64,000 nucleotides of DNA, taken from positions 1 to 64,000 of the forward strand of contig NZ_AP024882.1 in NCBI RefSeq assembly GCF_024347675.1. Direction: 5' to 3'. Below the pieces are notes generated by a model. It did no database searches and was not told the origin of the DNA. It saw nothing but the letters and a program-made list of their open reading frames with translations. Made by a program: the position numbers and the translations under genes. The stretch comes from Vibrio ishigakensis. GTDB taxonomy: Bacteria > Pseudomonadota > Gammaproteobacteria > Enterobacterales > Vibrionaceae. Shown in pieces: positions 1 to 64,000 of the stretch (positions are counted from its first letter, which is position 1; every line of letters begins with the position of its first letter).

Positions 1-401
1 TTTACTACAAATAGGCCCGGTTCTGCAAAGTTGTGGTCTGTCTCCTGCTCTGAGCGAGGTAGCGAGATATACAAACCTAGCTCTTTCATTTGCGCTTCGG
101 TAAGACCGTAGGCAATTGGGAAGCTCACATCCACTTTTTCAAGGTGTGCTTCTAGCTGCTCTTTAGAATCGCCCGATACCGCAATCACATCCACATTTGC
201 TTCAGCAAATGCATCTAGGTATCCCTCAATCTCATTGAGATATTTAGTGCACAACGGACAGTGTTTACCGCGATAGACGAACACTGCTTGCCAATCTTTA
301 CCAGCTGCAGGTTTACCAAGCTCTACTGAACTGCCATCTAGCAGAGTAGCTTCAAGTTTAGGAAACGGCTGACCCGCTTTTAGTTTTACTGACTTAGACA
401 T
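1..401 (-). CDS. Peroxiredoxin-like AhpC/TSA-fold protein (C-terminus beyond window edge)
   Basis: The reading frame starts at the complement of 399-401 and runs off the left edge, so only about 133 residues are visible. An AGGAG ribosome site lies 6 bases before the ATG. The protein begins like AhpC/TSA-family proteins (MSKSVKLKAGQPFPKLE) and carries the thioredoxin-fold motif RGKHCPLC at residues 44-51, with C48 in the peroxidatic position and C51 making a CxxC pair. The family reduces peroxides or disulfides in the cytoplasm, and no signal peptide is seen. It is divergent from the MFS gene at 699, and the shared upstream region holds the heptamer repeat. The substrate is unknown and the resolving mechanism cannot be judged from the fragment. 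Confidence 0.85.
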   Translation of the reverse strand, partial: MSKSVKLKAGQPFPKLEATLLDGSSVELGKPAAGKDWQAVFVYRGKHCPLCTKYLNEIEGYLDAFAEANVDVIAVSGDSKEQLEAHLEKVDVSFPIAYGLTEAQMKELGLYISLPRSEQETDHNFAEPGLFVV

Positions 402-501
402 CTTCACTCCTGAATCATTTTGATTAGAAACCAATAGTTATTTTTAGCATCAAGTTGCAGTAATTCAAGGGGTTACAAAAAGGTGACTAGGTGGGATAGA
501 T

Positions 502-620
502 AGCTATCAGCTATCAGCTATCAGCTATCAGCTATCAGCTATCAGCTATCAGCTATCAGCTATCAGCTATCAGCTATCAGCTATCAGCTATCAGCTATCA
601 GCTATCAGCTATCAGCTATC
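502..620. repeat. Heptanucleotide tandem repeat, 17 exact copies of AGCTATC
   Basis: Seventeen perfect head-to-tail copies of AGCTATC fill 119 bases, preceded by GATAGAT and followed by AGCAGCTAGA. The array lies between a peroxiredoxin-like gene (start 401, minus) and an MFS gene (start 699, plus), about 80 bases from the latter. The units are identical, which suggests recent slippage. Since 7 is not a multiple of 3 and the array is non-coding, copy-number change would alter promoter spacing rather than a reading frame. Confidence 0.98.
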
Positions 621-698
621 AGCAGCTAGAGTGAAAGATATTATCAAATTTTACAAAAGTAATTTGTTATTCGTGCTGTTTTTCAAAAAATCACTTTC

Positions 699-1940
699 AT
701 GAATAATGCGCCCAACGAAACGAACAGCAATACGAGAAACTTTATTATGCCTTTAGCTCTGTTCGCGCTAACACTCAGCGCATTTGCAATCGGAACAACC
801 GAATTTGTTATTGTCGGTTTGATCCCAACTATGGCAGCGGACCTTGGTGTGTCATTGCCTTCAGCAGGCTTACTTGTAAGCCTATATGCCCTTGGCGTTG
901 CCGTGGGTGCTCCGGTACTTACCGCCCTGACCGGTAAGTGGAAACGTAAGACGGTACTGCTTACTGTGATGGCATTGTTTGTCATGGGTAACGTACTGGC
1001 TTGGCAAGCGCCTGGTTACAATACCTTGGTTCTTGCTCGCATCCTGACTGGTCTTGCACACGGTGTCTTCTTTAGTATCGGCTCTACCATAGCGACAGGC
1101 TTGGTATCGAAAGAGAAAGAAGCGAGTGCCATTGCAATCATGTTTACGGGTCTTACTGTAGCTCTAGTAACAGGTGTGCCTCTAGGTACTTACGTGGGTC
1201 AAGCGTTTGGCTGGCAGACAACTTTCCTTATCGTTGCAATTCTAGGCCTTATCGCTCTAATTGGTAGCTTCTTCCTAGTACCAAGCAATCTAAAACAGCC
1301 ACCAGCGACCAAGCTATCGGCTCAAATGAAAGTACTGACTGAGCCTCGCCTACTACTAGTATTTGCTATCACTGCACTGGGCTACGGCGGCACATTTACA
1401 GCCTTTACTTACCTTGCTCCTATCCTTCAGGAAGTGACAGGTTTTGCAGACAGCGCTATCGGTATCATCATGTTGGTATACGGTGTATCGGTTGCCGCGG
1501 GTAATATCTGGGGTGGTAAACTTGCTGACAAGAAAGGTCCTGTTAGCGCACTAACCGTTATCTTTATCGGTCTTGCAGCAACACTGTTGGTATTTAACTT
1601 CACAGCATCGAACCCGATTCTAGCGGTACTGACTATCTTGGTATGGGGTGCATTTGCTTTCGGTAATGTTCCAGGTCTTCAGGTTTACGTGGTAAACCTT
1701 GCAGAGAAATATTCTCCAAACTCGGTAGATGTTGCTTCTGGTATGAACATCGCAGCCTTTAACGTTGGTATCGCTCTAGGCTCTTGGGGTGGTGGTCACA
1801 TCGTTGCTAACCCTGAAATGGGTCTGATGCACACACCTTGGGTCGGCGCAGTGGTTGTTCTAGTCGCTCTTGGTCTAACTCGCTGGAGTGGTTACCTAGA
1901 TAACCGTGAACCACGCACTGAGTGTGTTGCACAAGCTTAA
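699..1940 (+). CDS. MFS exporter, DHA1 family, YdhP/AraJ-like
   Basis: A 413-residue, 12-helix major facilitator protein. The segment SAFAIGTTEFVIVGLIP in helix 1 and the loop GKWKRK between helices 2 and 3 are typical of the DHA1 drug/sugar exporters related to E. coli YdhP and AraJ, which expel small molecules by proton antiport in the inner membrane. Two starts are possible: ATG 699 has no clear ribosome site, while ATG 747 (MPLALFAL) matches where YdhP begins and has GAGAAA upstream. A terminator follows directly. The heptamer repeat lies upstream and may affect expression. The substrate is unknown. Confidence 0.9.
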   Translation: MNNAPNETNSNTRNFIMPLALFALTLSAFAIGTTEFVIVGLIPTMAADLGVSLPSAGLLVSLYALGVAVGAPVLTALTGKWKRKTVLLTVMALFVMGNVLAWQAPGYNTLVLARILTGLAHGVFFSIGSTIATGLVSKEKEASAIAIMFTGLTVALVTGVPLGTYVGQAFGWQTTFLIVAILGLIALIGSFFLVPSNLKQPPATKLSAQMKVLTEPRLLLVFAITALGYGGTFTAFTYLAPILQEVTGFADSAIGIIMLVYGVSVAAGNIWGGKLADKKGPVSALTVIFIGLAATLLVFNFTASNPILAVLTILVWGAFAFGNVPGLQVYVVNLAEKYSPNSVDVASGMNIAAFNVGIALGSWGGGHIVANPEMGLMHTPWVGAVVVLVALGLTRWSGYLDNREPRTECVAQA

Positions 1941-1947
1941 TCCTTCC

Positions 1948-1976
1948 AAAGCCCGCTAGTTTTAGTGGGCTTTGTT
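1948..1976 (+). terminator. Rho-independent terminator after the YdhP-like gene
   Basis: An 11-base-pair stem (AAAGCCCGCTA, loop GTTT, TAGTGGGCTTT, one G-T pair) is followed by TTTGTTAT. It sits 7 bases after the MFS stop codon. Confidence 0.85.
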
Positions 1977-2056
1977 ATATTGAAAACAAACCTTTCGCTC
2001 TCCCAACAAAAAAGCTTTTATCTATACTCAAGCTCCAAACAGATTGAGAGCTTTTA

Positions 2057-3241
2057 ATGAACACCAGCCAAAGAACTTGTTTCTTCGCCGTCTTCTCCCT
2101 AACCCTAGTGCTCGGTTTTGCCGTGGACATCATGGTGCCTTCCCTACCGGCAATCACCCAACATTTTGGCGAGAATGACCACTCAGGTAGCTTGATTGTC
2201 TCTTCATATTTGATGGCCTATGCCATTACACAGGTGCTTTCCGGTTATATCTCTGATGTGGTAGGTCGTAAATGGTTGAGCTCTGCCAGCGCAATCTTAT
2301 TCAGCTTAAGTCTGTTTCTGTGCGCGCATGTATCAAGCCTTGAAGAGCTTATCGGTCTTCGCATCGTGCAAGGCATCTGCGCTGGTTTCTTTGGGGTAAT
2401 TGCTAGGGCCATACTGGCCGATGTTTTCGAAGGTGATGAGCTCAATAAACACTTTGCAACTATGGGTTTGGTATGGTCAATGGGACCTATCATAGCGCCG
2501 TTTATTGGTGGCCATTTTCAAACTTGGTTTGGATGGCAATCGGTGTTCTATTTCTTGTCTGGCATGAGCGGTTTGGTTGCCCTATTTATTACCTTAATGT
2601 TGGGTGAAACCATTAAGACTCGCATCCGCTTTAACCTCCGCACCCTAGTGGAAAGCTACTCTTATGTGCTGACTAAAGACCAGTTTATCAAGCTCACCAT
2701 AGCTGCCGGAATGACCTACGCTATCATCTCGTCATTCAATGTGTTTGCCACCTATATCTTTCAGGAGCGCTTTGGCAAATCGGCGGACTTTTACGGACAG
2801 GTAAGCCTGTTGATGGGTCTATTCTGGCTAAGCGGTCAACTATTCTATCGATGGCTTCTTAACAAAGGTTACTGGAATAAACAGTGGCTAAATCGCATCT
2901 ACTTCGCAGGCATTGGTTCAAGCTTAGCTATGGCTATTTGCTATCTAGCTTTCGGCGCACAAAGCTGGATGTTTATCGTCTTCCCCGCCATCTGCTTTTT
3001 CACCGCATCAATCACCTATATACACACCTTTGTGTACGCCTTTTCAATCGTATCGAAAAAGGCCGGCACAGCGAGCTCATTGGTTGGGTGTATCTCGGCA
3101 TTCGTTGCAGGCGTTACCCCTGCCCTTACCGCCAAAATAACCTTGGAGCCTAGCCAAATACTGGTAGCCTCGATAGTTATTTTGTTTGTCGGGAATCTAC
3201 TACTGAATCTCACCTCTTTAAAACAGCGCTACCCCAAGTGA
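2057..3241 (+). CDS. MFS exporter, Bcr/CflA-like
   Basis: A 394-residue protein with about 12 hydrophobic segments. The N-terminal pattern (VDIMVPSLPAITQHF then SSYLMAYAITQVLSG) and the helix 2-3 loop SGYISDVVGRK follow Bcr/CflA-type DHA1 exporters, which use proton antiport to expel antibiotics or metabolites such as dipeptides. The gene has its own upstream region after the terminator at 1948. Its last bases are close to the following small gene, and no terminator is seen between them. It is unrelated in detail to the preceding MFS protein. The substrate cannot be inferred. Confidence 0.88.
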   Translation: MNTSQRTCFFAVFSLTLVLGFAVDIMVPSLPAITQHFGENDHSGSLIVSSYLMAYAITQVLSGYISDVVGRKWLSSASAILFSLSLFLCAHVSSLEELIGLRIVQGICAGFFGVIARAILADVFEGDELNKHFATMGLVWSMGPIIAPFIGGHFQTWFGWQSVFYFLSGMSGLVALFITLMLGETIKTRIRFNLRTLVESYSYVLTKDQFIKLTIAAGMTYAIISSFNVFATYIFQERFGKSADFYGQVSLLMGLFWLSGQLFYRWLLNKGYWNKQWLNRIYFAGIGSSLAMAICYLAFGAQSWMFIVFPAICFFTASITYIHTFVYAFSIVSKKAGTASSLVGCISAFVAGVTPALTAKITLEPSQILVASIVILFVGNLLLNLTSLKQRYPK

Positions 3242-3294
3242 CAAACACGCAACATGGGAGTAAATTACGCTCCCCACTGTGCAAGAAACGAACT

Positions 3295-3570
3295 ATGAAT
3301 CCAAAACCCGACCGCATTACCGCAATGCGCAACATCATTGAACAAGCTAAACAAGAATTCCCTTTATATGAGGACGATACCTTTGTATGCAGTCCAGAGG
3401 GAAACTGTGTCGGTTGTCCAAAGAAATTGATGGAATTGGTCGAAGGCGAGCTCAGCTATTGGGAAAGCTATATCAATCGAGGTAATACACCTCACTTTGA
3501 TGAAATCAGACGCTTTGGCAAGCTGTGTGAGAACGTAAAACGTGGCTTAGTTCGCAACCAAATCCTTTGA
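3295..3570 (+). CDS. Small cysteine-motif protein of unknown function
   Basis: Ninety-one residues from ATG 3295. A GTG at 3238 overlapping the previous stop would add 19 residues, but that extension is low in complexity, has no ribosome site and is less likely. The protein is soluble and charged, with a CSPEGNCVGCPKK segment (CX5CX2C) that could bind zinc or an iron-sulfur cluster; binding is inference. I recall similar uncharacterised Vibrio proteins but no named family. It may be co-transcribed with the MFS gene upstream. Confidence 0.7.
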   Translation: MNPKPDRITAMRNIIEQAKQEFPLYEDDTFVCSPEGNCVGCPKKLMELVEGELSYWESYINRGNTPHFDEIRRFGKLCENVKRGLVRNQIL

Positions 3571-3883
3571 TTCACATATTCACCAAATCTATATCACTAC
3601 CACCCAAAGCAAAATCCCAGTCAATTAGTGTGATCCATGCACTCCTATTGTCAGAGTTAGGTAAAGAGTTGTAGCAAACGATTGCATAACATCTCGTTAC
3701 ATATCAGATTACGCCCATCGACAACAACTATTAAAACAGCTGTAAATAATTAGCATGAGTTATTAGTCGACGTTGCTGACCTACCTTTAGCAACTGTCGG
3801 TGTTCAGCTTTAGTAGTTATTCGATAACTCCATTAGTCCAAGGATGGACTGCCCTATAACCAACCGAGATATGGGATAGAAGA
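3571..3883 (+). promoter_or_regulatory. 313-base intergenic leader with three consecutive inverted repeats
   Basis: No gene is apparent here. Close to the next gene lie three short inverted repeats: GTTGCT/AGCAAC (3772-3794, 11-base loop), AGTTAT-TCG-ATAACT (3815-3829) and AGTCCA-AGGA-TGGACT (3835-3850). They could be operator sites or hairpins in the mRNA leader of the exported protein at 3884. There is no poly-T run, so they are not terminators. Confidence 0.45.
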
Positions 3884-4444
3884 ATGAATAAGACACTATT
3901 TACGGTTTGCGGAGCAGTTTTGTTGAGCCTAGGCACAGTGGCGCATGCGACTGAACAAAAAATCCAAGCACCATCGACTCCTACCTTGGTCTCTGAAAAT
4001 GGAGCAGCCGCCGTTTACTACGGTGAGTCCAACAATATCTGCACCCTTAATCTTAAGGATGACCTGCAAAACGATTATTGGATGTTCTCAATCGGCTATA
4101 ACGGCAATACAGGTACGCACGGAATCGCGTTCAACTCTGAGGCTACAGCACTTAAGAAATTCCTGTTCAATCGTGGCAAGGATATTCACATCGAATACAA
4201 CCACGAAGCTAGCGAAGACTTCGACCACTTTGAAGGCGAGTTCTTCCGTGTGAAGAGCCGTGAGTTCTTCGACAGCTTGGTTCATCTGCAAGAGAACGAA
4301 AACCCAGACGAGTCGGTATTCCACAGCTTCGAGATCAAACAAGCGACCATTTCTCACACAGAAGAAATTGAGATAGATTCAGAGGTCCTTGATAGTTTTA
4401 TTGCTTGTGCACAAAGCGCAAAGAAGAAAGGCTTGAACGGCTAG
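3884..4444 (+). CDS. Exported protein of unknown function
   Basis: A 186-residue protein with a clear Sec signal peptide (hydrophobic core then VAHA-T, cleavage near residue 22). The mature part is acidic, has two cysteines (in NNICTL and FIACAQ) that could form a periplasmic disulfide, and shows a mixed alpha/beta pattern without a motif I recognise. The gene stands alone between a structured leader and a strong bidirectional terminator. A periplasmic location is inferred from the signal peptide. Confidence 0.75.
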   Translation: MNKTLFTVCGAVLLSLGTVAHATEQKIQAPSTPTLVSENGAAAVYYGESNNICTLNLKDDLQNDYWMFSIGYNGNTGTHGIAFNSEATALKKFLFNRGKDIHIEYNHEASEDFDHFEGEFFRVKSREFFDSLVHLQENENPDESVFHSFEIKQATISHTEEIEIDSEVLDSFIACAQSAKKKGLNG

Positions 4445-4461
4445 TCTCGAATCAAGATTTA

Positions 4462-4505
4462 AAAAATCCCCAAGTGATTGAGCCATCACTTGGGGATTTT
4501 TCTTT
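4462..4505. terminator. Strong bidirectional terminator
   Basis: A long stem AAAAATCCCCAAGTGAT / ATCACTTGGGGATTTTT with loop TGAGCC lies between two converging genes. It has a T run on the plus side and the A run needed for the minus side, so it can serve both the gene at 3884 and the HEAT/TPR gene ending at 4505. Confidence 0.92.
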
Positions 4506-5470
4506 TATAAAGCGCGGGTCTTAAGCTCTTTGGTGACATGGGGCGGCGCTACCCGCTCTAGTTTAGCGATGCACTGCTTCGAGTCTGGATGATAGTGACG
4601 TAACTTAAAGTCACACACCGCATACAAGTGCTCTGGTCTTGCCGAAATCTGATAAGAACGCTGTAGAGACTTCAATGCCAAATTTTCATCGATAGGCTCT
4701 TGCAAAATACCGTTTAGATACCAGTAGTAACTGTTATCTACGGCTTTCTCCGCTGCCTTGTTCATACTATCCGCGGCCATGGTCTTATCATTCAATCGCA
4801 CCTGAACCATAGCTTTGGCATACAAGAGTTCAGGTTGATCTGGCATGGTTTTGAGTGACTTATCCAAAATCGATAGTGACTTAACATCTTTCTTTATAAG
4901 TCGATTGTTCTCAACCAAACCTAGGATAGCATCAACATTGTTAGGGTCCTGCGACAAAGCGTATTTATACAGACTTCGAGACTCGTAGTAGAGCTCCACC
5001 TGCTGCTTCACCAAGGCCAAACGCATAATGCTATCTTGGTCGTTTTCTAGATTCATCGCCTCTATATAATCATCCAGAACCGGCCCAAAGGTTTGCTGCT
5101 GCATGGAGTTCATCTCTCGATAATCCACAGCTAGGTTCTCAACCACAGCGAGGCGAACATCCACCACCATGTCATTGAACAAAGGCTCAAGCAGGCGCCA
5201 TCTATGCTTAAAATCAAACGGAGCAGAAGCGTGAATTGCCGCCACTCGAACATGATAGTTTGTGTCTTTAAGGGCGCGCGCAAGTGAAATCAAACCATTT
5301 GTCGACGGATAGTTTGCTAACTGGTTAAGGGCATCCACACGCGCTTCCACCGGCTGGTTTTTATCCTGAGCAATATAAGCGAGTTGATCCACATTCGACA
5401 GAGGCGCAGCCTGAACCGCGCACGCCATCACAGCCCCTAAAATCAGGGCAATAATTCGAGAACACTTCAT
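4505..5470 (-). CDS. Exported HEAT/TPR-repeat protein, stand-alone relative of the octaheme cytochrome tail
   Basis: A 321-residue protein with a signal peptide (VQA-A near residue 21), HEAT-like helices around residues 30-110 and TPR-like helices around 150-290. Residues 85-321 are colinear with residues 509-752 of the octaheme cytochrome encoded at 19085-21343. FDFKHRWRLLEPLFND matches FEFSDRWQILEPLLSD, and both C-termini share an LYA-C...KCL/QCIA-LE-APP pattern. It has no heme motif of its own. Its ATG overlaps the stop of the radical SAM gene by one base (TAATG), so the two are translationally coupled. A scaffold role in the periplasm, perhaps binding the same partner as the cytochrome, is inference. 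Confidence 0.85.
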   Translation of the reverse strand: MKCSRIIALILGAVMACAVQAAPLSNVDQLAYIAQDKNQPVEARVDALNQLANYPSTNGLISLARALKDTNYHVRVAAIHASAPFDFKHRWRLLEPLFNDMVVDVRLAVVENLAVDYREMNSMQQQTFGPVLDDYIEAMNLENDQDSIMRLALVKQQVELYYESRSLYKYALSQDPNNVDAILGLVENNRLIKKDVKSLSILDKSLKTMPDQPELLYAKAMVQVRLNDKTMAADSMNKAAEKAVDNSYYWYLNGILQEPIDENLALKSLQRSYQISARPEHLYAVCDFKLRHYHPDSKQCIAKLERVAPPHVTKELKTRAL

Positions 5471-6801
5471 TAGAACTTCGCTCCAAAGCTGTTGCTTGGA
5501 TTCTGCTGCTGCATCGCTTGGCGCACTACCGCATCGCTAAACTTACCGTGTGCGACTGGGTAGCCCATCAGACGAAGCAAATGCGCAATAGAGCGATCCG
5601 CATGACGATAGAACTTGTGCCAACCTGCACACAAGTAGTTCAAACCTGGTTCGCCATCCTTAGTGCGAATAAAGCGATTCTTTGGACACTCACCGTGGCA
5701 AGCAAACTTATAGTCACACTTCTGGCACTGCTCGGTCAGGGTGCGAGTTTTCGCAAAGCCAAACTCTTGCTGCTCGGCAGAATACGCCATCTCATCTAAT
5801 GGGCGCTCATGCACATTACCCAGTTTGTATTCTGGATATACATAGTGGTCACAAGAGAACACATCTCCAGTTGGCTCCATAGCCAGTCCTTTACCGCAGA
5901 ACTCGCCTAGGGTACACAGTGGGTTTCGACGTCCCATCCAGGTTTCAATAAAGGCTTCGAAGTATTGCACGAAGACCTTTCCTACATCGCGAGATGCCCA
6001 CTCATCGAATACTGCAATGAGGAAGTTACCCCAAGCCTCATCGGTCACACACCATGACTCCATCACTGAGTTTTTGCTACCTGGAATCAGTCGCTTGTCG
6101 CCTTGCTTAGGTTGCTGATCGGCAGGCCAATGTTGAGGCGCGGTGTCGCGAAAACTCTTTGGCTCTACAATCGGGATAAACTGCATCTGAGGAGAGCGCA
6201 CCTCATCACGTAGGAAACGATAGATCTCCAATGGCGCACGACTAGTCAGATTGTTGATACAAGTAAGAGTGGCAAATTTCACCTCGTACTTATGCAGAAG
6301 TTCAACCGCATTCATCACCTGCTTAAAGGTGCCTCGACCCGCCTTATTGGTACGATACGCATCGTGGTACATCTGAGGGCCATCGATACTAAGGCCAACC
6401 AAGAAGTTATGTTGAGATAGGAACTGGCACCACTTGTCGTTAAGTAACGTACCATTGGTTTGAAGATCGTTAGCAATAGTGACGCCTTGTGGGCGATATT
6501 TCTCTTGCAGTTCGACAACGCGCTCAAAAAACTCCAAGCCCAACAGCGTTGGCTCACCCCCCTGCCACGAGAAGATGATCTCAGGAGTGTTTTGGCCTTC
6601 AATATACTGCTTCACATAGCTTTCTAGATCCGCATCGCTGATCTGTGGAGAGCATCCCTTCTTGTATTCCAGTAAATCCTGTTTACTCAAGTAATAGCAA
6701 TAATCGCAGTCGATATTACAAACCGCACCGATAGGCTTTGCCATTACATGCATTCGTTTTGATGCACGACCCTGGTACTGAGGACCCTGAGTAATCAACA
6801 T
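5470..6801 (-). CDS. Anaerobic sulfatase-maturating enzyme-type radical SAM/SPASM protein
   Basis: A 443-residue radical SAM enzyme. The SAM-cluster motif CNIDCDYC is at residues 28-35, followed by SWQGGEPTLLG. C-terminal SPASM cysteines follow (CTLGEFCGKG, SCDHYVYPEYKLGN, CQKCDYKFACHGECPKNR), including the aspartate of the CDH segment that acts as base in anSMEs. The family oxidises a Cys or Ser in a CxPxR-like motif to formylglycine in the cytoplasm before sulfatase export. No protein in this window carries such a motif, so the substrate is absent or unconventional. It is translationally coupled to the HEAT/TPR gene and divergent from the FGE-like gene. Confidence 0.92.
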   Translation of the reverse strand: MLITQGPQYQGRASKRMHVMAKPIGAVCNIDCDYCYYLSKQDLLEYKKGCSPQISDADLESYVKQYIEGQNTPEIIFSWQGGEPTLLGLEFFERVVELQEKYRPQGVTIANDLQTNGTLLNDKWCQFLSQHNFLVGLSIDGPQMYHDAYRTNKAGRGTFKQVMNAVELLHKYEVKFATLTCINNLTSRAPLEIYRFLRDEVRSPQMQFIPIVEPKSFRDTAPQHWPADQQPKQGDKRLIPGSKNSVMESWCVTDEAWGNFLIAVFDEWASRDVGKVFVQYFEAFIETWMGRRNPLCTLGEFCGKGLAMEPTGDVFSCDHYVYPEYKLGNVHERPLDEMAYSAEQQEFGFAKTRTLTEQCQKCDYKFACHGECPKNRFIRTKDGEPGLNYLCAGWHKFYRHADRSIAHLLRLMGYPVAHGKFSDAVVRQAMQQQNPSNSFGAKF

Positions 6802-6843
6802 ATAAACACCTGCGAGGTTGTGAAAAACAGCATTATTATACGT

Positions 6844-6880
6844 GGTTATATATCAAGGAATCGTTATGCCTTGTATAACC
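6844..6880. promoter_or_regulatory. Imperfect inverted repeat in the radical SAM / FGE-like divergent promoter region
   Basis: The arms GGTTATATATCAAGG (6844-6858) and CCTTGTATAACC (6869-6880) are inverted with one 3-base bulge. A TATAAT hexamer for the minus strand lies just beside it (complement of 6835-6840). The position fits an operator controlling one or both divergent genes. Related GTTATA half-sites occur in other gaps of this block (19068-19082 and near 21370). Confidence 0.5.
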
Positions 6881-6937
6881 TTTAGTTATTCAGGATTTGG
6901 CTAAAATTGGCGCACTTTTAGTCAGTTTGAGGTCCTC

Positions 6938-7717
6938 ATGCGCCCTATCACTCGCCTAGCCTTTCCTTCTATTCTTATCGCTGCAAGCCTTGCTGGTTGT
7001 GCCTCTGCGCCGCAGCACCCTATCGCACAACTCATTGAAACCGATATGGTTTTAGTAGAAGGCGGAAGCTTCACCATGGGCTCTGATCTACCTGAAGCTG
7101 GGCCACAAGAAAAGCCAGCTCGCGAGGTCAGTGTAGATAGTTTCTACATCTCTAAGTTTGAGGTCACTCAAGAACTATTCGAGAGCGTTATGGGTCATTC
7201 CATGAGCTACTTTGCAGGACCAGACGTACCAGTAAACAACCTTAGCTGGCAGCAAGCTAATTACTTTATCGAAAAACTTAACGAACTGACGGGAGAGACC
7301 TACCGTTTGCCAACCGAGGCTGAATGGGAATTTGCGGCTAAGGGTGGCAACAAGAGCCAAGGCTTCAAATACAGTGGCTCAAACGATATCAACGAGGTGG
7401 CGTGGTATGAAAACAACGCCAACAACCGTGCTCACCCTGTAGGTAAGAAAAAGCCTAACGAGCTTGGCCTGTATGACATGACAGGTAACGTTGGTGAATT
7501 CACCATAGACGCATACGAAGAAACTTATTACCTGCATGCGCCTTCTCACAACCCTAGCAATGCGCAAGATTCAAAGGTCGGATTGGCGCATAAATCGGTT
7601 CGTGGTGGTAGCTACTCTTATGCCGATAATCAATCTGAAAACTACCGTCGAGACTTCGCTGCTCAACGTACCATAATGGCTGATATGGGACTACGCTTGG
7701 TACGTGATGCCGAATAA
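6938..7717 (+). CDS. FGE-sulfatase-fold lipoprotein without catalytic cysteines
   Basis: A 259-residue protein with lipobox LAGC (C21), so it is predicted to be a lipoprotein. The body is a full formylglycine-generating-enzyme fold: MVLVEGGSFTMGSD, RLPTEAEWEFAAKGG, GLYDMTGNVGEF and SVRGGSYSY. Active FGEs have two copper-binding cysteines in the stretch after RGGS; here that stretch (SYADNQSENYRRDF) has none, and the only cysteine in the protein is the lipid anchor. It is therefore probably a binding or structural member, not a formylglycine generator. It sits 24 bases upstream of the phosphatase gene in the same direction. Confidence 0.9.
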   Translation: MRPITRLAFPSILIAASLAGCASAPQHPIAQLIETDMVLVEGGSFTMGSDLPEAGPQEKPAREVSVDSFYISKFEVTQELFESVMGHSMSYFAGPDVPVNNLSWQQANYFIEKLNELTGETYRLPTEAEWEFAAKGGNKSQGFKYSGSNDINEVAWYENNANNRAHPVGKKKPNELGLYDMTGNVGEFTIDAYEETYYLHAPSHNPSNAQDSKVGLAHKSVRGGSYSYADNQSENYRRDFAAQRTIMADMGLRLVRDAE

Positions 7718-7741
7718 TTATACAAATAGGAACAAATACTT

Positions 7742-9445
7742 ATGAGAAAAAATGTTTCTTTATCACTAGTCGTGGCTGGGCTTTTATCATCATCAATGGT
7801 GACATTCCCTGCACTGGCTGAGGAAGCCAAGCAACCTAAACTTGTCCTGCAGATCACCGTGGATGGCTTACGTGGTGACCTGCTTGAGCGCTATAAGCAT
7901 AACTTTGGTGAGGGCGGCTTTCGCTACCTAATGGATGAGGGCACCTATTACACCAATGCTAACTATGAGCACGGTAATACCGAGACCATAGTGGGACACG
8001 TTTCACTTGCAACCGGTGCGCCACCAGCCGTGCACGGAATGGTTGGTAACGTTTGGTATGACCGAAGCCTTGAGCGCTTGGTGTATAACGTGGAAGACGG
8101 CAACTACAGTATGCTTACTAGCGGTGCTGGCGTTGACCAATCCACTGAGATAGACCCAACTCAGCGCACCGCAAAACAAGATGGTCGCTCTCCAAACCCT
8201 ATCCTAGTCTCTACCTTTAGTGATGAGTTAACCGTCTCAAACAGCGGGAAATCCAAGGTGTTTTCTGTATCGGTAAAAGACCGTGGTGCTATTTCACTTG
8301 CTGGTCACACAGGTAAAGCGTTTTGGTTTTCAAAGGCGACCTCTGAGTTTGTCACCAGTGATTATTACTATTCGGAATACCCAATCTGGGTAAACCGCTG
8401 GAATGAGAAGAAGATACCCGCTCGCTACTCAAAGCAGCGCTGGGATCTCTCGCTTCCTCGAGATCAATACACCTTGGAAGAGGTATCTCAGGATCAGAAG
8501 TTCGACCTAGCCGGTTTCCAACGCACCTTCCCACACCCTTATGGACCAGCAAGCTATCAATATTACTCGACTATGCTAACCGTTAGTCCCGCTGGTGACG
8601 AGATCACCGCCGATTTTGCCAGCATCTTGCTTCAGCAAGAGCAACTAGGTAAAGGGGAGGTTACGGATTATCTTGCGGTAAGCTTCTCGTCCAACGACTA
8701 CGTTCTTCACCTTTACGGCCCTTCGAGCCTAGAGGCGGAAGATAACTTGATTCGACTGGACCGAACCTTAGCCAAAATGTTTGAAGAGATCGAGCACCAT
8801 GTGGGTCTAGACAACACCTTGATAGTCCTCTCGGCAGACCATGGCGCGCCCGAAGCCTCACCAGTGGCGGCCTCTCTTGGCTTAAGACAAGCAGCCTATT
8901 TCCAGAAAGAAACCTTGATGACAGATGCTCTAGTGGCTCGTTTGAAGTCAGAGTTTGGTGTCGATGAAAAGATCATCCGTCTTTATGCTCAGCCATATGT
9001 CTATCTAAATCATGAGATGGTGAAGCAGAAGAAAATCGACCTAGCTAAGCTTCAAGACGTTATCGCTGAAGAGGTTACCAAGGTAAGTGGCGTGGCATAT
9101 GCGGTGACCAGTGAAGACATTAAGAATGGTCGCGTGCAACACAACCGAGTTAACGAATTGGTATCCAACAACTACCACCCGCAACGCTCTGGCGATGTGT
9201 ATCTGGTATTTGACCCACGCAGCTATATTAACGATATGGACGGTCTAACGGTCGCTTCGACACACGGCTCGCCGTGGCGCTACGATACTCATGTACCGGT
9301 TATCTTTGCAGGATATGACATTAAAGCTCAGACAGTGCATAGAGCAGTTACCCCGTATGACATTGCTCCTACCCTATCCAATAAACTTGGTATCACCCAA
9401 CCAAGTGGTGCCACAGGTAAGGTGTTGAAAGAGGTCGTAAACTAA
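7742..9445 (+). CDS. Exported PafA-like alkaline phosphatase (type I phosphodiesterase/NPP superfamily)
   Basis: A 567-residue protein with a signal peptide (ALA-E near residue 26). Metal ligands and nucleophile of the alkaline phosphatase superfamily are visible: VDGLRGD (D41), ETIVGH with T82 as nucleophile, SSNDYVLHLYGP, SADHGA and THGSPWRYDTH. The Thr nucleophile and the NDYVLH pattern fit PafA, a calcium-independent phosphomonoesterase of Bacteroidetes, rather than a sulfatase, which would have formylglycine there. The protein contains no cysteine, so it cannot be a Cys-type substrate of the neighbouring maturase. It probably releases phosphate from organic compounds in the periplasm. 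It likely forms an operon with the FGE-like lipoprotein and ends at a terminator. Confidence 0.88.
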   Translation: MRKNVSLSLVVAGLLSSSMVTFPALAEEAKQPKLVLQITVDGLRGDLLERYKHNFGEGGFRYLMDEGTYYTNANYEHGNTETIVGHVSLATGAPPAVHGMVGNVWYDRSLERLVYNVEDGNYSMLTSGAGVDQSTEIDPTQRTAKQDGRSPNPILVSTFSDELTVSNSGKSKVFSVSVKDRGAISLAGHTGKAFWFSKATSEFVTSDYYYSEYPIWVNRWNEKKIPARYSKQRWDLSLPRDQYTLEEVSQDQKFDLAGFQRTFPHPYGPASYQYYSTMLTVSPAGDEITADFASILLQQEQLGKGEVTDYLAVSFSSNDYVLHLYGPSSLEAEDNLIRLDRTLAKMFEEIEHHVGLDNTLIVLSADHGAPEASPVAASLGLRQAAYFQKETLMTDALVARLKSEFGVDEKIIRLYAQPYVYLNHEMVKQKKIDLAKLQDVIAEEVTKVSGVAYAVTSEDIKNGRVQHNRVNELVSNNYHPQRSGDVYLVFDPRSYINDMDGLTVASTHGSPWRYDTHVPVIFAGYDIKAQTVHRAVTPYDIAPTLSNKLGITQPSGATGKVLKEVVN

Positions 9446-9471
9446 CGCGACTCACAAACTTCACTCAGATC

Positions 9472-9498
9472 AAGCCGGCAACTTCGCCGGCTTTTTGT
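9472..9498 (+). terminator. Terminator after the PafA-like gene
   Basis: Stem AAGCCGGC / GCCGGCTT with a 6-base loop, followed by TTTGTT on the plus strand. Confidence 0.85.
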
Positions 9499-9509
9499 TA
9501 ACGGAAGAT

Positions 9510-11498
9510 TTAAGGGTTAATCTCGCCTGCTATCCTAACCTCTGAAACTCCCGACCAATCAGACCAAGCCATATCTTGGTTTCGTACTCTAGCTTTGAGA
9601 TACCAGACCTCACCGTCCTCGAACTGTAAGAAGTGTTCAGGAGCATTTGCTCGCCCTTTTAGCTTGTCGTAATCCGAAATATGGGTCACCTTCTCCAGTC
9701 GAATCTGACCTTCAGTAATATCCTCCAAGTCATGCTCTTCAGACCAAGCAACATGGTCATCCGTATAGATATGGTTCACCCACTTATAGGCCTCATCATT
9801 ACCCACGCGAAGAACACCCTCAAAGTTACTCAGGGTCACAGTAGTTATATCGGCTCCTTCTTGCGAATCTATGATTTGCCCCTCAACCCAAGTAGGGTCG
9901 ACTTCATCATCAGGCTGGTCTCCTTCAAGTGGATATGGAAGTAGGTTTTGCGAGCGCGTTTCATTCCCCCATAGATCAAAGACCTGTTCACGCTCCTCAT
10001 TGAATGTTCTCGACTTAGACAGTCTCCATTGAACTTCGTGAATAGAGTCAGGCTGTGAGTGTGATAGACCTATAGTGTCGCTTCCTGGTCGTACCGTGAT
10101 AGAAGGATCTAGCGTCGGGGATTCAATGATCGACTCAAAAGGAGCAAGTCTGACGACATCTGTGACTTCAAACACATTGTCTAGCTCAGCATACCCACCG
10201 GACTTAGAGATTACCGTACCAGAGTAACGTTGTGACTTTAGCGTGTCCGTACCGTCGACATTGAAAGTAAGGACGTTGAATCCGAACTCTGAACGAGACA
10301 CCTCTATAGTATTGTAGTCCTGAATATCATATAGGTGATGGGCATTATGCATTGGCTCCCGGTAGCCTTGGGAGGTAGAGCTGTTCATCCATAGATGAGG
10401 GGTATCCATAGATTGACCACGGGAGTACGCGTGGGTGTGCCCAAAAAAGTGACCTGAGATTTTACCTGTCGCCTTTGAGTAATTCTCTGTCTCAGCAACG
10501 ATTTCACACGAACCCAGTGACTCTCCAGTAATCCACATTTCAGATAGACAAGGGTGATGCATCATGGAGAACATATAGTCGATATTCTCATCACTCTCTG
10601 TTGCCGACCTCTCATTGCTCATCCAATGGATCTGTTGCTTAAGAACATCACGTTGAAAGTTAGAATGACTATGTGAAATCGGGAAGGAGTCCATACCAAA
10701 CATACGCAGGTTATTGATATCTATCGTATACCAAGTCTCATCATAAGAAGGGTCTCCATTTTTAGGAGTCTCGAAAAAGTGCTTGTACTTGGTTAGATGA
10801 GCATCCTTGGAATAATCATGGTTTCCTGGAACCGTAATTAATGGTACGTACGGCGTTATATTCTTCATCTGTTCGAAAAATTGATCCCGCCAATGCTCAA
10901 AATTATAACCATCGCTCACGATATCCCCGGCGATAGTAATAGCTGTCAGATTTTCCGCACACTGCTCTTTATCATTTTCACAGGCGTATTGAATAATCCC
11001 GCTATTAATTACATCTTCAAGAACACCAAGTGTATCGCCATTTTGTGTATCGCCGATTGCAATAATATTAAACGGCGACTTATCACCCTTTTCATTATAG
11101 GTTTTGAAGAAATACATCTCAGACACAGACTGTTCAGAGCCATTGTCACTAACAACATAGTATTCATACACTGTCTTAGGCTTTAAGCCTTGCAACGTCG
11201 CAGAACGTGTTTCTGAAATAGTAAGATCGATCAAGTCCGCTTCAACAACACTCCATGCGGAATGGGAGCCCTGCTCTCTTACCCATACCTGGGCGGAGTC
11301 CGCCGACGCTTCGAACCTAACTGTCATAGACGTAGGTTGAGGCATCTGAAGATAAGGATGGATCAGAAACTCAATATTGCTCCCTTCAGGAGCAGGATTA
11401 GGTTCACCACTGTGGGAGTCATTGGATGAATCATCGTTACATCCGGACAAAGCTACCAGTAGACCCGCTACGATAGCCGAATATTTTAAAGGCTTCAT
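9510..11498 (-). CDS. Calcineurin-like metallophosphoesterase lipoprotein with purple-acid-phosphatase-type N-domain
   Basis: I choose ATG 11498 (662 residues) because it puts the lipobox ALSGC near residue 20. A GTG at 11573 would add 25 residues ahead of the signal. After a short Asp/Ser linker comes a fibronectin-like domain (HPYLQMPQPTSMTVRFE) as in purple acid phosphatases. The metallophosphoesterase motifs follow in order: GDTQNGD, AGDIVSDG, GNHD, MMHHP and GHTH. A further beta-rich C-terminal region of about 250 residues is unassigned. It probably hydrolyses phosphate esters at the cell surface or in the periplasm. It converges on the PafA-like gene, so two unrelated phosphatases lie side by side. 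Confidence 0.88.
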   Translation of the reverse strand: MKPLKYSAIVAGLLVALSGCNDDSSNDSHSGEPNPAPEGSNIEFLIHPYLQMPQPTSMTVRFEASADSAQVWVREQGSHSAWSVVEADLIDLTISETRSATLQGLKPKTVYEYYVVSDNGSEQSVSEMYFFKTYNEKGDKSPFNIIAIGDTQNGDTLGVLEDVINSGIIQYACENDKEQCAENLTAITIAGDIVSDGYNFEHWRDQFFEQMKNITPYVPLITVPGNHDYSKDAHLTKYKHFFETPKNGDPSYDETWYTIDINNLRMFGMDSFPISHSHSNFQRDVLKQQIHWMSNERSATESDENIDYMFSMMHHPCLSEMWITGESLGSCEIVAETENYSKATGKISGHFFGHTHAYSRGQSMDTPHLWMNSSTSQGYREPMHNAHHLYDIQDYNTIEVSRSEFGFNVLTFNVDGTDTLKSQRYSGTVISKSGGYAELDNVFEVTDVVRLAPFESIIESPTLDPSITVRPGSDTIGLSHSQPDSIHEVQWRLSKSRTFNEEREQVFDLWGNETRSQNLLPYPLEGDQPDDEVDPTWVEGQIIDSQEGADITTVTLSNFEGVLRVGNDEAYKWVNHIYTDDHVAWSEEHDLEDITEGQIRLEKVTHISDYDKLKGRANAPEHFLQFEDGEVWYLKARVRNQDMAWSDWSGVSEVRIAGEINP

Positions 11499-11762
11499 TT
11501 CTTTTAATTTTCCATTAGGTTTGTATTTAGCTTTAAAAAAAGCATTAAGAAATGTAACCAGATGTTTTTTCACTTTAATTGCGCTTTTGTGTTAACTATT
11601 GGAAAAAGCAAAGTGAAATTATTGATGGAGCTTATAGGTTGGAGCTGCGAAAAAACAGAGTTAATTTAATTAAGAGAGCTAAAGTTTTTAAAATATATAA
11701 ATAGCCTTACAAAATATTACTAAGGCTATTAAACCAATTTAGTTCTATGAAAATATAAAAAT

Positions 11763-11782
11763 GCCCCCCTAAACTGGGAGGC
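11763..11782 (-). terminator. Terminator of the LysR gene
   Basis: On the minus strand GCCTCCC and GGGGGGC pair around a 6-base loop with one mismatch and are followed by ATTTTTATATTTT. It lies 20 bases past the LysR stop. The rest of 11574-11802 is AT-rich and holds nothing else I can name. Confidence 0.75.
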
Positions 11783-11802
11783 AAACATCTCTACATTCTG
11801 GT

Positions 11803-12708
11803 TTAAAGAAACACTGTCTTTGCCATGGCAGAGACCTGATTTCTTAGCCAGCGGTGACTGGCATCACTGGTTCGGCTAGGGTGCCATAACATGCAAAGAT
11901 CCTTTTCCACATCTAAGAAAGGTGCGTCTAGAGATTGCACAGGGTGGAAGTCAGCCATACTAGAGAACGTTGAAACTGGGAATAATGCCAAATAATCACT
12001 CTGACAGGTCGCAGCTAGTGCCTCTAAGACACCTGGTGCTCTATAAACGATCTTACGCTTGTTGAGGTAATCGTTGTTATCGCTCGACATCATGGTGCTA
12101 CGACTGCGCCATTGGGATACCGCAATATGTTCTTCGGCTAGGAACTGCTCAGGGGTTATCTCACCGCTCACCCTTGGGTGATCTTTACGTGCAATAACCA
12201 TTAAACGCTCTTTACCAATAACACTGGTTTGCAGTGTAGTGCGCCCTTTTGGCATCACATCGATTACCAAATCATAGCGCTGCAAACGCAAGTCCGACTC
12301 AAGGTCCTCGGTAAATAGTGGATGTACCTCAAGGTCGATGCCTGGGGCATTTGCCTTGATCTGATTAAGCACCTTTGGCATCAGCTCATAGCCAATAGGG
12401 GCTAAACAGGCGATGGAGAAGATGCGCTTTGACACCTTAGGGTCGAATGAGCGAGAAGCGCTCAGTGTTGACGAGAAGTTCTTAAACGCAGTGGAAAGCG
12501 CAGGGTATATGTCCCCAGCAAATGAGGTCGGTGTTACTCCAACAGGGCTGCGATGAAACAAAGGATCGTCATAGATCTCACGAAGGCGCTTAAGCGCCTT
12601 ACTCACCGCAGGTTGGCTTACACCCAGGCGCTGCGCCGCCTTGGACATGCTCTCTTCTTCATAGACAGCAACAAAAAATGGGATCAGGTTAAGTTCGGTA
12701 CTTTTCAT
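11803..12708 (-). CDS. LysR-family regulator at the end of the Bat operon
   Basis: 301 residues from ATG 12708; a GTG three codons earlier is possible. The N-terminal helix-turn-helix (SMSKAAQRLGVSQPAVSKALKRLRE) and the effector domain (about residues 90-300) are standard, and the form resembles the LeuO/NodD-like subgroup. The start lies inside the end of batD, an overlap of about 20 bases, so it is read as the last gene of the MoxR-Bat operon. Such placement suggests that it regulates this operon or the neighbouring phosphatase/maturase genes, but the target is not shown. Confidence 0.9.
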   Translation of the reverse strand: MKSTELNLIPFFVAVYEEESMSKAAQRLGVSQPAVSKALKRLREIYDDPLFHRSPVGVTPTSFAGDIYPALSTAFKNFSSTLSASRSFDPKVSKRIFSIACLAPIGYELMPKVLNQIKANAPGIDLEVHPLFTEDLESDLRLQRYDLVIDVMPKGRTTLQTSVIGKERLMVIARKDHPRVSGEITPEQFLAEEHIAVSQWRSRSTMMSSDNNDYLNKRKIVYRAPGVLEALAATCQSDYLALFPVSTFSSMADFHPVQSLDAPFLDVEKDLCMLWHPSRTSDASHRWLRNQVSAMAKTVFL

Positions 12709-13912
12709 TTTCTTCACGATATTTATGAGAAATCTTAGTTAACTGGGGCAATGCCTTATTGTTATAAAGCATAGAGAAACCAGTCACTTGGCTCAACTTA
12801 ATCCATAAAATCCATGGCCTTACATAGCCTGAGCTGTATTCTTCTAGCTGTATTTCTGCCTCTCTCATCTGCAAGGTGCTGTGCATTTGCTTTAGCCTTG
12901 CGTACAACTGAGTTCGGATTTGAGCCTTATTTCGACTCATCACAGCTTTGTGGAACCGCCACCACAAGGGTGCGGGTCTGTGGCGATAGTAGCGAATCAC
13001 AGCCCATACAGAGGCCATCGAAAAAGTGAGCAAACATACCAATAGTGTCACAGCAAAGCGATATTGCTTCATCCATGAACTAAAGGTGTGTTTGACCTCA
13101 AAGGTTTTTCCTTCAAGGGTCAGAGTTTGCAATCTATCGCTGCTGCTATCCCACCAATTGATGGTGATTTCTGGAAACACCATCTCACCACCCTGTTGCA
13201 ATACATAAGTGACCTCTTCCTCACGACTAGCCAACCATTGCCCACGATTTTGCTTGTCCTCCAATCTAGGTGCACTAGGGTAAACCTGATAGCCTTGCTC
13301 ATGTCCTTGCGGGACATCAAGGGCCGAAGGGATCAAAACTGACAGCGTGTCTTGGACATCTATCTTAATGGTGCGAGTGATGCTGTCTCCCACCTTTAGC
13401 TCCTCACTGGAAGATGACCAAGCCTGCTCAATACTGGCATCGGGACTGCTCACCCACTCACTATCCTCAGTAAGCTGACCGCTCGGGATCTCAGCCTCAA
13501 ACTTGAGGGCTTTGGTGAAGAGTTTCTGCTTAAGGTTGCCATTTTTCTCGGTTGAAACCTGCACCTCAACGGCGACGGGTGGCACTGTAAACTTACCTTG
13601 CTGCTGAGGGTAGAGCGCTACTTCCCAGCGCTGGGTCGACCAAGTTTGACCCTCAATTCTCTGGGTAAAGTTGGTGGCGAGTTGAGACTGCTGTTTTACC
13701 AATACATTCTGTATTTCAGGCAAAGAGATACGGGTTCCTGAAGTAAACCATCTCGGTGTAGCAAGCTCCACATACATGATGATCTGCTCGTTCACCTTGT
13801 AGCTAGAATCGCTCTCTTTTAGCCATGTCTTCATGGTCACCACAGGCTGGCTTGCTACCGCCAAGGAAGAAGAGAACAACGCGAGTATTAGTATAAATAG
13901 ACGTTTCATCAT
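12689..13912 (-). CDS. batD: BatD-type membrane-anchored periplasmic protein
   Basis: A 407-residue protein with a signal peptide (AVA-S near residue 20), beta-rich immunoglobulin-like periplasmic segments, one transmembrane helix around residues 280-300 and a cytoplasmic tail. This is the BatD layout; BatD is a partner of the BatA/B von Willebrand proteins in the MoxR-linked envelope system. The ATG overlaps the stop of the preceding gene (ATGATGA). The function of Bat proteins, first linked to aerotolerance in Bacteroides, remains unsettled; a role in envelope stress or protein assembly is only inferred. Confidence 0.88.
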   Translation of the reverse strand: MMKRLFILILALFSSSLAVASQPVVTMKTWLKESDSSYKVNEQIIMYVELATPRWFTSGTRISLPEIQNVLVKQQSQLATNFTQRIEGQTWSTQRWEVALYPQQQGKFTVPPVAVEVQVSTEKNGNLKQKLFTKALKFEAEIPSGQLTEDSEWVSSPDASIEQAWSSSSEELKVGDSITRTIKIDVQDTLSVLIPSALDVPQGHEQGYQVYPSAPRLEDKQNRGQWLASREEEVTYVLQQGGEMVFPEITINWWDSSSDRLQTLTLEGKTFEVKHTFSSWMKQYRFAVTLLVCLLTFSMASVWAVIRYYRHRPAPLWWRFHKAVMSRNKAQIRTQLYARLKQMHSTLQMREAEIQLEEYSSGYVRPWILWIKLSQVTGFSMLYNNKALPQLTKISHKYREENEKYRT

Positions 13913-15591
13913 TTGCCCTCCTCTGCTTGATATTGTGACTGACGGTATTGAAGCTGAAACTTGGCTCGAAGGAAAAGTTTAGGGTCGGCCTCAACACGCT
14001 TCAGCCACTTGGCCGCAAGCTCTTCACTCCCTAAGATCTCACGGGCATTCAAGGTCTCTTTTTGTAGCATCTCTTGCACTACGTCTTCCTCTGCGCCGTC
14101 GCCGGTTTGCGGTTTATCATCAGGAAGCTCAACCGAGTCCTCCGCGCCGTCTGTGGTTCCTTTCTGACTCTCACTGAGACGATTTACCTCATCTATGATG
14201 CCCTGAAGCACCTTAAGGTTATTTTCAGTGCGCTCCTGTAGTGTTTGATCCAACTCCTGCTCTAGCAACAGCTGATAGAGATTTCGAGCCTTGATGTATT
14301 CGCGCTGTCTAGCGAGAGAGTTAGCTGCATTGAACAGAGCCAGTGGCGAGTCGATGTTTACAAACTGAGCATGAGCGAGCTTGTATTCTCCGGCATAGTA
14401 GTAAGCAATACCGCGGTGCATAGGGTCCTGATAACGCTTGGCGGCTTCTAGATACTGCTGATTATCAAACAGGTACTGCCCTTGCTGATCTCGGGTAAAC
14501 CAAATATCTAGCCATGACTGCCATGCCCTATCCCAGTTAGAGACCTGCTCCAAAGGGGCTTCTTCTGCTACGCTCTTAACCGGCTGTGCCATCACTTGTT
14601 GGGGCATCACTGAACCAACCAGCACAGCACCGACTAAACACCATTGCACTAGCCAACCCTTGCGGAACCAAAGCAGCAATAAAACAGCAATTGGGAATAG
14701 GACGATATACCCCATATCCTGCCAAGGCATTACCGTATCGCCATTAATCTGCATATGGCGCTCAACCCAGGTGTTGATCTGATTGATGTCTTGGTTATCT
14801 ATGGTCACCAGCTGAACTCGCCCAGAAACCTCACTGGCTAACTGCTGTAGTGAATTCAGATCCAGCGGACTATTGGCATTAAATTCAGGATTACCCATGG
14901 CCAATATAAGAAGTTGATTGCTGCCCGAAGCAAAGTACTCACTCATCGCCTCTAGGCTCGACGGTGGCATCCCATCGGTGACCAATAGAACTGTGCTTGC
15001 CTCGCTACCTGATAGCTGTTCATCCAAAAGCTGAATAGCACTTTCTGGACGCTTGCCTTCCACGGGCATAACACCCGGCTCGATGGCATTCAAGAAAGGC
15101 ACAAATACTTGGCTGTCTTTGGTAAGAGGCATAGCAAGGTGTGATGAGCCCGCATAGGCAATCAGCGCGGTTTTACCGCCTTGTCGCAGACTGAGCAGGT
15201 CGCGGATCTTCTGTTTAGCACGGGCCAGTCTATCTGGCGCAACATCCTTTTCCAGCATGGAGCTATTGGCATCGAGCATCACAACCAAAGAGGCCTTGTC
15301 CTCACCAAACGGTGATGGAGCGCGCTGCCAAGTTGGACCTGCACACACCAAAATAGCCAAGCTAGTGACCACAACCAATACTTTCAGGGGCAATTGCTTG
15401 CGCCAGCCTTGATCTTCGATAGTGAGCGCTTTTTTAAGATGCTCCGGCAACTGGTTTTGCCAACCACCCTCAGAGTCATCTTTAAACCTTAGATAGATCA
15501 CCACAGCAAGCGGGACAAAAGCCATTAACCACAGAGGTCTTATGAAATGGAACTGGGTGAAGATCTGCTTCCACAGCATGGTATCAAGCAT
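13909..15591 (-). CDS. batB: BatB/BatC fusion: VWA domain protein with TPR tail
   Basis: 560 residues from ATG 15591, chosen because it follows GGGGAG and overlaps the batA end by 8 bases; an earlier in-frame ATG lies deep inside batA. Two N-terminal helices flank residues 20-90, then comes a von Willebrand A domain whose metal site reads DANSS (D107-S111), with Asn at the second position of the usual DxSxS. A further helix follows near 300. A periplasmic-side region with TPR helices (about 350-480) corresponds to BatC, and the C-terminus is acidic. It probably works with BatA and MoxR at the inner membrane. Confidence 0.88.
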   Translation of the reverse strand: MLDTMLWKQIFTQFHFIRPLWLMAFVPLAVVIYLRFKDDSEGGWQNQLPEHLKKALTIEDQGWRKQLPLKVLVVVTSLAILVCAGPTWQRAPSPFGEDKASLVVMLDANSSMLEKDVAPDRLARAKQKIRDLLSLRQGGKTALIAYAGSSHLAMPLTKDSQVFVPFLNAIEPGVMPVEGKRPESAIQLLDEQLSGSEASTVLLVTDGMPPSSLEAMSEYFASGSNQLLILAMGNPEFNANSPLDLNSLQQLASEVSGRVQLVTIDNQDINQINTWVERHMQINGDTVMPWQDMGYIVLFPIAVLLLLWFRKGWLVQWCLVGAVLVGSVMPQQVMAQPVKSVAEEAPLEQVSNWDRAWQSWLDIWFTRDQQGQYLFDNQQYLEAAKRYQDPMHRGIAYYYAGEYKLAHAQFVNIDSPLALFNAANSLARQREYIKARNLYQLLLEQELDQTLQERTENNLKVLQGIIDEVNRLSESQKGTTDGAEDSVELPDDKPQTGDGAEEDVVQEMLQKETLNAREILGSEELAAKWLKRVEADPKLFLRAKFQLQYRQSQYQAEEGK

Positions 15592-16591
15592 GATGCTTCT
15601 CCCCTTTTCTGCGTTTGATGGTGCTGACACTAAACGCCAGAATGTAGAGCACAACCACCAGCATTAGAGGATAGGCATGCACACTCTCCTTAATACGATA
15701 CTCAGTGCTTTCATACAGGCGTGGCTCTAGCTTGTTTATCTCCTCATAGGCTTTATCAAGCTCAGTTCTATCTAGGGCGTAGAAGGCATTGCCCCCCGTC
15801 TCTTCAGCCACACGATTGATAATGTTCATATCCAGAGCTTGCTCACCCACGGTTTGCGGGTCACCAATGGCTATCATATGAACCTTAACGCCTTTCACCG
15901 CTGCTACTTTAGCGGCGTCGATTGGCTCCACGAAACTGCCAGTATCGTTACCATCGGTCAGCACTATCGCCAGCTTCTCCCTATTCGGGTTTTGCGCTGT
16001 TTCATCGCTATGCTCAAACACCTTGATTGCAAGGCCGATAGCATCACCAAGGTGAGTGCTGGCGCCTGCCATAGCCACATCAGTTTGGTTCAAAAGCTCA
16101 AGCCAAACGCTTTGATCTGCGGTAAATGGGGTTTGTAGAAACGCAGCATCGCCAAACAGAATCAATCCAAGTCGATCCCCCTCACGGGCTTCGACGAACT
16201 CAGCTAGCACCTCTTTCACTGCCTCGATGCGCGACACCTTATCACCATCTGTAGAAGTGAAATCAGGTTCAGCCATAGAACCTGACAGGTCGACAACCAC
16301 CATGATGTCACGCCCCATCAGTTCGCGGGTTTGGGGCTCACCCAGCATCATTGGCTTACACATGGCAAATACTAACAAACACCAAGAAGCAATAAGGATA
16401 AGGCGTTGCCACCAGTTGGCCTTTAACTGGCTTGCACCCGAGGATGGAGTTTCTCCTAATATCTCAACCAGAATTTCAAAAAAAGGCACCTTTACTGCTG
16501 ATTGCTTGGTTCGATAGGCAGGAATAAGAAAATGAACCAACAGAGGCAGTGGTAGCAGCAGGAGCATCCACGGATAGGTTAATTCAAGCAT
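15584..16591 (-). CDS. batA: BatA-type VWA membrane protein
   Basis: 335 residues: an N-terminal double helix (residues 5-25 and 60-80), a von Willebrand A domain with an intact metal site DLSGS (D101, S103, S105) and LTDGNDTG, and a C-terminal helix near 310-325. BatA proteins sit in the inner membrane and are thought to be acted on by MoxR AAA+ ATPases through their VWA domain. The gene overlaps its upstream neighbour by 13 bases and its downstream neighbour by 8, so translation is coupled along the operon. Confidence 0.9.
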   Translation of the reverse strand: MLELTYPWMLLLLPLPLLVHFLIPAYRTKQSAVKVPFFEILVEILGETPSSGASQLKANWWQRLILIASWCLLVFAMCKPMMLGEPQTRELMGRDIMVVVDLSGSMAEPDFTSTDGDKVSRIEAVKEVLAEFVEAREGDRLGLILFGDAAFLQTPFTADQSVWLELLNQTDVAMAGASTHLGDAIGLAIKVFEHSDETAQNPNREKLAIVLTDGNDTGSFVEPIDAAKVAAVKGVKVHMIAIGDPQTVGEQALDMNIINRVAEETGGNAFYALDRTELDKAYEEINKLEPRLYESTEYRIKESVHAYPLMLVVVLYILAFSVSTIKRRKGEKHHA

Positions 16592-17097
16592 GGCTCACTC
16601 CTATGCTCAGAAAGCCAGCTTAAACAATCTTGAGTCAGCTCTGAAAGCTCAGCATCAGACAAGGAATACCCCTTTGATAGCAGCGCCTTAGACCATGCCT
16701 GCCACTTATTCTCAAACCGAAGGTTTTCTTTACTGAATAGATCCAACTGACTTAGGAAGGCGTCACCGATTAGCCTGTTAGAATCACTGGATAGATGTGA
16801 GGTGACGGCTTTCATCACCGTAAACAGGTCTTGGCCATAGTCAAAGCGCTCTTGGTCGGATAAGCCATGACTTAGGGACGCCCGCATATCAGAAACTATC
16901 GCAATCGCTTCGCCTCGATAGCGGTTTTCTCGCCACCGTTTGTTTAAGCGATATAGCCAGAATAGCAATGCAATTCCGGCAATCATACCCAGTACTTGCC
17001 AGCCTATTGTCTGCGGGAAATAGCTGATAGGTTCTGCCACCTGGACATCGCTAATATTTCGAAGAATGTAGGTACTTGGAGGCGTGTGTACAGTCAT
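16579..17097 (-). CDS. DUF4381 single-pass membrane protein
   Basis: 172 residues with one transmembrane helix (about 32-50, GWQVLGMIAGIALLFWLYRL) and a helical cytoplasmic domain. This matches DUF4381, a protein always found between the DUF58 and BatA genes in MoxR operons. It overlaps the DUF58 gene by 4 bases (ATGA) and batA by 13 bases. No enzymatic motif is seen; a bridging role between the VWA proteins is inference. Confidence 0.85.
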   Translation of the reverse strand: MTVHTPPSTYILRNISDVQVAEPISYFPQTIGWQVLGMIAGIALLFWLYRLNKRWRENRYRGEAIAIVSDMRASLSHGLSDQERFDYGQDLFTVMKAVTSHLSSDSNRLIGDAFLSQLDLFSKENLRFENKWQAWSKALLSKGYSLSDAELSELTQDCLSWLSEHRSEPCLN

Positions 17098-18011
17098 CGT
17101 CTTCCTCCCAAGGCACGCTTGTATTCTTGGATATGTTCACCACTGGTATCGAGCTGAACAAAGGGAAGATTCTTGATCGCCATAAGCCTAGTTAACTGCT
17201 CTTCACGCTTATTGTGGTGCGCTTCAAGACCAAGGTTTGCTTTAGCTATCTTGCTCTCTTCGGTAATTGAGAGTTGCAACTCGCCATCGCCCATCACCCA
17301 GTTACTACTTGGGATGGTCTTCTCCATTGGATCAGATACACGCACAGCCAGCAGATCGTTGTGGATCTGTAGCTGTTTCACTTTATCCAAGTCGGCTTCT
17401 TTGATGTCCAGCCAGTCGCTGATAATCACTATGGTGGTGTTCTTGCTTGCCATACGCTCAATGCTGGCCAGCCAATGGGACATGCTCACCTCTTCGCTAT
17501 CCATCGAACCGACAGATAGGCTGTGATTAGCTTGCTGGACGGACTTTAAAGCGTGCAGTAGATGACCTCGAGAGCGCTGCGACTTAAAGGCCTGAATGGA
17601 TTTCGACGAGCGTAAACTCACGCCAACTCGGTCGTTATCAGAAAGGATGCTCCACCCACTCAGAGCGGCAACCTCTGCGGCCACAACCGATTTCATAACC
17701 TGGTTTGAAGCAAAGAACATACTGGCACTTTGGTCGATGCAGAGAAGCACATTGCGGTCTTTCTCTTCGGTATAACTACGAACATGTGGTTTACCAGTAC
17801 GCAGGGTCACCTTCCAATCTAGGTTGCGAATATCATCGCCCTTTTGGTAATGACGTAGCTCTTCAAAGTTGAGTCCGCGCCCACGAAATAGGGATTGATG
17901 ACGACCAGAAAGTACAGTGTCTGATTTTAGTTGAGGCAAGAAAGAGAGCCCCACAGCCTGAGACTGCAAGGCAATCAATGCCTTGAAATCACAATAGATA
18001 CGGGAGTCCAT
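17094..18011 (-). CDS. DUF58 domain protein of the MoxR-Bat operon
   Basis: 305 residues with the DUF58 signature (RGRGLNFEELRHYQKGDDIRNLDWKVTLRTG at about 42-72, named here by its key RxGxxFxExRxYxxGDDxRxIDW pattern) and a degenerate VWA-like fold (DQSASM, IISDWLD). It is soluble. DUF58 proteins are regular partners of MoxR ATPases. It lies 4 bases after the MoxR stop and overlaps the DUF4381 gene. Confidence 0.9.
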   Translation of the reverse strand: MDSRIYCDFKALIALQSQAVGLSFLPQLKSDTVLSGRHQSLFRGRGLNFEELRHYQKGDDIRNLDWKVTLRTGKPHVRSYTEEKDRNVLLCIDQSASMFFASNQVMKSVVAAEVAALSGWSILSDNDRVGVSLRSSKSIQAFKSQRSRGHLLHALKSVQQANHSLSVGSMDSEEVSMSHWLASIERMASKNTTIVIISDWLDIKEADLDKVKQLQIHNDLLAVRVSDPMEKTIPSSNWVMGDGELQLSITEESKIAKANLGLEAHHNKREEQLTRLMAIKNLPFVQLDTSGEHIQEYKRALGGRR

Positions 18012-18015
18012 AGTT

Positions 18016-18999
18016 TTACCCGATCAATACATGATCAAGAAGCTCATCCACTACCTTGATAGCGTCGATACCATCAGCCAAAGCGTCGTAACTCAAGCTA
18101 TGACGATGAGATAGCACGCTATGGGCTACTGCGCGAACATCATCTGTCTCGACATAGCTACGACCTTTGAGCCACGCATAAGCACGGGCACACTTGTCTA
18201 AGGCAATGGTGGCACGCGGGCTAGCACCCACCGCAATCCAGCGAGAAAGGTTCGATTCGGGATAACGCTCAGGTCGACGAGTAGCCATAACTAAGTTAAC
18301 CATGTACTTCTCAACCAGCTCAGAAACCTCAACATTAGCAATCTCGGCTCGTGCCGCGATGATGGTGGCAGGATCGATAGCCAAGGCTTGTTGTTCTTCA
18401 CCACCGACCACTTCCTCGCCACGCACCAAGCGAATAATGGCAAGCTCAGCGTCGTCATCTGGATAATCGACGGTGACCTTCAAAATAAAGCGGTCCATCT
18501 GCGCTTCGGGCAGTGGGTAAGTACCTTCTTGCTCGATTGGGTTTTGGGTAGCAAGCACCATAAACAGTTCAGGAAGTTGATGGGTTTGATCACCCACGGT
18601 CACTGTGCCTTCTGCCATCGCTTCAAGCAGTGCTGCTTGAACCTTAGCTGGCGCACGGTTGATCTCATCGGCAAGCACTATGCTGTTAAAGATAGGACCC
18701 GGTTGAAAATGCAGGCTGGCTTTCTCCTGCTCAGAGGTTGCCTCTTGATAGACTTCAGTGCCGGTAACGTCAGAAGGAAGCAGGTCTGGCGTGAACTGAA
18801 CGCGACCGAATGAGGTATTGAGCGCATCTGCCAACGCTTTAACTGAACGGGTTTTCGCCGTACCCGGCAAACCCTCTAGAAGTACATGACCATTAGTTAA
18901 TAGGCCAAGCACTAGAGCCTCTACAACATGCTGCTGTCCAACAACAGAGCGTTCTACTCGTTCAATCAACTGGTTTACTGCGTTTTGAGTGTCACTCAT
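18016..18999 (-). CDS. MoxR-family AAA+ ATPase
   Basis: 327 residues. Walker A is GLPGTAKT (43-50), Walker B is LADEINRAPAKVQAALLEAM (about 110-130), and the sensor segment ATQNPIEQEGTYPLPEAQMD is characteristic of MoxR. These cytoplasmic ATPases remodel VWA-domain partners. It is the first gene of the DUF58-DUF4381-BatA-BatB/C-BatD-LysR run and lies 85 bases downstream of the octaheme cytochrome gene in the same direction. That gap contains an ATAACC-AAT-GGTTAT inverted repeat. Confidence 0.93.
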   Translation of the reverse strand: MSDTQNAVNQLIERVERSVVGQQHVVEALVLGLLTNGHVLLEGLPGTAKTRSVKALADALNTSFGRVQFTPDLLPSDVTGTEVYQEATSEQEKASLHFQPGPIFNSIVLADEINRAPAKVQAALLEAMAEGTVTVGDQTHQLPELFMVLATQNPIEQEGTYPLPEAQMDRFILKVTVDYPDDDAELAIIRLVRGEEVVGGEEQQALAIDPATIIAARAEIANVEVSELVEKYMVNLVMATRRPERYPESNLSRWIAVGASPRATIALDKCARAYAWLKGRSYVETDDVRAVAHSVLSHRHSLSYDALADGIDAIKVVDELLDHVLIG

Positions 19000-19067
19000 T
19001 GGTTCTTCCTCACGTTATCCTTGCCTCGAAACCACCTCGAGGACGCTCAATTTTAACCGACACCGCC

Positions 19068-19082
19068 ATAACCAATGGTTAT
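19068..19082. promoter_or_regulatory. Perfect inverted repeat ATAACC-AAT-GGTTAT between cytochrome and MoxR genes
   Basis: A 6+3+6 perfect palindrome just downstream of the cytochrome stop and about 70 bases upstream of the MoxR start. It resembles the GGTTATA arms at 6844-6880, so a regulator common to the block is possible. No terminator is visible in this gap. Confidence 0.4.
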
Positions 19083-19084
19083 AA

Positions 19085-21343
19085 CTAACGTAGCAATTGG
19101 TTGCGAAGCGGCGCAATAATGTTAGGTGGCGCATACTTTTCTAATTCAGTAAGGCATTTCCTCGCTTCAAACTCAGCGCTCATCTTGTCACTGTACTTCA
19201 CCAACATCTCACAGCGCGCATAGAGCTGCTGCGGGTTACCACTGATTCGAAACGCCCTATCTAGCGCATCGCTCGCTTTAGAAAGGTCCACATTCTCAAG
19301 CGCCAGACCATAGAGGAACCAATACTGGCTATTTTCTGGTTCAGCTACTGTAGATAGCCTCAGCATCTCTAGCGCTTGGGGCTGTTTGTCTTGTCTAAGC
19401 AGTGATAAGGCGGCGCTGTATCTCAAGCCGCCTGACTTAGGCTGAGCGGCAATGCCCTGCTCTAGAGTCTGAAACGCTTTAGATTCATCACCCTGCTCTC
19501 GATACAGGTCGGCTAAATTGACATAGCTATTAGCGAAGATAGGCTCTACTCGTATCGCTCCCTGATAGGCCTGTATTGCTTTATCTACCTCACCTTGAGC
19601 TCGATACACATTCCCTAAATTGGTACGACCGAAACCTCGGTCAGAGTTAAACTTTTGGATCTGGATATATTCATTTAAAGCCGGAGTCAGCGCTTCTTTC
19701 TGTGGCAGACTCATCTGTTTCCAACTTGCTACCAAGGCACCTGCGGCCTCCGTTCTGACCGCCAATACTGGATCTGAAAGAAGTGGTTCAAGGATTTGCC
19801 ACCTGTCACTGAATTCAAATCCTTGTGATCCCTCAATTGCACCAAGACGGATAAGCTCACTGTCATGTTTTACTGCACGAGCCAATGCTACCGTGGTGTT
19901 CTTGCCTGAATACGGCGACATACGAGACAAGGCTGAAGCGCGAATAATATCGCTCTGCTTGGCATCTTGTGCGGTAAGTGACAGAGCATCTTCTGCTCCG
20001 CGATGCCCGATATCCGCAGCATAAAAAGCGATAGCAAAGTGGCGTTCTTTATATCGAGGTGAATCTGGGAACCAGGCTCTCACTTGCTGCGCAGCCCATT
20101 GATTGGTTTGATCGGTATGGCAGTCGGTGCACACATTAGGGGTTCCCAAATGCTCACTTAGGTCTGGCCTTGGGATCTGCCAGCTATGATCGCGTCTTGG
20201 GTCAACCTGCATATAGGTGGTTTCTGGCATATGGCAGGTGACACACTGTGATCCCTCACTGTCGGCTTTGTGAAAGGTGTGTTTCTCTGGACTGAACTCG
20301 GTTGGAATATGGCACTGAGCGCACACCGCCTCCTGAGGAATGGCTAGCTTAGAGGTGTGAGGGTCATGGCAATTTGTACAACTGACTCCTTTCGCGGCCA
20401 TTTTTGACTGCAAGTAAGAGCCATACACATAATCCTCATCAAAGATCTGTCCGTCATGGTGATAAAGCTCAGGAGTGATTAAACTCAGACGATATTTATC
20501 CAGAAAACCGGTTTTGACATGATCGCCCTGTTCCGTGAGTTGTGTTCTGCGACTGTGGCACTGAGCGCACACCTGCATCTGGTCGGTGTTATGTTTAGCT
20601 TGGGGCTGAAAGGTTGATTTGCCCTCCTGCATCACCCACTGCTTGACCGCTTTAGACAGGTCTCTATCAAAACCCGCATGCGCAATGCTCGGCGGACTTT
20701 CTTTCTTCGCCCAATCCAAATGTTCACTGGCCGGGCCATGACACGCCTCACAGCCAACATTTACCTCAGACCAGGTGGTTTGATACTTGTCAGCCTTGGC
20801 ATCATAGTTTTTTGCGAGATTAGTCGAGTGGCAATCGGCACACATGAAATTCCAGTTCTGCCCGGCGTTGGTCCAGTAGAACTCATCGTGCTTATCTAAA
20901 TCAGGGTAGAGATGAAACCAGCGCTGACCCCCATCGGATTTATCCCGTGAATCCCAAGCAAAAGGAATAAGCTGTACCCTGCCATCATCAAATTCCACCA
21001 TGTATTGCTGCAATGGATAATGGCCAAAGGTGTAGCTGATCTTGTAGTCACGGTATTGGTCGTCCGGCCCTTGGATATTGACCCAGAACTCGTCTCCCTT
21101 TTTGAAAAAGCGGTTTTGATCGCCTTCAAACTCAAAAGTCGCACTGTCAAAATCACCCAATACTGAATCGGTCGAGGCATGCAACATGGCACGTTCATGG
21201 TCAGAGCCTTGCCACGCTTGATACTCTTCTTGGTGACAGGTTATACAGGTCTCGCTACCCACATACTCTTTTGCTGAGCTGGAAAGGCTCAATGATGACA
21301 GAAACAGCCCAATAACCAGTGTAATAACCTTGCCTACTTCCAT
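19085..21343 (-). CDS. Exported octaheme cytochrome c with HEAT and TPR tail
   Basis: 752 residues with a signal peptide (SSA-K near residue 24). Eight CXXCH heme-binding motifs are visible in the first half: CITCH, CADCH, CEACH, CAQCH, CTNCH, CAQCH, CVTCH and CTDCH. The arrangement recalls cytochrome c554-like multiheme proteins. From about residue 450 HEAT-like helices follow, then at least three TPR units (about 565-720). Residues 509-752 are colinear with the stand-alone HEAT/TPR protein at 4505-5470. It probably carries electrons in the periplasm, docked to a partner through the repeat tail. Donor and acceptor are unknown. It may be the first gene of the MoxR-Bat transcript. Confidence 0.92.
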   Translation of the reverse strand: MEVGKVITLVIGLFLSSLSLSSSAKEYVGSETCITCHQEEYQAWQGSDHERAMLHASTDSVLGDFDSATFEFEGDQNRFFKKGDEFWVNIQGPDDQYRDYKISYTFGHYPLQQYMVEFDDGRVQLIPFAWDSRDKSDGGQRWFHLYPDLDKHDEFYWTNAGQNWNFMCADCHSTNLAKNYDAKADKYQTTWSEVNVGCEACHGPASEHLDWAKKESPPSIAHAGFDRDLSKAVKQWVMQEGKSTFQPQAKHNTDQMQVCAQCHSRRTQLTEQGDHVKTGFLDKYRLSLITPELYHHDGQIFDEDYVYGSYLQSKMAAKGVSCTNCHDPHTSKLAIPQEAVCAQCHIPTEFSPEKHTFHKADSEGSQCVTCHMPETTYMQVDPRRDHSWQIPRPDLSEHLGTPNVCTDCHTDQTNQWAAQQVRAWFPDSPRYKERHFAIAFYAADIGHRGAEDALSLTAQDAKQSDIIRASALSRMSPYSGKNTTVALARAVKHDSELIRLGAIEGSQGFEFSDRWQILEPLLSDPVLAVRTEAAGALVASWKQMSLPQKEALTPALNEYIQIQKFNSDRGFGRTNLGNVYRAQGEVDKAIQAYQGAIRVEPIFANSYVNLADLYREQGDESKAFQTLEQGIAAQPKSGGLRYSAALSLLRQDKQPQALEMLRLSTVAEPENSQYWFLYGLALENVDLSKASDALDRAFRISGNPQQLYARCEMLVKYSDKMSAEFEARKCLTELEKYAPPNIIAPLRNQLLR

Positions 21344-21524
21344 GTAAACGCTCGATATAAAAATGTTATATAAACAATAGCTTAGCTGGGTAAGCTGTCG
21401 AGGATTGTCACGTATAATTCATGCCTGAATATGGAAAGTGAGACCTAACATTGCGATATTAGAGCTGTTGAATAAATAGCCTCAGTGCTAGGGTGTACCC
21501 AGTTAAGTTATAGGAGCCCTCGCA

Positions 21525-21653
21525 ATGAAATCTTGGTTTAGATTCATCCCACTGATCTTACTCGTGACTTATGTAATCACTTACGACGTAATCGATCAGA
21601 TGAACCACATGCCGCACCACTCGCAACAAACTGAGCAAGTCGCCAGTAAATAA
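21525..21653 (+). CDS. 42-residue single-helix membrane protein
   Basis: A short gene with a good ribosome site (AGGAG 8 bases before ATG) encoding MKSWFRFIPLILLVTYVITY, one hydrophobic helix, then a polar His/Met-rich tail (DQMNHMPHHSQQ). It is followed, about 80 bases on, by a UUCG-loop terminator, so it looks like a separate transcript. The N-terminal Lys/Arg and hydrophobic stretch predict an inner-membrane protein. The HM-PHH tail could touch metal; this is speculation. Confidence 0.65.
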   Translation: MKSWFRFIPLILLVTYVITYDVIDQMNHMPHHSQQTEQVASK

Positions 21654-21735
21654 CGAGTTATCAATGATTGAGCCAGTATTCATGCTCTATCAAAGGGCGT
21701 GAAAAGGCTCAGATTAAGAATTCATCAGTTTTACA

Positions 21736-21770
21736 AAAAGCCTGCTTTCGAGCAGGCTTTTGTATTTTTC
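21736..21770 (+). terminator. UUCG-tetraloop terminator
   Basis: Stem AAAAGCCTGCT / AGCAGGCTTTT closed by TTCG and followed by GTATTTTTC. It ends the short transcript carrying the 42-residue protein. The remaining stretches of 21344-21893 hold promoter-like AT-rich sequence only. Confidence 0.9.
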
Positions 21771-21842
21771 CGTATTCTACTAATCGTGACCATTCACTCG
21801 CATACCATGCTGTAGCAATAGAAGTTTTATATAGCTGTGATA

Positions 21843-21859
21843 TTGTTACTGTATAACAA
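21843..21859. promoter_or_regulatory. Inverted repeat TTGTTA-CTGTA-TAACAA upstream of the amino acid ABC operon
   Basis: A 6-base-pair inverted repeat with a 5-base spacer lies 43 bases before the ATPase start. The position fits an operator for the transporter operon; the regulator is unknown. Confidence 0.4.
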
Positions 21860-21902
21860 CATATAGAACAATGGCTTAGGGTCTATTGACCATTTGAGTA
21901 GT

Positions 21903-22619
21903 ATGAACGCAATTGAATTTAACGGCGTCAATAAGTGGTACGGGAACTACCACGCATTAAAGAACATAAACCTAACCGTAGCAACGGGAGAGATCTTAGT
22001 TATTTGCGGCCCTTCGGGCTCGGGAAAATCCACCCTGATTCGAACCGTCAACGGCCTAGAAAGCATCTCTGAAGGAAGCGTAGCTGTTAACCATCATTCC
22101 AACACCCCGGCTAAGGCAGGAAACGTCGGCATGGTGTTTCAAAGCTTCAATCTATTTCCACACCTGACTGTGATGGAAAACCTTACCTTAGCGCCAATTC
22201 GAACCCTTAAACTGTCGAAGAAAGAGGCTCAAGAGCGAGCTCGCCATTACCTAGAGCGGGTAAAAATCCCTGAACAAGCGGATAAGTATCCGGTTCAGCT
22301 TTCCGGTGGACAGCAGCAGCGCGTAGCCATCGCACGCTCTCTTTGTATGAAGCCTGAAGTATTGCTATTCGATGAGCCCACTTCGGCTCTCGACCCTGAG
22401 ACAATTCAAGAGGTGCTCGACGTAATGGTGGACCTTGCAAAAGATGGCATCACCATGATGTGTGTTACCCATGAAATGGGCTTTGCAAAGAAGGTCGCTG
22501 ACCGCGTTATCTTTATGGATGAAGGAGAAATCTTGGAAGTAGGTACGCCAACACAAATATTTAATGCCCCAAGCCATCCACGAACCCAGAAATTCTTAGA
22601 CCAGATTTTAAATCATTGA
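21903..22619 (+). CDS. Polar amino acid ABC transporter ATPase (GlnQ-like)
   Basis: 238 residues from ATG 21903; a TTG three codons earlier lacks support. Walker [10 protein letters not shown] (36-44), the Q-loop in [10 protein letters not shown], signature LSGGQQQR and Walker [13 protein letters not shown] are intact. The sequence is of the PAAT family (GlnQ/HisP/GltL type). It is followed 1 base later by a permease, then a binding protein and a second permease, which makes a complete importer. Confidence 0.93.
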
Positions 22620-22620
22620 T

Positions 22621-23415
22621 ATGTATAAGCTTATAAAGCCTGTTCTATCGGCAATCGCACAAATACTCATACTGCTTATCGGTATCGTCTGGCTACTAGA
22701 TTCTGGTGCACAAGCCATGGGATACAGCTGGCAATGGGAGCGCGTGCCTGACTATATCGCCTTCTATGAAGACGGACAGTGGTGGCCTGCAGAACTCATC
22801 GATGGGCTAATAGTTACGCTCCAAATCTCCGCCATCAGCCTGTTTTTCACCTTGCTGTTTGGTTTGGTGACTGCGCTACTTAAATTGTCGAACTCAGCAG
22901 TAGGGAGAGCACTGGCGAATCTCTATATCGAGGTGATTCGTAACACGCCGCTGCTGGTGCAAATCTACATACTCTATTTTGTCATCGGCCCGGTTATCGG
23001 CCTCGACCGCTTCTCTACTGCCGTATTAGCCTTGGCTCTGTTTCAAGGCGCGTATACCGCTGAAATATTCCGCGGCGGACTGAACAGTATAGAGAAAGGT
23101 CAGTTTGAAGCGGCAAAATCGCTAGGACTTTCACCTTTCTACACCTATTTCGATGTGATACTGCCACAACTGTTGCAGCGCACCCTGCCACCTCTGACTA
23201 ACGAGGTAGTGTCACTGATAAAGAACTCTTCAATCGTGAGTGTCATGGCGATATTCGACCTTACGACGGAAGGAAGGAACATCGTATCTGAGACGGCTAT
23301 GCCGTTTGAGATATGGTTCACCGTTGCAGCTATCTATTTGTTGTTAACTTTGAGCTTGTCCGCGTTTTCCGCCCTACTTGAACGCAGGTTGGGCGCGCAG
23401 TGGCGCAAGCAATAA
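22621..23415 (+). CDS. Polar amino acid ABC transporter permease 1
   Basis: 264 residues with about five to six helices. The HisM/GlnP-type signature is present (VEVIRNTPLLVQIYILYF and the EAA loop EAAKSLGLSPFYTYFDVILPQ). It pairs with the second permease at 24370 to form the membrane channel. It begins one base after the ATPase stop. Confidence 0.92.
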   Translation: MYKLIKPVLSAIAQILILLIGIVWLLDSGAQAMGYSWQWERVPDYIAFYEDGQWWPAELIDGLIVTLQISAISLFFTLLFGLVTALLKLSNSAVGRALANLYIEVIRNTPLLVQIYILYFVIGPVIGLDRFSTAVLALALFQGAYTAEIFRGGLNSIEKGQFEAAKSLGLSPFYTYFDVILPQLLQRTLPPLTNEVVSLIKNSSIVSVMAIFDLTTEGRNIVSETAMPFEIWFTVAAIYLLLTLSLSAFSALLERRLGAQWRKQ

Positions 23416-23436
23416 TCAGGGAAACTTGGAGAAATC

Positions 23437-24300
23437 ATGATTAAAGGAAAATCAAAAGGCTTCCGTTCACTGTGTTTACGCAGTTTCAAAAAAAGCATCT
23501 CTGCCCTTATGGGTTTAGCCATCAGCATTCCACTTATGACGGCTAGCGCAGTGGCTTCGGATACGCCTAATCTGGATAAAATCAACGAGCGCGGCACCAT
23601 CCGAGTGGGCATGTCCACCTTTGTCCCTTGGGCTATGCGTAACAAACAAGGTGAATTGGTCGGCTTTGAAATCGACGTAGCCAAACGACTGGCCGAGGAT
23701 TCTGGCTGGAAAGTAGAGTTTGTTCCAACCGCTTGGGATGGCATTATTCCTGCCCTTTTAGCTCAAAAATTTGATGTCATCATCGGCGGCCTCTCTATCA
23801 CTCAGGAACGCTCAAAGAGTGTATTGTTCACCTCAGCTTATTCTCACTCCGGCGTTCAGGTAGCAGCAAGCAAAGAGCTAGCATCTGGCTTCTCTGAGTT
23901 CAGTGATTTTAACTCACGTCGCATCAAGATTGCCGCTCGCCGCGGCGCGCACACAGTGCAGGTAGCACGCGATACCTTCCCGAAAGCGAAGATTCTTCAA
24001 TTTGATGACGATGCTCAGGCGTTCCAAGAGGTGTTGAACGGTAACGCACATGCGGTAATTGCTTCTAGCCCTAAGCCAGAGCACGAAGCGGTGAAGCACA
24101 GTGACAAGCTGTTTATCCCATTCGATGAACGTCTAGCTAAAGGCAACGAGGCCTTCGCGGTTCGTCTTGGTGAAGAAGATAAGAAAGCCTTCTTCGACAA
24201 GTGGATCCAAGCCAGAACCGAAGACGGCTGGCTAAAAGAGCGCTATGAGTACTGGTTCTCAACCCTAGATTGGCAAGACCAAATCGCGTCAGGCCAGTAA
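23437..24300 (+). CDS. Amino acid ABC transporter periplasmic binding protein (family 3)
   Basis: 287 residues with a long basic n-region and signal peptide (cleavage about 41, AVA-S). The start is supported by GGAGAAATC just before the ATG. The mature part begins DKINERGTIRVGMSTFVPWAM and has FEIDVAKRLAEDSGWKVEFV and GGLSITQERSKSVLFT, the SBP_bac_3 signature. It carries an amino acid to the two permeases; which amino acid cannot be told. A strong hairpin follows the stop codon. Confidence 0.93.
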   Translation: MIKGKSKGFRSLCLRSFKKSISALMGLAISIPLMTASAVASDTPNLDKINERGTIRVGMSTFVPWAMRNKQGELVGFEIDVAKRLAEDSGWKVEFVPTAWDGIIPALLAQKFDVIIGGLSITQERSKSVLFTSAYSHSGVQVAASKELASGFSEFSDFNSRRIKIAARRGAHTVQVARDTFPKAKILQFDDDAQAFQEVLNGNAHAVIASSPKPEHEAVKHSDKLFIPFDERLAKGNEAFAVRLGEEDKKAFFDKWIQARTEDGWLKERYEYWFSTLDWQDQIASGQ

Positions 24301-24315
24301 TTTCATGTAATCAAT

Positions 24316-24342
24316 GCTGGTGGTAGCAATGCAACCACCAGC
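24316..24342 (+). promoter_or_regulatory. Intercistronic hairpin after the binding-protein gene
   Basis: GCTGGTGGT and ACCACCAGC form a perfect 9-base-pair stem with a 9-base loop between the binding-protein stop and the last permease. There is no T run. Such hairpins protect upstream mRNA from 3' decay and raise binding-protein levels relative to the permease. Confidence 0.65.
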
Positions 24343-24369
24343 GATTTAACCCTTTATCTACCGGTCTGT

Positions 24370-25281
24370 ATGTCAAACCTGCTATCTCAAGCCAAACCGA
24401 AAACCAACAAGCTTTCGTTTAGACCGAATGTGTTGGACCTTGTATTGATTGCCTTACTCCTTATCGGAGCGGTCTGGCTATACCATCGCTCGTCCATTGG
24501 CGTGAACTACAACTGGCGCTGGGCTGATGCCTTTGAGCTTGTATTTACCCCTAGAGCAGATGGCGGCCTACCCTACTTCTTCCAAGGACTTATCTCAACG
24601 GTTCGTCTTAGCTTATGGGGCATGCTTTTAGCCATTGTCTTGGGCACGATATTGGGACTGGCGAAACAATCAGCAGTGGCCATCTTTAATATCCCTGCCA
24701 ACGCATTTATTCAGCTAGTAAGAAACATTCCCCCTCTGGTGTTTGTATTCATTTTCTACTTCTTTATCTCCAATCAGCTAATTCCGTTACTGGGATTAGA
24801 TTCGATTTTGAGAGGGGGAAGCCAAGATATCAATGCCCTGCAATCCTTCCTATTCGGACCCGTATCGCTTTGGGAAAACCTAGTATCTGGTGTGCTGTGT
24901 GTGGGTCTACTCTCCTCAGCGTACGTAGCAGAGGTGATACGCGCCGGCCTTACTTCAATCCCGAAAGGTCAGTGGGAGGCATCCGACTCACTAGGGTTAT
25001 CACGATGGACTAAGTATCGTTTTGTCATCGCCCCGCAGGTGCTGACGGCGATAACCCCAGCGCTCGCCGGACAAGCCATATCCTTGGTGAAAGACACCTC
25101 TATTGTCTCGTTAATCTCGATACAAGAGCTCACATTTGTTGGAACGGAAATCGCTAACTCATCAGGTTTAATCTTCGAGATCTGGCTAATGGTAGGTTTG
25201 GTCTATCTGTTGATCTGTCTCTCTCTATCCATGCTATTTAGAAAGCTAGAAAAGCGCAGTTTGCGTCATTTGGCTCGCTAG
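24370..25281 (+). CDS. Polar amino acid ABC transporter permease 2
   Basis: 303 residues with a longer N-terminus than permease 1, including a first helix at about 22-40. The signatures LVRNIPPLVFVFIFYFF and the EAA loop EASDSLGLSRWTKYRFVIAPQ mark a HisM-type permease. It is the last gene of the operon. No terminator is visible before the next gene. Confidence 0.92.
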   Translation: MSNLLSQAKPKTNKLSFRPNVLDLVLIALLLIGAVWLYHRSSIGVNYNWRWADAFELVFTPRADGGLPYFFQGLISTVRLSLWGMLLAIVLGTILGLAKQSAVAIFNIPANAFIQLVRNIPPLVFVFIFYFFISNQLIPLLGLDSILRGGSQDINALQSFLFGPVSLWENLVSGVLCVGLLSSAYVAEVIRAGLTSIPKGQWEASDSLGLSRWTKYRFVIAPQVLTAITPALAGQAISLVKDTSIVSLISIQELTFVGTEIANSSGLIFEIWLMVGLVYLLICLSLSMLFRKLEKRSLRHLAR

Positions 25282-25322
25282 TTTTTTATCAAAATAGAGC
25301 ACTTAATTTCTGCCAATAATGC

Positions 25323-25336
25323 CCTATACGTATAGG
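25323..25336. promoter_or_regulatory. Perfect 14-base palindrome CCTATACGTATAGG
   Basis: The palindrome has no spacer and lies 48 bases upstream of the DUF1349 gene, where an operator would be expected. I do not recognise the regulator. Confidence 0.45.
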
Positions 25337-25384
25337 TCATTCGGTGTCATTATGTGCCAAGTTGAATAGTCACGAGATAAGATA

Positions 25385-26014
25385 ATGGTCGACTTTACTA
25401 AAGCAAAATGGATCTTTCCGCCCAAAGAATTCGAGGTTTCTACCGAGGCCATCTCAATTACCACAGAGCCTCAAACCGATTTCTGGCAACGCTCATACTA
25501 CGGCTTTCGCAACGATAATGCGCCAGCATTGCAGTTGGAGTCCGAAGACAACTTCTCCTTCACCGTGCGTGTCGATTTTGAGTATCAAGCTCAGTTCGAT
25601 CAGTGCGGTCTCATCATCTATTTAGACAACGAGAACTGGTTCAAAGCCTCTATCGAATATGAGAACCAAGAATTCTCTCGTCTAGGTAGCGTAGTCACTA
25701 ACTTGGGTTACTCCGATTGGGCAACCACAGACATCCCGCTGCCATCGCATATTTGGTATCGCCTAAGTCGCCGTGGTCCAGATTTCTTGATTGAGTCATC
25801 CCTAGATGGTGAGACCTTTAAGCAGATGCGTATCTTCCATCTACATAAATTGGGTGAAACCACGCCTGAGATGGGTAAGGCGATGCCGCCAATGCCAGCG
25901 ACTAATGCTGTGAAATTTGGTGTATATGCGTGTAGCCCATTGCAGTCATCATTTACCGCCAAGTTCAGTCAAATGAGCCTAGAGCCGTGTAAGTGGGAAG
26001 CTCACCCAGCGTAA
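25385..26014 (+). CDS. DUF1349 family protein (concanavalin-like fold)
   Basis: 209 residues, no signal peptide. The sequence has the DUF1349 pattern: FWQRSYYGFRNDNAP, DQCGLIIYLDNENWFKASIEYEN, and the closing SSFTAKFSQMSLEP. The family adopts a jelly-roll fold like that of glucanases and lectins and is found in bacteria and yeast; its activity is not established. The gene stands alone behind a palindrome and ends at a hairpin shared with the converging GH16 gene. Confidence 0.85.
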   Translation: MVDFTKAKWIFPPKEFEVSTEAISITTEPQTDFWQRSYYGFRNDNAPALQLESEDNFSFTVRVDFEYQAQFDQCGLIIYLDNENWFKASIEYENQEFSRLGSVVTNLGYSDWATTDIPLPSHIWYRLSRRGPDFLIESSLDGETFKQMRIFHLHKLGETTPEMGKAMPPMPATNAVKFGVYACSPLQSSFTAKFSQMSLEPCKWEAHPA

Positions 26015-26036
26015 ACGCTATCTGCTTAGTGCATCC

Positions 26037-26080
26037 AGTGCCAAAGCCCTTATAAATGGGTAAGTCTTTGGCACTATTCT
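26037..26080. terminator. Hairpin between converging DUF1349 and GH16 genes
   Basis: AGTGCCAAAG (26037-26046) pairs with CTTTGGCACT (26066-26075); an inner CCC/GGG pairing is also possible. The following ATTCTTCT is a weak T run on the plus strand. The right arm reaches the stop codon of the GH16 gene. Confidence 0.5.
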
Positions 26081-26877
26081 TCTGCCGTCAACGCCAATAC
26101 CAGCATCTCGTCTTCGATAAAGACGTTGTTGGGCGCAAAGGTCACTAGGTTGGAATCGAAACTCCAATCCCCCGCCCCCCATCGCTTACGATCAAAGTGG
26201 GTAAAGTTATCTCGCCACCTTAAAACAAACTCGCCCTCTTCAAAGCTGTGATATTCCATCCAGTCTACATATTGGTAAAGGGGCAAATCCTGCTTATCGA
26301 ACGCACCGACCCACTCGGCGGCCTCTGAAACCCATAGGTTCATTCGATAACTCAGCGGCGTATCGCGCATATCTATTACTTGCTCAGAACTCTCGGCTGT
26401 TTCCTTGTGAATCACCTCACCATCCACCAGCCAGATGATCTCATCAGGCGTCCATACCAACTCGTAGATATGAAAATCGTCGGCGCTCTCTAGACTATGT
26501 ATGGTTTCAGAATGAACACGCTGATTGAGCTCACCAGTAATGAGATTGGTTTGTAGTTGATTGGGCTGTTTGCCTATCATCTCAATATCGATTTCACGCC
26601 ACGGCAGATTGCCCTGCCACGACTCGTTGTCATAGGTGAAGAAAGAGGAGACCACGCCAGGGTTTGAGACCAATTTCATCCGCATTACAAACCTGCCGTA
26701 CTTCACCTTATCCAAGCTGTAGACCTCAGCCCCATATAGTGGGACATCAGTAGTATTCAGCTTACCTGTCTGTAAGCGAGTATCTTGATTTGCCTCTGCG
26801 CTCTCAAGCGTTGCTGTTGAATGACAACCTGCCACCAATACGGCAGCAATCACCAATCCCGTTTTGTTCCAAGTCAT
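26074..26877 (-). CDS. GH16 beta-glucanase-like lipoprotein, circularly permuted (Fibrobacter-lichenase type)
   Basis: 267 residues from ATG 26877, preceded by AAGGGATAGGGAT; an upstream in-frame ATG at 26928 would hide the signal. The lipobox is LVAGC (C18). The catalytic GH16 motif EIDIE is at residues 95-99 (nucleophile E95, acid/base E99). The order of strands is unusual: the chain starts at the strand YGAEVYSLDKVKYGRF and ends with RDNFTHFDRKRWGAGDW...MLVLALT, which in ordinary GH16 enzymes is the N-terminus. This is the order I recall for the Fibrobacter succinogenes 1,3-1,4-beta-glucanase. It lacks that enzyme's serine-rich C-terminal repeats. It probably cuts mixed-linkage beta-glucan at the cell surface. 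Confidence 0.9.
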   Translation of the reverse strand: MTWNKTGLVIAAVLVAGCHSTATLESAEANQDTRLQTGKLNTTDVPLYGAEVYSLDKVKYGRFVMRMKLVSNPGVVSSFFTYDNESWQGNLPWREIDIEMIGKQPNQLQTNLITGELNQRVHSETIHSLESADDFHIYELVWTPDEIIWLVDGEVIHKETAESSEQVIDMRDTPLSYRMNLWVSEAAEWVGAFDKQDLPLYQYVDWMEYHSFEEGEFVLRWRDNFTHFDRKRWGAGDWSFDSNLVTFAPNNVFIEDEMLVLALTAEE

Positions 26878-27020
26878 ATCCCTATCCCTTGAGTATTCGA
26901 AACCTTGAATATTATATGAATAAGGCAAGTAACAAGCCTTATGTTAACGCTCGTTTTCAATGCTAGGTCACGCCTGTGAGTTTCATGATATTGTCCAATA
27001 AAAACAGCAATTTAAATTAA

Positions 27021-27037
27021 AAACCATCTAATGGTTT
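27021..27037. promoter_or_regulatory. Perfect inverted repeat AAACCAT-CTA-ATGGTTT
   Basis: A 7+3+7 palindrome in the 243-base divergent gap between the GH16 lipoprotein (26877, minus) and the LysE exporter (27121, plus). A second, looser repeat CACAA...TTGTG lies at 27041-27058. Either could be an operator for one of the two genes. Confidence 0.45.
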
Positions 27038-27120
27038 CATCACAATTTTCATTTTTGTGGCTTGGGATAAATATTGCGATGAGCTAGGTTTAACAGTCTA
27101 AGCAATCTTTTGAGAAACCG

Positions 27121-27729
27121 ATGCTAGAGATATTCGCCTACGCCATTGGCATCATGTACACACCCGGTCCAATTAACCTGCTCGGTCTGCATAGCGGTTT
27201 AAACAACAAGGCTACTCAGCACCTTGGGTTCTTCATTGGTGTTGGCAGTGCTATGTTCACCCTGTTTGTTTTTCTCGCCTTTGTTGGGCTACAGGTGATC
27301 AACCCTCAAGTATTGCCGTTAATTAGCTTGGCGGGATGCCTGTATATCCTCTATATCGCCTACAAGGTGGCGGGCTCTGATATAAACCTTAATAGCGACA
27401 CAGCCGAAAGCACCGATCTTAGCTTTAAAGATGGGCTGTTTATGCAACTGCTCAACCCAAAAGCGCTTATCGCCACTCTACCAGTTTCAACCATACAGTT
27501 TCCAAGTGTGGGTATTGAAGGTATGGCCATAGTGTTCTGGTCATTCATACTCGCGGTACTCGCTTTCGGTGCACCAGCCAGTTACGCCGTTGCAGGGTCA
27601 GTTGTGGGTAAACGTATCGAAAATCCGCGCTATTTTAAGGTGTTCAATTTGGTGATGTCGGCCCTACTTGTGTACGTAGCATTGTCTATTGGCTATGAGC
27701 ATGCGATTTTGCCATGGATGCAAAACTAA
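27121..27729 (+). CDS. LysE/RhtB-type amino acid exporter
   Basis: 202 residues, about six hydrophobic segments, with the LysE/RhtB signature (MYTPGPINLLGLHSGLNNK and GLFMQLLNPKALIATLP). These inner-membrane proteins export amino acids such as lysine, threonine or homoserine lactone. The gene has no partner. It ends about 90 bases before scrR. Confidence 0.88.
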   Translation: MLEIFAYAIGIMYTPGPINLLGLHSGLNNKATQHLGFFIGVGSAMFTLFVFLAFVGLQVINPQVLPLISLAGCLYILYIAYKVAGSDINLNSDTAESTDLSFKDGLFMQLLNPKALIATLPVSTIQFPSVGIEGMAIVFWSFILAVLAFGAPASYAVAGSVVGKRIENPRYFKVFNLVMSALLVYVALSIGYEHAILPWMQN

Positions 27730-27818
27730 GCGGTCTCACGTCATGGGCCATTTCTCACTTGGCAAAAGCATGAATTCCGAATACCGTATCAGCACAAAGG
27801 AACTAAACAGCCCACCTC

Positions 27819-28781
27819 ATGAAGAAACTCACAATCTATGACATCGCGACCCTAGCTGGCGTATCAAAATCTACCGTGTCACGTTTTTTAAACGGTGGTT
27901 ACGTCTCTGAAAAGAATCGCGAAAAGATTGAAAAGATTGTCGAGGAACATGACTTCAAGCGCAGCGATAGCGCAGTAAGCCTGAGAACCAAAGAGAATCA
28001 AACCATAGGCATCATAGTGCCCCGTATCGATTCCTATGCATCCTCAAACGTAGTGAAAGGCATCTTACAAACAGCAGCCCAGCTCGATTACAACTGTGAA
28101 ATTCTCACCTCAGATCTAGACTTCAAGCAGGAGTTAGACGCCTATCGCAAACTCAAACAGCGAAATGTTAAGGGCATCATAGCCCTCGCTACACATATGA
28201 GCGCAGAGTACGAGGCAATGATTGCAGAGTTAAAGCTTCCTGTAGTCATCTTTGGACAAGAGTGTCAAAGCACTCATTGTGTCTATCACGACGTACTGTC
28301 GGCGGTCTCAGAGTTCTGTGGCGAACTGTTTCGAGATTCTAAATCAGAAAAGACCAAAGTCTCCCTACTTGGACCTGTTGGTGATGACGATATGCTCTCT
28401 CGAACCATCAATACCTACAAAGAAGGGTTGGAGTTGAAAGGACTAGAGGTTAAACAGTTTGAAACGGACTACAGCTGGCAACGAAGTCATCAGATGGCCG
28501 AGCAGGCGTTCAAACACTCCAAGCATATTATCTGCCTGACCGATAACATTGCCTATGGCGTGTACAAGTTTGCTCAGCAGAACCAGCTTAACATTGGTTC
28601 AGATATCCATATTTGTGGTAACGGTGGCTATGATACCTCTAGCATCCTCACCCCAGAACTCAGCACCATCTCTTATCCTTACCTTCAAGCGGGTATTGAA
28701 GCGGTTAAGCTTCTTATCGGTGCGGATAACGTGACCAAGCTCAAACTCGGCTACACCATTCACAAAACCGATAGCTTTTAG
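27819..28781 (+). CDS. scrR: LacI-family repressor of the sucrose genes
   Basis: 320 residues. The N-terminal helix-turn-helix is canonical (TIYDIATLAGVSKSTVSRFLNGGYVSEKN), followed by a periplasmic-binding-protein-like sugar domain (TIGIIVPRIDSYASSNVVKGI...). It precedes the PTS sucrose transporter and sucrose-6-phosphate hydrolase genes, and two TGGTATCGATACCA operators lie just after its stop codon. The natural reading is that it represses scrAB and releases DNA when a sucrose-derived sugar (fructose or its phosphate in known ScrR proteins) binds. Confidence 0.9.
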   Translation: MKKLTIYDIATLAGVSKSTVSRFLNGGYVSEKNREKIEKIVEEHDFKRSDSAVSLRTKENQTIGIIVPRIDSYASSNVVKGILQTAAQLDYNCEILTSDLDFKQELDAYRKLKQRNVKGIIALATHMSAEYEAMIAELKLPVVIFGQECQSTHCVYHDVLSAVSEFCGELFRDSKSEKTKVSLLGPVGDDDMLSRTINTYKEGLELKGLEVKQFETDYSWQRSHQMAEQAFKHSKHIICLTDNIAYGVYKFAQQNQLNIGSDIHICGNGGYDTSSILTPELSTISYPYLQAGIEAVKLLIGADNVTKLKLGYTIHKTDSF

Positions 28782-28822
28782 TCTTGACTTAATTCTTATC
28801 AGGAATATTATTCACCCACAAC

Positions 28823-28836
28823 TGGTATCGATACCA
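28823..28836. promoter_or_regulatory. ScrR operator 1, TGGTATCGATACCA
   Basis: A perfect 14-base palindrome of the LacI-family type (central CG). It lies upstream of the -35 box of the proposed scrA promoter. An identical core occurs 90 bases downstream. Confidence 0.85.
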
Positions 28837-28841
28837 CATCG

Positions 28842-28871
28842 TTGTGAGAATCATATCAGAGCATCTAAAAT
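28842..28871 (+). promoter_or_regulatory. Probable scrA promoter
   Basis: TTGTGA (28842-28847) and TAAAAT (28866-28871) are separated by 18 bases. Transcription would start near 28878, between the two operator copies, leaving a leader of about 65 bases before scrA. Confidence 0.5.
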
Positions 28872-28910
28872 GGTAGTGTTGCGCATCGCAGCACTTATTT
28901 TTGAACCGAT

Positions 28911-28928
28911 TGTGGTATCGATACCACA
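28911..28928. promoter_or_regulatory. ScrR operator 2, TGTGGTATCGATACCACA
   Basis: The same 14-base core extended to an 18-base perfect palindrome, 14 bases before the scrA ATG. A repressor here would block early elongation. Centres of the two operators are 90 bases apart, which would also allow looping. Confidence 0.85.
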
Positions 28929-28941
28929 TAGAGAACAGATA

Positions 28942-30273
28942 ATGAAAAACAACGAGAAACAAATCGCTGCTGATATCTACCAAGCTGTGGGTGGCAAAGA
29001 GAACATCCGAGCCTTAGAGCACTGTGCCACTCGCCTTCGCATTATCCTAAACGATGACTCACTGGCCGATAAAAAAACCATTGAAGCTATTCCTGGTGTA
29101 AAAGGATACTTCCTGCAAACTGGCCAGCATCAGATCATCTTGGGTGGTGGACTTGTTGAAAAAGTGTTTGCTTCCATGGGGCACGACAGTGATGGCACGT
29201 CGGTAAAAGACGAAGCCTATGCCAAGATGAACTGGTTGCAAAAGTCCGTGCGTATTCTGGCTGACGTCTTCATTCCTATCATTCCAGTTATCGTTGCCGC
29301 CGGCCTACTAATGGGCCTTCGTAACTCCTTCTTTAATGAACTGCCAGAAAACATTTTGGTTATAACCCAGGTTCTGACTGATACGGCGTTTATCTTCCTA
29401 CCTGCACTGGTGGTCTGGTCTACCTTCAAGCGCCTCGGAGGAACAGACTCTGTAGGCTTTGTGCTCGGATTAATGACGGTTGCACCTCAACTTCCTAACG
29501 CCTATGCGGTGGGTAGTGGCGATGCCGAGGCCCTAGAGGTAATGGGCTTTGCTATCGTTGGCTTTCAAGGCATGATCTTGCCAGCACTAGTAACTGGTAT
29601 TTTTGGTGCCAACCTAGAAAAGATACTTCGAAAATACGTACCAAACGCACTCGCGCTGGTAGTGACACCATTTCTAACCGTTACCATCTCAATCCTAGTT
29701 GCTCTGTTCGCAATCGGTCCTGTGGTTGGTGAACTTCAGTCTCTTATTATGGCGGGTATCACTTCCATCATTGAACTACCATACGGAATTGGTGGCTTTA
29801 TCTTTGCCCCACTTCACCAGCTACTGGTTATCATGGGCTTGCACCACTCATTTATCATCCTTGAATTTAATTATCTTGGTGAAGGACTAGGTAACCCACT
29901 AAACCCTATGTATTCCGCAACAGGTGCTACCATGATAGGCGCAGGTGTAGCTGCTTACCTCAAAGCGAAATCAAGCGAGAATAAGGGTACCATCGGCTCT
30001 TCTATCCTTAGCACCTCTTTTGGTATAGGCGAGCCTCTACTGTACGGAGTGGTACTAAAGAACCCTAAACTATGGGCTGCAAACCTAGTGGGTTGTTCTG
30101 TTGGTGGCGGCTTCGTGATGATGGTTGGGCTAAAACCTAGCCTAGTGGGGGTGACTCTTATTCCCGCTATTCCAGCCTATATCGGCCAAGGTTTAGGTTT
30201 GTATCTGACGACTATTTTGATTGCCTTTACCACCTCATTTGTTCTTAGCCGAATCGTTCTAGCTAAAGACTGA
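28942..30273 (+). CDS. scrA: PTS sucrose-type transporter EIIBC
   Basis: 443 residues from ATG 28942; the frame stays open upstream through the operator, but the ATG is the natural start. The EIIB domain carries the phosphorylated cysteine in ALEHCATRLRI (C28). EIIC follows with about ten helices and the GIGEPLLYG signature. There is no EIIA domain, so phosphate would come from a separate Crr-type EIIA. It imports sucrose as sucrose-6-phosphate, judged by its neighbour scrB; EIIBC for trehalose is similar, so specificity rests on context. Confidence 0.9.
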   Translation: MKNNEKQIAADIYQAVGGKENIRALEHCATRLRIILNDDSLADKKTIEAIPGVKGYFLQTGQHQIILGGGLVEKVFASMGHDSDGTSVKDEAYAKMNWLQKSVRILADVFIPIIPVIVAAGLLMGLRNSFFNELPENILVITQVLTDTAFIFLPALVVWSTFKRLGGTDSVGFVLGLMTVAPQLPNAYAVGSGDAEALEVMGFAIVGFQGMILPALVTGIFGANLEKILRKYVPNALALVVTPFLTVTISILVALFAIGPVVGELQSLIMAGITSIIELPYGIGGFIFAPLHQLLVIMGLHHSFIILEFNYLGEGLGNPLNPMYSATGATMIGAGVAAYLKAKSSENKGTIGSSILSTSFGIGEPLLYGVVLKNPKLWAANLVGCSVGGGFVMMVGLKPSLVGVTLIPAIPAYIGQGLGLYLTTILIAFTTSFVLSRIVLAKD

Positions 30274-30287
30274 TCCCCCTAATAAAC

Positions 30288-30312
30288 GTGCTCATCAATA
30301 TTTGATGAGCAC
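30288..30312 (+). promoter_or_regulatory. Perfect hairpin between scrA and scrB
   Basis: GTGCTCATCAA and TTGATGAGCAC form an 11-base-pair stem with loop TAT. The next bases are TCTCCCCC, without a T run, so it is more likely an mRNA-stability or processing element than a terminator. Confidence 0.65.
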
Positions 30313-30339
30313 TCTCCCCCACTTATCTAAGTTGCGACA

Positions 30340-31797
30340 ATGAATTGGACAATTGAACAGCGCTACCAGCGCATTGATGACATGCCGAATGGCTATTTTA
30401 AGGACCTGATTGAACAGAGAAAAAAGGACAATTTCTATCCTAGCTTCCATATCGCTCCTCCATGTGGGCTATTGAATGACCCCAATGGACTAAGCCAATT
30501 TAACGGTGAGCACCATATCTTCTATCAGTGGTTTCCTATAGGCCCTACCCATGGCTTAAAGCACTGGTACCATGTTTCTACCAAAGACTTTGTACACTAC
30601 ACCGACCATGGTGTAGCTCTTTACCCAGATTCGGATTATGACTCACACGGTGTGTATTCCGGTGGTGGTCTGGTAGATAACCAAGAGCTATTGCTGTTTT
30701 TCACTGGCAACAAGAGAGACAAAGACTGGGTTCGTGAACCTACCCAATGTTATGCCTCAATGAACAAGCAGGGTGAATTCACCAAACACGGTGTCATCGT
30801 TGAGAACTCCGACTATACCGAGCATTTCCGCGACCCTAAAGTATGGAAGGAAGGTGATACCTACTACATGGTAGTAGCGGCTCAAACGCAAGAGTTGCAC
30901 GGTTCTATGGTACTTTATCGCACTAAAGAGCTCTCAAGCTGGGAGCATCTTGGCCCCATCAAAACCGACTATGACCAGCTTGGGTTTATGTGGGAATGCC
31001 CTGATTATTTTGAGTTAGACGGCAAAAGCATCATGCTGTTTTCCCCTCAAGGGGTGGAAAGTGACAACCCATACGAGTACAAAAACATCTTCTCAGTGAG
31101 CTATATCCTAGGAGATAGCCTTAACAAAGATAAGCCAGAGCTAGTGAACCACAAAGCGATCACTCAGCCCGATTTTGGTTTTGATTTTTACGCGCCTCAA
31201 ACCTATCTCGATGAGCAGGGTCGACGCATCATGTATGCATGGATTGGTCTGCCTGAGATTGATACCCCATCGGTGGATTATCAATGGACAGGGCTGCTAA
31301 CCATACCGCGTGAGCTCAATGTCATTGACGATATGCTAATACAAACGCCGCTTGCAGAGCTGAAGGCTTTGAGAAAAGAGAAGCTAGCAGCTAGAGGTGA
31401 AACTCTCCTGCCATCCAGTTCCTTTGAACTTAAGTTTGAAGCTGACAGCAACTTTAGTCTTGAGCTCTCAAACGAAAAGGGTGATACGTTGATATTTGAG
31501 ATGAACGAGACGGAGTTTAAGTTAGATCGTTCGAATAACACTCATATCTATGCTGAAGAGTATGGTCTGGTGCGGTTAGCGCCAAGATTGGATAGGACTC
31601 AGAATATACAGGTCTTTGTCGATAATTCAGTGCTAGAGATATTCATCAACAATGGTAAACACACCATGACCAGCCGTTTCTTCATCCAGGACATGAACAA
31701 GCTAAGCCTATCGGCTAGCATCGATGCCAACTTGTATCCTTTAGACTCCATTGTTGGCCTGCACACCAATACTGAGCTGAATCTAGCTAATCGTTAA
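30340..31797 (+). CDS. scrB: Sucrose-6-phosphate hydrolase, GH32
   Basis: 485 residues. GH32 landmarks are present: the nucleophile motif LLNDPNGL (near residue 48), the transition-state FRDPKV and the acid/base ECPDYF. A C-terminal beta-sandwich begins near 340. There is no signal peptide, so it acts in the cytoplasm on the sucrose-6-phosphate delivered by ScrA, giving glucose-6-phosphate and fructose. No fructokinase gene (scrK) or porin gene (scrY) is nearby. A strong terminator follows. Confidence 0.93.
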   Translation: MNWTIEQRYQRIDDMPNGYFKDLIEQRKKDNFYPSFHIAPPCGLLNDPNGLSQFNGEHHIFYQWFPIGPTHGLKHWYHVSTKDFVHYTDHGVALYPDSDYDSHGVYSGGGLVDNQELLLFFTGNKRDKDWVREPTQCYASMNKQGEFTKHGVIVENSDYTEHFRDPKVWKEGDTYYMVVAAQTQELHGSMVLYRTKELSSWEHLGPIKTDYDQLGFMWECPDYFELDGKSIMLFSPQGVESDNPYEYKNIFSVSYILGDSLNKDKPELVNHKAITQPDFGFDFYAPQTYLDEQGRRIMYAWIGLPEIDTPSVDYQWTGLLTIPRELNVIDDMLIQTPLAELKALRKEKLAARGETLLPSSSFELKFEADSNFSLELSNEKGDTLIFEMNETEFKLDRSNNTHIYAEEYGLVRLAPRLDRTQNIQVFVDNSVLEIFINNGKHTMTSRFFIQDMNKLSLSASIDANLYPLDSIVGLHTNTELNLANR

Positions 31798-31801
31798 ATA
31801 A

Positions 31802-31836
31802 AAAAGAGCTAGCATAATCGCTAGCTCTTTTCCTTT
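31802..31836. terminator. Bidirectional terminator between scrB and proV
   Basis: AAAAGAGCTAGC / GCTAGCTCTTTT, a 12-base-pair stem with a 6-base loop, followed by TCCTTT on the plus strand and preceded by an A run that serves the minus strand. Confidence 0.9.
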
Positions 31837-31845
31837 AGAACATTT

Positions 31846-33072
31846 CTAAGAAGCCTCTTTCTGCTTCTCCTCTTCTTTCTCCGTAGGGTGTTCTTTGTCG
31901 ACAAAGATATCTGCGACCGACTCTTTCTCTAGCGCCCCTTCCAACTCACCCTCTTCATTGATTACTGGTAGTGAGTAATCTGACGATATCGCCTCAGGCA
32001 ATACCGCTTCGATGGCATCATCAGATGAGATGGTTGGCACCTCTTCATACAAGCAAGGTTCGATAGAATCGAACTCATCTCCGGAGGCTGCCTCTTCTAA
32101 GGTCTCTTCGGTAATGACACCCTGATAGACATCGTCGGTGACATGGTAACCGTAGTCACTGTTAGAGCGGCGCATCTGCTTGAGTGCTTCTTCAATGGTA
32201 TTGGTGGTAATACGAAGCGCTGGTTTTTGCATTACTGTTTCAACCGTCAATGCCCTAGCACGGTTCACATCCTTAACGAAGGCCTCCACATAGTCTGTGG
32301 CAGGATTTAGCAAGATATCATCTGGGGTTCCCTGCTGAACAAGCTCACCGTCCTTCAAGATGGCAATCTTGTCACCGATACGCAGAGCTTCATCCAAATC
32401 ATGGGTGATAAAGATAATCGTTTTGTGTAGCTTATCTTGCAACTCGATTAGCTGGTCTTGCATCTCGCTTCGAATCAGCGGATCGAGTGCAGAAAATGCC
32501 TCATCCATCAAGAGGATTTCAGCATCGGTACATAAGGCGCGAGCCAAACCCACACGTTGTTGCTGACCGCCAGAGAGCTGAGACGGATACTGGTCTTGAT
32601 AGCCTTGAAGACCGACCGTATCGAGCCACTCTTGCGCCTTTTCTAGGCGCTTAGATTTCTCCAAACCTTGCACCTCGAGACCATAGGCCACGTTGTCGAT
32701 CACCTTGCGGTGTGGAAACAGGCCAAAGCGCTGAAACACCATGGACATCTTGTGGCGTCTGAACTCCTCTAGGTCTTTTGCGGTAAAGGACATAACATCC
32801 TCACCTTCCACATCTATCTGCCCCGCTGTCGGTTCAATCAAGCGGTTGAAGTGACGGATAAGGGTGGATTTACCCGAGCCGGAAAGCCCCATGATCACGA
32901 AGATCTCGCCCTGAGCTATCTCTAGGTTGATATCTTTAAGCCCAACCGTGTGCCCAGTTTTTGCAAGGACCTCATCTTTTGTTGCACCTGATTTCACCAT
33001 AGGCAAGATGGACTCAGGTTTTGCGCCGAATATCTTATACAGGCCAGAGACCTTTATCAGCGTTTTAGTCAT
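31846..33072 (-). CDS. proV: Glycine betaine/proline ABC transporter ATPase
   Basis: 408 residues. Walker A GLSGSGKST, signature [15 protein letters not shown], Walker B ILLMDEAFSALDP and the N-terminal YKIFGAKPES segment are typical of ProV/OpuAA. After about residue 280 comes a pair of CBS-like regions (VMQKPALRIT..., SSDYSLPVINEEGELEGAL), which in OpuA sense ionic strength. The C-terminus is a charged Glu/Lys tail (EKEEEKQKEAS). The start overlaps proW by 8 bases. It powers osmoprotectant uptake. Confidence 0.94.
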   Translation of the reverse strand: MTKTLIKVSGLYKIFGAKPESILPMVKSGATKDEVLAKTGHTVGLKDINLEIAQGEIFVIMGLSGSGKSTLIRHFNRLIEPTAGQIDVEGEDVMSFTAKDLEEFRRHKMSMVFQRFGLFPHRKVIDNVAYGLEVQGLEKSKRLEKAQEWLDTVGLQGYQDQYPSQLSGGQQQRVGLARALCTDAEILLMDEAFSALDPLIRSEMQDQLIELQDKLHKTIIFITHDLDEALRIGDKIAILKDGELVQQGTPDDILLNPATDYVEAFVKDVNRARALTVETVMQKPALRITTNTIEEALKQMRRSNSDYGYHVTDDVYQGVITEETLEEAASGDEFDSIEPCLYEEVPTISSDDAIEAVLPEAISSDYSLPVINEEGELEGALEKESVADIFVDKEHPTEKEEEKQKEAS

Positions 33073-33967
33073 GCTTCAGATCCCCCAAGTGTGCTTGAGT
33101 ACGCTTAGCATAGGCTTGCGAAGCTCGGTCGATAAGAATGGCTAGCGCTACGATGGCAAAACCGTTTAACAAACCCAAGGTAAAGTATTGGTTAGTGATG
33201 GACTTAAGCACAGGTTGGCCCAAGCCTTTTACGCCGATCATGGATGCGATAACCACCATAGAGAGCGCCATCATCACTGTCTGGTTGATACCCGCCATTA
33301 TGGTCGGCATAGCTAATGGTAACTGCACACCGAGCAGACGTTGCTTTCTGGATGCGCCAAATGCCGTTGCCGCTTCCATCACCTCTTTATCCACCAAGCG
33401 GATACCTAGGTTAGTTAGGCGTATCACAGGTGGAATGGCGTAGATAACCACAGCAATCAAGCCTGGTACCTTACCTATCCCCAGAAGCATAACCACAGGT
33501 ATCAAATATACGAAGGCTGGCATAGTTTGCATCACATCCAAGATAGGCGTGACAATAGACTGAATACGGTTTGAGCGTGCCATGGCGATGCCAATTGGGA
33601 TGCCAAGCACTATGGCTAACACGGTACATACGGTAATGATACTCAGCGTACGCATGGTATCTTCCCACATACCGAAATAGCCGATAAACAGCAGAGCAAC
33701 CACCCCTGCCACGGTCAATTTAATAGAACGACTGGCCACATAAACCAGCGCGGTGATTACAATAAGAACGATCCACCAAGGTGTCGCTAACAGTAGCTTT
33801 TCAAACCACACAAGGAAGGAAAGGAGGGGATCAAATAGGGATTCTATGAGGTCGCCATATTCTCGCGAAAAGTCTTTATAGGCGCCATCGAGTGTTTTTC
33901 GGATATCTCGCAGTGACCCACGATCCATCTCAGGAAATTCGGTTAACCAACTACTACCGGACATCAT
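33065..33967 (-). CDS. proW: Glycine betaine/proline ABC transporter permease
   Basis: 300 residues with a long N-terminal region before the first helix, then about six helices. The permease signature EAATAFGASRKQRLLGVQLPLAMPTIMAGINQT is intact (EAA...G motif). It is encoded between proX and proV and overlaps proV by 8 bases. Confidence 0.93.
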   Translation of the reverse strand: MMSGSSWLTEFPEMDRGSLRDIRKTLDGAYKDFSREYGDLIESLFDPLLSFLVWFEKLLLATPWWIVLIVITALVYVASRSIKLTVAGVVALLFIGYFGMWEDTMRTLSIITVCTVLAIVLGIPIGIAMARSNRIQSIVTPILDVMQTMPAFVYLIPVVMLLGIGKVPGLIAVVIYAIPPVIRLTNLGIRLVDKEVMEAATAFGASRKQRLLGVQLPLAMPTIMAGINQTVMMALSMVVIASMIGVKGLGQPVLKSITNQYFTLGLLNGFAIVALAILIDRASQAYAKRTQAHLGDLKHD

Positions 33968-33986
33968 TTATTCCTTTAACGACAGA

Positions 33987-34011
33987 GGGTAGCACCACCT
34001 CGGCACTACCC
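33987..34011 (-). promoter_or_regulatory. Intercistronic hairpin between proX and proW
   Basis: On the minus strand GGGTAGTGCC pairs with GGTGCTACCC (two G-T pairs) around a 5-base loop, just after the proX stop. There is no T run. It parallels the hairpin after the binding-protein gene at 24316, consistent with stabilising the binding-protein mRNA. Confidence 0.6.
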
Positions 34012-34036
34012 TTGTCTATTCCATGTACATCAAAAG

Positions 34037-35026
34037 TTACAGCTCAGCAGAAATCTTCGCTGCTACGTCTGCAGGCACCCACGCCTTCCAGATATCTGGC
34101 GAGGTTTCAAAGAAGTGATACATAGCGTCTTCCGAGTCCGCTTGCTCATCTTCCATCCAAGCCAACAGCTTGTTCATGTCTGTGTTTTTAAATCCACGCT
34201 TGCCTAGATACTCCATTGCAGCGGGATTCTTGTTCGAGAAGGTGGTCGCAACCACAGTATTCACTGGGGAAGGCGGATACATGGTCACTTTCGGATTTTC
34301 ACAAGTGTCTTGAGTGGTGCAGTTCAGGAACTCTTCTTCGTTAACGCCACTGCCAAAGTCCACCTTGATCATTTCATATTTACCTAGCACCGCCGTTGGT
34401 GCCCAGTAATAACCAAACCAGCCCTCTTTGCGCTCATAGGCCTTAGCTATGGAGCCTGAAAGACCAGCACTGGATCCTGAATCAATAAGCTCAAAACCCG
34501 CATCTTCCAATTCGAGCGCTTCAAACAAATTGCCACCGGAGATCTGACAGCCCCAACCCGCCGGACACCCATAGAAGCCACCTACGTCTGGGTTTTCTGG
34601 GTGTTTAAACAGCTTAGCGTGCTTCTTCACCCCTTCGATTGTGGTGAGCTCAGGGTATTTCTCGACCATATATTTAGGTACCCAGAAACCCTCTTCACCC
34701 CCATCGACCAAAGCTTTGCCTGCATAGGCAAGGCGCCCCTCTTCGACACCCTTGTCGATGGCATCTTTAACCGAGTTGGTCCAAAGCTCAGGGGCGATAT
34801 CTGGTTGGCCCTTTTCAATCATGGACGTAGCAGTTGGCATGGTATCGCCTGGGATGAGTTCAGCATCGCAGTCATAACCATGTTCTAGGATAAAGCGGTC
34901 GATATTGGCGATAACACTGGCCGAGTTCCAGTTCATATCAGCGATGGTGACAGATCCACACTCGTTTGCGTGAGCCTGTGTGGTGAATGCAGTAAGTAGC
35001 GTCAGCGACGCCAGTTTCCATTTCAT
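34037..35026 (-). CDS. proX: Glycine betaine/proline periplasmic binding protein
   Basis: 329 residues with a signal peptide (AHA-N near residue 21). The mature chain has VTIADMNWNSASVIANIDRFIL and GYYWAPTAVLGKYEM, of the ProX-like OpuAC family, with tryptophans that form the aromatic box for the quaternary amine. Four cysteines in pairs (YGCPAGWGC, NCTTQDTC) may form disulfides. AAGGAC precedes the ATG. In several vibrios this operon follows betIBA; here no bet genes are present, so it must have its own promoter in 35027-35226, where I see AT-rich sequence but no certain boxes. Confidence 0.93.
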   Translation of the reverse strand: MKWKLASLTLLTAFTTQAHANECGSVTIADMNWNSASVIANIDRFILEHGYDCDAELIPGDTMPTATSMIEKGQPDIAPELWTNSVKDAIDKGVEEGRLAYAGKALVDGGEEGFWVPKYMVEKYPELTTIEGVKKHAKLFKHPENPDVGGFYGCPAGWGCQISGGNLFEALELEDAGFELIDSGSSAGLSGSIAKAYERKEGWFGYYWAPTAVLGKYEMIKVDFGSGVNEEEFLNCTTQDTCENPKVTMYPPSPVNTVVATTFSNKNPAAMEYLGKRGFKNTDMNKLLAWMEDEQADSEDAMYHFFETSPDIWKAWVPADVAAKISAEL

Positions 35027-35226
35027 GCGAAGTCCTTGTTATTTGAGTTCCATCAAGCCAACTCACGGTTTTACTAAGTCCTACTATTAATTCAGATTTC
35101 TTACTAAAAGTCTGAGTTAATACTCTTACGTACCGTAAATTAGTTGCTTAATAACAAGTATTTGCCTGAATCTGGGTTAAATCAAATTACTTGGCCATGT
35201 TCTTAGAAAAGTGTGAAATCAATTAG

Positions 35227-36174
35227 TTAGGATTGGGAGGCTTTGAAAATCTCCGTTTCAGGGTAAAAGGCGTACCAAGCAAACCAATATAGTAAGGTTG
35301 AAGGCACTGTCTCCCCTTTTGAATTGCTGATCCAAGCCGAGCGTGTATTTTTATCCCAGTGGATCAGATATTGTTTTCCTTCAAACTGATACTTGAACTC
35401 GCTCTCACCTAATCGCTCAATCTCTTTAAATGGAAAGGCAACTTGAAACACCTTGCCTTTTAATCCCAGTACCATCTCTTTTGGGTGATACGCTTTCGGT
35501 GCCTGATTGGCCACTGGAAAATAAATGGCGGGGGTCTTAGCGTAGCCTGCATAAGGATCTCTGCTGTAGTCGCGCCTAAAACCCGTATCGGTAGAAAGTA
35601 CCAAGGTATCTGGGTTGCGCGCCATCCAGTTGCCCCACAAATCAAGAGACATAGGTATTTGTTCTAGGCTGGTTCCAACCAGCTTCCCTGATACCGCCTC
35701 GCCATGGATCTGCGACCATAAAGATTCCGTTTCGCTGTCGTACATAAGCACATCTGAACTGTACAAAAGGCCAGAAACACCAAAGTTTAGCGAGCGCTTG
35801 GAGAAGCTCTTGGGCTCTGCCTTAAACGCCATACCACTGCCACACAATGGGCAATACGAGACCACATACCTACCGCCAGCTATCTTATCGTTCACTATCT
35901 CATGCCAATTAAGAATGCGCAGTGGATAAGCGCGTGCCTCTCCAGCAATGACTAAACCCAAAATAACGTCATCTGATTCAAGATAGGTTGCTTCCTTTCC
36001 CTTTAGCATTTTCGGGTCGGTTAGCGCTGGAATACCATCTTTAGGCGGTCCTCCACTAAGAATGAGTTTGAGAGGCACAGTCGCGTTGCTCAAATCAAAC
36101 CCATTCAAGCTCTTTGCCGTCACACTAAAAGGAATCACTATCAACAGAATTAAGATTCGCAGTAAACCTGGCAT
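35227..36174 (-). CDS. DUF3179 family exported protein
   Basis: 315 residues from ATG 36174, chosen for the GGAGG ribosome site 6 bases upstream and the signal peptide that follows (RILILLIVIPFSVTA). The DUF3179 hallmarks are present: YPLRILNWHEIVND, VSYCPLCGSGMAF (CPLC) and ESLWSQIHGEAVSG. The biochemical role of DUF3179 proteins is unknown; the conserved CPLCG suggests metal or thiol chemistry in the periplasm. The gene is divergent from the DUF3047 gene. Confidence 0.88.
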   Translation of the reverse strand: MPGLLRILILLIVIPFSVTAKSLNGFDLSNATVPLKLILSGGPPKDGIPALTDPKMLKGKEATYLESDDVILGLVIAGEARAYPLRILNWHEIVNDKIAGGRYVVSYCPLCGSGMAFKAEPKSFSKRSLNFGVSGLLYSSDVLMYDSETESLWSQIHGEAVSGKLVGTSLEQIPMSLDLWGNWMARNPDTLVLSTDTGFRRDYSRDPYAGYAKTPAIYFPVANQAPKAYHPKEMVLGLKGKVFQVAFPFKEIERLGESEFKYQFEGKQYLIHWDKNTRSAWISNSKGETVPSTLLYWFAWYAFYPETEIFKASQS

Positions 36175-36341
36175 AACAACCTCCGAAGCTTTGCCATAAA
36201 CAACTAGACCGAGGTGACCTATTTTTGCTTTCAATCTCGAGCGAATGCGTAATACGTTAGCTGACGCGCTAAATGCTGATAGTTGCTGTGATAGCATCAT
36301 AAGTCGCAACAAGAATAATTATCTGGAACTGATTTGCTCAT

Positions 36342-37004
36342 ATGAAACACCTGCTTGCCCTTCTTACCACAATTGCTTTTTCTGCCCATGCCCATGCCCA
36401 TGTGCCACTGCTAGCGGTAGAAAAAGGCATTGATAACTGGGAAAAAGAGGTGTTTTCCGACGAGACTCGCTATGCGGTGAAAGAGATCAATGGCGTCAAG
36501 GCGGTTAAAGCCAGCAGTCACAATTCTGCTTCTGGCTTGGTACTGAAAAAGAAAATAGACCTTGCCGAGACCCCTTACCTAAATTGGAGCTGGAAAGTAT
36601 CTCAAGGCCTGCCCGCTCTGGATGAACAAAGCAAAAACGGAGACGACTATGCCGCTCGCATCTATATAGTGAAAGATGGTGGCATCATGATCTGGAATAT
36701 GAAGGTGCTGAACTACGTTTGGTCGAGCTCACAATCAATTGGCACCAGCTGGAACAACGCCTTCGCAGGATCTCACGTAAAGATGCTAGCCTTGCAAGGC
36801 AGTGGCTCTCAAACCAACCATTGGTACAGTGAGAGGCGCAACATCTATCAAGATATGATTGAGCAGTTTGGTGACAAAGGAAGCGATGCTGCGAATCTCA
36901 AGGCATACCGTTATGTTGATGCAGTGGCGATTATGACGGATACAGATAACAGTGGAAGCAACGCCGAATCCTACTATGGAAATATCTGGCTAAGCTCTCA
37001 ATAG
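36342..37004 (+). CDS. DUF3047 family exported protein
   Basis: 220 residues with a signal peptide (AFSAHAHAH). The coding of this stretch contains a threefold GCCCAT repeat giving His-Ala-His-Ala-His, which lies at or just after the cleavage site. The mature part shows the DUF3047 pattern (PYLNWSWKVSQGLP, GDDYAARIYIV, YVDAVAIMTDTDNSG), probably a jelly-roll. Function unknown. Divergent from the DUF3179 gene; these two families often sit near each other in marine bacteria as I recall, which is not evidence of a shared role. Confidence 0.85.
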   Translation: MKHLLALLTTIAFSAHAHAHVPLLAVEKGIDNWEKEVFSDETRYAVKEINGVKAVKASSHNSASGLVLKKKIDLAETPYLNWSWKVSQGLPALDEQSKNGDDYAARIYIVKDGGIMIWNMKVLNYVWSSSQSIGTSWNNAFAGSHVKMLALQGSGSQTNHWYSERRNIYQDMIEQFGDKGSDAANLKAYRYVDAVAIMTDTDNSGSNAESYYGNIWLSSQ

Positions 37005-37120
37005 ATGCATAAAGCTTGCCTCAGCGTTGTCAGTACGTCATGCTATTAGAGTAAATGGAATTTTATGGCTCTCTCTTTGGATAGTTTTCCGAAAAAGAAA
37101 GAGCAAGATAGGAAATCATC

Positions 37121-37702
37121 ATGAAGAGATCCGGCTTCACTCTCATTGAACTCATCGTTGTGCTCGTCATTCTCGGCGTGCTGGCTATTGTGGCCGCCCC
37201 TAAATTCCTAAACCTGCAACAAGACGCTCGAATCACTACCCTAGAAGGCTTCAAAACCGCAATGCAGGGTGTGATCACCCAGGTGCAATCTAAATCCTAT
37301 ATCGAAGGTTTAACCCCAGAAGCCACCAACCCAGGCAACAGCGCCCAAGACCGCTACATCATTGACTTTGGGATCGGCAGTGTAGAAGTAGACTGGGGCA
37401 CCCTTTGTCCAGAGAGTCGAGGCGAGCAAGGCGATTCACTAACCATGATAGATTTCATGATCTTGGACGAAAGCGGTGGCTCAACCTTTGACTTTGGCAA
37501 CCGTCATACCGTGATTGGTTATGACTACTCATTCAGTAGTAGCCAACTAAATAGCGCCTACTTTGCCGATGAAGACCTACCAGACGGGTGCTACGTCATC
37601 TATGACTCATTCGGTGGTCGTGGGGGCCCTGGCGGCAACAACAACACCTGCCCACCAGAGGGCTGCACCTGTGATGTTAGAGTCGTGGATACCACGTGTT
37701 GA
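37121..37702 (+). CDS. Orphan type IV pilin-like protein
   Basis: 193 residues with a class III prepilin leader: MKRSG/FTLIELIVVLVILGVLAIVAAPKFLNLQQDAR, i.e. G5-F6 cleavage site and E10 of the mature assembly domain. The globular part has cysteines at TLCPES and DGCYVI plus a Cys-rich end (TCPPEGCTCD...TTC). It resembles MshA/PilE-type major pilins or type II secretion pseudopilins. There is no prepilin peptidase, ATPase or secretin gene nearby, so it must use assembly machinery encoded elsewhere. Its glycine-rich stretch before the Cys tail is unusual. Confidence 0.85.
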   Translation: MKRSGFTLIELIVVLVILGVLAIVAAPKFLNLQQDARITTLEGFKTAMQGVITQVQSKSYIEGLTPEATNPGNSAQDRYIIDFGIGSVEVDWGTLCPESRGEQGDSLTMIDFMILDESGGSTFDFGNRHTVIGYDYSFSSSQLNSAYFADEDLPDGCYVIYDSFGGRGGPGGNNNTCPPEGCTCDVRVVDTTC

Positions 37703-37710
37703 TAGCCTAG

Positions 37711-38607
37711 CTATCTCTTCTTCTCGCTAATGGCAACTATGGCTACCGCCATCAAAATAAGACCCGTTGCCAAGTAGTCTCTCAGTTCTATCGCCTCTCC
37801 TAGTAAGCCACCGCCAATGGCGAGAGCCACCACAGGTGGGATATAGGTAACCGATGAAGCGGTAAGTGCACCCAGCTTTTCTATGATGAAGTAGTAGCAA
37901 AGATAAGCCATACCAGTGCCCAGTATACCTAGCCCGAAAATGCTGGATACCAATGACAGAGTTGAGGTGGTGATGTTTGAGATGCCAGTAGAATCTGTGA
38001 TAAACAGCGAAATCAATAGTCCCGCCCCAAGCTGATAAGTGGTTAAAGCAAGCGCAGAAATCTGCAACGGACTAATAAAACGCTTAGCGTACACAAAAGA
38101 AAAGCCGAGGCTCATGGCACCCAACACCATATACAACGCACCTTGGGTTGTACTCGACCCTAACTCAGCGCCAAACGGTCTCGCCAACACTAGAATCCCG
38201 ATAAACCCTAGCAAGGTGCCAATTAATTTCCACTTGGTAATGGGCTCTTCTTTCAAAAACAGCGCTGCCGCAAACATAGAAAACAGTGGAATAGCCCCAC
38301 TGATGGCTCCTGCGATCCCAGAGGTCAGCAACGAGGTACCTTTCGCGAACCCAAAATAGTAGATGATGGTCGCGAGCAAGCCCATTGCCAGGAAGTGGTG
38401 AAAGTGCTTCAGATGAGAAAGCTGAATTGCGCCTTTAGCTAAAGCAAAAATCAAGATAGGAACGAAGCCAAAGAACACGCGCACAAACACGATTTGCAAC
38501 GGAGAAATCAGCTCGGTTGCTAGCTTCATAAAGATAAAGTTACTGCCCCATATGAAGCCTACAAAGGCAAAGGCGAACAGCGCAAGGTGGTTCCTAATCG
38601 TCGACAT
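37711..38607 (-). CDS. EamA/DMT-family transporter
   Basis: 298 residues, ten hydrophobic helices in two EamA repeats (GFIWGSNFIFMKLATE..., and SVTYIPPVVALAIGGGLLGEAIE). Members export or import metabolites across the inner membrane; the substrate is unknown. It is divergent from a LysR gene, the usual arrangement for a regulator and its target. Confidence 0.88.
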   Translation of the reverse strand: MSTIRNHLALFAFAFVGFIWGSNFIFMKLATELISPLQIVFVRVFFGFVPILIFALAKGAIQLSHLKHFHHFLAMGLLATIIYYFGFAKGTSLLTSGIAGAISGAIPLFSMFAAALFLKEEPITKWKLIGTLLGFIGILVLARPFGAELGSSTTQGALYMVLGAMSLGFSFVYAKRFISPLQISALALTTYQLGAGLLISLFITDSTGISNITTSTLSLVSSIFGLGILGTGMAYLCYYFIIEKLGALTASSVTYIPPVVALAIGGGLLGEAIELRDYLATGLILMAVAIVAISEKKR

Positions 38608-38670
38608 TCTTTCTAATCAATTGGTGAAAAACAGGATTATTTTGAAGCAATCAAACCTCTCATGTAAAAT

Positions 38671-38697
38671 GATATCTTATGACAGCAGATATCTTAT
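38671..38697. promoter_or_regulatory. Direct repeat GATATCTTAT x2 in the EamA/LysR divergent gap
   Basis: GATATCTTAT occurs at 38671-38680 and again at 38688-38697, a 17-base period; each contains the palindrome GATATC. The gap is 117 bases, and LysR proteins bind such paired sites to control the divergent gene. Confidence 0.45.
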
Positions 38698-38724
38698 TTT
38701 TTGATAGCGAGGTACTTCGCAATT

Positions 38725-39612
38725 ATGGACTTCAAGAAGCTTCGAACATTTCAATGCGCAGCGCAAACACTCAATTTTAGCGAGGCGTCGAATCAGCTTG
38801 GCTATGTGCAGTCTGCCGTTACCAACCAAATTAAAGCACTAGAGAGCGAACTAGAGACCACGCTTTTTGAACGAAATGGTCGTGGCGTTGCTTTGACAGA
38901 GGCGGGTGAACAGCTGCTTCACTACAGCCAAAAGCTCATTGCAATGCGAGAAGAGGCGAAGTCTGTGGTGAGTAAATCAGACTCCAATAAGCCAATTCGA
39001 ATTGGCGGACACGAAACCATCATCACTTATCATCTACCTAGACTGCTACAAGCCTACTGTGAGCAGCACCCGAGCGCCCGATTTGTGATTCAACCGACAC
39101 CAGTTTCCAACCTAAAAAATGATGTGCTAGCCAACGCCCTGGATTTGGCCTTTATCTTAGAAAAGCCATTTCAGCGACAAGGCTTGAGAGTGCACACCTA
39201 TCAAACTGAACCAATAGCCATAGTGTGCTCACCCCAAAACCCACTGGCGAAACAAACCGAGGTAAGATTAGACCAGCTCGCTGACCGTCATCTATTGCTG
39301 ACAGAAAAAGGGTGCTGCTACCGACATCAATTCGAGCAAAAGCTAATAGAAGCCGGTGTGCTCAAGCCATCGAACATCAGTGAGTTCATAAGCATAGAGA
39401 CCATAAAGCAGTGCACTAAGCTCGACATGGGTATCGCCGCGCTAAGTCTTGCTTCGGTGAAAGATGAATTAGACAGTGGTGAACTGCAAAGACTGCAAGT
39501 GAAGGGGGTTGAGCTCAGCTCCAACGTGCACTGCGCCTTCAATCAAAAAGAGCAGTGGCCGCCCAGAGTGAAGCAGTTTATTGAGTTTTGCCTCCGCTAC
39601 CAGTTCAGCTAG
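38725..39612 (+). CDS. LysR-family regulator, divergent from EamA transporter
   Basis: 295 residues from ATG 38725; the frame is open from a TTG at 38701 but the ATG directly precedes DFKKLRTF, the usual LysR start. HTH: LNFSEASNQLGYVQSAVTNQIKALE. The effector domain starts near residue 90. It probably regulates the transporter gene across the gap. The last four bases overlap the converging gene at 39609. Confidence 0.9.
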   Translation: MDFKKLRTFQCAAQTLNFSEASNQLGYVQSAVTNQIKALESELETTLFERNGRGVALTEAGEQLLHYSQKLIAMREEAKSVVSKSDSNKPIRIGGHETIITYHLPRLLQAYCEQHPSARFVIQPTPVSNLKNDVLANALDLAFILEKPFQRQGLRVHTYQTEPIAIVCSPQNPLAKQTEVRLDQLADRHLLLTEKGCCYRHQFEQKLIEAGVLKPSNISEFISIETIKQCTKLDMGIAALSLASVKDELDSGELQRLQVKGVELSSNVHCAFNQKEQWPPRVKQFIEFCLRYQFS

Positions 39613-40085
39613 GGCTCTTTCACTATCTTCCAATTTGAGTGTCCTGGGGCTAAGGTTCTTTTCGTGGGATCAACATGGGTCTCAAACTTATCATCCACTA
39701 CGGTTTGGCCATCGGCGATGATCCTCACCCTTGGAAACATATTCCAGCTTGTGCCAAGGGCGGCCCACTTCCCTGCCATAAAGCTGACTTTGAGCGAGAA
39801 ACTTCCATCCAGCCCCTGCAAAGAATGATGGTAACTCCGAGGGCCATGACAAGCATTGCCACTACAGATATCCAATTGTGAGATTGTTAGTTGTTTAGAA
39901 CTATCCTTGAACAGGGTCAGAAAGGTGTATTGATAACTCCCGGGGCGAAATGTAGGCGTTACGTCTTGGTGATACCAAACATCCACCTCGATAGTGTTTT
40001 TGTAGCGGATGCTACTGGAAATAGACATCTCTTGGTCAATCTCTATCACACCCTGCTCGTGTAAACTTCTTAGGTCTTCCATCAT
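39609..40085 (-). CDS. Uncharacterised protein with CSGNACHG segment
   Basis: 158 residues, no signal peptide or membrane helix, beta-rich. A GAGG site 9 bases before the first of two consecutive ATGs supports the start. The segment CSGNACHGPRSYHH contains two Cys and three His and could bind metal. I do not recognise the family. It overlaps the end of the LysR gene by four bases in convergent direction. Confidence 0.65.
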   Translation of the reverse strand: MMEDLRSLHEQGVIEIDQEMSISSSIRYKNTIEVDVWYHQDVTPTFRPGSYQYTFLTLFKDSSKQLTISQLDICSGNACHGPRSYHHSLQGLDGSFSLKVSFMAGKWAALGTSWNMFPRVRIIADGQTVVDDKFETHVDPTKRTLAPGHSNWKIVKEP

Positions 40086-40146
40086 AAAAAGTAACCTCGC
40101 ATGCTAAATTCGCACTTAGGATCTTTCCTAGATTGAGACCTTAAGC

Positions 40147-40758
40147 TTAGGACGAGTATTGAACCTTGAGCAAAGGCCAATGGATGAGCCAAGATTTCGA
40201 TTCCACTCTTTGCATGAATATCTCTTTGCTGCGCTTAGGATTGTGAGTAATAAAGTTCTCAAACAAGGACTCAACATCAAAGGCAGAAACACACTCATAC
40301 CTGCCCTGTCCGACCTGCCTAACACCAATCGCCGTTTCTTTCTCTGGCCAAAAACTCATGGCATCCAATGAGGATACGTAAGGCCTGTCACCGTTGCGGA
40401 CATGCATTCTAGCCTGATTGCGCACCTGCCAATTAAGAGATGGCATGCACTGTTTTAGCTGAGATTCATATTCAAGATAAGCCGTTGAATTCTGCTCTCT
40501 TGGATCGAAATAGATAAGGTCAACATCATTGAGCGGGGTTGGCTTTTCAAAACCATGTATTGAGTCCCAAACCAGATTTCGCACAAAGCCAGCCGCTAAA
40601 TAGCTGTCAGGAAGGTTTAGCTCATATGCATGAGACAGCGCTTCTAATCGCACTGGGTCTTGTTTGAGTAAGTCTAGAATTCTATCCATGCTGTCTTTTT
40701 GCAGCGCTCTATTTAAGCGTGCCATTGCTCGCTGCCAATCTGCGCGTATCCTTATCAA
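40147..40758 (-). CDS. Nucleotidyltransferase-family protein (NTP_transf_6 type)
   Basis: About 203 residues. The segment AAGFVRNLVWDSIHG followed by LNDVDLIYFD (NDVD as the catalytic acid pair) matches the NTP_transf_6/COG3575 family, whose substrate is unknown. The first ATG overlaps the HD gene upstream by 50 bases; internal ATGs at 40725 and 40689 would reduce or remove the overlap, so the start is uncertain. It is probably translated from the same mRNA as the HD gene. Confidence 0.82.
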   Translation of the reverse strand: MIRIRADWQRAMARLNRALQKDSMDRILDLLKQDPVRLEALSHAYELNLPDSYLAAGFVRNLVWDSIHGFEKPTPLNDVDLIYFDPREQNSTAYLEYESQLKQCMPSLNWQVRNQARMHVRNGDRPYVSSLDAMSFWPEKETAIGVRQVGQGRYECVSAFDVESLFENFITHNPKRSKEIFMQRVESKSWLIHWPLLKVQYSS

Positions 40759-41293
40759 TCTCCACTCGCAATGAAGAAGTCAGCTCATCCTTGTCGGTGT
40801 ACTTCTTGCCGTAGCTAAGATTGAAACCATAGTCGAAGGTATCTGGGTTAATACCCTGAGTATGCTGTAGTAAGGTTTCGATTTTATCTAGCGCTTTCGC
40901 GAGCTTTGCCTCTTCGGATAGGACATTTTCATAATCATCCCAGAGGGCAATAATCTCAGTTTGTAGATGCTGTGGGAGGGGTTTGATTAAGGTTAAAAGA
41001 TCCAGACGTTCTTGTATTCCCTTGTCCTCACCTTCCACCTGATCGACCGCGGCAATGTCTCCACCAATAGCCTCCCCTAAGTCGTGAATAATGCACATCT
41101 TAATCAGCTTTAAAGGGTCGATATTGTCATATTGCTCGGCGAGGAGCATTGCCATCAAACAAAGACGCCAACTGTGTTCAGCTGTGCTCTCCACCCTACC
41201 CTTGGTGGTATAGGCTCTTTGCAGTGTATTCTTTAACTGCTCAGCCTCTCTTAAAAAAGCAAGAATGCCTTGTATGTCTTTAATCTTTTCCAT
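40709..41293 (-). CDS. HD-domain phosphohydrolase (YfbR/HDDC2-like)
   Basis: 194 residues from ATG 41293 (GGGA 8 bases upstream; a TTG at 41305 is less likely). HD-domain ligands are seen: STAEHSWR, then IHDLGEAIGGD, and an aspartate at KALDKIE. This matches the 5'-deoxynucleotidase-like HD family (HDDC2/YfbR) acting on nucleoside monophosphates in the cytoplasm. The gene ends 50 bases inside the nucleotidyltransferase gene as read. Confidence 0.88.
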   Translation of the reverse strand: MEKIKDIQGILAFLREAEQLKNTLQRAYTTKGRVESTAEHSWRLCLMAMLLAEQYDNIDPLKLIKMCIIHDLGEAIGGDIAAVDQVEGEDKGIQERLDLLTLIKPLPQHLQTEIIALWDDYENVLSEEAKLAKALDKIETLLQHTQGINPDTFDYGFNLSYGKKYTDKDELTSSLRVEIDKDTRRLAASNGTLK

Positions 41294-41314
41294 GATTAAT
41301 CCCAAAAAATGAGC

Positions 41315-41743
41315 CTAGCTCGGCTGTGCCAGTTTCGACATATAGTAGAAATTGTCTTCTTGCTTATCTACCGCATAGCCTGCTCGTAGATAGAGCTGAT
41401 ACGCTGGGCTTATTTTGAACACCCTAAGCCTAACGAAGTCGGCTCCAGACTGAAGTGCCAGTTCCTCTACTTTAGCAAGCGCCTCGCGACCTATGCCTTG
41501 ACCCTGCAGTTCAGCACTCACCTGCAAATCTCGCAGATAACAGCCCTCGGCATCAAATTGCAATCGAATCGCACCCGCTACCTCTCCATTCACCAGAACA
41601 TCCCAGTTCTGCAAACCTTGGATCTGCTCCTCTATCTTTGAGCGCTCCCAGTTGACCCGATAGTTCTCGTAATAGGTTTGCATATTGTTATAGGTTATCT
41701 GTGAGGACGCCTTAAAGTCTGTTGTAGGCTGATAGGAAATCAT
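41315..41743 (-). CDS. GNAT-family N-acetyltransferase
   Basis: 142 residues from ATG 41743, with AGGGG 6 bases upstream; a TTG one codon earlier is unlikely. The acetyl-CoA loop is LQVSAELQGQGIGREALAKVE, i.e. the Q/RxxGxG/A motif as QGQGIG. It is followed by a C-terminal AGYAVDK strand. Substrate unknown. Precedes the HD gene by about 20 bases and may share its mRNA. Confidence 0.85.
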   Translation of the reverse strand: MISYQPTTDFKASSQITYNNMQTYYENYRVNWERSKIEEQIQGLQNWDVLVNGEVAGAIRLQFDAEGCYLRDLQVSAELQGQGIGREALAKVEELALQSGADFVRLRVFKISPAYQLYLRAGYAVDKQEDNFYYMSKLAQPS

Positions 41744-41773
41744 CAATACCCCTTTACTTTTGTCATTCTAAAA

Positions 41774-42526
41774 TTACAAGCCACCCGCTAAGTCCAAAAA
41801 ATTCCCAGTAGAGAACGAAGACTTCTCACTGGCTAGCCAATAGATAGCCTCTGCCACTTCTTCTGGCTTTCCACCACGCTGAAGTGGGATGACACTTTTT
41901 AGTCTTTCCACCCTGTGCGGCTCTCCACCGTCGGCATGCATTTCGGTATGGATAAGTCCCGGACGAACGCAGTTTACCCTAATATTCTCTCCGGCTACCT
42001 CGAGTGATAAACCCTTAGTCAAGGTATCGATAGCGCCCTTGGAGGCTGCGTAGTCGATGTACTCATTAGGAGAGCCCGAGCGAGATGCGGTTGAAGAGAC
42101 GTTCACGATCGCTCCACCATGGCCACCATGGCGGGTGGACATGCGTCTCACTGCTTCTTTACAGCAAAGGAAATAACTAGTGACATTGTTGGTTAATATG
42201 GTGTTGATACGCTCTGCGGTCATCTCATCGAGTCTGGTTTGCGCTTGGAGTATTCCGGCATTGTTCACCAAAATCGATAATGTACCGAGCTCACGATCAA
42301 TCGCTTCAAACAGCCTTTGAACATCTGACTCTTGGGAAGCATCAGCTTGTACTGAGATGCAGCGGCCACCAGCAGACTCTATCTCATCGACAACCTTCTG
42401 AGCGGCCTCCGAATTAGACTTGTAATTGATACAGACGCTATAGCCATGTGAGGCAAAAAGCTTTGCCGTAGCGGCGCCAATTCCTCGACCACCACCTGTG
42501 ACCAAAACTATCTTTGAATGACTCAT
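41774..42526 (-). CDS. SDR-family oxidoreductase
   Basis: 250 residues. The classical short-chain dehydrogenase landmarks are present: cofactor loop VTGGGRGIGAATA (7-20), NNAGIL, catalytic Ser in NVSSTAS and YAASKGA. AGGGAT precedes the ATG. It reduces or oxidises a carbonyl/alcohol with NAD(P); the substrate is unknown. It starts 2 bases after the stop of the GNAT gene and is likely coupled to it. Confidence 0.9.
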   Translation of the reverse strand: MSHSKIVLVTGGGRGIGAATAKLFASHGYSVCINYKSNSEAAQKVVDEIESAGGRCISVQADASQESDVQRLFEAIDRELGTLSILVNNAGILQAQTRLDEMTAERINTILTNNVTSYFLCCKEAVRRMSTRHGGHGGAIVNVSSTASRSGSPNEYIDYAASKGAIDTLTKGLSLEVAGENIRVNCVRPGLIHTEMHADGGEPHRVERLKSVIPLQRGGKPEEVAEAIYWLASEKSSFSTGNFLDLAGGL

Positions 42527-42528
42527 AG

Positions 42529-43041
42529 TTATCCCTGCAGTAGCTTGTAGAAAAAGACCGTCGCTTCCAACTCCCCTGAAGAGCTTCGTGCAAACTCTGG
42601 GATCTGCCCTGCCTCAACAAAGCCCATAGAACGATAGAGATCAGAAGCAACATCGCCCAAGCGAGTATCGAGAACTAGCAAAGATAGACCAAGCTCTATG
42701 GCGTTGTGCTCCAACAGGGACATCAACTGTCTAGCGATGCCCTGACCACGCGCATCGGTATGTACCATGAGCTTTTCAACTTCGCCTCGGTGAGAGCCAT
42801 TCGCCTTAGGGCATAGAGATAACTGCACACAACCTAATATTTGCTGACCCTCATGGGCAACAAATACTTTGCGCGAGCCGGAACTCAGATCCGACTCTAC
42901 GCCGTCCCAATAAGCCTTTATCTCTTCAGCATCTACTGGCGATAGAAAACCGACCGAAGCACCGCTTTCTACACTGTCAGTGAGCAACTCTTGCAACTCA
43001 CTTTTAATATCCACAATTGTTCTAATCTCCCTGAGCTCCAC
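42529..43041 (-). CDS. GNAT-family N-acetyltransferase
   Basis: 170 residues with the acetyl-CoA motif VHTDARGQGIARQLM and a terminal strand LEATVFFYKLL. It shares two short patterns with small GNATs that act on antibiotics or amines, but the substrate is unknown. It is the first gene of a minus-strand run that continues with the SDR gene. Confidence 0.87.
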   Translation of the reverse strand: MELREIRTIVDIKSELQELLTDSVESGASVGFLSPVDAEEIKAYWDGVESDLSSGSRKVFVAHEGQQILGCVQLSLCPKANGSHRGEVEKLMVHTDARGQGIARQLMSLLEHNAIELGLSLLVLDTRLGDVASDLYRSMGFVEAGQIPEFARSSSGELEATVFFYKLLQG

Positions 43042-43355
43042 GCAAACATCCTTGTAAGAAAATTATTCGATAAGAGGTGAACTACAACCTATCAGCTGGT
43101 GGCTCTAGTACACTAATCTCACACCACAATAACACGCAATACACTGATTTATATATCAAACATATTTAAAACGGCTTAGTGTTTCCCACTGATAAAGATC
43201 GCGGAAGATTTCGTTAATCCCAATCCCCCTATTTGCTGGTTTCTTGACTCTCCAATTCACACTGTTTATATTGGCGCCGCCTCAGTGGCACACCCTAAAA
43301 TGCACGCCCGCTATCCTGCTTCCATTGGTGCATTTATATTGGTGTAAGTAACATC
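43042..43355. promoter_or_regulatory. Divergent intergenic region with a MATE-gene promoter
   Basis: No gene is seen in these 314 bases. TTGACT (43244-43249) and TATATT (43267-43272), spaced 17 bases, form a good sigma-70-type promoter for the MATE gene, leaving a leader of about 75 bases. ATTGGTG is present twice in that leader. I looked for a riboswitch fold and found none I could name. Confidence 0.6.
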
Positions 43356-44738
43356 ATGCAAACGACCGAATCTCCTTTTTCTCGTTTCTCCCGTGAATCT
43401 GGTGCCCTGATGCACCTCTCTATCCCGATTATATTTACCCAGCTTGCTACCCAAGCCATGGGCTTTGTGGATACCACTATGGCAGGCCAAGTCAGCGCTG
43501 CAGACCTTGCCGCTATTGCGCTCGGCTCAAGCCTATGGATACCTGTGCTGTTGCTACTTCGAGGTATCATCATGGCGCTTACTCCTGTGGTTGCCTTCCA
43601 TCGCGGTGCAGGAAATCTCAATCGCATCTCAAGCGAGAGCTTCCAGATGGTGTGGATAGCCCTAATATCCAGCGCCATTCTTATCGGCTACCTTTGTAGT
43701 GCTAGAAGCATCTTAGAGTGGATTGCCGTTGACCCTATCATCATTCCTATCGCCAGCGACTATGCGTTTGCGTTGGCCTTTGGCGTGCCAGGCATTGCAC
43801 TTTTCTATGTGTTGAATGGCTTCTTTGAGGGCATGAACAACACCAAGATCCCTATGATCGTCTCTGTCATAGGTCTTCTAATAAACATCCCGGTGAACTA
43901 TGTCCTGATCTACGGAAAGTTTGGTTTTCCTGAACTAGGCGCAGTGGGGTGTGGCTGGGCAACTAGCCTAGTGTATTGGCTGATGTCTGCCATGCTGTAT
44001 GTGTGTATCAAGACTCACCGTCAGTACAAGTCCCTAATTGACTTCTCTGATGCCAAGCCTGAACCCAAAGAGATGCTTAGTCTGTTTAAGCTAGGTCTGC
44101 CAATCGGCACCAATATTGCGGTTTGTGGCAGTATCTTTGCGGTTATCGCTCTGCTTATTGGACGTATCGGGGCTGAAAACGTGGCAGCCGCTCAGATAGC
44201 ACTTAATATCTCCAGCATGACCTATGTGATCTCCATGAGTGTCTCCTTTGGCATCACCATCCGCGTTGGTCATGCACTAGGAGCCAACAATACCATCGGC
44301 GCAGTTGAGCGAAGTAAAATAGGCATTATGGTAGCTGGACTTATCTCTCTGATCCCAGCGACTGTGCTTCTGACCTTCCCTGATCCAATCATCAGGCTAT
44401 ACACCACAGACCCTGTGGTTAGCGCAACTGCGGCGGGACTTCTTGTATTCACCGCTATGTATCAGTTTAGCGATGCCCTGCAAACCTCTGCCAATGGCGC
44501 CTTACGTGGTTACAAAGATACCAAGGTTCCTATGTTCCTGTCTGTAGCCTGTTATTGGGGATTAGCGCTACCACTAGGTGTCGTATTGGGACTTACTGAC
44601 AACATCATTCCAGCTATGGGAGAGATGGGCTTTTGGGTGGGTATTATTACCGGTTTGACAGTAGCGGCGATTGCTATGTTGGTGCGCCTGCGTGTGGTGA
44701 TGAGTAAACACCAAACTCATGGTGCCGTAACTCAATAG
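43356..44738 (+). CDS. norM: NorM-like MATE multidrug exporter
   Basis: 460 residues, twelve helices in two MATE halves. The family pattern is clear: LSIPIIFTQLATQAMGFVDTTMAGQVSAADLAAIALG in helix 1-2 and the second-half counterpart LGLPIGTNIAVCGSIFAVI. NorM proteins use sodium or proton influx to expel cationic drugs and dyes. The symbol reflects family resemblance, and vibrios have several paralogues. A terminator follows. Confidence 0.88.
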   Translation: MQTTESPFSRFSRESGALMHLSIPIIFTQLATQAMGFVDTTMAGQVSAADLAAIALGSSLWIPVLLLLRGIIMALTPVVAFHRGAGNLNRISSESFQMVWIALISSAILIGYLCSARSILEWIAVDPIIIPIASDYAFALAFGVPGIALFYVLNGFFEGMNNTKIPMIVSVIGLLINIPVNYVLIYGKFGFPELGAVGCGWATSLVYWLMSAMLYVCIKTHRQYKSLIDFSDAKPEPKEMLSLFKLGLPIGTNIAVCGSIFAVIALLIGRIGAENVAAAQIALNISSMTYVISMSVSFGITIRVGHALGANNTIGAVERSKIGIMVAGLISLIPATVLLTFPDPIIRLYTTDPVVSATAAGLLVFTAMYQFSDALQTSANGALRGYKDTKVPMFLSVACYWGLALPLGVVLGLTDNIIPAMGEMGFWVGIITGLTVAAIAMLVRLRVVMSKHQTHGAVTQ

Positions 44739-44750
44739 CTCAGTTATAAG

Positions 44751-44795
44751 AAAGCCGAACGAGTCTAGAAAATCCTGACTCTGTTCGGCTTTTGG
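44751..44795 (+). terminator. Terminator after the MATE gene
   Basis: AAAGCCGAAC (44751-44760) pairs with GTTCGGCTTT (44783-44792), extended inside by AGTC/GACT; TTTTGG follows. Confidence 0.8.
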
Positions 44796-44862
44796 ATAAA
44801 TCAGGTAAAACAAATATTCCCATTACCTGTTGATAAGGATCTCATCGGTTAATTGTTCTTGG

Positions 44863-45465
44863 TCAAGCTAGACCTAGGTCTTGATACACTTCGTTGAGTT
44901 CTGCATTCATGCTGTCATACAGGTACTGGCGAGGGTCCGAGCGTTTTGGATCGTCAATGATTTCCACCAAGCGCTTACCAAAAGCCTCAATCACCTCTTC
45001 TGATTCCGCATCTGCATTGAACATAAACTCCGGCTGCAGATAATTCATCTGCGTCAGATTTGCCGTTAGCTGGAAGGGACGTAGCAGATCCGGAACGCTA
45101 GTGAATATATCAAAACCAGAGTAGAACTTTTCGCGCCCTCCAACGGAAACCACCAGCTGGAGATCTTTCCCTTTCAACTTATCGCCATCTGGGCCGTAAG
45201 CAAAGTTGTAGGTAAGTACATCATCCAACCATTTTTTCAACAATGGTGGCATGGAGTACCAATAGAAAGGAAACTGAAAAATAACGCGATCGTACGCTTC
45301 AAGCAGTGCCTGCTCTTTCTCTACATCAATCTGAAAATCCGGATACTCAGAGTACAGATCTCGACTGGTGGTTACTTTTCCAGATTCATCGAGTTGCGAT
45401 TTCCAGGTTTTATTGTTGCGTGAACCTTCTAGATTCGGATGAAATACGAGATTTAAAATTTTCAT
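44863..45465 (-). CDS. Flavodoxin-fold NAD(P)H oxidoreductase
   Basis: 200 residues of the NQO/MdaB/KefF-ancillary fold: FHPNLEGSRNNKTW for flavin phosphate binding and the hallmark FQFPFYWYSMPPLLKKWLDDVL. It reduces quinones or similar electrophiles with FMN/FAD. Its start lies 14 bases after the dehalogenase stop, so the two form an operon behind the TetR operators. Perhaps it handles aldehyde or quinone products, but this is inference. Confidence 0.88.
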   Translation of the reverse strand: MKILNLVFHPNLEGSRNNKTWKSQLDESGKVTTSRDLYSEYPDFQIDVEKEQALLEAYDRVIFQFPFYWYSMPPLLKKWLDDVLTYNFAYGPDGDKLKGKDLQLVVSVGGREKFYSGFDIFTSVPDLLRPFQLTANLTQMNYLQPEFMFNADAESEEVIEAFGKRLVEIIDDPKRSDPRQYLYDSMNAELNEVYQDLGLA

Positions 45466-45478
45466 ATCTAGCTACTTA

Positions 45479-46381
<903 letters not shown>

Positions 46382-46390
46382 TTATGCTTT

Positions 46391-46406
46391 TAGGTCATCC
46401 GACCTA
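46391..46406. promoter_or_regulatory. TetR operator 1, TAGGTCATCCGACCTA
   Basis: A palindrome with 6-base perfect arms TAGGTC/GACCTA and a 4-base centre, 22 bases upstream of the dehalogenase ATG in the divergent gap with tetR. It is a near copy of operator 2. Confidence 0.85.
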
Positions 46407-46418
46407 GTGATTGCAAAT

Positions 46419-46436
46419 TTAGGTCATTAGACCTAA
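46419..46436. promoter_or_regulatory. TetR operator 2, TTAGGTCATTAGACCTAA
   Basis: Same arms extended by one base on each side, centre ATTA. It lies 29 bases from operator 1 measured start to start (cores at 46391 and 46420), about three helical turns, so two dimers could sit on the same DNA face. Confidence 0.85.
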
Positions 46437-46437
46437 T

Positions 46438-46503
46438 ATGTCAACAGGAAACACAAATAGAGATCTTAACGATCTTGTCGAGTACGTATTTGAGAACGCA
46501 TAA
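46438..46503 (+). other. In-frame 21-codon upstream reading frame directly before tetR
   Basis: ATG 46438 to TAA 46501-46503 encodes MSTGNTNRDLNDLVEYVFENA, in the same frame as tetR and ending exactly where the GTG of tetR begins (TAAGTG). It could be a leader peptide coupling translation, or the remains of a longer N-terminus split by a stop codon. The ATG touches operator 2. Confidence 0.4.
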
Positions 46504-47073
46504 GTGGCTAAGAAATCAGCAAAAATAGAAAAGATCCTCGATATGGCGATCGAGGTAATAAAATCTGAAGGAGACTTTGGACTGACAATGAGAAAGGTCG
46601 CTAGCACCGCCGATATGTCACTGAGTAACGTGCAGTACTATTTCAAAACCAAGGATGATCTTCTTAAGGCCATGGCGGACAGGTATTTCAAGCAGTGTTC
46701 TGATGAACTGCAAGCGCAGCCCGCTGTTAATTCAGAGCAAGAGCTCAATTCTCTGCTCACTATGCTCCTCACGCATGTATACGACCTATCGGATATGTGT
46801 AGATTGTTTCGCGAGTTTTGGGCCATCTCCACCAGAAACCAAGTCATGGAAACCTATCTGCTGGAGTACTACAAAGAGATGAGTCTGACTATGCAGGACA
46901 AACTGAGTCCTCTAGCCAAGAATGACGAGTGCTTATCTCAAGCTGTTTCCGTGCTCATTCCCTTTGTCGAGGGCTACTCAATTACAGCAAAAGCTCTGCC
47001 TAGAGAGCTCGATTCGATGATTGAACTACTGCAAAGTACCTTGCTAAGAACCCTGAAGGGTAGTTCAGAATAA
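46504..47073 (+). CDS. TetR-family regulator of the dehalogenase operon
   Basis: 189 residues from GTG 46504 (VAKKSAKIEKIL). The DNA-binding part is standard: ILDMAIEVIKSEGDFGLTMRKVASTADMSLSNVQYYFKTKDDLLKAM (helices about 8-55). A variable helical effector domain follows. It is divergent from the dehalogenase-reductase pair, and two perfect palindromes fill the gap. It probably represses both directions and responds to a halogenated substrate or a product; the ligand is unknown. Confidence 0.88.
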   Translation: MAKKSAKIEKILDMAIEVIKSEGDFGLTMRKVASTADMSLSNVQYYFKTKDDLLKAMADRYFKQCSDELQAQPAVNSEQELNSLLTMLLTHVYDLSDMCRLFREFWAISTRNQVMETYLLEYYKEMSLTMQDKLSPLAKNDECLSQAVSVLIPFVEGYSITAKALPRELDSMIELLQSTLLRTLKGSSE

Positions 47074-47235
47074 AAAAGGTCTCGGCCAGCATGCAGTTTG
47101 GTAACGATTAGCGCTTTTAGATCCGCTAATGACAATTCCAAACCTTGGGTTATCTAAGCTTTTGGGGCTGTCTACTCTAGAGTGTCGGAGAATTTTGTGT
47201 GCCCATTGATTTAACACATCCCACAATAAGTCATG

Positions 47236-47373
47236 CTAATTTTTAGTGCTTTTCTTCGCATCCAGATGCTCTTGATATTTGTTAGAAAGCCACTGATGCA
47301 AATGCAATCCTGTATTTTTCTTTATCAAGTAGGCGATAAAAGCCAAGACCAACATACCTATGACTGTGCCCAT
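47236..47373 (-). CDS. 45-residue single-helix membrane protein
   Basis: A short reading frame (MGTVIGMLVLAFIAYLIKKN start) with AGGGAAA 8 bases before the ATG, found in the 439-base gap between the tetR gene and the MBL gene. It has one hydrophobic helix (residues 4-17) and a basic, His-containing amphipathic tail (TGLHLHQWLSNKYQEHL). No relation to neighbours is apparent. The rest of 47074-47512 shows nothing I can name. Confidence 0.55.
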   Translation of the reverse strand: MGTVIGMLVLAFIAYLIKKNTGLHLHQWLSNKYQEHLDAKKSTKN

Positions 47374-47512
47374 AATATTTCCCTATTTAATACAAACAAT
47401 TAGACAGTATCTTAATCAGCTTATATGAACTGTGATGCTCTCGGCAGTTGCAATCATTGATGCCTACAATCAATAAACCTGACTTGGCTCAACCATGCTG
47501 AGAATTCGCTAC

Positions 47513-48256
47513 TTAGCTCACCGCTTTTAAAAACTTCTTCTTCACTGAACGCCAATGGGTTTGAGGCTCGGTTGGCGATATCTGATCTAGCAGCTCAAAA
47601 TCTATCGCGGATTTTGGCTTTTTCCCACCATGAGCAAGCAAGATATGTTCAACATCCAGCTCTGCCAGTCGCGCGATAGAACGCTTATATCGATTGGGAT
47701 AGAAGACAGGAAACGGGGGGATCAAACGCCCTTTCACCATGACCAAAAGATCTGCGATATATAGGGTTTTAGAAGGGATATGCAAAATAGAGAGGTCTCG
47801 GTCGGTGTGTCCTTGGGTAAACAGCGCCTGCCAATCCTCAAAGCCTTTTATCGAATCTCCATCATCTAGCAGGTGATCCAACTTTATAAAGCGTGGATAT
47901 CGAACTTTCTTACGGCCGTTTCCCTTTCGGTTACCGACCCAGCGCGCTAGGGCCATATCGGTGAGGTGCATAAAGTAGCCATCGATTCCTTGATACCATT
48001 GCCCTGCGATATTCGAACCAAATAGCTTACAGCCAGTTAACTCTCTCAAGCGACTGGCACCACCTGCATGATCGGGATGCATGTGGGTAACGATTACCAC
48101 TTTTAGAGCCGACAACGGCAGCTCCAACTCTTGGGCTATATATCGAAGCACAACGCCTACATCTGCCCGACAGCACCCGTCGAGTAGCATCAAGCCGCTT
48201 TCTTCTTCAACTAGGTATATCTGCTGAATATAGCCCTCAAGCACATGAAGTTTCAT
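47513..48256 (-). CDS. MBL-fold metallo-hydrolase
   Basis: 247 residues. The metal motif is THMHPDHAGG (HxHxDH), followed by TQGHTDRD (third His), IADLL and LLAHGG. It is a cytoplasmic metallo-beta-lactamase-fold hydrolase; lactonase, glyoxalase-like or phosphodiesterase activity are all possible. Stands alone. Confidence 0.88.
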   Translation of the reverse strand: MKLHVLEGYIQQIYLVEEESGLMLLDGCCRADVGVVLRYIAQELELPLSALKVVIVTHMHPDHAGGASRLRELTGCKLFGSNIAGQWYQGIDGYFMHLTDMALARWVGNRKGNGRKKVRYPRFIKLDHLLDDGDSIKGFEDWQALFTQGHTDRDLSILHIPSKTLYIADLLVMVKGRLIPPFPVFYPNRYKRSIARLAELDVEHILLAHGGKKPKSAIDFELLDQISPTEPQTHWRSVKKKFLKAVS

Positions 48257-48356
48257 TCCGTAATAGCCCGTATAAGAGTAAATATTCTAATAATAGGAAC
48301 TATTTAGTTTAGCTAAGAAATTGCGCTTGGTTGAAACTAGGTAATCTGGAAAAAGA

Positions 48357-48393
48357 AAAAAGAGCAAAGCCACCGAGGTCACTTTGCTCTTTA
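48357..48393 (-). terminator. Terminator of the AstE/AspA-type gene
   Basis: On the minus strand AAAGAGCAAAG / CTTTGCTCTTT with a 12-base loop is followed by TTTTTCTTTTT. It lies 18 bases past the gene end. Confidence 0.88.
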
Positions 48394-48410
48394 AAGATAG
48401 GATTTATTGG

Positions 48411-49391
48411 TTAGCTAATTAGCCTAACGACCAGCGACCCTGGCGCTCGGAGCGCTTCAACGCAGTGACTCAGAACCGTGCCTTTACTTGGCGCATGATA
48501 CTTTTCGATAACGTCACCAAAGCTGTCCATCTGCGTAGCCAGTAGCTCACCCTGCTCCACCTCTTGCATTAGTGACACATGGCACTCGACAAAACCGCCC
48601 TGCTTAGCTTTGATGCTAGTGATGTTCTTACCCTCGATGCAGGATTGAATTGGTTGAGCATCACCCTGCACAACGCCATGCATTTTCAAGATATCGAGCA
48701 TGCCCTCGATAGTGCGCTCCACCATAGGCGAATCTATGTAACGACCCGCCCCCACCTCGATGGTGATACAAGGTACGCCACTCTCATTCCAAGCGGTCTC
48801 TAAAATGCCCTTTTCACCCGGATCATCCAAGATAACGTCTGGGTTAAGCTGTAATGCCATCTGCTTTGCTGCATCCACGCGATAGTCTGCAAAGACATAC
48901 AAAGGGTAAGTCGTGCCTGAGGTTTGAGTATGCAGATCGATTGCAATATCGGCGCTTGGTCTAAGAAGGTTACTCCAAAGTGAAGCGATAAAGCGTTGCA
49001 CTTCATTTCCTTCAGGATTACCCGGAAAATAGCGGTTCATATTCGAAGGCGAAGTATCGGGATCTGCGGGATAGAAATCACGGCTGTGGCGCAAGATGCC
49101 TGTTGGGTTAACCGCAGGGACTATGGTCACGCATCCACAGATAGCTTTATCGACTAATTCATTGGCGAGTTTCAGCGCCGCTACAATGCCACTTTGCTCA
49201 TCACCATGAACCCCAGCGGTGATCACCACCTTTTTTCCAGGCTTGTCACCTTTAAATACTCGCACTGGAAGATGTTGTCTCTGACCGAGGGCATTAGTTG
49301 CAACCGCAAACTCAAACTTGTGCTCACCAGTTTCGAGCTGGTCTACATCCAAAGACTCTAAAACTGGCAGAGTCGTTGTTACTGTTTTCAT
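48411..49391 (-). CDS. Succinylglutamate desuccinylase/aspartoacylase-family deacylase
   Basis: 326 residues from ATG 49391 (GGGAA upstream). A longer frame to 49442 is rejected because it would cross the terminator of the preceding gene at 49411. Zinc ligands of the AstE/AspA fold are visible: AGVHGDEQSG (H and E) and IDLHTQTSG (H). The family removes acyl groups from N-acyl amino acids or similar amides. The gene directly follows the YfcC transporter gene, so import and deacylation of one substrate could be linked; this is inference. Confidence 0.87.
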   Translation of the reverse strand: MKTVTTTLPVLESLDVDQLETGEHKFEFAVATNALGQRQHLPVRVFKGDKPGKKVVITAGVHGDEQSGIVAALKLANELVDKAICGCVTIVPAVNPTGILRHSRDFYPADPDTSPSNMNRYFPGNPEGNEVQRFIASLWSNLLRPSADIAIDLHTQTSGTTYPLYVFADYRVDAAKQMALQLNPDVILDDPGEKGILETAWNESGVPCITIEVGAGRYIDSPMVERTIEGMLDILKMHGVVQGDAQPIQSCIEGKNITSIKAKQGGFVECHVSLMQEVEQGELLATQMDSFGDVIEKYHAPSKGTVLSHCVEALRAPGSLVVRLIS

Positions 49392-49410
49392 AGAATGATT
49401 CCCATAAAAA

Positions 49411-49433
49411 AAGCGAGCCATATCGGGCTCGCC
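49411..49433 (-). terminator. Terminator of the YfcC-like gene
   Basis: On the minus strand GCGAGCC / GGCTCGC pair with a 6-base loop, followed by TTTTTTTATGGG. It separates the transporter transcript from the deacylase gene. Confidence 0.85.
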
Positions 49434-49461
49434 TTTTATCAATTAAAGCCTTAGCGCTAAC

Positions 49462-50988
49462 TTAAGCAAAGCCAGCTAGATGTGCGCCAACCACTACCAC
49501 ACTCGAGAGAACAAATAGCAGTGCAATAAAGCGGCCACAGAACTTAATCCATACACCCCAATCGATGCGACATACACCCAGTGTTGCCATCAGTGATGCT
49601 GACGTTGGTACGATGATATTAGTGAAACCGTCACCAAGTTGGAAGGCCAAAACTGCTACCTGACGAGTTACGCCCGCGATATCCGCAAGCGGTGCAAGCA
49701 ATGGCATAGTCAAAGCTGCCTGACCTGAACCTGAGGTCACAAAGAAGTTAAATACTGACTGGAATACATACATCAACCATGCTGCTACCACATCTGGTAG
49801 ACCACTGATAAAGCCACCAGCGCTGTTTAGGATAGTGTTCAGCACGCTTGCATCGCTGCTATCGCCGCCAAGGATAAGCAATACCCCCTTCGCACAGCCT
49901 ACTAGGAGTGCCGGAGCTAGCATAAGCTCTGCACCCTCTTTAAATGCTGCCGCTGCATCGTTCAATGTCATACCGTTTAGACGGAAGATAGTACCTATAA
50001 TGGCAACGATAAAGCCCATGGTGAAGAACTGAGAGGCAATCTCAGGGATATACCAAGCGTGTGCTACTACACCGTAAACAACCCAAATAGTCGTTGCTAG
50101 AACAGTTAGCATTACTAGAGTATCACCTAGCGTCCACTCTTTAACCTTACCCGAAGTGTCTTCTTGAGCGCGGAAGTGAGCATCCGATTCATAGGTCAAA
50201 GAAGAGGTTGGATTACGCTTGATACGTGCAGCATACATCATGGTGAAAGCAATACCGATAAGAGTAAAGCCAGCCCATAGAGCCATACGGAAGGTCATGC
50301 CCGAAAGTACCGGAACGCCTGCGATGCCCTGCGCAATTGCAACAGAAAATGGGTTCATCCAAGAAGATGCAAAACCAATCTGAGTCGCCACATAAGTCAC
50401 CATTACAGTAGTAATGGAGTCATAGCCCAGACGCACCATCAGAGGGGCAATAATAATAGCAAACGCTACGGCCTCTTCCCCCATACCGAATACGGCGCCA
50501 CCCAGCGCAAACAGAGCGAACAGCACAGGAACGAACAGCGCTTCACTGCCCTTGGTCTTGTTGATCAGGTGCAGGATACCCGTATCGATACTACCAGTGC
50601 GGATTACCACGCCAAACGAGCCACCGATAAGTAGCATGAACATAATAACGCCGATGGCACTGCCCCATTTAGAACCAGAAACCAGTCCTTCAAATGGGAA
50701 GTTCATTAGGCCAATGCCACCACCAGAAGCAAAGAAGCTGACCTTGTTGTACACAAGCTCACCAGCTTCATCAGTCGCATAGGCAAAAGAAGAAGGGTCG
50801 ATAACGCTGCGCGTTTTCTCTGCGCCATCAACTAGGTAAGTAACATCTTGGCTCTCAAATGAACCAGCAGGAATAAAATAGGTAAGTGCGGCAGCCAGAA
50901 TACCAATCACAAAGATGATGATTAGCGTATCGGGCATCTGCCAACTTTTAGCTTTGTCCGCCGCGGACGCAGTTTGAGTTGTTTGCAT
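49462..50988 (-). CDS. yfcC: YfcC/DcuC-family transporter
   Basis: 508 residues from ATG 50988 (MQTTQTASAADKAKSWQMPD); an open frame to 51057 would add a spurious extension. The protein has about 12 helices and the YfcC pattern (GGAVFGMGEEAVAFAIIIAPLMVRLGYDS, FFVTSGSGQAALTMPLLAPLADIAGVTRQ). Members carry basic amino acids, peptides or C4-dicarboxylates. The terminator at 49411 partly separates it from the deacylase gene. The 173 bases upstream are AT-rich. Confidence 0.88.
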   Translation of the reverse strand: MQTTQTASAADKAKSWQMPDTLIIIFVIGILAAALTYFIPAGSFESQDVTYLVDGAEKTRSVIDPSSFAYATDEAGELVYNKVSFFASGGGIGLMNFPFEGLVSGSKWGSAIGVIMFMLLIGGSFGVVIRTGSIDTGILHLINKTKGSEALFVPVLFALFALGGAVFGMGEEAVAFAIIIAPLMVRLGYDSITTVMVTYVATQIGFASSWMNPFSVAIAQGIAGVPVLSGMTFRMALWAGFTLIGIAFTMMYAARIKRNPTSSLTYESDAHFRAQEDTSGKVKEWTLGDTLVMLTVLATTIWVVYGVVAHAWYIPEIASQFFTMGFIVAIIGTIFRLNGMTLNDAAAAFKEGAELMLAPALLVGCAKGVLLILGGDSSDASVLNTILNSAGGFISGLPDVVAAWLMYVFQSVFNFFVTSGSGQAALTMPLLAPLADIAGVTRQVAVLAFQLGDGFTNIIVPTSASLMATLGVCRIDWGVWIKFCGRFIALLFVLSSVVVVGAHLAGFA

Positions 50989-51180
50989 GATTATAAAAAG
51001 GTAATAGAAAAGACTGCATGAATAATCACAATTCCAAACAAATAATTCAACTAACAAATCAACGCAATACGAGAGATACGTCTAAAAACAATCGATTTTA
51101 CAAAATTATTAACCACATAAAAACAGTTTTACAACATTCAGTTTCATGCAATTTTACATGGCACTAGAGCGCAAAGAAAA

Positions 51181-51206
51181 AGGGCCCGTCTATTACAACG
51201 AGCCCT
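51181..51206 (-). terminator. Terminator after the 135-residue protein gene
   Basis: On the minus strand AGGGCTCGT and ACGGGCCCT pair with one mismatch around an 8-base loop, followed by TTTTTCTTTG. Confidence 0.75.
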
Positions 51207-51230
51207 CTATAAAATCAGTCTTGATTAGGT

Positions 51231-51638
51231 CTATTTTTTCTTATCTTGCTCGACCAGCTTTTCATGCCAAGCAGTGTTGCCATCTCGCTTACTGACATCA
51301 TACTCGGCGCAAAATTGAGAGATGGTCATATTGTTGTCACCGGTTGCCAGCTTAAGTGCCAATTCAACTCGTTGCAGTTTGCCTTGCAAACGCAATATTT
51401 GACCCGCCTGAGGACTCTTTTCTTTAGCAAACTTCAGCGCTGCATGTTTTCGCTCTGCGGCTCCCGCTCTACGGTCTGCCTGAGCCAACAAAGATCTGAG
51501 CTGTGCAACATGCTTACCCTTTTTAAACGCAGGACCGATCAGCTCGACACATTCTTCGAATGAAGGGGATTCAATATAAGGATCGATTTTATACGCTTGC
51601 TGACGCATCCATTCTAGAGCGAGTTTTTCATCTGACAT
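51231..51638 (-). CDS. Uncharacterised helical protein
   Basis: 135 residues, soluble, rich in charged helices (LRSLLAQADRRAGAAERKHAALKFAKEK, about residues 47-75, likely coiled-coil-like), with a lysine tail. No motif is recognised. It is a single-gene unit with its own terminator. Confidence 0.7.
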   Translation of the reverse strand: MSDEKLALEWMRQQAYKIDPYIESPSFEECVELIGPAFKKGKHVAQLRSLLAQADRRAGAAERKHAALKFAKEKSPQAGQILRLQGKLQRVELALKLATGDNNMTISQFCAEYDVSKRDGNTAWHEKLVEQDKKK

Positions 51639-51950
51639 AACGGGATCTTTACGGTTAACTGAGCCCCTATATTATCGCTTATTGGCAAAGCGTGCCAATT
51701 TATGGGCTCTCTAGAAATAGTGGAGTTAGAGAACCTACTTCATCTATCTGCTGTTCCCCCAGCTAATTCTGGTAATTACATTTATTAACATTTTACCGTC
51801 AAACAAGCACTGACCGAAGCCCTAACGTTTAAAGGTATGTGGTTGATTTCTCGATGCTTGTAACCTACCAGTCACATCACTGAAATCGTGTTGTCATTTA
51901 TCAAATCTAGATTACCTGCCGTTACTTTAATTACGAATGGAATTTAATTG
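51639..51950. other. 312-base intergenic region, nothing identified
   Basis: Divergent gap between the helical protein and the pyrophosphatase gene. It contains AT-rich stretches that could hold promoters for both genes. I find no convincing palindrome, small gene or RNA fold. Confidence 0.6.
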
Positions 51951-52973
51951 ATGAAAAATACGGTATTAAAACTAGGCAGTGTTGCTCTAGCGATTGGCAT
52001 GACATCAGCACACGCAGCATTGGATCTTTATCAGCCAGCCAACAACAACACAGAAAACCTAGTTTGGACCGGTCACATGAGCCCAGATACAGACACAGTG
52101 GGCGCGGCTATGATGGCAGCTCAGATCTATGGCGGCACAGCTACCGTTCCTGAAAGCATCAACCCTGAATCTCAATTCGTGATGGACTACTGCGGTATTG
52201 AAGCACCAGAGGTAACCTCAGATTACTCCAGCTACCAAGTAGGCTTGGTAGACTTTAACCAGCAAACCCAGCTAGCTCCTAGTATCAAACCTGAGTCAGT
52301 TGTGGCTATCATCGACCACCATGCAATCGGTGGAAACCCAATTAACGCCTCTCAACTTATCTCTATGGATATCAGAGCATGGGGCTCAACGGCTACCATT
52401 TTAGCGGCTAACGCTGAGTCTTTAGATGTCACCCTACCACCAGCTATCGCTTGTGTAGGCCTTGGCGCTATCTTGTCTGACACTGTGGTATTCCAGTCTT
52501 CAACCACCACAGACTACGACAAGCAGTTCGCAGAAAAACTGGCTAAGGTTGCAGGCGTTGAAGATATCCAAGATTTTGGACAGCAGATGTTGGTGGCTAA
52601 GTCTGACCTAAGCCATCTTAGCGCTGAGACTATCCTGACTCTGGACTACAAAAACTTCGAATACGGTGGCAAAAAGGTAGGTATAGGTGTGGCTGAAACC
52701 CTAACCGCTCAGCAGCTTATCGACCGTAAAGGCGAACTGCATAAAGCAATGCAGGAATACAAACAAGCGAAAGGCTTGGATTACATCTTCTTCTCGATTA
52801 CCGATACCAAAGACAAACAAGCAAACTTACTTTGGGTAAGTGATGCAGAAAAGCAGATCATTGAGAATGCATTCAATACTAAGATTGCGGGTGACATGGT
52901 AACGCTAGAAGGCGTAACCTCTCGCAAGCGCCAGATTGGCCCATCTATCCAAACTGCAATTGAAAATCTTTAG
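51951..52973 (+). CDS. Exported manganese-dependent (family II) inorganic pyrophosphatase
   Basis: 340 residues from ATG 51951 (GGAA upstream). A signal peptide is present (VLKLGSVALAIGMTSAHA-A, cleavage 22/23), which is unusual for this family. Family II motifs are intact: GHMSPDTDT (41-49), IIDHHA (DHH) and the substrate-binding SRKRQIGPS near the end. It would hydrolyse pyrophosphate in the periplasm; cytoplasmic relatives use Mn or Co. It ends at a terminator and has no operon partner. Confidence 0.9.
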   Translation: MKNTVLKLGSVALAIGMTSAHAALDLYQPANNNTENLVWTGHMSPDTDTVGAAMMAAQIYGGTATVPESINPESQFVMDYCGIEAPEVTSDYSSYQVGLVDFNQQTQLAPSIKPESVVAIIDHHAIGGNPINASQLISMDIRAWGSTATILAANAESLDVTLPPAIACVGLGAILSDTVVFQSSTTTDYDKQFAEKLAKVAGVEDIQDFGQQMLVAKSDLSHLSAETILTLDYKNFEYGGKKVGIGVAETLTAQQLIDRKGELHKAMQEYKQAKGLDYIFFSITDTKDKQANLLWVSDAEKQIIENAFNTKIAGDMVTLEGVTSRKRQIGPSIQTAIENL

Positions 52974-52991
52974 TCTTTATACCTAGTGACA

Positions 52992-53018
52992 AGACCTGCT
53001 GTTTAGCAGGTCTTTTTG
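52992..53018 (+). terminator. Terminator after the pyrophosphatase gene
   Basis: AGACCTGCT / AGCAGGTCT with loop GTTT, followed by TTTTGTTTG. Confidence 0.88.
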
Positions 53019-53117
53019 TTTGTACCATTTCAGATTGTTCCCTCTGGCGCATTTGGACAAGTTTTAACCACACATCCTGCTATATTTCGCATCACTTCCC
53101 ATCACAGAGTTAAGGTC

Positions 53118-53363
53118 ATGTTCGAAATAATTGCTCAAACGGTGTGGCTTATGCTCGCCATCCTCGGAATGATTAGCGTCGTTCGCGCATTTTATATGTA
53201 TAGGCGTGGCGAATTGTTTGCGCCCGTGTCACAGGTAGCGGTAGTGCCTGCGCGCACTATTGAGGAAGAGGAACAGTTGGTCATCGAAGGCAATATAACC
53301 TTAACTCAGCACTTGCCGGAGCTTTGTGTGGTGCGTCAGCATCAAGAATTCAACTCTAACTAA
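53118..53363 (+). CDS. Small membrane protein, 81 residues
   Basis: Read from ATG 53118 with TAAGG 4 bases before it; a longer frame to 53016 would start inside the previous terminator. One hydrophobic helix (residues 5-22, AQTVWLMLAILGMISVV) is followed by a basic stop-transfer RAFYMYRRGE and a mostly acidic soluble part (TIEEEEQLVIEG). No known domain. It precedes the SLC13 gene by about 100 bases. Confidence 0.65.
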   Translation: MFEIIAQTVWLMLAILGMISVVRAFYMYRRGELFAPVSQVAVVPARTIEEEEQLVIEGNITLTQHLPELCVVRQHQEFNSN

Positions 53364-53468
53364 GCAAAGCTACTATCACAAAAGTTCCCCTCCTTAGACT
53401 ATGCTAGTTTCATCACCCTAATTAGCACTGGATGCCAAACCCGACTCTTCGGGACTAGCTCATCATTT

Positions 53469-55337
53469 ATGTCTAATGATCAACTGCTTATAGTCGCTCT
53501 GTTGGGCGTGACCATAGTGCTGTTCTTATGGGGTCGATGGCGACACGACATAGTTGCGCTTGGTGCTCTGCTAACCAGTGTCTTTGTTGGCTTGGTTCCT
53601 GCGCAACAGGCGTTCTCTAGTTTTAGTCATCCTGCGGTTGTCACCGTTGCCAGTGTTTTAGTGCTCGGTTACGGGTTGTTTCGCTCTGGCGCGGTAGATA
53701 TTGTCGCCAAACATATCCTGCCTTCTTCAGCAGGTCCCACTCTTAACATCACCATACTGATATTCTTAGCCGCTACCCTATCTGGCTTTATGAACAATGT
53801 CGGCGCCCTTGCGCTGCTGATGCCAATTGCAATTCAACTTGCAGCTAAAAACGATATGCCACCTGGAAAGGTGCTGATGCCTCTGGCATTCGGTTCTATC
53901 TTGGGGGGGATGACAACCTTGATTGGCACACCAACTAACCTAGTGGTTTCTGGGTTCAGAGACTCCAATGGCCTTGGAAGCTTTTCAATGTTCGATTTCA
54001 CCCCAGTGGGGGTGTCAGTTGCTGTGATTGGCCTGTTATTTATCGGGCTATTTGGCTGGCGCATTGTGCCGATACGTAAACAATCCTCATCCGGCAGTTT
54101 CGATACCGGTACCTACTTCTGTGAGGTTCGAATCGTTCCGGGAAGCATAGCTGAAAAGAAGAACCTACTGCAGGTTTCAAAGATATTGGATGAATCGGAT
54201 GCTCAGGTGATAGGGATCATCCGTGGTGATACTAGGCTTGCCACTCGCAATCGTAGAAGACTATTGATCGCCTACGATATCTTGATCATAGAGATCGAGC
54301 CTGAATCACTTCCAAAGGCACTGCGCAGCCTAGGGCTCAAACTAGAAGAAGCTGTCGGCACTGACAACACTGAACCTGAAGAGAACGAAACGACAGAAGA
54401 AGTTGTCGAGAATATAGAGAGTGACGAAGCAGAAGAAGGTCAGCCTGAGAAAGATCCCGAGCCCGAAAGCAGTAAACCTGAAGAGATAGTAGTACAAGAA
54501 GTGGTAGTAGTGCCTGCAACGTCCTTAGTGGAGCGCACCGCTACAGATATCGACCTTCCCGCACGCTACGACGTCAACCTTCTGGCCATATCCCGACAAG
54601 GTAGACGCTCAATCAAACGCCTGCGCTACACCAAGTTTAACGAAGGTGATGTACTGCTTTTGCAGGGAGACCCTGAATCTATTGCAAGATTCTGCTCCGA
54701 TTTTGGTTGTCTGCCCCTAGCCCCGCGAGACATACAGGTTCCCCAAAAAGGCGAAGCACTAAAAGCTGCAGTCATCATGTTTCTGGCACTGCTTGTTGTG
54801 ACCTTTGGTCTCTTCCCACCTGAGATAGCTTTTGTGTCTGCTGCCCTAGCCTTTGCACTGTTTAAAATAGTGCCGCTACGCTCTATTTACACCTCAATAG
54901 ATTGGCCAGTTGTGGTTCTTCTAGCGGCTCTATTCCCTGTAGCTAATGCAATGTACACTACCGGTGCGGCAGACATCGTGGCCAGTTTTCTTATAAACAA
55001 TATTGCTCAAAATGAGCCAGTGTTGGCTTTAGCATTGCTACTCGTGGTCACCATGTTCTTATCTGACCTGATGAACAATGTAGCAACGGCCGCTGTAATG
55101 TGTCCGATTGGTATAAGTACAGCAAGTCAGTTGGGCGTGAGCCCCGACGCCTTCTTAATGGCCATTGCAATAGGGGCATCTTGCGCCTTCCTAACCCCAA
55201 TCGGTCACCAGAACAACACCCTGATATTGGGTCCCGGCGGATTCCATTTCAGTGATTATTGGAAGCTAGGTCTTCTATTGGAAATTATCGTAATTGCTGT
55301 GAGTGTGCCCATGCTGCTCTGGGTGTGGCCGCTTTAA
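53469..55337 (+). CDS. SLC13/DASS-type permease with split RCK_C region and acidic linker
   Basis: 622 residues. An N-terminal set of about six helices with SGFMNNVGALALLMPIAI is followed by TrkA-C-like (RCK_C) domains at about 215-285 and 360-420, and a second set of helices with DLMNNVATAAVMCPIGIST. The two MNN motifs are the inverted-repeat cores of the transporter. Between the two RCK-like domains lies a Glu/Pro-rich linker of roughly 50 residues. It transports an anion such as a dicarboxylate or sulfate; the substrate is unknown. Confidence 0.85.
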   Translation: MSNDQLLIVALLGVTIVLFLWGRWRHDIVALGALLTSVFVGLVPAQQAFSSFSHPAVVTVASVLVLGYGLFRSGAVDIVAKHILPSSAGPTLNITILIFLAATLSGFMNNVGALALLMPIAIQLAAKNDMPPGKVLMPLAFGSILGGMTTLIGTPTNLVVSGFRDSNGLGSFSMFDFTPVGVSVAVIGLLFIGLFGWRIVPIRKQSSSGSFDTGTYFCEVRIVPGSIAEKKNLLQVSKILDESDAQVIGIIRGDTRLATRNRRRLLIAYDILIIEIEPESLPKALRSLGLKLEEAVGTDNTEPEENETTEEVVENIESDEAEEGQPEKDPEPESSKPEEIVVQEVVVVPATSLVERTATDIDLPARYDVNLLAISRQGRRSIKRLRYTKFNEGDVLLLQGDPESIARFCSDFGCLPLAPRDIQVPQKGEALKAAVIMFLALLVVTFGLFPPEIAFVSAALAFALFKIVPLRSIYTSIDWPVVVLLAALFPVANAMYTTGAADIVASFLINNIAQNEPVLALALLLVVTMFLSDLMNNVATAAVMCPIGISTASQLGVSPDAFLMAIAIGASCAFLTPIGHQNNTLILGPGGFHFSDYWKLGLLLEIIVIAVSVPMLLWVWPL

Positions 55338-55345
55338 CAATGGAA

Positions 55346-55699
55346 TCAGCCTGCTCTCGCGCCATTTGGTATCTCTTTTTCAGGGCACGCCAAGCAAGGT
55401 TGAAGTTTATCCTCATAACCGATATCAAAAAGCATGCCTTGAGACACCTCTCCCGCCATTTTTCGCTCCGGCAAATTCACCACAAACAGAGCTTGCTTAC
55501 CTTCGATCTCTTTTGGGTTCTCTCGCTCTTGTTTTATGCCAGCTAGGATAGAGCGAGTATGGTCACCAAAGTCCACTGTGAACTTCATTAGTTTGTCTGA
55601 CTTAGCTACCTCACTCACTTCAAGGATCAAACCTACACGGATATCTACCTTGGCGAAATCATCAAAGCTGATTTCTTCTTTTATCGGGGCGCATTTCAT
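55346..55699 (-). CDS. tRNA-binding (EMAP/CsaA-type) protein
   Basis: 117 residues from ATG 55699; a second ATG two codons earlier is ambiguous, but AAGGA sits 6 bases from the inner one. The OB-fold pattern is that of MetG C-terminal or CsaA domains (FDDFAKVDIRVGLILEV..., LPERKMAGEVSQGMLF, IPNGARAG). It binds tRNA or acts as a chaperone. The stop is 8 bases from the converging SLC13 stop, with no terminator between. Confidence 0.88.
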   Translation of the reverse strand: MKCAPIKEEISFDDFAKVDIRVGLILEVSEVAKSDKLMKFTVDFGDHTRSILAGIKQERENPKEIEGKQALFVVNLPERKMAGEVSQGMLFDIGYEDKLQPCLACPEKEIPNGARAG

Positions 55700-55838
55700 A
55701 TTCATTCCTTTTTGAAGCCTTAGAGATTAAAAACCACATTAATTCAACTAGTTACTCCATTGAATGCTAGCAAGTTCGATAGAGAAATACTTTTAGCTAC
55801 TCGACTGTTTTTCATTTCTCTCTATCGCCTACAATTTA

Positions 55839-55858
55839 AGATATGTTATAACATATCT
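55839..55858. promoter_or_regulatory. Zur-like box upstream of DUF1826
   Basis: The perfect 20-base palindrome AGATATGTTATAACATATCT contains the TGTTATAACA core of Zur sites in gammaproteobacteria. It lies 29 bases before the DUF1826 start, where binding would block transcription. Confidence 0.8.
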
Positions 55859-55887
55859 ATAACAACCGCTCACACTAGGAAAATAAA

Positions 55888-56565
55888 ATGACCAACCTAG
55901 CAACTACTGAGCAAGTGCTCGACACTGACCTCACTGAGAATTCTACGTTCGCTATCGGGGAGAGCCCGGCAACACTGTCTGATATCTACAAAGAAGGAAC
56001 GAACATCGCAGTCTGGAAGCGCCCTGTACACTCTGAACTGGAGAGCGCGGTTGATGAATTTCTGGCAGCCAACCCAAGCTTCGAAAAATCGTTAGTGGTG
56101 ACTCCAGATGAGTTAGCTGAAGAGCTTATTAAGGTGAGCAATGGCACTGCGCCCAAGCCGCTGGTTCAAGATATCGAGCTATTGGTAGAGATGTTCAGTT
56201 GCTTGTTTGAGCTTAAAAAAGTGGGCGTGAGATTAACCTCTCTGGACGTTGCTATGTGTCCGCGTTTCCACGTTGACCATGTTCCGTGTCGATTAGTCAG
56301 CACCTATCACGGCGTAGCCACAGAGTGGTTGGCGCACACAGATGTAGACCGAACTAAACTGGGTCATGGCAGCAAGGGCTTATCCGACGCTCAATCTGGT
56401 CTGTATCCAAATCCAGATTGTGTAAAGCAACTCTCAACCGGTGATGTCGCGCTACTAAAAGGGGAAAGCTGGCTAGGGAATACCGAAGGTGGGTTGGTTC
56501 ATCGCTCACCAGGCGTACCGAGTGGTCAACAACGACTTCTACTTACATTAGATTTCTACGACTAA
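55888..56565 (+). CDS. DUF1826 protein, probably zinc-repressed
   Basis: 225 residues, soluble. I recognise the DUF1826 pattern (CPRFHVDHVPCRLVSTYHG, LLKGESWLGNTEGGLVHRSPG, RLLLTLDF). H128, D130 and a later H205, with R216 on the next strand, resemble the HxD...H...R arrangement of Fe(II)/2-oxoglutarate double-stranded beta-helix enzymes; this is inference. The Zur-like box predicts induction under zinc starvation. In other bacteria DUF1826 is linked with zinc-responsive COG0523 GTPase genes; none is in this window. Confidence 0.85.
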   Translation: MTNLATTEQVLDTDLTENSTFAIGESPATLSDIYKEGTNIAVWKRPVHSELESAVDEFLAANPSFEKSLVVTPDELAEELIKVSNGTAPKPLVQDIELLVEMFSCLFELKKVGVRLTSLDVAMCPRFHVDHVPCRLVSTYHGVATEWLAHTDVDRTKLGHGSKGLSDAQSGLYPNPDCVKQLSTGDVALLKGESWLGNTEGGLVHRSPGVPSGQQRLLLTLDFYD

Positions 56566-56597
56566 AATTCGCTGATCGGGGCTTTCAGTGAGCCCCG

Positions 56598-57494
56598 TTA
56601 TCCAAGATCGACCTCAGAGAGATAATCAATAAACGCCCTTACACTCTGTGGCATATAGTCTCTTGAAGTGAAATACAAATAGACTGGAAGTTGTGGCCCC
56701 CAATACGACTCGAGTATGGGCACAACCTCGCCACTTTTTAGCTCTTTTTGAATCATCCATTCCGCCAGCCCAACTATTCCCCAGTTCGCCATCAACATAG
56801 ACTTGGCAGCAATAAAGCTATCCACTGTGATATCACCCTGGGGCGTAAACAGCACAGCTTCATCTTGATGATGGAGACTGATGCTACGAACCTTGCCAGT
56901 TTCTAAAGAGCGGATAGGCAAACAGCGAAAGCCGTTTAACTCCTCTGGTGTCTTAGGCGCTCCATTCGTTTCAACAAATCTCTTCGATGCATACAGACCT
57001 ATGTTGCTGGCAAATAGCCGCCGAGCAATAAGTCTCGAGTCCTGATTGATGTCGGTGCCTATCCCAATATCAAATCCATTAGCAACCAGGTCCACTCTCG
57101 CATCACTAAAGTGCAGATCAAACTGAACGCTCGGATAAAGCTCATTGAATGCCATGATATGCGGAAGAATGGTATCCACGCCCAGAGAGGTACTTGGTAG
57201 ATTTATCTTAATAATACCCGTGAGCTCTTTGTTGCTCTCTTGGCTAGAGCTGATGGCAGAGAAAATGGTGCCTATTGCAGGTTGGAGTTCAATGAGAAGC
57301 GTCTTACCCACTGAGGTCAAACTAAGCGAATGGGAGGAGCGATGAAACAGCTTAAGCTTCCACTCATCCTCAAGTTTATTAATTGCCTTACTTACTGCTG
57401 GGGTTGAGATACCTAGGTTTCGAGCCGCTGCTGAGAAGTTTTGCTCCTTAGCGACTTCAATGAAAATAGGTAATTGGCTTGGCAGAGATCTCAT
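56598..57494 (-). CDS. LysR-family regulator, divergent from SMP-30-like gene
   Basis: 298 residues with HTH (NFSAAARNLGISTPAVSKAINKLEDEW) and a substrate domain of the CrgA/AaeR-like kind (INLPSTSLGVDTILPHIMAF, DIGIGTDI). It is divergent from the gene at 57594, with a 99-base gap, and probably controls it. Effector unknown. Confidence 0.9.
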   Translation of the reverse strand: MRSLPSQLPIFIEVAKEQNFSAAARNLGISTPAVSKAINKLEDEWKLKLFHRSSHSLSLTSVGKTLLIELQPAIGTIFSAISSSQESNKELTGIIKINLPSTSLGVDTILPHIMAFNELYPSVQFDLHFSDARVDLVANGFDIGIGTDINQDSRLIARRLFASNIGLYASKRFVETNGAPKTPEELNGFRCLPIRSLETGKVRSISLHHQDEAVLFTPQGDITVDSFIAAKSMLMANWGIVGLAEWMIQKELKSGEVVPILESYWGPQLPVYLYFTSRDYMPQSVRAFIDYLSEVDLG

Positions 57495-57593
57495 AAACTT
57501 TTGGTTAAAGTCACTATGGCTTTTGGCTTATAGATGGTTAATAAAACTTAATCTAGTATCTCTATCAACGCAAACAAGCAACGAGATAATGAT

Positions 57594-58520
57594 ATGTTTA
57601 AGCAAGCAATGACCACCCTACTTCTCTCTGCTGCTATTATTAGCACCCCTGTTTTCGCTGATAACAATCAAGCAAGTGATGTAAATATTGATTCAGTAAT
57701 CTCTATGCCGGTGGGACACTTCTTCGAAAACCTCACCTATCTCAACGACCAAGAGCTGATCACCTCAGATTACACAGGTCAGTCTCTATATAAATATAAT
57801 GAGCAAGGCTTGGCATCACTATGGGCAAAGGTAGACGGTCACCCGGTATCTATCCGCTTTGATGAAAAGGGACAAGGGCTTCTTGCTGTGCATGAAATGT
57901 CTATCCTTGAGGGCGCAGATTTTGTAAATCATATGGCGCTATACAAGGTATCGAACGAAGGTAAACTCACTCGCTTGATGGGATTAGATACGCCTGCGTT
58001 TCTAAATGGCATGGTTTACCTTGGCGAGCAGCAATACCTAATTTCAGATGCGGCAAACGGCAAGATCTATCGATTTGATATGGCGAGCAATGAACTCTCA
58101 ACATGGTTTGAAGATGAGCTCCTGCAGCCATTGAAAGATCGCCCAGGATTACCAGGCATTAACGGTATGCAGCTATACAAAGGTGCGATTTACTTCACCA
58201 ACTCAGCGCAGCAACTGCTAGGTAAGATAAATATTGATGGCAATCAAGCTACCAAACTTGAGACGGTAGAGAAAGGCATTCAGGCGGATGACTTTATTAT
58301 CGACGAGCAAGGCACGTGGTTTATCACCACTCACCACCACGAGATCATCAAGTACACTGCAGACAAAGAGAAATCTGTTGTGTTAAACCACGGTGTCGAG
58401 GGCAGCACTGCAATCCAAATAAGTAACCAAGACCCAGGCTACTTCTATATCACTAACGATGGCGGTCTACTATTTGGTGGCACCGACCACCCTGGTCTTC
58501 ACAAGGTGCAACTTAAATAA
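57594..58520 (+). CDS. Exported SMP-30/gluconolactonase-like beta-propeller
   Basis: 308 residues with a signal peptide (PVFA-D near 22). The repeated beta-blade pattern (VISMPVGHFFENLTYLND, HPVSIRFDEKGQGLLAVHE, LNGMVYLGEQQYLISDAANGKIYRFD, INGMQLYKGAIYFTNS) fits a six-bladed SMP-30/lactonase fold in the periplasm. The catalytic residues cannot be confirmed. Regulated probably by the divergent LysR gene. Confidence 0.82.
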   Translation: MFKQAMTTLLLSAAIISTPVFADNNQASDVNIDSVISMPVGHFFENLTYLNDQELITSDYTGQSLYKYNEQGLASLWAKVDGHPVSIRFDEKGQGLLAVHEMSILEGADFVNHMALYKVSNEGKLTRLMGLDTPAFLNGMVYLGEQQYLISDAANGKIYRFDMASNELSTWFEDELLQPLKDRPGLPGINGMQLYKGAIYFTNSAQQLLGKINIDGNQATKLETVEKGIQADDFIIDEQGTWFITTHHHEIIKYTADKEKSVVLNHGVEGSTAIQISNQDPGYFYITNDGGLLFGGTDHPGLHKVQLK

Positions 58521-58526
58521 TTAGGT

Positions 58527-58943
58527 CTAGAACTCACGGTTCATCTTGGTTAACGCTGAGATGAGCCTTTCTTGTTCCTCAGACTCAATATTTCGAGTCA
58601 GGTCTTTAACTAAATCCAAATGAAGCTGATTATGATGGCGATGGATCTCTTCCCCTTTATCGGTAAGAGATACCACAATCGCTCGTCGGTCGGTTGGATG
58701 GGGCAAGCGCTCAATTAGGTCAGCCGACACTAGCTTATCCACCTGCACCGTTAAGGTGCCTGTGGTAATACTGAGCTTATCCGCCAACTCTTTCATCCTC
58801 ATGGCGCCATGCACTCCCAGCACTTCTATGGTGTGCACTTGGGCTAGAGAGTAGCCTGTCTCACGAACAACAGACTGCTCCCAAGACGACATCTTGTCAT
58901 AAAATTCTGTAAGTAGCTGATTTAACTGCTCTATGTTTCGCAT
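58527..58943 (-). CDS. MarR-family regulator of the CDF metal exporter
   Basis: 138 residues with a winged helix (MRMKELADKLSITTGTLTVQVDKLVSADLIERLPHPTDRRAIVVSLT). It overlaps the end of the CDF gene by 13 bases, so it is co-transcribed and would autoregulate. Two palindromes TTTGAC..TCAAA upstream of the CDF gene are its likely operators. Confidence 0.88.
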   Translation of the reverse strand: MRNIEQLNQLLTEFYDKMSSWEQSVVRETGYSLAQVHTIEVLGVHGAMRMKELADKLSITTGTLTVQVDKLVSADLIERLPHPTDRRAIVVSLTDKGEEIHRHHNQLHLDLVKDLTRNIESEEQERLISALTKMNREF

Positions 58944-59836
58944 GCTGATGAATGTACCTCGAGTGTAAGGTGATGGATCTTATCAAACTTTGCCAGCTTC
59001 TGCTTATACTCAGACACACTAATGTCGCTGTCTGAGACCAAGGTAATGGCTGCCGAATAATGATGACCACTTACCTTCCATACGTGCAGATCAGTAACCT
59101 CAGCATCAGCTGCTAACTCTTGCCTAATGGCCGCACGATACTCCTGCTCAATACTCTCGTCTAACAAGATAGGGCTGGTCTGTTTCAGCAGGTTAAAGGT
59201 CCATTTTCCGATAACCAAAGCACCGACCATACCCATGATGGCATCCAGCCAGTTCCATCCGTAGAACTTGCCAAATAACAGCGCGACGATAGCCAGCAAC
59301 GAAGTAAGCGTATCTGCCAGCACATGCATATACGCTGCTCTTAAATTGTGATCGTGATGATGGTGGTGATGATCTTCATGGTCATCATGATGGTGATGAT
59401 CACCAAGCAAAAACATACTCGCCAGATTCACAGCCAGCCCAATGCACGCCACCAGTATCGCTTCATTGAAGCGAATGGTCTCTGGGTTAAACAAACGAAA
59501 TGCAGACTCTACAAACATCAGCAAGGCGACGATTCCAAGGGCGATGGCACTGGTGTATCCACCAAGCACACTGACCTTACCGGTTCCAAATGAGAACCTA
59601 TCATCGTCCTGGTGGTTCTTTGCATAGCGATAAGCAAACAAGGTTATACAAAATGCGGCGGCGTGGGTGCCCATATGCCAACCATCGGCGAGCAGTGCCA
59701 TAGAGCCGTAGGCAATACCTGCCGATATCTCCACCACCATGGTAGTAACAGTAAGCAAGAGCACGTAAAAAGTGCGTTTTTCACCGTGATGATTATGCCC
59801 AGAAAAATTATGTGAATGGGAAAGAGAAGAGTCCAT
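58931..59836 (-). CDS. Cation diffusion facilitator, DmeF-like, with His-rich loop
   Basis: 301 residues, six helices and a C-terminal cytoplasmic domain (TDLHVWKVSGHHYSAAITLV). The N-terminus is His-rich and a loop at about 147-163 is almost all His and Asp (HHHHDDHEDHHHHHHDH). Metal-site residues in the helices are DGWHMGTH (H54, H58) and MHVLADTL (H171, D175); H58 replaces the Asp common in zinc CDFs, as in DmeF-type Ni/Co exporters. It expels a divalent metal by proton antiport. Regulated by the MarR gene behind it. Confidence 0.88.
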   Translation of the reverse strand: MDSSLSHSHNFSGHNHHGEKRTFYVLLLTVTTMVVEISAGIAYGSMALLADGWHMGTHAAAFCITLFAYRYAKNHQDDDRFSFGTGKVSVLGGYTSAIALGIVALLMFVESAFRLFNPETIRFNEAILVACIGLAVNLASMFLLGDHHHHDDHEDHHHHHHDHNLRAAYMHVLADTLTSLLAIVALLFGKFYGWNWLDAIMGMVGALVIGKWTFNLLKQTSPILLDESIEQEYRAAIRQELAADAEVTDLHVWKVSGHHYSAAITLVSDSDISVSEYKQKLAKFDKIHHLTLEVHSSACET

Positions 59837-59850
59837 CTTAAGTTACTCAT

Positions 59851-59869
59851 TTAGTTTGACTGTCAAAAT
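59851..59869. promoter_or_regulatory. MarR operator copy A
   Basis: TTAGTTTGACTGTCAAAAT contains the palindrome TTTGAC-T-GTCAAA. It lies 15 bases upstream of the CDF start. Copy B, with nearly the same sequence, is 32 bases further upstream. Confidence 0.75.
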
Positions 59870-59882
59870 ATCTAATCTAAAT

Positions 59883-59901
59883 TTAGTTTGACCATCAAAT
59901 T
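59883..59901. promoter_or_regulatory. MarR operator copy B
   Basis: TTAGTTTGACCATCAAATT, with TTTGA-CCA-TCAAA, repeats copy A at a distance of 32 bases, about three helical turns. Both sites would overlap the promoter of the CDF-MarR operon. Confidence 0.72.
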
Positions 59902-59999
59902 AAGTCAACGCATGATTCATTTTTGTTTTGAGATAGAGAAATAAGCCATTGAAAACGCTAAGCTAATCTCTATAGATTCAAAGATAGAGACACTGACTT

Positions 60000-60320
60000 A
60001 TGAAAAAGATTATCTTCTTCGTGCCAGTTGAAGACGCAGAGAGCGTTAAAGAGGCAGTATTTGACGCAGGTGCCGGCAAGATTGGTGACTACGATAGGTG
60101 CTGTTTTGAAACCCAAGGCACAGGACAATTTCGTCCCCTAGCCGGAGCTAACCCACACCTCGGTTCTCATGGAGAATTAGAAAAGGTAAACGAACTCAAA
60201 GTAGAGCTGGTGTGTGATGACAAGTATGCAAAACAAAGCACTCAAGCACTTCTGGATGCTCACCCTTATGAAGAGGTGGCGTTTGAGGTGTATGACATTT
60301 TAGATTGGACGACGCTTTAA
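60000..60320 (+). CDS. NIF3/YqfO-like small protein
   Basis: 106 residues, the stand-alone form of the CutA-like insert of NIF3 (YqfO) proteins: KIIFFVPVEDAESVKEAVFDAGAGKIGDYDRCCFETQGTGQF and HPYEEVAFEVYDI. The HPYEE motif and trimeric fold are typical. The function is unknown. It is followed 4 bases later by the converging LysR gene end. Confidence 0.9.
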   Translation: MKKIIFFVPVEDAESVKEAVFDAGAGKIGDYDRCCFETQGTGQFRPLAGANPHLGSHGELEKVNELKVELVCDDKYAKQSTQALLDAHPYEEVAFEVYDILDWTTL

Positions 60321-60324
60321 CCTC

Positions 60325-61233
60325 CTAGGCAATATCGACTTCCGCAAGGGAAGCAATGATGGCACTCCTCAACCATTGATGTCCTTGGTCCCTCTTTTGC
60401 GATTGATGCCATGTCATATAGACTGGGACCTTTTGCGTCTCAAACGGGAGTGCAAATAGATTTAGATCAAACTTGTCTGCCATCTTGAGCGCATGCCACT
60501 TGCTGGTCACACACAGCCAATCCGTTTCTGAGGCGAGCATAAGCGCCGTCACCGTCGAACCAGTAGAGTAAGCAATCTTTCTTGGAGGCAGGTTAGCGTC
60601 AACCGCAACCGAGTCTAGTGTATTGGTATTTTGACGCTGAGTACGCCAAAGCAAGTGCGACTCTCGCATGAAATCCTCTTTGGTTAGCACATCTTGGATG
60701 CGTGGGTGAGACTTACTCACCGTCACCACCAACTCTTGCTCAAGCAGCAATTGATTGTGATATCCATGATCTTTCAGTGGTACCGTCGCCAAAATCACGT
60801 CTACTCGGCGTCTTCTGAGGTCTTCTTGACGATCCTGCTCATTAAGATGCTCGATGTCCGCTTGAATAGAAACATGCGGCGCGTGCTTTTGCTTGTATCG
60901 TTTAAGTGATGGAACCAAAAGTAAGTCTATGTCTTTATGGCTAGATACTCTAAAGGTACGTTGACTGCTCATTGGGTCAAAGGTCTCTCGAGATTCCGCG
61001 CCATCGATTAGCAAGCTCAAAGGTTCTTGAATATCGGCGTGAAGCTCAACAGCAAAATTGGTAGGAACAATTCCTCTTCCCTGACGTACAAACAGGGGGT
61101 CCTGATACTGCTCTCTCAGACGATTTAGGGCATGACTGACCGCCGGTGCAGTTATGTTCAGCGCTAGCGCCGCCTCATTAACACTCTGTGTTTTCATCAC
61201 CGCATCAAAGGTTTTAAGAAGATTCAGATCCAT
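60325..61233 (-). CDS. LysR-family regulator, divergent from yiaW/yiaV-like genes
   Basis: 302 residues, HTH (SVNEAALALNITAPAVSHALNRLREQYQDPLFVRQGRGIVP), NodD/LeuO-like subgroup with an effector domain from about 90. It is divergent from the DUF3302-HlyD pair (206-base gap) and probably regulates it. Confidence 0.9.
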   Translation of the reverse strand: MDLNLLKTFDAVMKTQSVNEAALALNITAPAVSHALNRLREQYQDPLFVRQGRGIVPTNFAVELHADIQEPLSLLIDGAESRETFDPMSSQRTFRVSSHKDIDLLLVPSLKRYKQKHAPHVSIQADIEHLNEQDRQEDLRRRRVDVILATVPLKDHGYHNQLLLEQELVVTVSKSHPRIQDVLTKEDFMRESHLLWRTQRQNTNTLDSVAVDANLPPRKIAYSTGSTVTALMLASETDWLCVTSKWHALKMADKFDLNLFALPFETQKVPVYMTWHQSQKRDQGHQWLRSAIIASLAEVDIA

Positions 61234-61439
61234 ACACTATCTCATTGATATTCATACATTAAACATAGTCTACCCAATTCAAAGCGGTGACTATTAAATA
61301 TTGGTTAATCCAGATTGAAACAGACTTCAATAGTCCCCTCCACTGACCACGATTACTATTTACAGCAAAGGAAACCCACCAAGGAAATTAAGTGGTAGTT
61401 CCCGCCACTAAAGGTCATCAAACTAATAAAGGGGGTTCT

Positions 61440-61760
61440 ATGAATCCGTTTCTAGATTACCTATCACTGGGAATCCTATTTCTGGTTTTAATCATATTCA
61501 TCTATGGGTTGATACTGCTGCACGACATCCCCTATGAAATCGCCAAAAAGCGGAATCATCCCCACTCTGAGGCTATCCATGTCGCTGGCTGGATCAGTCT
61601 GTTCTTTATGCATGTTTTATGGCCGCTGCTCTGGGTATGGGCAAGCATGTATGACAAAGATAAACCGCAATGGCTGGGTAGCGAATCAACCGTTTCAAAA
61701 GATGAATATCAGGCCCTACTAAAACGTATTTCACAACTCGAAAAGACCGCACAGGAGTAG
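61440..61760 (+). CDS. DUF3302 membrane protein (YiaW-like)
   Basis: 106 residues from ATG 61440, with GGGGG 6 bases upstream; an open frame from a GTG at 61392 is less likely. Two helices (about 6-26 and 46-66, then WASMYD) and a coiled C-terminal end. It matches DUF3302 (YiaW), always paired with a HlyD-like YiaV protein; here YiaV follows 4 bases later. Confidence 0.88.
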   Translation: MNPFLDYLSLGILFLVLIIFIYGLILLHDIPYEIAKKRNHPHSEAIHVAGWISLFFMHVLWPLLWVWASMYDKDKPQWLGSESTVSKDEYQALLKRISQLEKTAQE

Positions 61761-61764
61761 CACT

Positions 61765-62760
61765 ATGGAAACCCTAATTATCCTAAGTTATATCGCCCTA
61801 TGCGTGATTGTTTTTAAGGTATGTAAGCTACCAGTCAACAAATGGAGCGTCACCACCGCCAGTGTAATTGGCCTGTTCATTGTAGGCTGGATATTTTTGT
61901 ATATGGCCATGTACCAGCCCGTTTCTCGCATGGCGCGACTCTACAGTGTCACTACCCCTATCACCTCTCAGGTTGAGGGCTTGGTGAACGACGTTTATGT
62001 CAAAGGCAATGAGCAGTTGAAAGCCGGAGATCCTCTGTATCAAATCGATCCAACGCCATTTCAGGATGAGGTAAACCGTATCCAGAGTGACCTAAAGCGC
62101 ACTCAATCGGCTATCGATTACTTCCAAGCAGAATTGGCTCGCTATCAAAAATTGGGAAGCAAAGGATTCTCTTCTCAAGAGAAAGTGGACCAAGTTAAAA
62201 CCAACTTGCTGAAACAAAAAGCGAGCAAGAGTGAATACCAATCTCAGCTGCAACTGGCTAAATTCAATCTAAGTAAAACCCTAGTGACCGCACCTACCGA
62301 TGGTTATGTTACTCAGGTAGCGTTAAGACCGGGAATGAAGAGTCGCGTTGTGCCATTTCAGGGCAACCTGACCTTTGTACACAAAGAGGACAAACAGCTG
62401 TTCGCTGCATTCAAACAAGCACCGGCACGCTATATCAAAACCGGCTATCCGGCTGAAGTGACCTTCAACACTATTCTTGGTCATGCCTATAAAGCTCATG
62501 TGGTGCAGGTGAACGACATCTTTGCACAGGGCGCAGTGAGTGCTTCAGGCCAGATGACAGCACCAGAACAGTCGGCTCAACAAGGCAGAATCTTAGTTAA
62601 GGTTGAACTGGATAATCCAGATCTTGTAAAGGATATGCCATTACCCTCAGGTACAGATGCGCACGTGGCTGTCTACTCACCTAAATGGGAGATGTTTAGC
62701 GTAGTTCGTAAAGTGATATTGCGTATGCAAAGTTGGCAAAACTGGTTGTTTGAAGGCTAA
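61765..62760 (+). CDS. HlyD-family membrane fusion protein (YiaV-like)
   Basis: 331 residues: two N-terminal helices, a lipoyl-like domain (SQVEGLVNDVYVKGNEQLKAGDPLYQIDP), a coiled hairpin (about 105-165) and a second lipoyl half (VTAPTDGYVTQVALRPGM), then a beta-barrel. It is of the EmrA/HlyD class but lacks the usual exporter partner; DUF3302 may serve as that partner. A terminator follows the stop. Confidence 0.9.
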   Translation: METLIILSYIALCVIVFKVCKLPVNKWSVTTASVIGLFIVGWIFLYMAMYQPVSRMARLYSVTTPITSQVEGLVNDVYVKGNEQLKAGDPLYQIDPTPFQDEVNRIQSDLKRTQSAIDYFQAELARYQKLGSKGFSSQEKVDQVKTNLLKQKASKSEYQSQLQLAKFNLSKTLVTAPTDGYVTQVALRPGMKSRVVPFQGNLTFVHKEDKQLFAAFKQAPARYIKTGYPAEVTFNTILGHAYKAHVVQVNDIFAQGAVSASGQMTAPEQSAQQGRILVKVELDNPDLVKDMPLPSGTDAHVAVYSPKWEMFSVVRKVILRMQSWQNWLFEG

Positions 62761-62767
62761 AAGAACA

Positions 62768-62796
62768 AGCCCCTCATTTGAGGGGCTCGCTTTTGT
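62768..62796 (+). terminator. Terminator between yiaV-like and alcohol dehydrogenase genes
   Basis: AGCCCCTCA / TGAGGGGCT stem followed by CGCTTTTGTC on the plus strand. It lies 7 bases after the HlyD stop, ahead of the converging gene end at 62796. Confidence 0.82.
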
Positions 62797-63872
62797 CATT
62801 TCATCGACTGCATATCGATGACGAATCGATACTTAACATCAGATTTCATAACCCTTTCATAGGCATCGTTGATGTCCTGCATATTAATCATCTCTACGTC
62901 TGAAACTACATTGTGCTCAGCGCAGAAGTCCAGCATCTCTTGAGTCTCTTTAATGCCACCTATCAAGGAGCCTGAGATAATTTTGCGACCAAACGAGAGC
63001 GCTATGGTATTGACTTCGGTAACTGCCACACCGACCACCGCCATGGTTTTTCCCAGTTTAAGAAGAGGAATATAAGGGTTCATGTTGTGGGCAACTGGAA
63101 TTGTATTGAGCAGGAAGTCGAACTTGCCCACTGCAGCAGCCATCTGCTCGTCATCTCTCGAAACCAAAACGCCACTGGCACCCAAGCGCTTGGCATCCTC
63201 ACCCTTCTCTGGAGAAGTGGTAATCATGGTCACTTCTGCGCCCATAGCGACAGCTATTTTAACGCCCATATGACCAAGGCCACCCAAGCCTATTACTCCG
63301 ACCTTATCCCCAGCTTTCACATCCCACTGTTTTAGAGGAGAGTATACTGTGATGCCCGCACACAGCAGTGGTGCCACGGCTTTAACATCCAGAGATTCTG
63401 AAACGCTAAGCACGAAGTCTTGGTCTACGACTATCTGGGTTGAGTAGCCACCTTGGGTAATGGCATCTGCGCCCGATTCATCAGGGCTACCATAGGTCAT
63501 GATCATGCCCTTCTCGCAATGCTGCTCGAGATGATTCTTACACGGCTCACAAGTACGACAAGAGTCCACCATGCAACCTACACCAACAAGATCACCCGCC
63601 TTAAAGCGGCTCACATCCCCGCCCGTAGACACAACCCGCCCGATGATTTCATGTCCTGGGACAATAGGATATTGAGTAAAGCCCCAATCATTGTGCGCCA
63701 TATGAATATCACTGTGGCATACCCCGCAGTATAAGATTTCGATATGCACATCCTTGGCACCAACCTGACGACGATTGAAATTATAGGGTTTGAGATCATC
63801 ATCGCTATTGAACGCGGCGTAAGACGAAGTAGGTAGCGTAGTTTTCTCCCCGAATAGTCTGAATAAAACCAC
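62796..63872 (-). CDS. YahK-type zinc alcohol/aldehyde reductase
   Basis: Up to 358 residues from GTG 63872. The catalytic zinc site is in YCGVCHSD and GHE, the structural zinc cysteines in DSCRTCEPCKNHLEQHC, and the cofactor loop is GLGGLGHMG. It matches the NADPH-dependent cinnamyl/YahK family that reduces aldehydes. The N-terminus is odd: the GTG lacks a well-spaced ribosome site, no ATG lies before TTLPTSSYAAFNSDD, and E. coli YahK starts closer to that point, so the start is not fixed. The 128 bases to the window end hold no gene. Confidence 0.85.
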   Translation of the reverse strand: MVLFRLFGEKTTLPTSSYAAFNSDDDLKPYNFNRRQVGAKDVHIEILYCGVCHSDIHMAHNDWGFTQYPIVPGHEIIGRVVSTGGDVSRFKAGDLVGVGCMVDSCRTCEPCKNHLEQHCEKGMIMTYGSPDESGADAITQGGYSTQIVVDQDFVLSVSESLDVKAVAPLLCAGITVYSPLKQWDVKAGDKVGVIGLGGLGHMGVKIAVAMGAEVTMITTSPEKGEDAKRLGASGVLVSRDDEQMAAAVGKFDFLLNTIPVAHNMNPYIPLLKLGKTMAVVGVAVTEVNTIALSFGRKIISGSLIGGIKETQEMLDFCAEHNVVSDVEMINMQDINDAYERVMKSDVKYRFVIDMQSMK

Positions 63873-64000
63873 AATTGAGTATAGCTACTTTCCTGCTCAT
63901 AAAATAAACAGAAAAGCCGCTCCTTCTTATATCAGGCTGAGCATTAACTTAGATCAATTAAACATCCTTAAATCCACTCTTAAAAATCAATCAATAGAGG

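Follow-up and report, generated by a model that had tools for sequence, protein, structure and literature searches.

The genes treated here lie between positions 4505 and 21343 of a 64,000-nucleotide stretch of Vibrio ishigakensis DNA (the window), and every gene that an earlier note had described on this DNA was found where it had been placed. The block comprises the following features.

4505..5470, minus strand: HT, a stand-alone HEAT/TPR protein of 321 aa (TPR_19 above the Pfam cut-off, HEAT below it)
5470..6801, minus strand: anSME, a radical SAM/SPASM anaerobic sulfatase maturase (TIGR03942; CxxxCxxC at 28)
6938..7717, plus strand: FGE-fold lipoprotein, GldK/PorK-like, without catalytic cysteines (PF03781, 2e-45)
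7742..9445, plus strand: PafA-like alkaline phosphatase (NF042991, 461 bits, under the cut-off of 650)
9510..11573, minus strand: purple-acid-phosphatase-like metallophosphoesterase, a bystander (PF00149)
11803..12717, minus strand: LysR regulator, final gene of the OCT-MoxR-Bat run (PF00126/PF03466)
12689..13912, minus strand: BatD (PF13584)
13909..15654, minus strand: BatB, a VWA protein whose MIDAS stretch is DANSS (PF13519)
15584..16591, minus strand: BatA, a VWA protein with DxSxS and three hydrophobic segments (PF00092)
16579..17097, minus strand: DUF4381 protein with one hydrophobic segment (PF14316)
17094..18011, minus strand: DUF58 protein with DxSxS (PF01882)
18016..18999, minus strand: MoxR AAA+ ATPase, starting 85 bases past OCT (PF07726; Walker A GLPGTAKT)
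19085..21343, minus strand: OCT, an octaheme c-type cytochrome with a HEAT/TPR tail, 752 aa (Pfam Cytochrome_C554 and TPR; 8 CxxCH; one N-terminal hydrophobic segment)
20069..21262, minus strand: OCT heme domain, residues 28-425 (trimmed from alignment A3)
19091..19990, minus strand: OCT HEAT/TPR tail, residues 452-751, paralogous to HT (BLASTP)

OCT contains exactly eight CxxCH motifs (at 33, 168, 198, 259, 322, 341, 367 and 405), and six further histidines of its heme domain (49, 208, 329, 355, 358 and 386) and two methionines (53 and 315) are invariant in all 43 sequences compared. Since only these six invariant histidines exist beyond the eight of the CxxCH motifs, up to two hemes may be without a far-side histidine. 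HT residues 28-321 align to OCT residues 452-751 with 27% identity over 300 aa (BLASTP, E = 5e-39), and when OCT was searched against its own genome HT was the sole strong second match (4.3e-36), followed by a TPR match at 5e-4. Both searches bear out the paralogy of HT and the OCT tail that the earlier note had proposed and had set beforehand as its own test, although its limits for the tail (509-752) fall about 57 residues short on the N-terminal side. OCT and HT are both probably exported, and HT appears to be an OCT tail that has lost its hemes, as judged from 13 of the 20 available HT copies. A C-terminal cysteine pair is present in 19/19 HT proteins, 3/3 HT2 proteins and 75/78 OCT proteins from named loci, and in none of 21 OCT proteins from a class sample; it was therefore rejected as a general OCT feature and marks only the linked group.

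MoxR, the DUF58 protein, two VWA proteins and BatD stand in one run, which makes this a MoxR-Bat operon. BatA (DLSGS) and the DUF58 protein (DQSAS) have intact MIDAS stretches and MoxR a Walker A motif; the MIDAS stretch of BatB deviates. MoxR and the DUF58 protein are without membrane segments, and BatA and BatB are membrane VWA proteins. As listed, BatB starts with TTG at 15654 and overlaps BatA by 71 bases; an internal ATG appears the likelier start. LysR is the next gene downstream of BatD in 35 of the 41 named Vibrionaceae loci in which that position is in view.

At the other end of the block, anSME exceeds the curated TIGR03942 cut-off (485 versus 349 bits) and carries the radical SAM motif CNIDCDYC and a SPASM domain (PF13186), and its stop overlaps the HT start by one base (TAATG). 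FGE enzymes use a catalytic cysteine pair, and the FGE-fold lipoprotein, whose sole cysteine is C21 of a lipobox-like LAGC, was thus rejected as an active FGE or second maturase. The neighbouring phosphatase has no C/S-x-P/A-x-R motif and is called PafA-like only, given its score; such phosphatases, without a formylglycine motif, also occur in the cluster, which counts against a dedicated sulfatase system. Of the two phosphatases that the earlier note had included, the PafA-like one recurs in the loci of relatives, whereas the metallophosphatase, with a tblastn match in 0 of 278 relative loci, was ruled out as a member.

The genes keep company in relatives rather than appearing in unrelated contexts. 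Among 80 named OCT loci, 53 of them from Vibrionaceae, OCT is directly preceded by a same-strand sulfatase gene in 60 (an intervening FGE gene being allowed), MoxR is the next gene downstream in 57, both are in the OCT flank in 57, and neither is nearby in 12. Several Colwellia loci run SULF-(SULF)-FGE-OCT-MoxR-DUF58-DUF4381-BatA-BatB-BatD on a single strand. The locus of the squid symbiont Aliivibrio fischeri (L143) has sulfatases, OCT, the genes from MoxR to BatD, LysR, PafA and a portion of FGE in view. In a set of 61 genomes, OCT or HT was found in 24, and 23 of these have a sulfatase as against 0 of the 37 others; BatA is present in 24/24 versus 1/37 (the Fisher tests treat genomes as independent of kinship). 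For this count OCT matches had to reach E < 1e-140 and tail matches E < 1e-27; TPR matches weaker than these were excluded, as was a broken copy that contains a stop (G022 C1:1920066). When sulfatase adjacency was compared with MoxR adjacency in a kinship-corrected test, for which 14 truncated loci were skipped, the result was not significant, one of ten pairs differing in MoxR.

OCT and HT had been described as bracketing the block; their HEAT/TPR parts are indeed homologous, but the geometry is not fixed, as spacing and contigs differ among copies. For 13 of the 22 OCT copies in the genome set the distance between the two is about 11-25 kb, and some genomes, G008 and G036 among them, have the two on separate contigs. 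It is HT with anSME (less than 1 kb apart in 23 of 23 copies of the 61-genome set) and OCT with sulfatase that remain paired across genomes. In the V. ishigakensis genome itself the sulfatase pair lies 107 kb off, outside the window; here and in G021 and G035 the sulfatase is retained even though it is no longer linked to OCT.

Outside the genus, 14 of 21 OCT loci have a sulfatase within 10 kb, where the count of PF00884 matches in each genome predicts 0.64 (P = 2.5e-17 on the assumption of independent loci); of 40 OCT-level places 32 lay outside the genus, and the 21 tested comprise 20 retrieved loci and one taken by coordinates (G767 C56). Nine of the ten families sampled among other Pseudomonadota show such proximity. 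The 27 OCT loci of the class sample, among them a tail-only contig (L141) and several contigs shorter than 13 kb, include just 5 with a sulfatase, so OCT is not an invariable sulfatase neighbour. Elsewhere OCT lies near a sulfotransferase (L119) or near genes for PEP mutase and TPP enzymes (L126), among others. anSME was absent from all 17 OCT genomes sampled from other families, which makes it a regional rather than a core partner; it does occur in G045 and in Shewanella and Alginatibacterium loci.

The linked enzymes are S1 sulfatases: those of L040 and L069 match PF00884 at 1e-53 and 1e-54, and the C/S-x-P/A-x-R motif reads CTAGR in both V. ishigakensis copies (L082). Within two genes of OCT, 131 of 135 sulfatases are Cys-type, and the four Ser-type ones sit in a cassette with its own anSME (this count excludes one ORF without the motif and takes identical proteins as one). 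Because Ser-type sulfatases are rare overall (8 of 174), the Cys/Ser contrast near OCT is weak (Fisher p = 0.08). All SULF.a (52/52) and SULF.b (51/51) proteins of the named loci have just one cysteine beyond residue 30, and only 11 of 20 sulfatases in outside loci have a single cysteine.

Pairing of sulfatases with Bat operons extends to loci without OCT. One arrangement, sulfatase-anSME-p182-HT2-MoxR-Bat, occurs in L066-L068, with the sulfatase in view only in L067 and L068; in L255, L258, L259 and L261 a Ser-type sulfatase stands beside MoxR-Bat, and the anSME-like genes beside the first three are 40-41% identical to the window anSME. No sulfatase-domain ORF was found near any of 20 background Bat operons, which were the best-scoring ones except G084, G070 and G126 (less than 4 kb from the start of a contig); four of these loci span less than 16 kb, and ORF picking recognised no Bat gene in L313 and only some in L310 and L315. 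The second Bat operon of the V. ishigakensis genome (L254) is likewise without a sulfatase. Sulfatase-linked Bats fall into several groups, and those linked to OCT in Colwellia group with three no-sulfatase Bats (95), a hint of repeated recruitment. This grouping dropped 27 OCT-linked rows of L142-L199 at random and skipped L056, and it labelled L199 'noSULF' although sulfatase, OCT and anSME occur elsewhere in that locus.

We conclude that these genes very probably form a conserved sulfatase-linked system, and in the literature searched we found no prior description of one that joins sulfatase, OCT, HT and MoxR-Bat. We tentatively propose that the block belongs to a system dedicated to exported formylglycine sulfatases, in which MoxR-Bat, OCT and HT help. 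anSME acts in the cytosol, where by the known chemistry of its family it would convert the sulfatase's catalytic residue, cysteine or serine, to formylglycine before the matured enzyme is exported. The HEAT/TPR solenoids of OCT and HT might then serve in the periplasm as adaptors that hold the sulfatase, and the membrane-bound MoxR-Bat complex would spend ATP on folding it fully, loading it with metal or delivering it; the FGE-fold lipoprotein may be a partner at the outer membrane. A link from this step to the respiratory chain could come from the octaheme part, which would act on or protect the active-site cysteine or formylglycine. That MoxR-Bat serves the sulfatases seems to us reasonably probable; that the hemes act on them is doubtful. 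The earlier note had guessed that surface enzymes might be matured or checked for quality, Bat/MoxR being the assembly machine, and this guess gains support from the candidate client found beside OCT and loses the metallophosphatase.

A co-regulated catabolic neighbourhood, in which LysR switches on sulfatases, the PafA-like phosphatase and a respiratory octaheme cytochrome for sulfated algal matter, Bat answers envelope stress and no physical dependence exists, would account for the LysR gene at the operon end and for the closest solved relative of the sulfatase, 7aj0, which the available text of PMC8484680 identifies as the fucoidan sulfatase PsFucS1; it also agrees with the first reported tie of Bat, to oxidative stress (PMC3557215, as far as its accessible part goes). 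We regard it as rather unlikely, because the HT solenoid, without hemes and tied to anSME in every copy, fits maturation better than catabolism, and because different Bat groups are paired with sulfatases. It is improbable that OCT is instead an enzyme oxidising or reducing a compound released by the sulfatase, such as a phenol or quinol from a sulfate ester: the six invariant histidines, with up to two hemes perhaps open on the far side, and an OCT-sulfatase pairing wider than the OCT-Bat pairing would suit such a role, but the linked sulfatases are diverse (27-99% identity to the reference sulfatases), which makes a single common product unlikely, and the tail persists alone as HT and HT2 beside anSME or MoxR.

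We give still less credence to OCT as an oxygen-independent periplasmic redox activator of Cys-type sulfatases, whose tail would hold the sulfatase while the heme chain oxidised the catalytic cysteine to formylglycine or repaired it; were this so, it would be a missing maturation route such as E. coli mutants have indicated. The preponderance of Cys-type enzymes near OCT, the lack of anSME in all 17 other-family genomes and the single-cysteine SULF.a and SULF.b hint in this direction, and against it stand the Fisher value, the outside sulfatases with more cysteines and the expectation of Cys-type enzymes wherever anSME is absent. Chance and inheritance of an old block, by descent and transfer and without a functional tie, would match the Vibrionaceae majority of named loci and the kinship-corrected result, and is very improbable given the sulfatases kept after linkage was broken, the nine outside families with their excess of linked loci, and the several Bat groups involved.

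A Bat operon associated with a single class of enzyme supplies a testable candidate client for proteins of which a 2012 paper says, in its accessible part, that 'Bat function remains elusive' (PMC3557215). OCT itself stands beside sulfatases in most sampled outside families, yet its best 120 database matches bear only general names (multiheme, deca-heme or CXXCH cytochrome, TPR protein, hypothetical). Sulfatases help degrade the sulfated polysaccharides of algae, and work with these enzymes is held back by low formylglycine formation in E. coli, according to the available text of PMC8484680, so a missing sulfatase helper would matter in practice.

Compared with known systems, the gene at 5470-6801 resembles described anSMEs in its TIGR03942 score and CxxxCxxC motif and differs in being tied to HT, a probably exported HEAT/TPR protein; to our knowledge no described anSME has such a tie. 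The FGE-fold lipoprotein shares PF03781 with GldK/PorK and FGE, its best NCBIfam match being GldK at 105 bits, under the cut-off of 350. The linked sulfatases, like PsFucS1, are S1 enzymes, and 7aj0 is the best solved match of an OCT-linked one (E = 4e-61). OCT is multiheme, like hydroxylamine oxidoreductase (HAO), octaheme tetrathionate reductase, c554 and NrfA, with eight c hemes, and unlike them bears a HEAT/TPR tail; its heme-domain profile finds distant matches among PDB sequences to c554 (4e-4), NrfA (0.01-0.06), 6i5b and 6qvm, and none of the 12 PDB matches at E 0.1 is a chain named HAO or tetrathionate reductase. The window operon has the gene set and order of known MoxR-Bat (Bacteroides aerotolerance) operons, MoxR-DUF58-DUF4381-BatA-BatB-BatD, and, unlike all 20 background operons, is linked to sulfatase and OCT. 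MoxR and VWA proteins also serve clients as NorQ-NorD, CbbQ-CbbO and RavA-ViaA, and the window operon shares with these an AAA+ MoxR protein and a MIDAS-bearing VWA partner near the genes of a client enzyme, whereas its putative client would be exported and served across the inner membrane, with heme and solenoid adaptors.

The window covers the beginning of contig C2 (1.82 Mb), one of the two contigs that make up this 4.79 Mb genome. The features relevant here are:

4505-5470, minus strand: HT, a stand-alone HEAT/TPR protein
5470-6801, minus strand: anSME, a radical SAM/SPASM anaerobic sulfatase maturase
6938-7717, plus strand: FGE-fold lipoprotein
7742-9445, plus strand: PafA-like phosphatase
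19085-21343, minus strand: OCT, an octaheme c-type cytochrome with a HEAT/TPR tail, first of the run OCT, MoxR, DUF58, DUF4381, BatA, BatB, BatD, LysR

The OCT-to-LysR run lies wholly on the minus strand with intergenic gaps of at most 85 bases. To its left, anSME and HT overlap by one base (TAATG), and the FGE-fold lipoprotein and phosphatase genes diverge from this pair.

In relatives, the gene of ~520 aa adjoining OCT encodes an S1 sulfatase (PF00884). Among 80 OCT loci from named organisms, a sulfatase was the next gene upstream of OCT on the same strand in 60 (allowing an intervening FGE gene) and was present somewhere in the flank in 65, while MoxR was the next gene downstream in 57, and MoxR together with BatA, BatB and BatD was in view in 55. 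The strong sulfatase ORFs of these loci (n = 120) carried the motif CTAGR in 114 cases and STAGR in three, the motif being absent in three. The nearest named relatives of the window's OCT belong to Vibrio breoganii, V. comitans, V. inusitatus and V. superstes (68-69%). In the window itself, an amino-acid ABC transporter set (21894-25281; ORFs named by reading) occupies the site of the relatives' sulfatase upstream of OCT and was probably inserted or rearranged there. Two sulfatase copies lie 107 kb away at C2:128254-131633, matching the query sulfatase at 84% and 59% and, as in relatives, arranged divergently. A third (L083 6121-8323; 75% to SULF.f) adjoins a 185 aa protein resembling p182, a protein without a Pfam match from anSME-p182-HT2-MoxR-Bat clusters.

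The earlier note tied OCT, HT and anSME to MoxR-Bat, and across 61 genomes they do co-occur. OCT or HT was present in 24 genomes, all of which had BatA (E 1e-60), as did one other (G015); a sulfatase (E 1e-140) was found in 23 of the 24 but in none of the remaining 37, the single exception being a 150-contig draft (G001). These are raw counts that ignore kinship, and all but one of the 24 genomes share a genus. The maturase was less specific (1e-120; 26 genomes, three beyond the OCT/HT set, and missing from G014). All 23 HT copies lay within 1 kb of it. OCT was within 1 kb of a sulfatase at 17 of 22 places and within 3 kb of BatA at 16 of 22, and BatA was within 12 kb of a sulfatase at 27 of 35.

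Counting the window genome, an OCT homologue (E 1e-60) turned up in 29 genomes out of the 369 sampled from the class, and in 35 out of 398 at phylum level. A sulfatase-domain ORF was near OCT at 13 of 20 phylum loci but only 5 of 27 class loci, a weaker result from a sample with many broken drafts. Outside the window's genus, a sulfatase lay within 10 kb of OCT at 14 of 21 loci, where each genome's number of PF00884 matches (3-12) would predict 0.64 such loci; the P of 2.5e-17 assumes independent loci, although some genomes and families contributed several. Nine of ten families supplied at least one case. In the phylum sample MoxR-Bat was beside OCT (L319), separated from it by one sulfatase (L320) or a few genes off (L332). 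Elsewhere, OCT followed phosphonate-type genes (L126 9064-15420; Pfam identifies PEP mutase and TPP enzyme, and one gene looks aminotransferase-like by eye) or its ORF overlapped the end of a sulfotransferase ORF (L119 7489-10895).

The genome has a second Bat operon (C1:1371908, BatA 46%; L254), with no sulfatase within the surrounding 20 kb. Near background Bat operons of other families, sulfatases were found in 0 of 20 cases. In an unrooted BatA tree of 66 rows, sulfatase-linked Bats split among separate groups: one Vibrionaceae and OCT/HT-linked, one HT2-linked (99) and one of three beside Ser-type sulfatases (100); the OCT-linked Bats of Colwellia and kin joined three Bats without a sulfatase (95). 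The sulfatase tie is therefore not a general Bat trait and may have had several origins; gene transfer is also possible.

Formylglycine is made from cysteine by FGE and from serine or cysteine by anSME, according to the part of PMC3920027 consulted. Within two genes of OCT we counted 131 Cys-type and four Ser-type sulfatases, the latter within an inserted LysR-sulfatase-anSME cassette that separates OCT from MoxR. The four remaining Ser-type enzymes (L255, L258, L259, L261) adjoin MoxR without OCT, with anSME or an anSME-like gene in the locus. MoxR-Bat thus accompanies both types and OCT mainly the Cys-type, a contrast that is not significant (p 0.08) given the rarity of the Ser-type (8/174). 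In L255, L258 and L259 there is an anSME-like gene upstream, and the STAGR sulfatase directly precedes a distinct MoxR-Bat operon; L255 also has, by eye, a response regulator and sensor nearby. A search for anSME (TIGR03942, 1e-60) that matched in E. coli gave 0 of 17 outside OCT genomes. Colwellia FGE-fold proteins (L202, L203, L206, L211, L214, L217, L218, L220), unlike those of Vibrionaceae, have a CxxC and one further Cys at matching positions.

The proposal that HT and the OCT tail are colinear paralogues was borne out: HT 28-321 aligns with OCT 452-751 at 27% identity with 2% gaps (E 5e-39), and HT was the sole strong match to the tail in the genome. In a midpoint-rooted tree of 60 tails, 13 HT copies (99) and three HT2 copies (100) each formed a group and joined one another (95), nested in a 36-row group (97) with tails of Vibrionaceae, Shewanella, and Colwellia and kin; the remaining 24 OCT tails fell outside, including L056 and L058 of the same genus and order. 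HT is most simply read as an OCT whose heme domain was lost; with midpoint rooting, this direction is an inference. A length-limited HT profile search (7999 candidates scored) recovered 52 proteins, of which those assigned to an organism came from Vibrio or Aliivibrio and were labelled TPR, HEAT or hypothetical, one of them LapB. The tails of linked OCTs share a conserved C-terminal Cys pair with HT and HT2; class-sample OCTs lack it.

OCT has eight CxxCH motifs, and six other His, Met 53 and Met 315 are invariant in 43/43 sequences. Its best 120 database matches are called multiheme, deca-heme (against the eight motifs counted here), CXXCH or c-552/4 cytochromes, TPR protein or hypothetical. 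Against the PDB (E 0.1) the heme domain matched distant multiheme proteins only, and none of the matching chains is named HAO or tetrathionate reductase. N-terminal hydrophobic stretches suggest that HT and OCT are exported; from hydropathy, BatA and BatB would span the membrane, and MoxR and DUF58 would lack membrane segments. Cytosolic maturation would then come first, and an ATPase complex would finish the enzyme in the periplasm. Beyond residue 30, SULF.a (52/52), SULF.b (51/51) and SULF.f (6/7) of the named loci have a single cysteine, SULF.c has one in five and none in two, and SULF.d has two (1/1); of the 20 sulfatases from outside loci, 11 have a single one. Disulfides are not a target in one-cysteine sulfatases, and the catalytic residue would therefore be the obvious site of heme redox chemistry.

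Among the titles and abstracts listed for sulfatases with MoxR, Bat or multiheme cytochromes, and for octaheme proteins with TPR or HEAT repeats, in a collection without most subscription journals, none described an OCT-sulfatase-Bat system. In the portion of PMC7159879 seen, the sole 'sulfatase' passage concerns an FGE-like domain. The sulfatase machinery of E. coli is termed elusive in the consulted part of PMC6189696, which has among its references a 2007 paper on a third maturation system.
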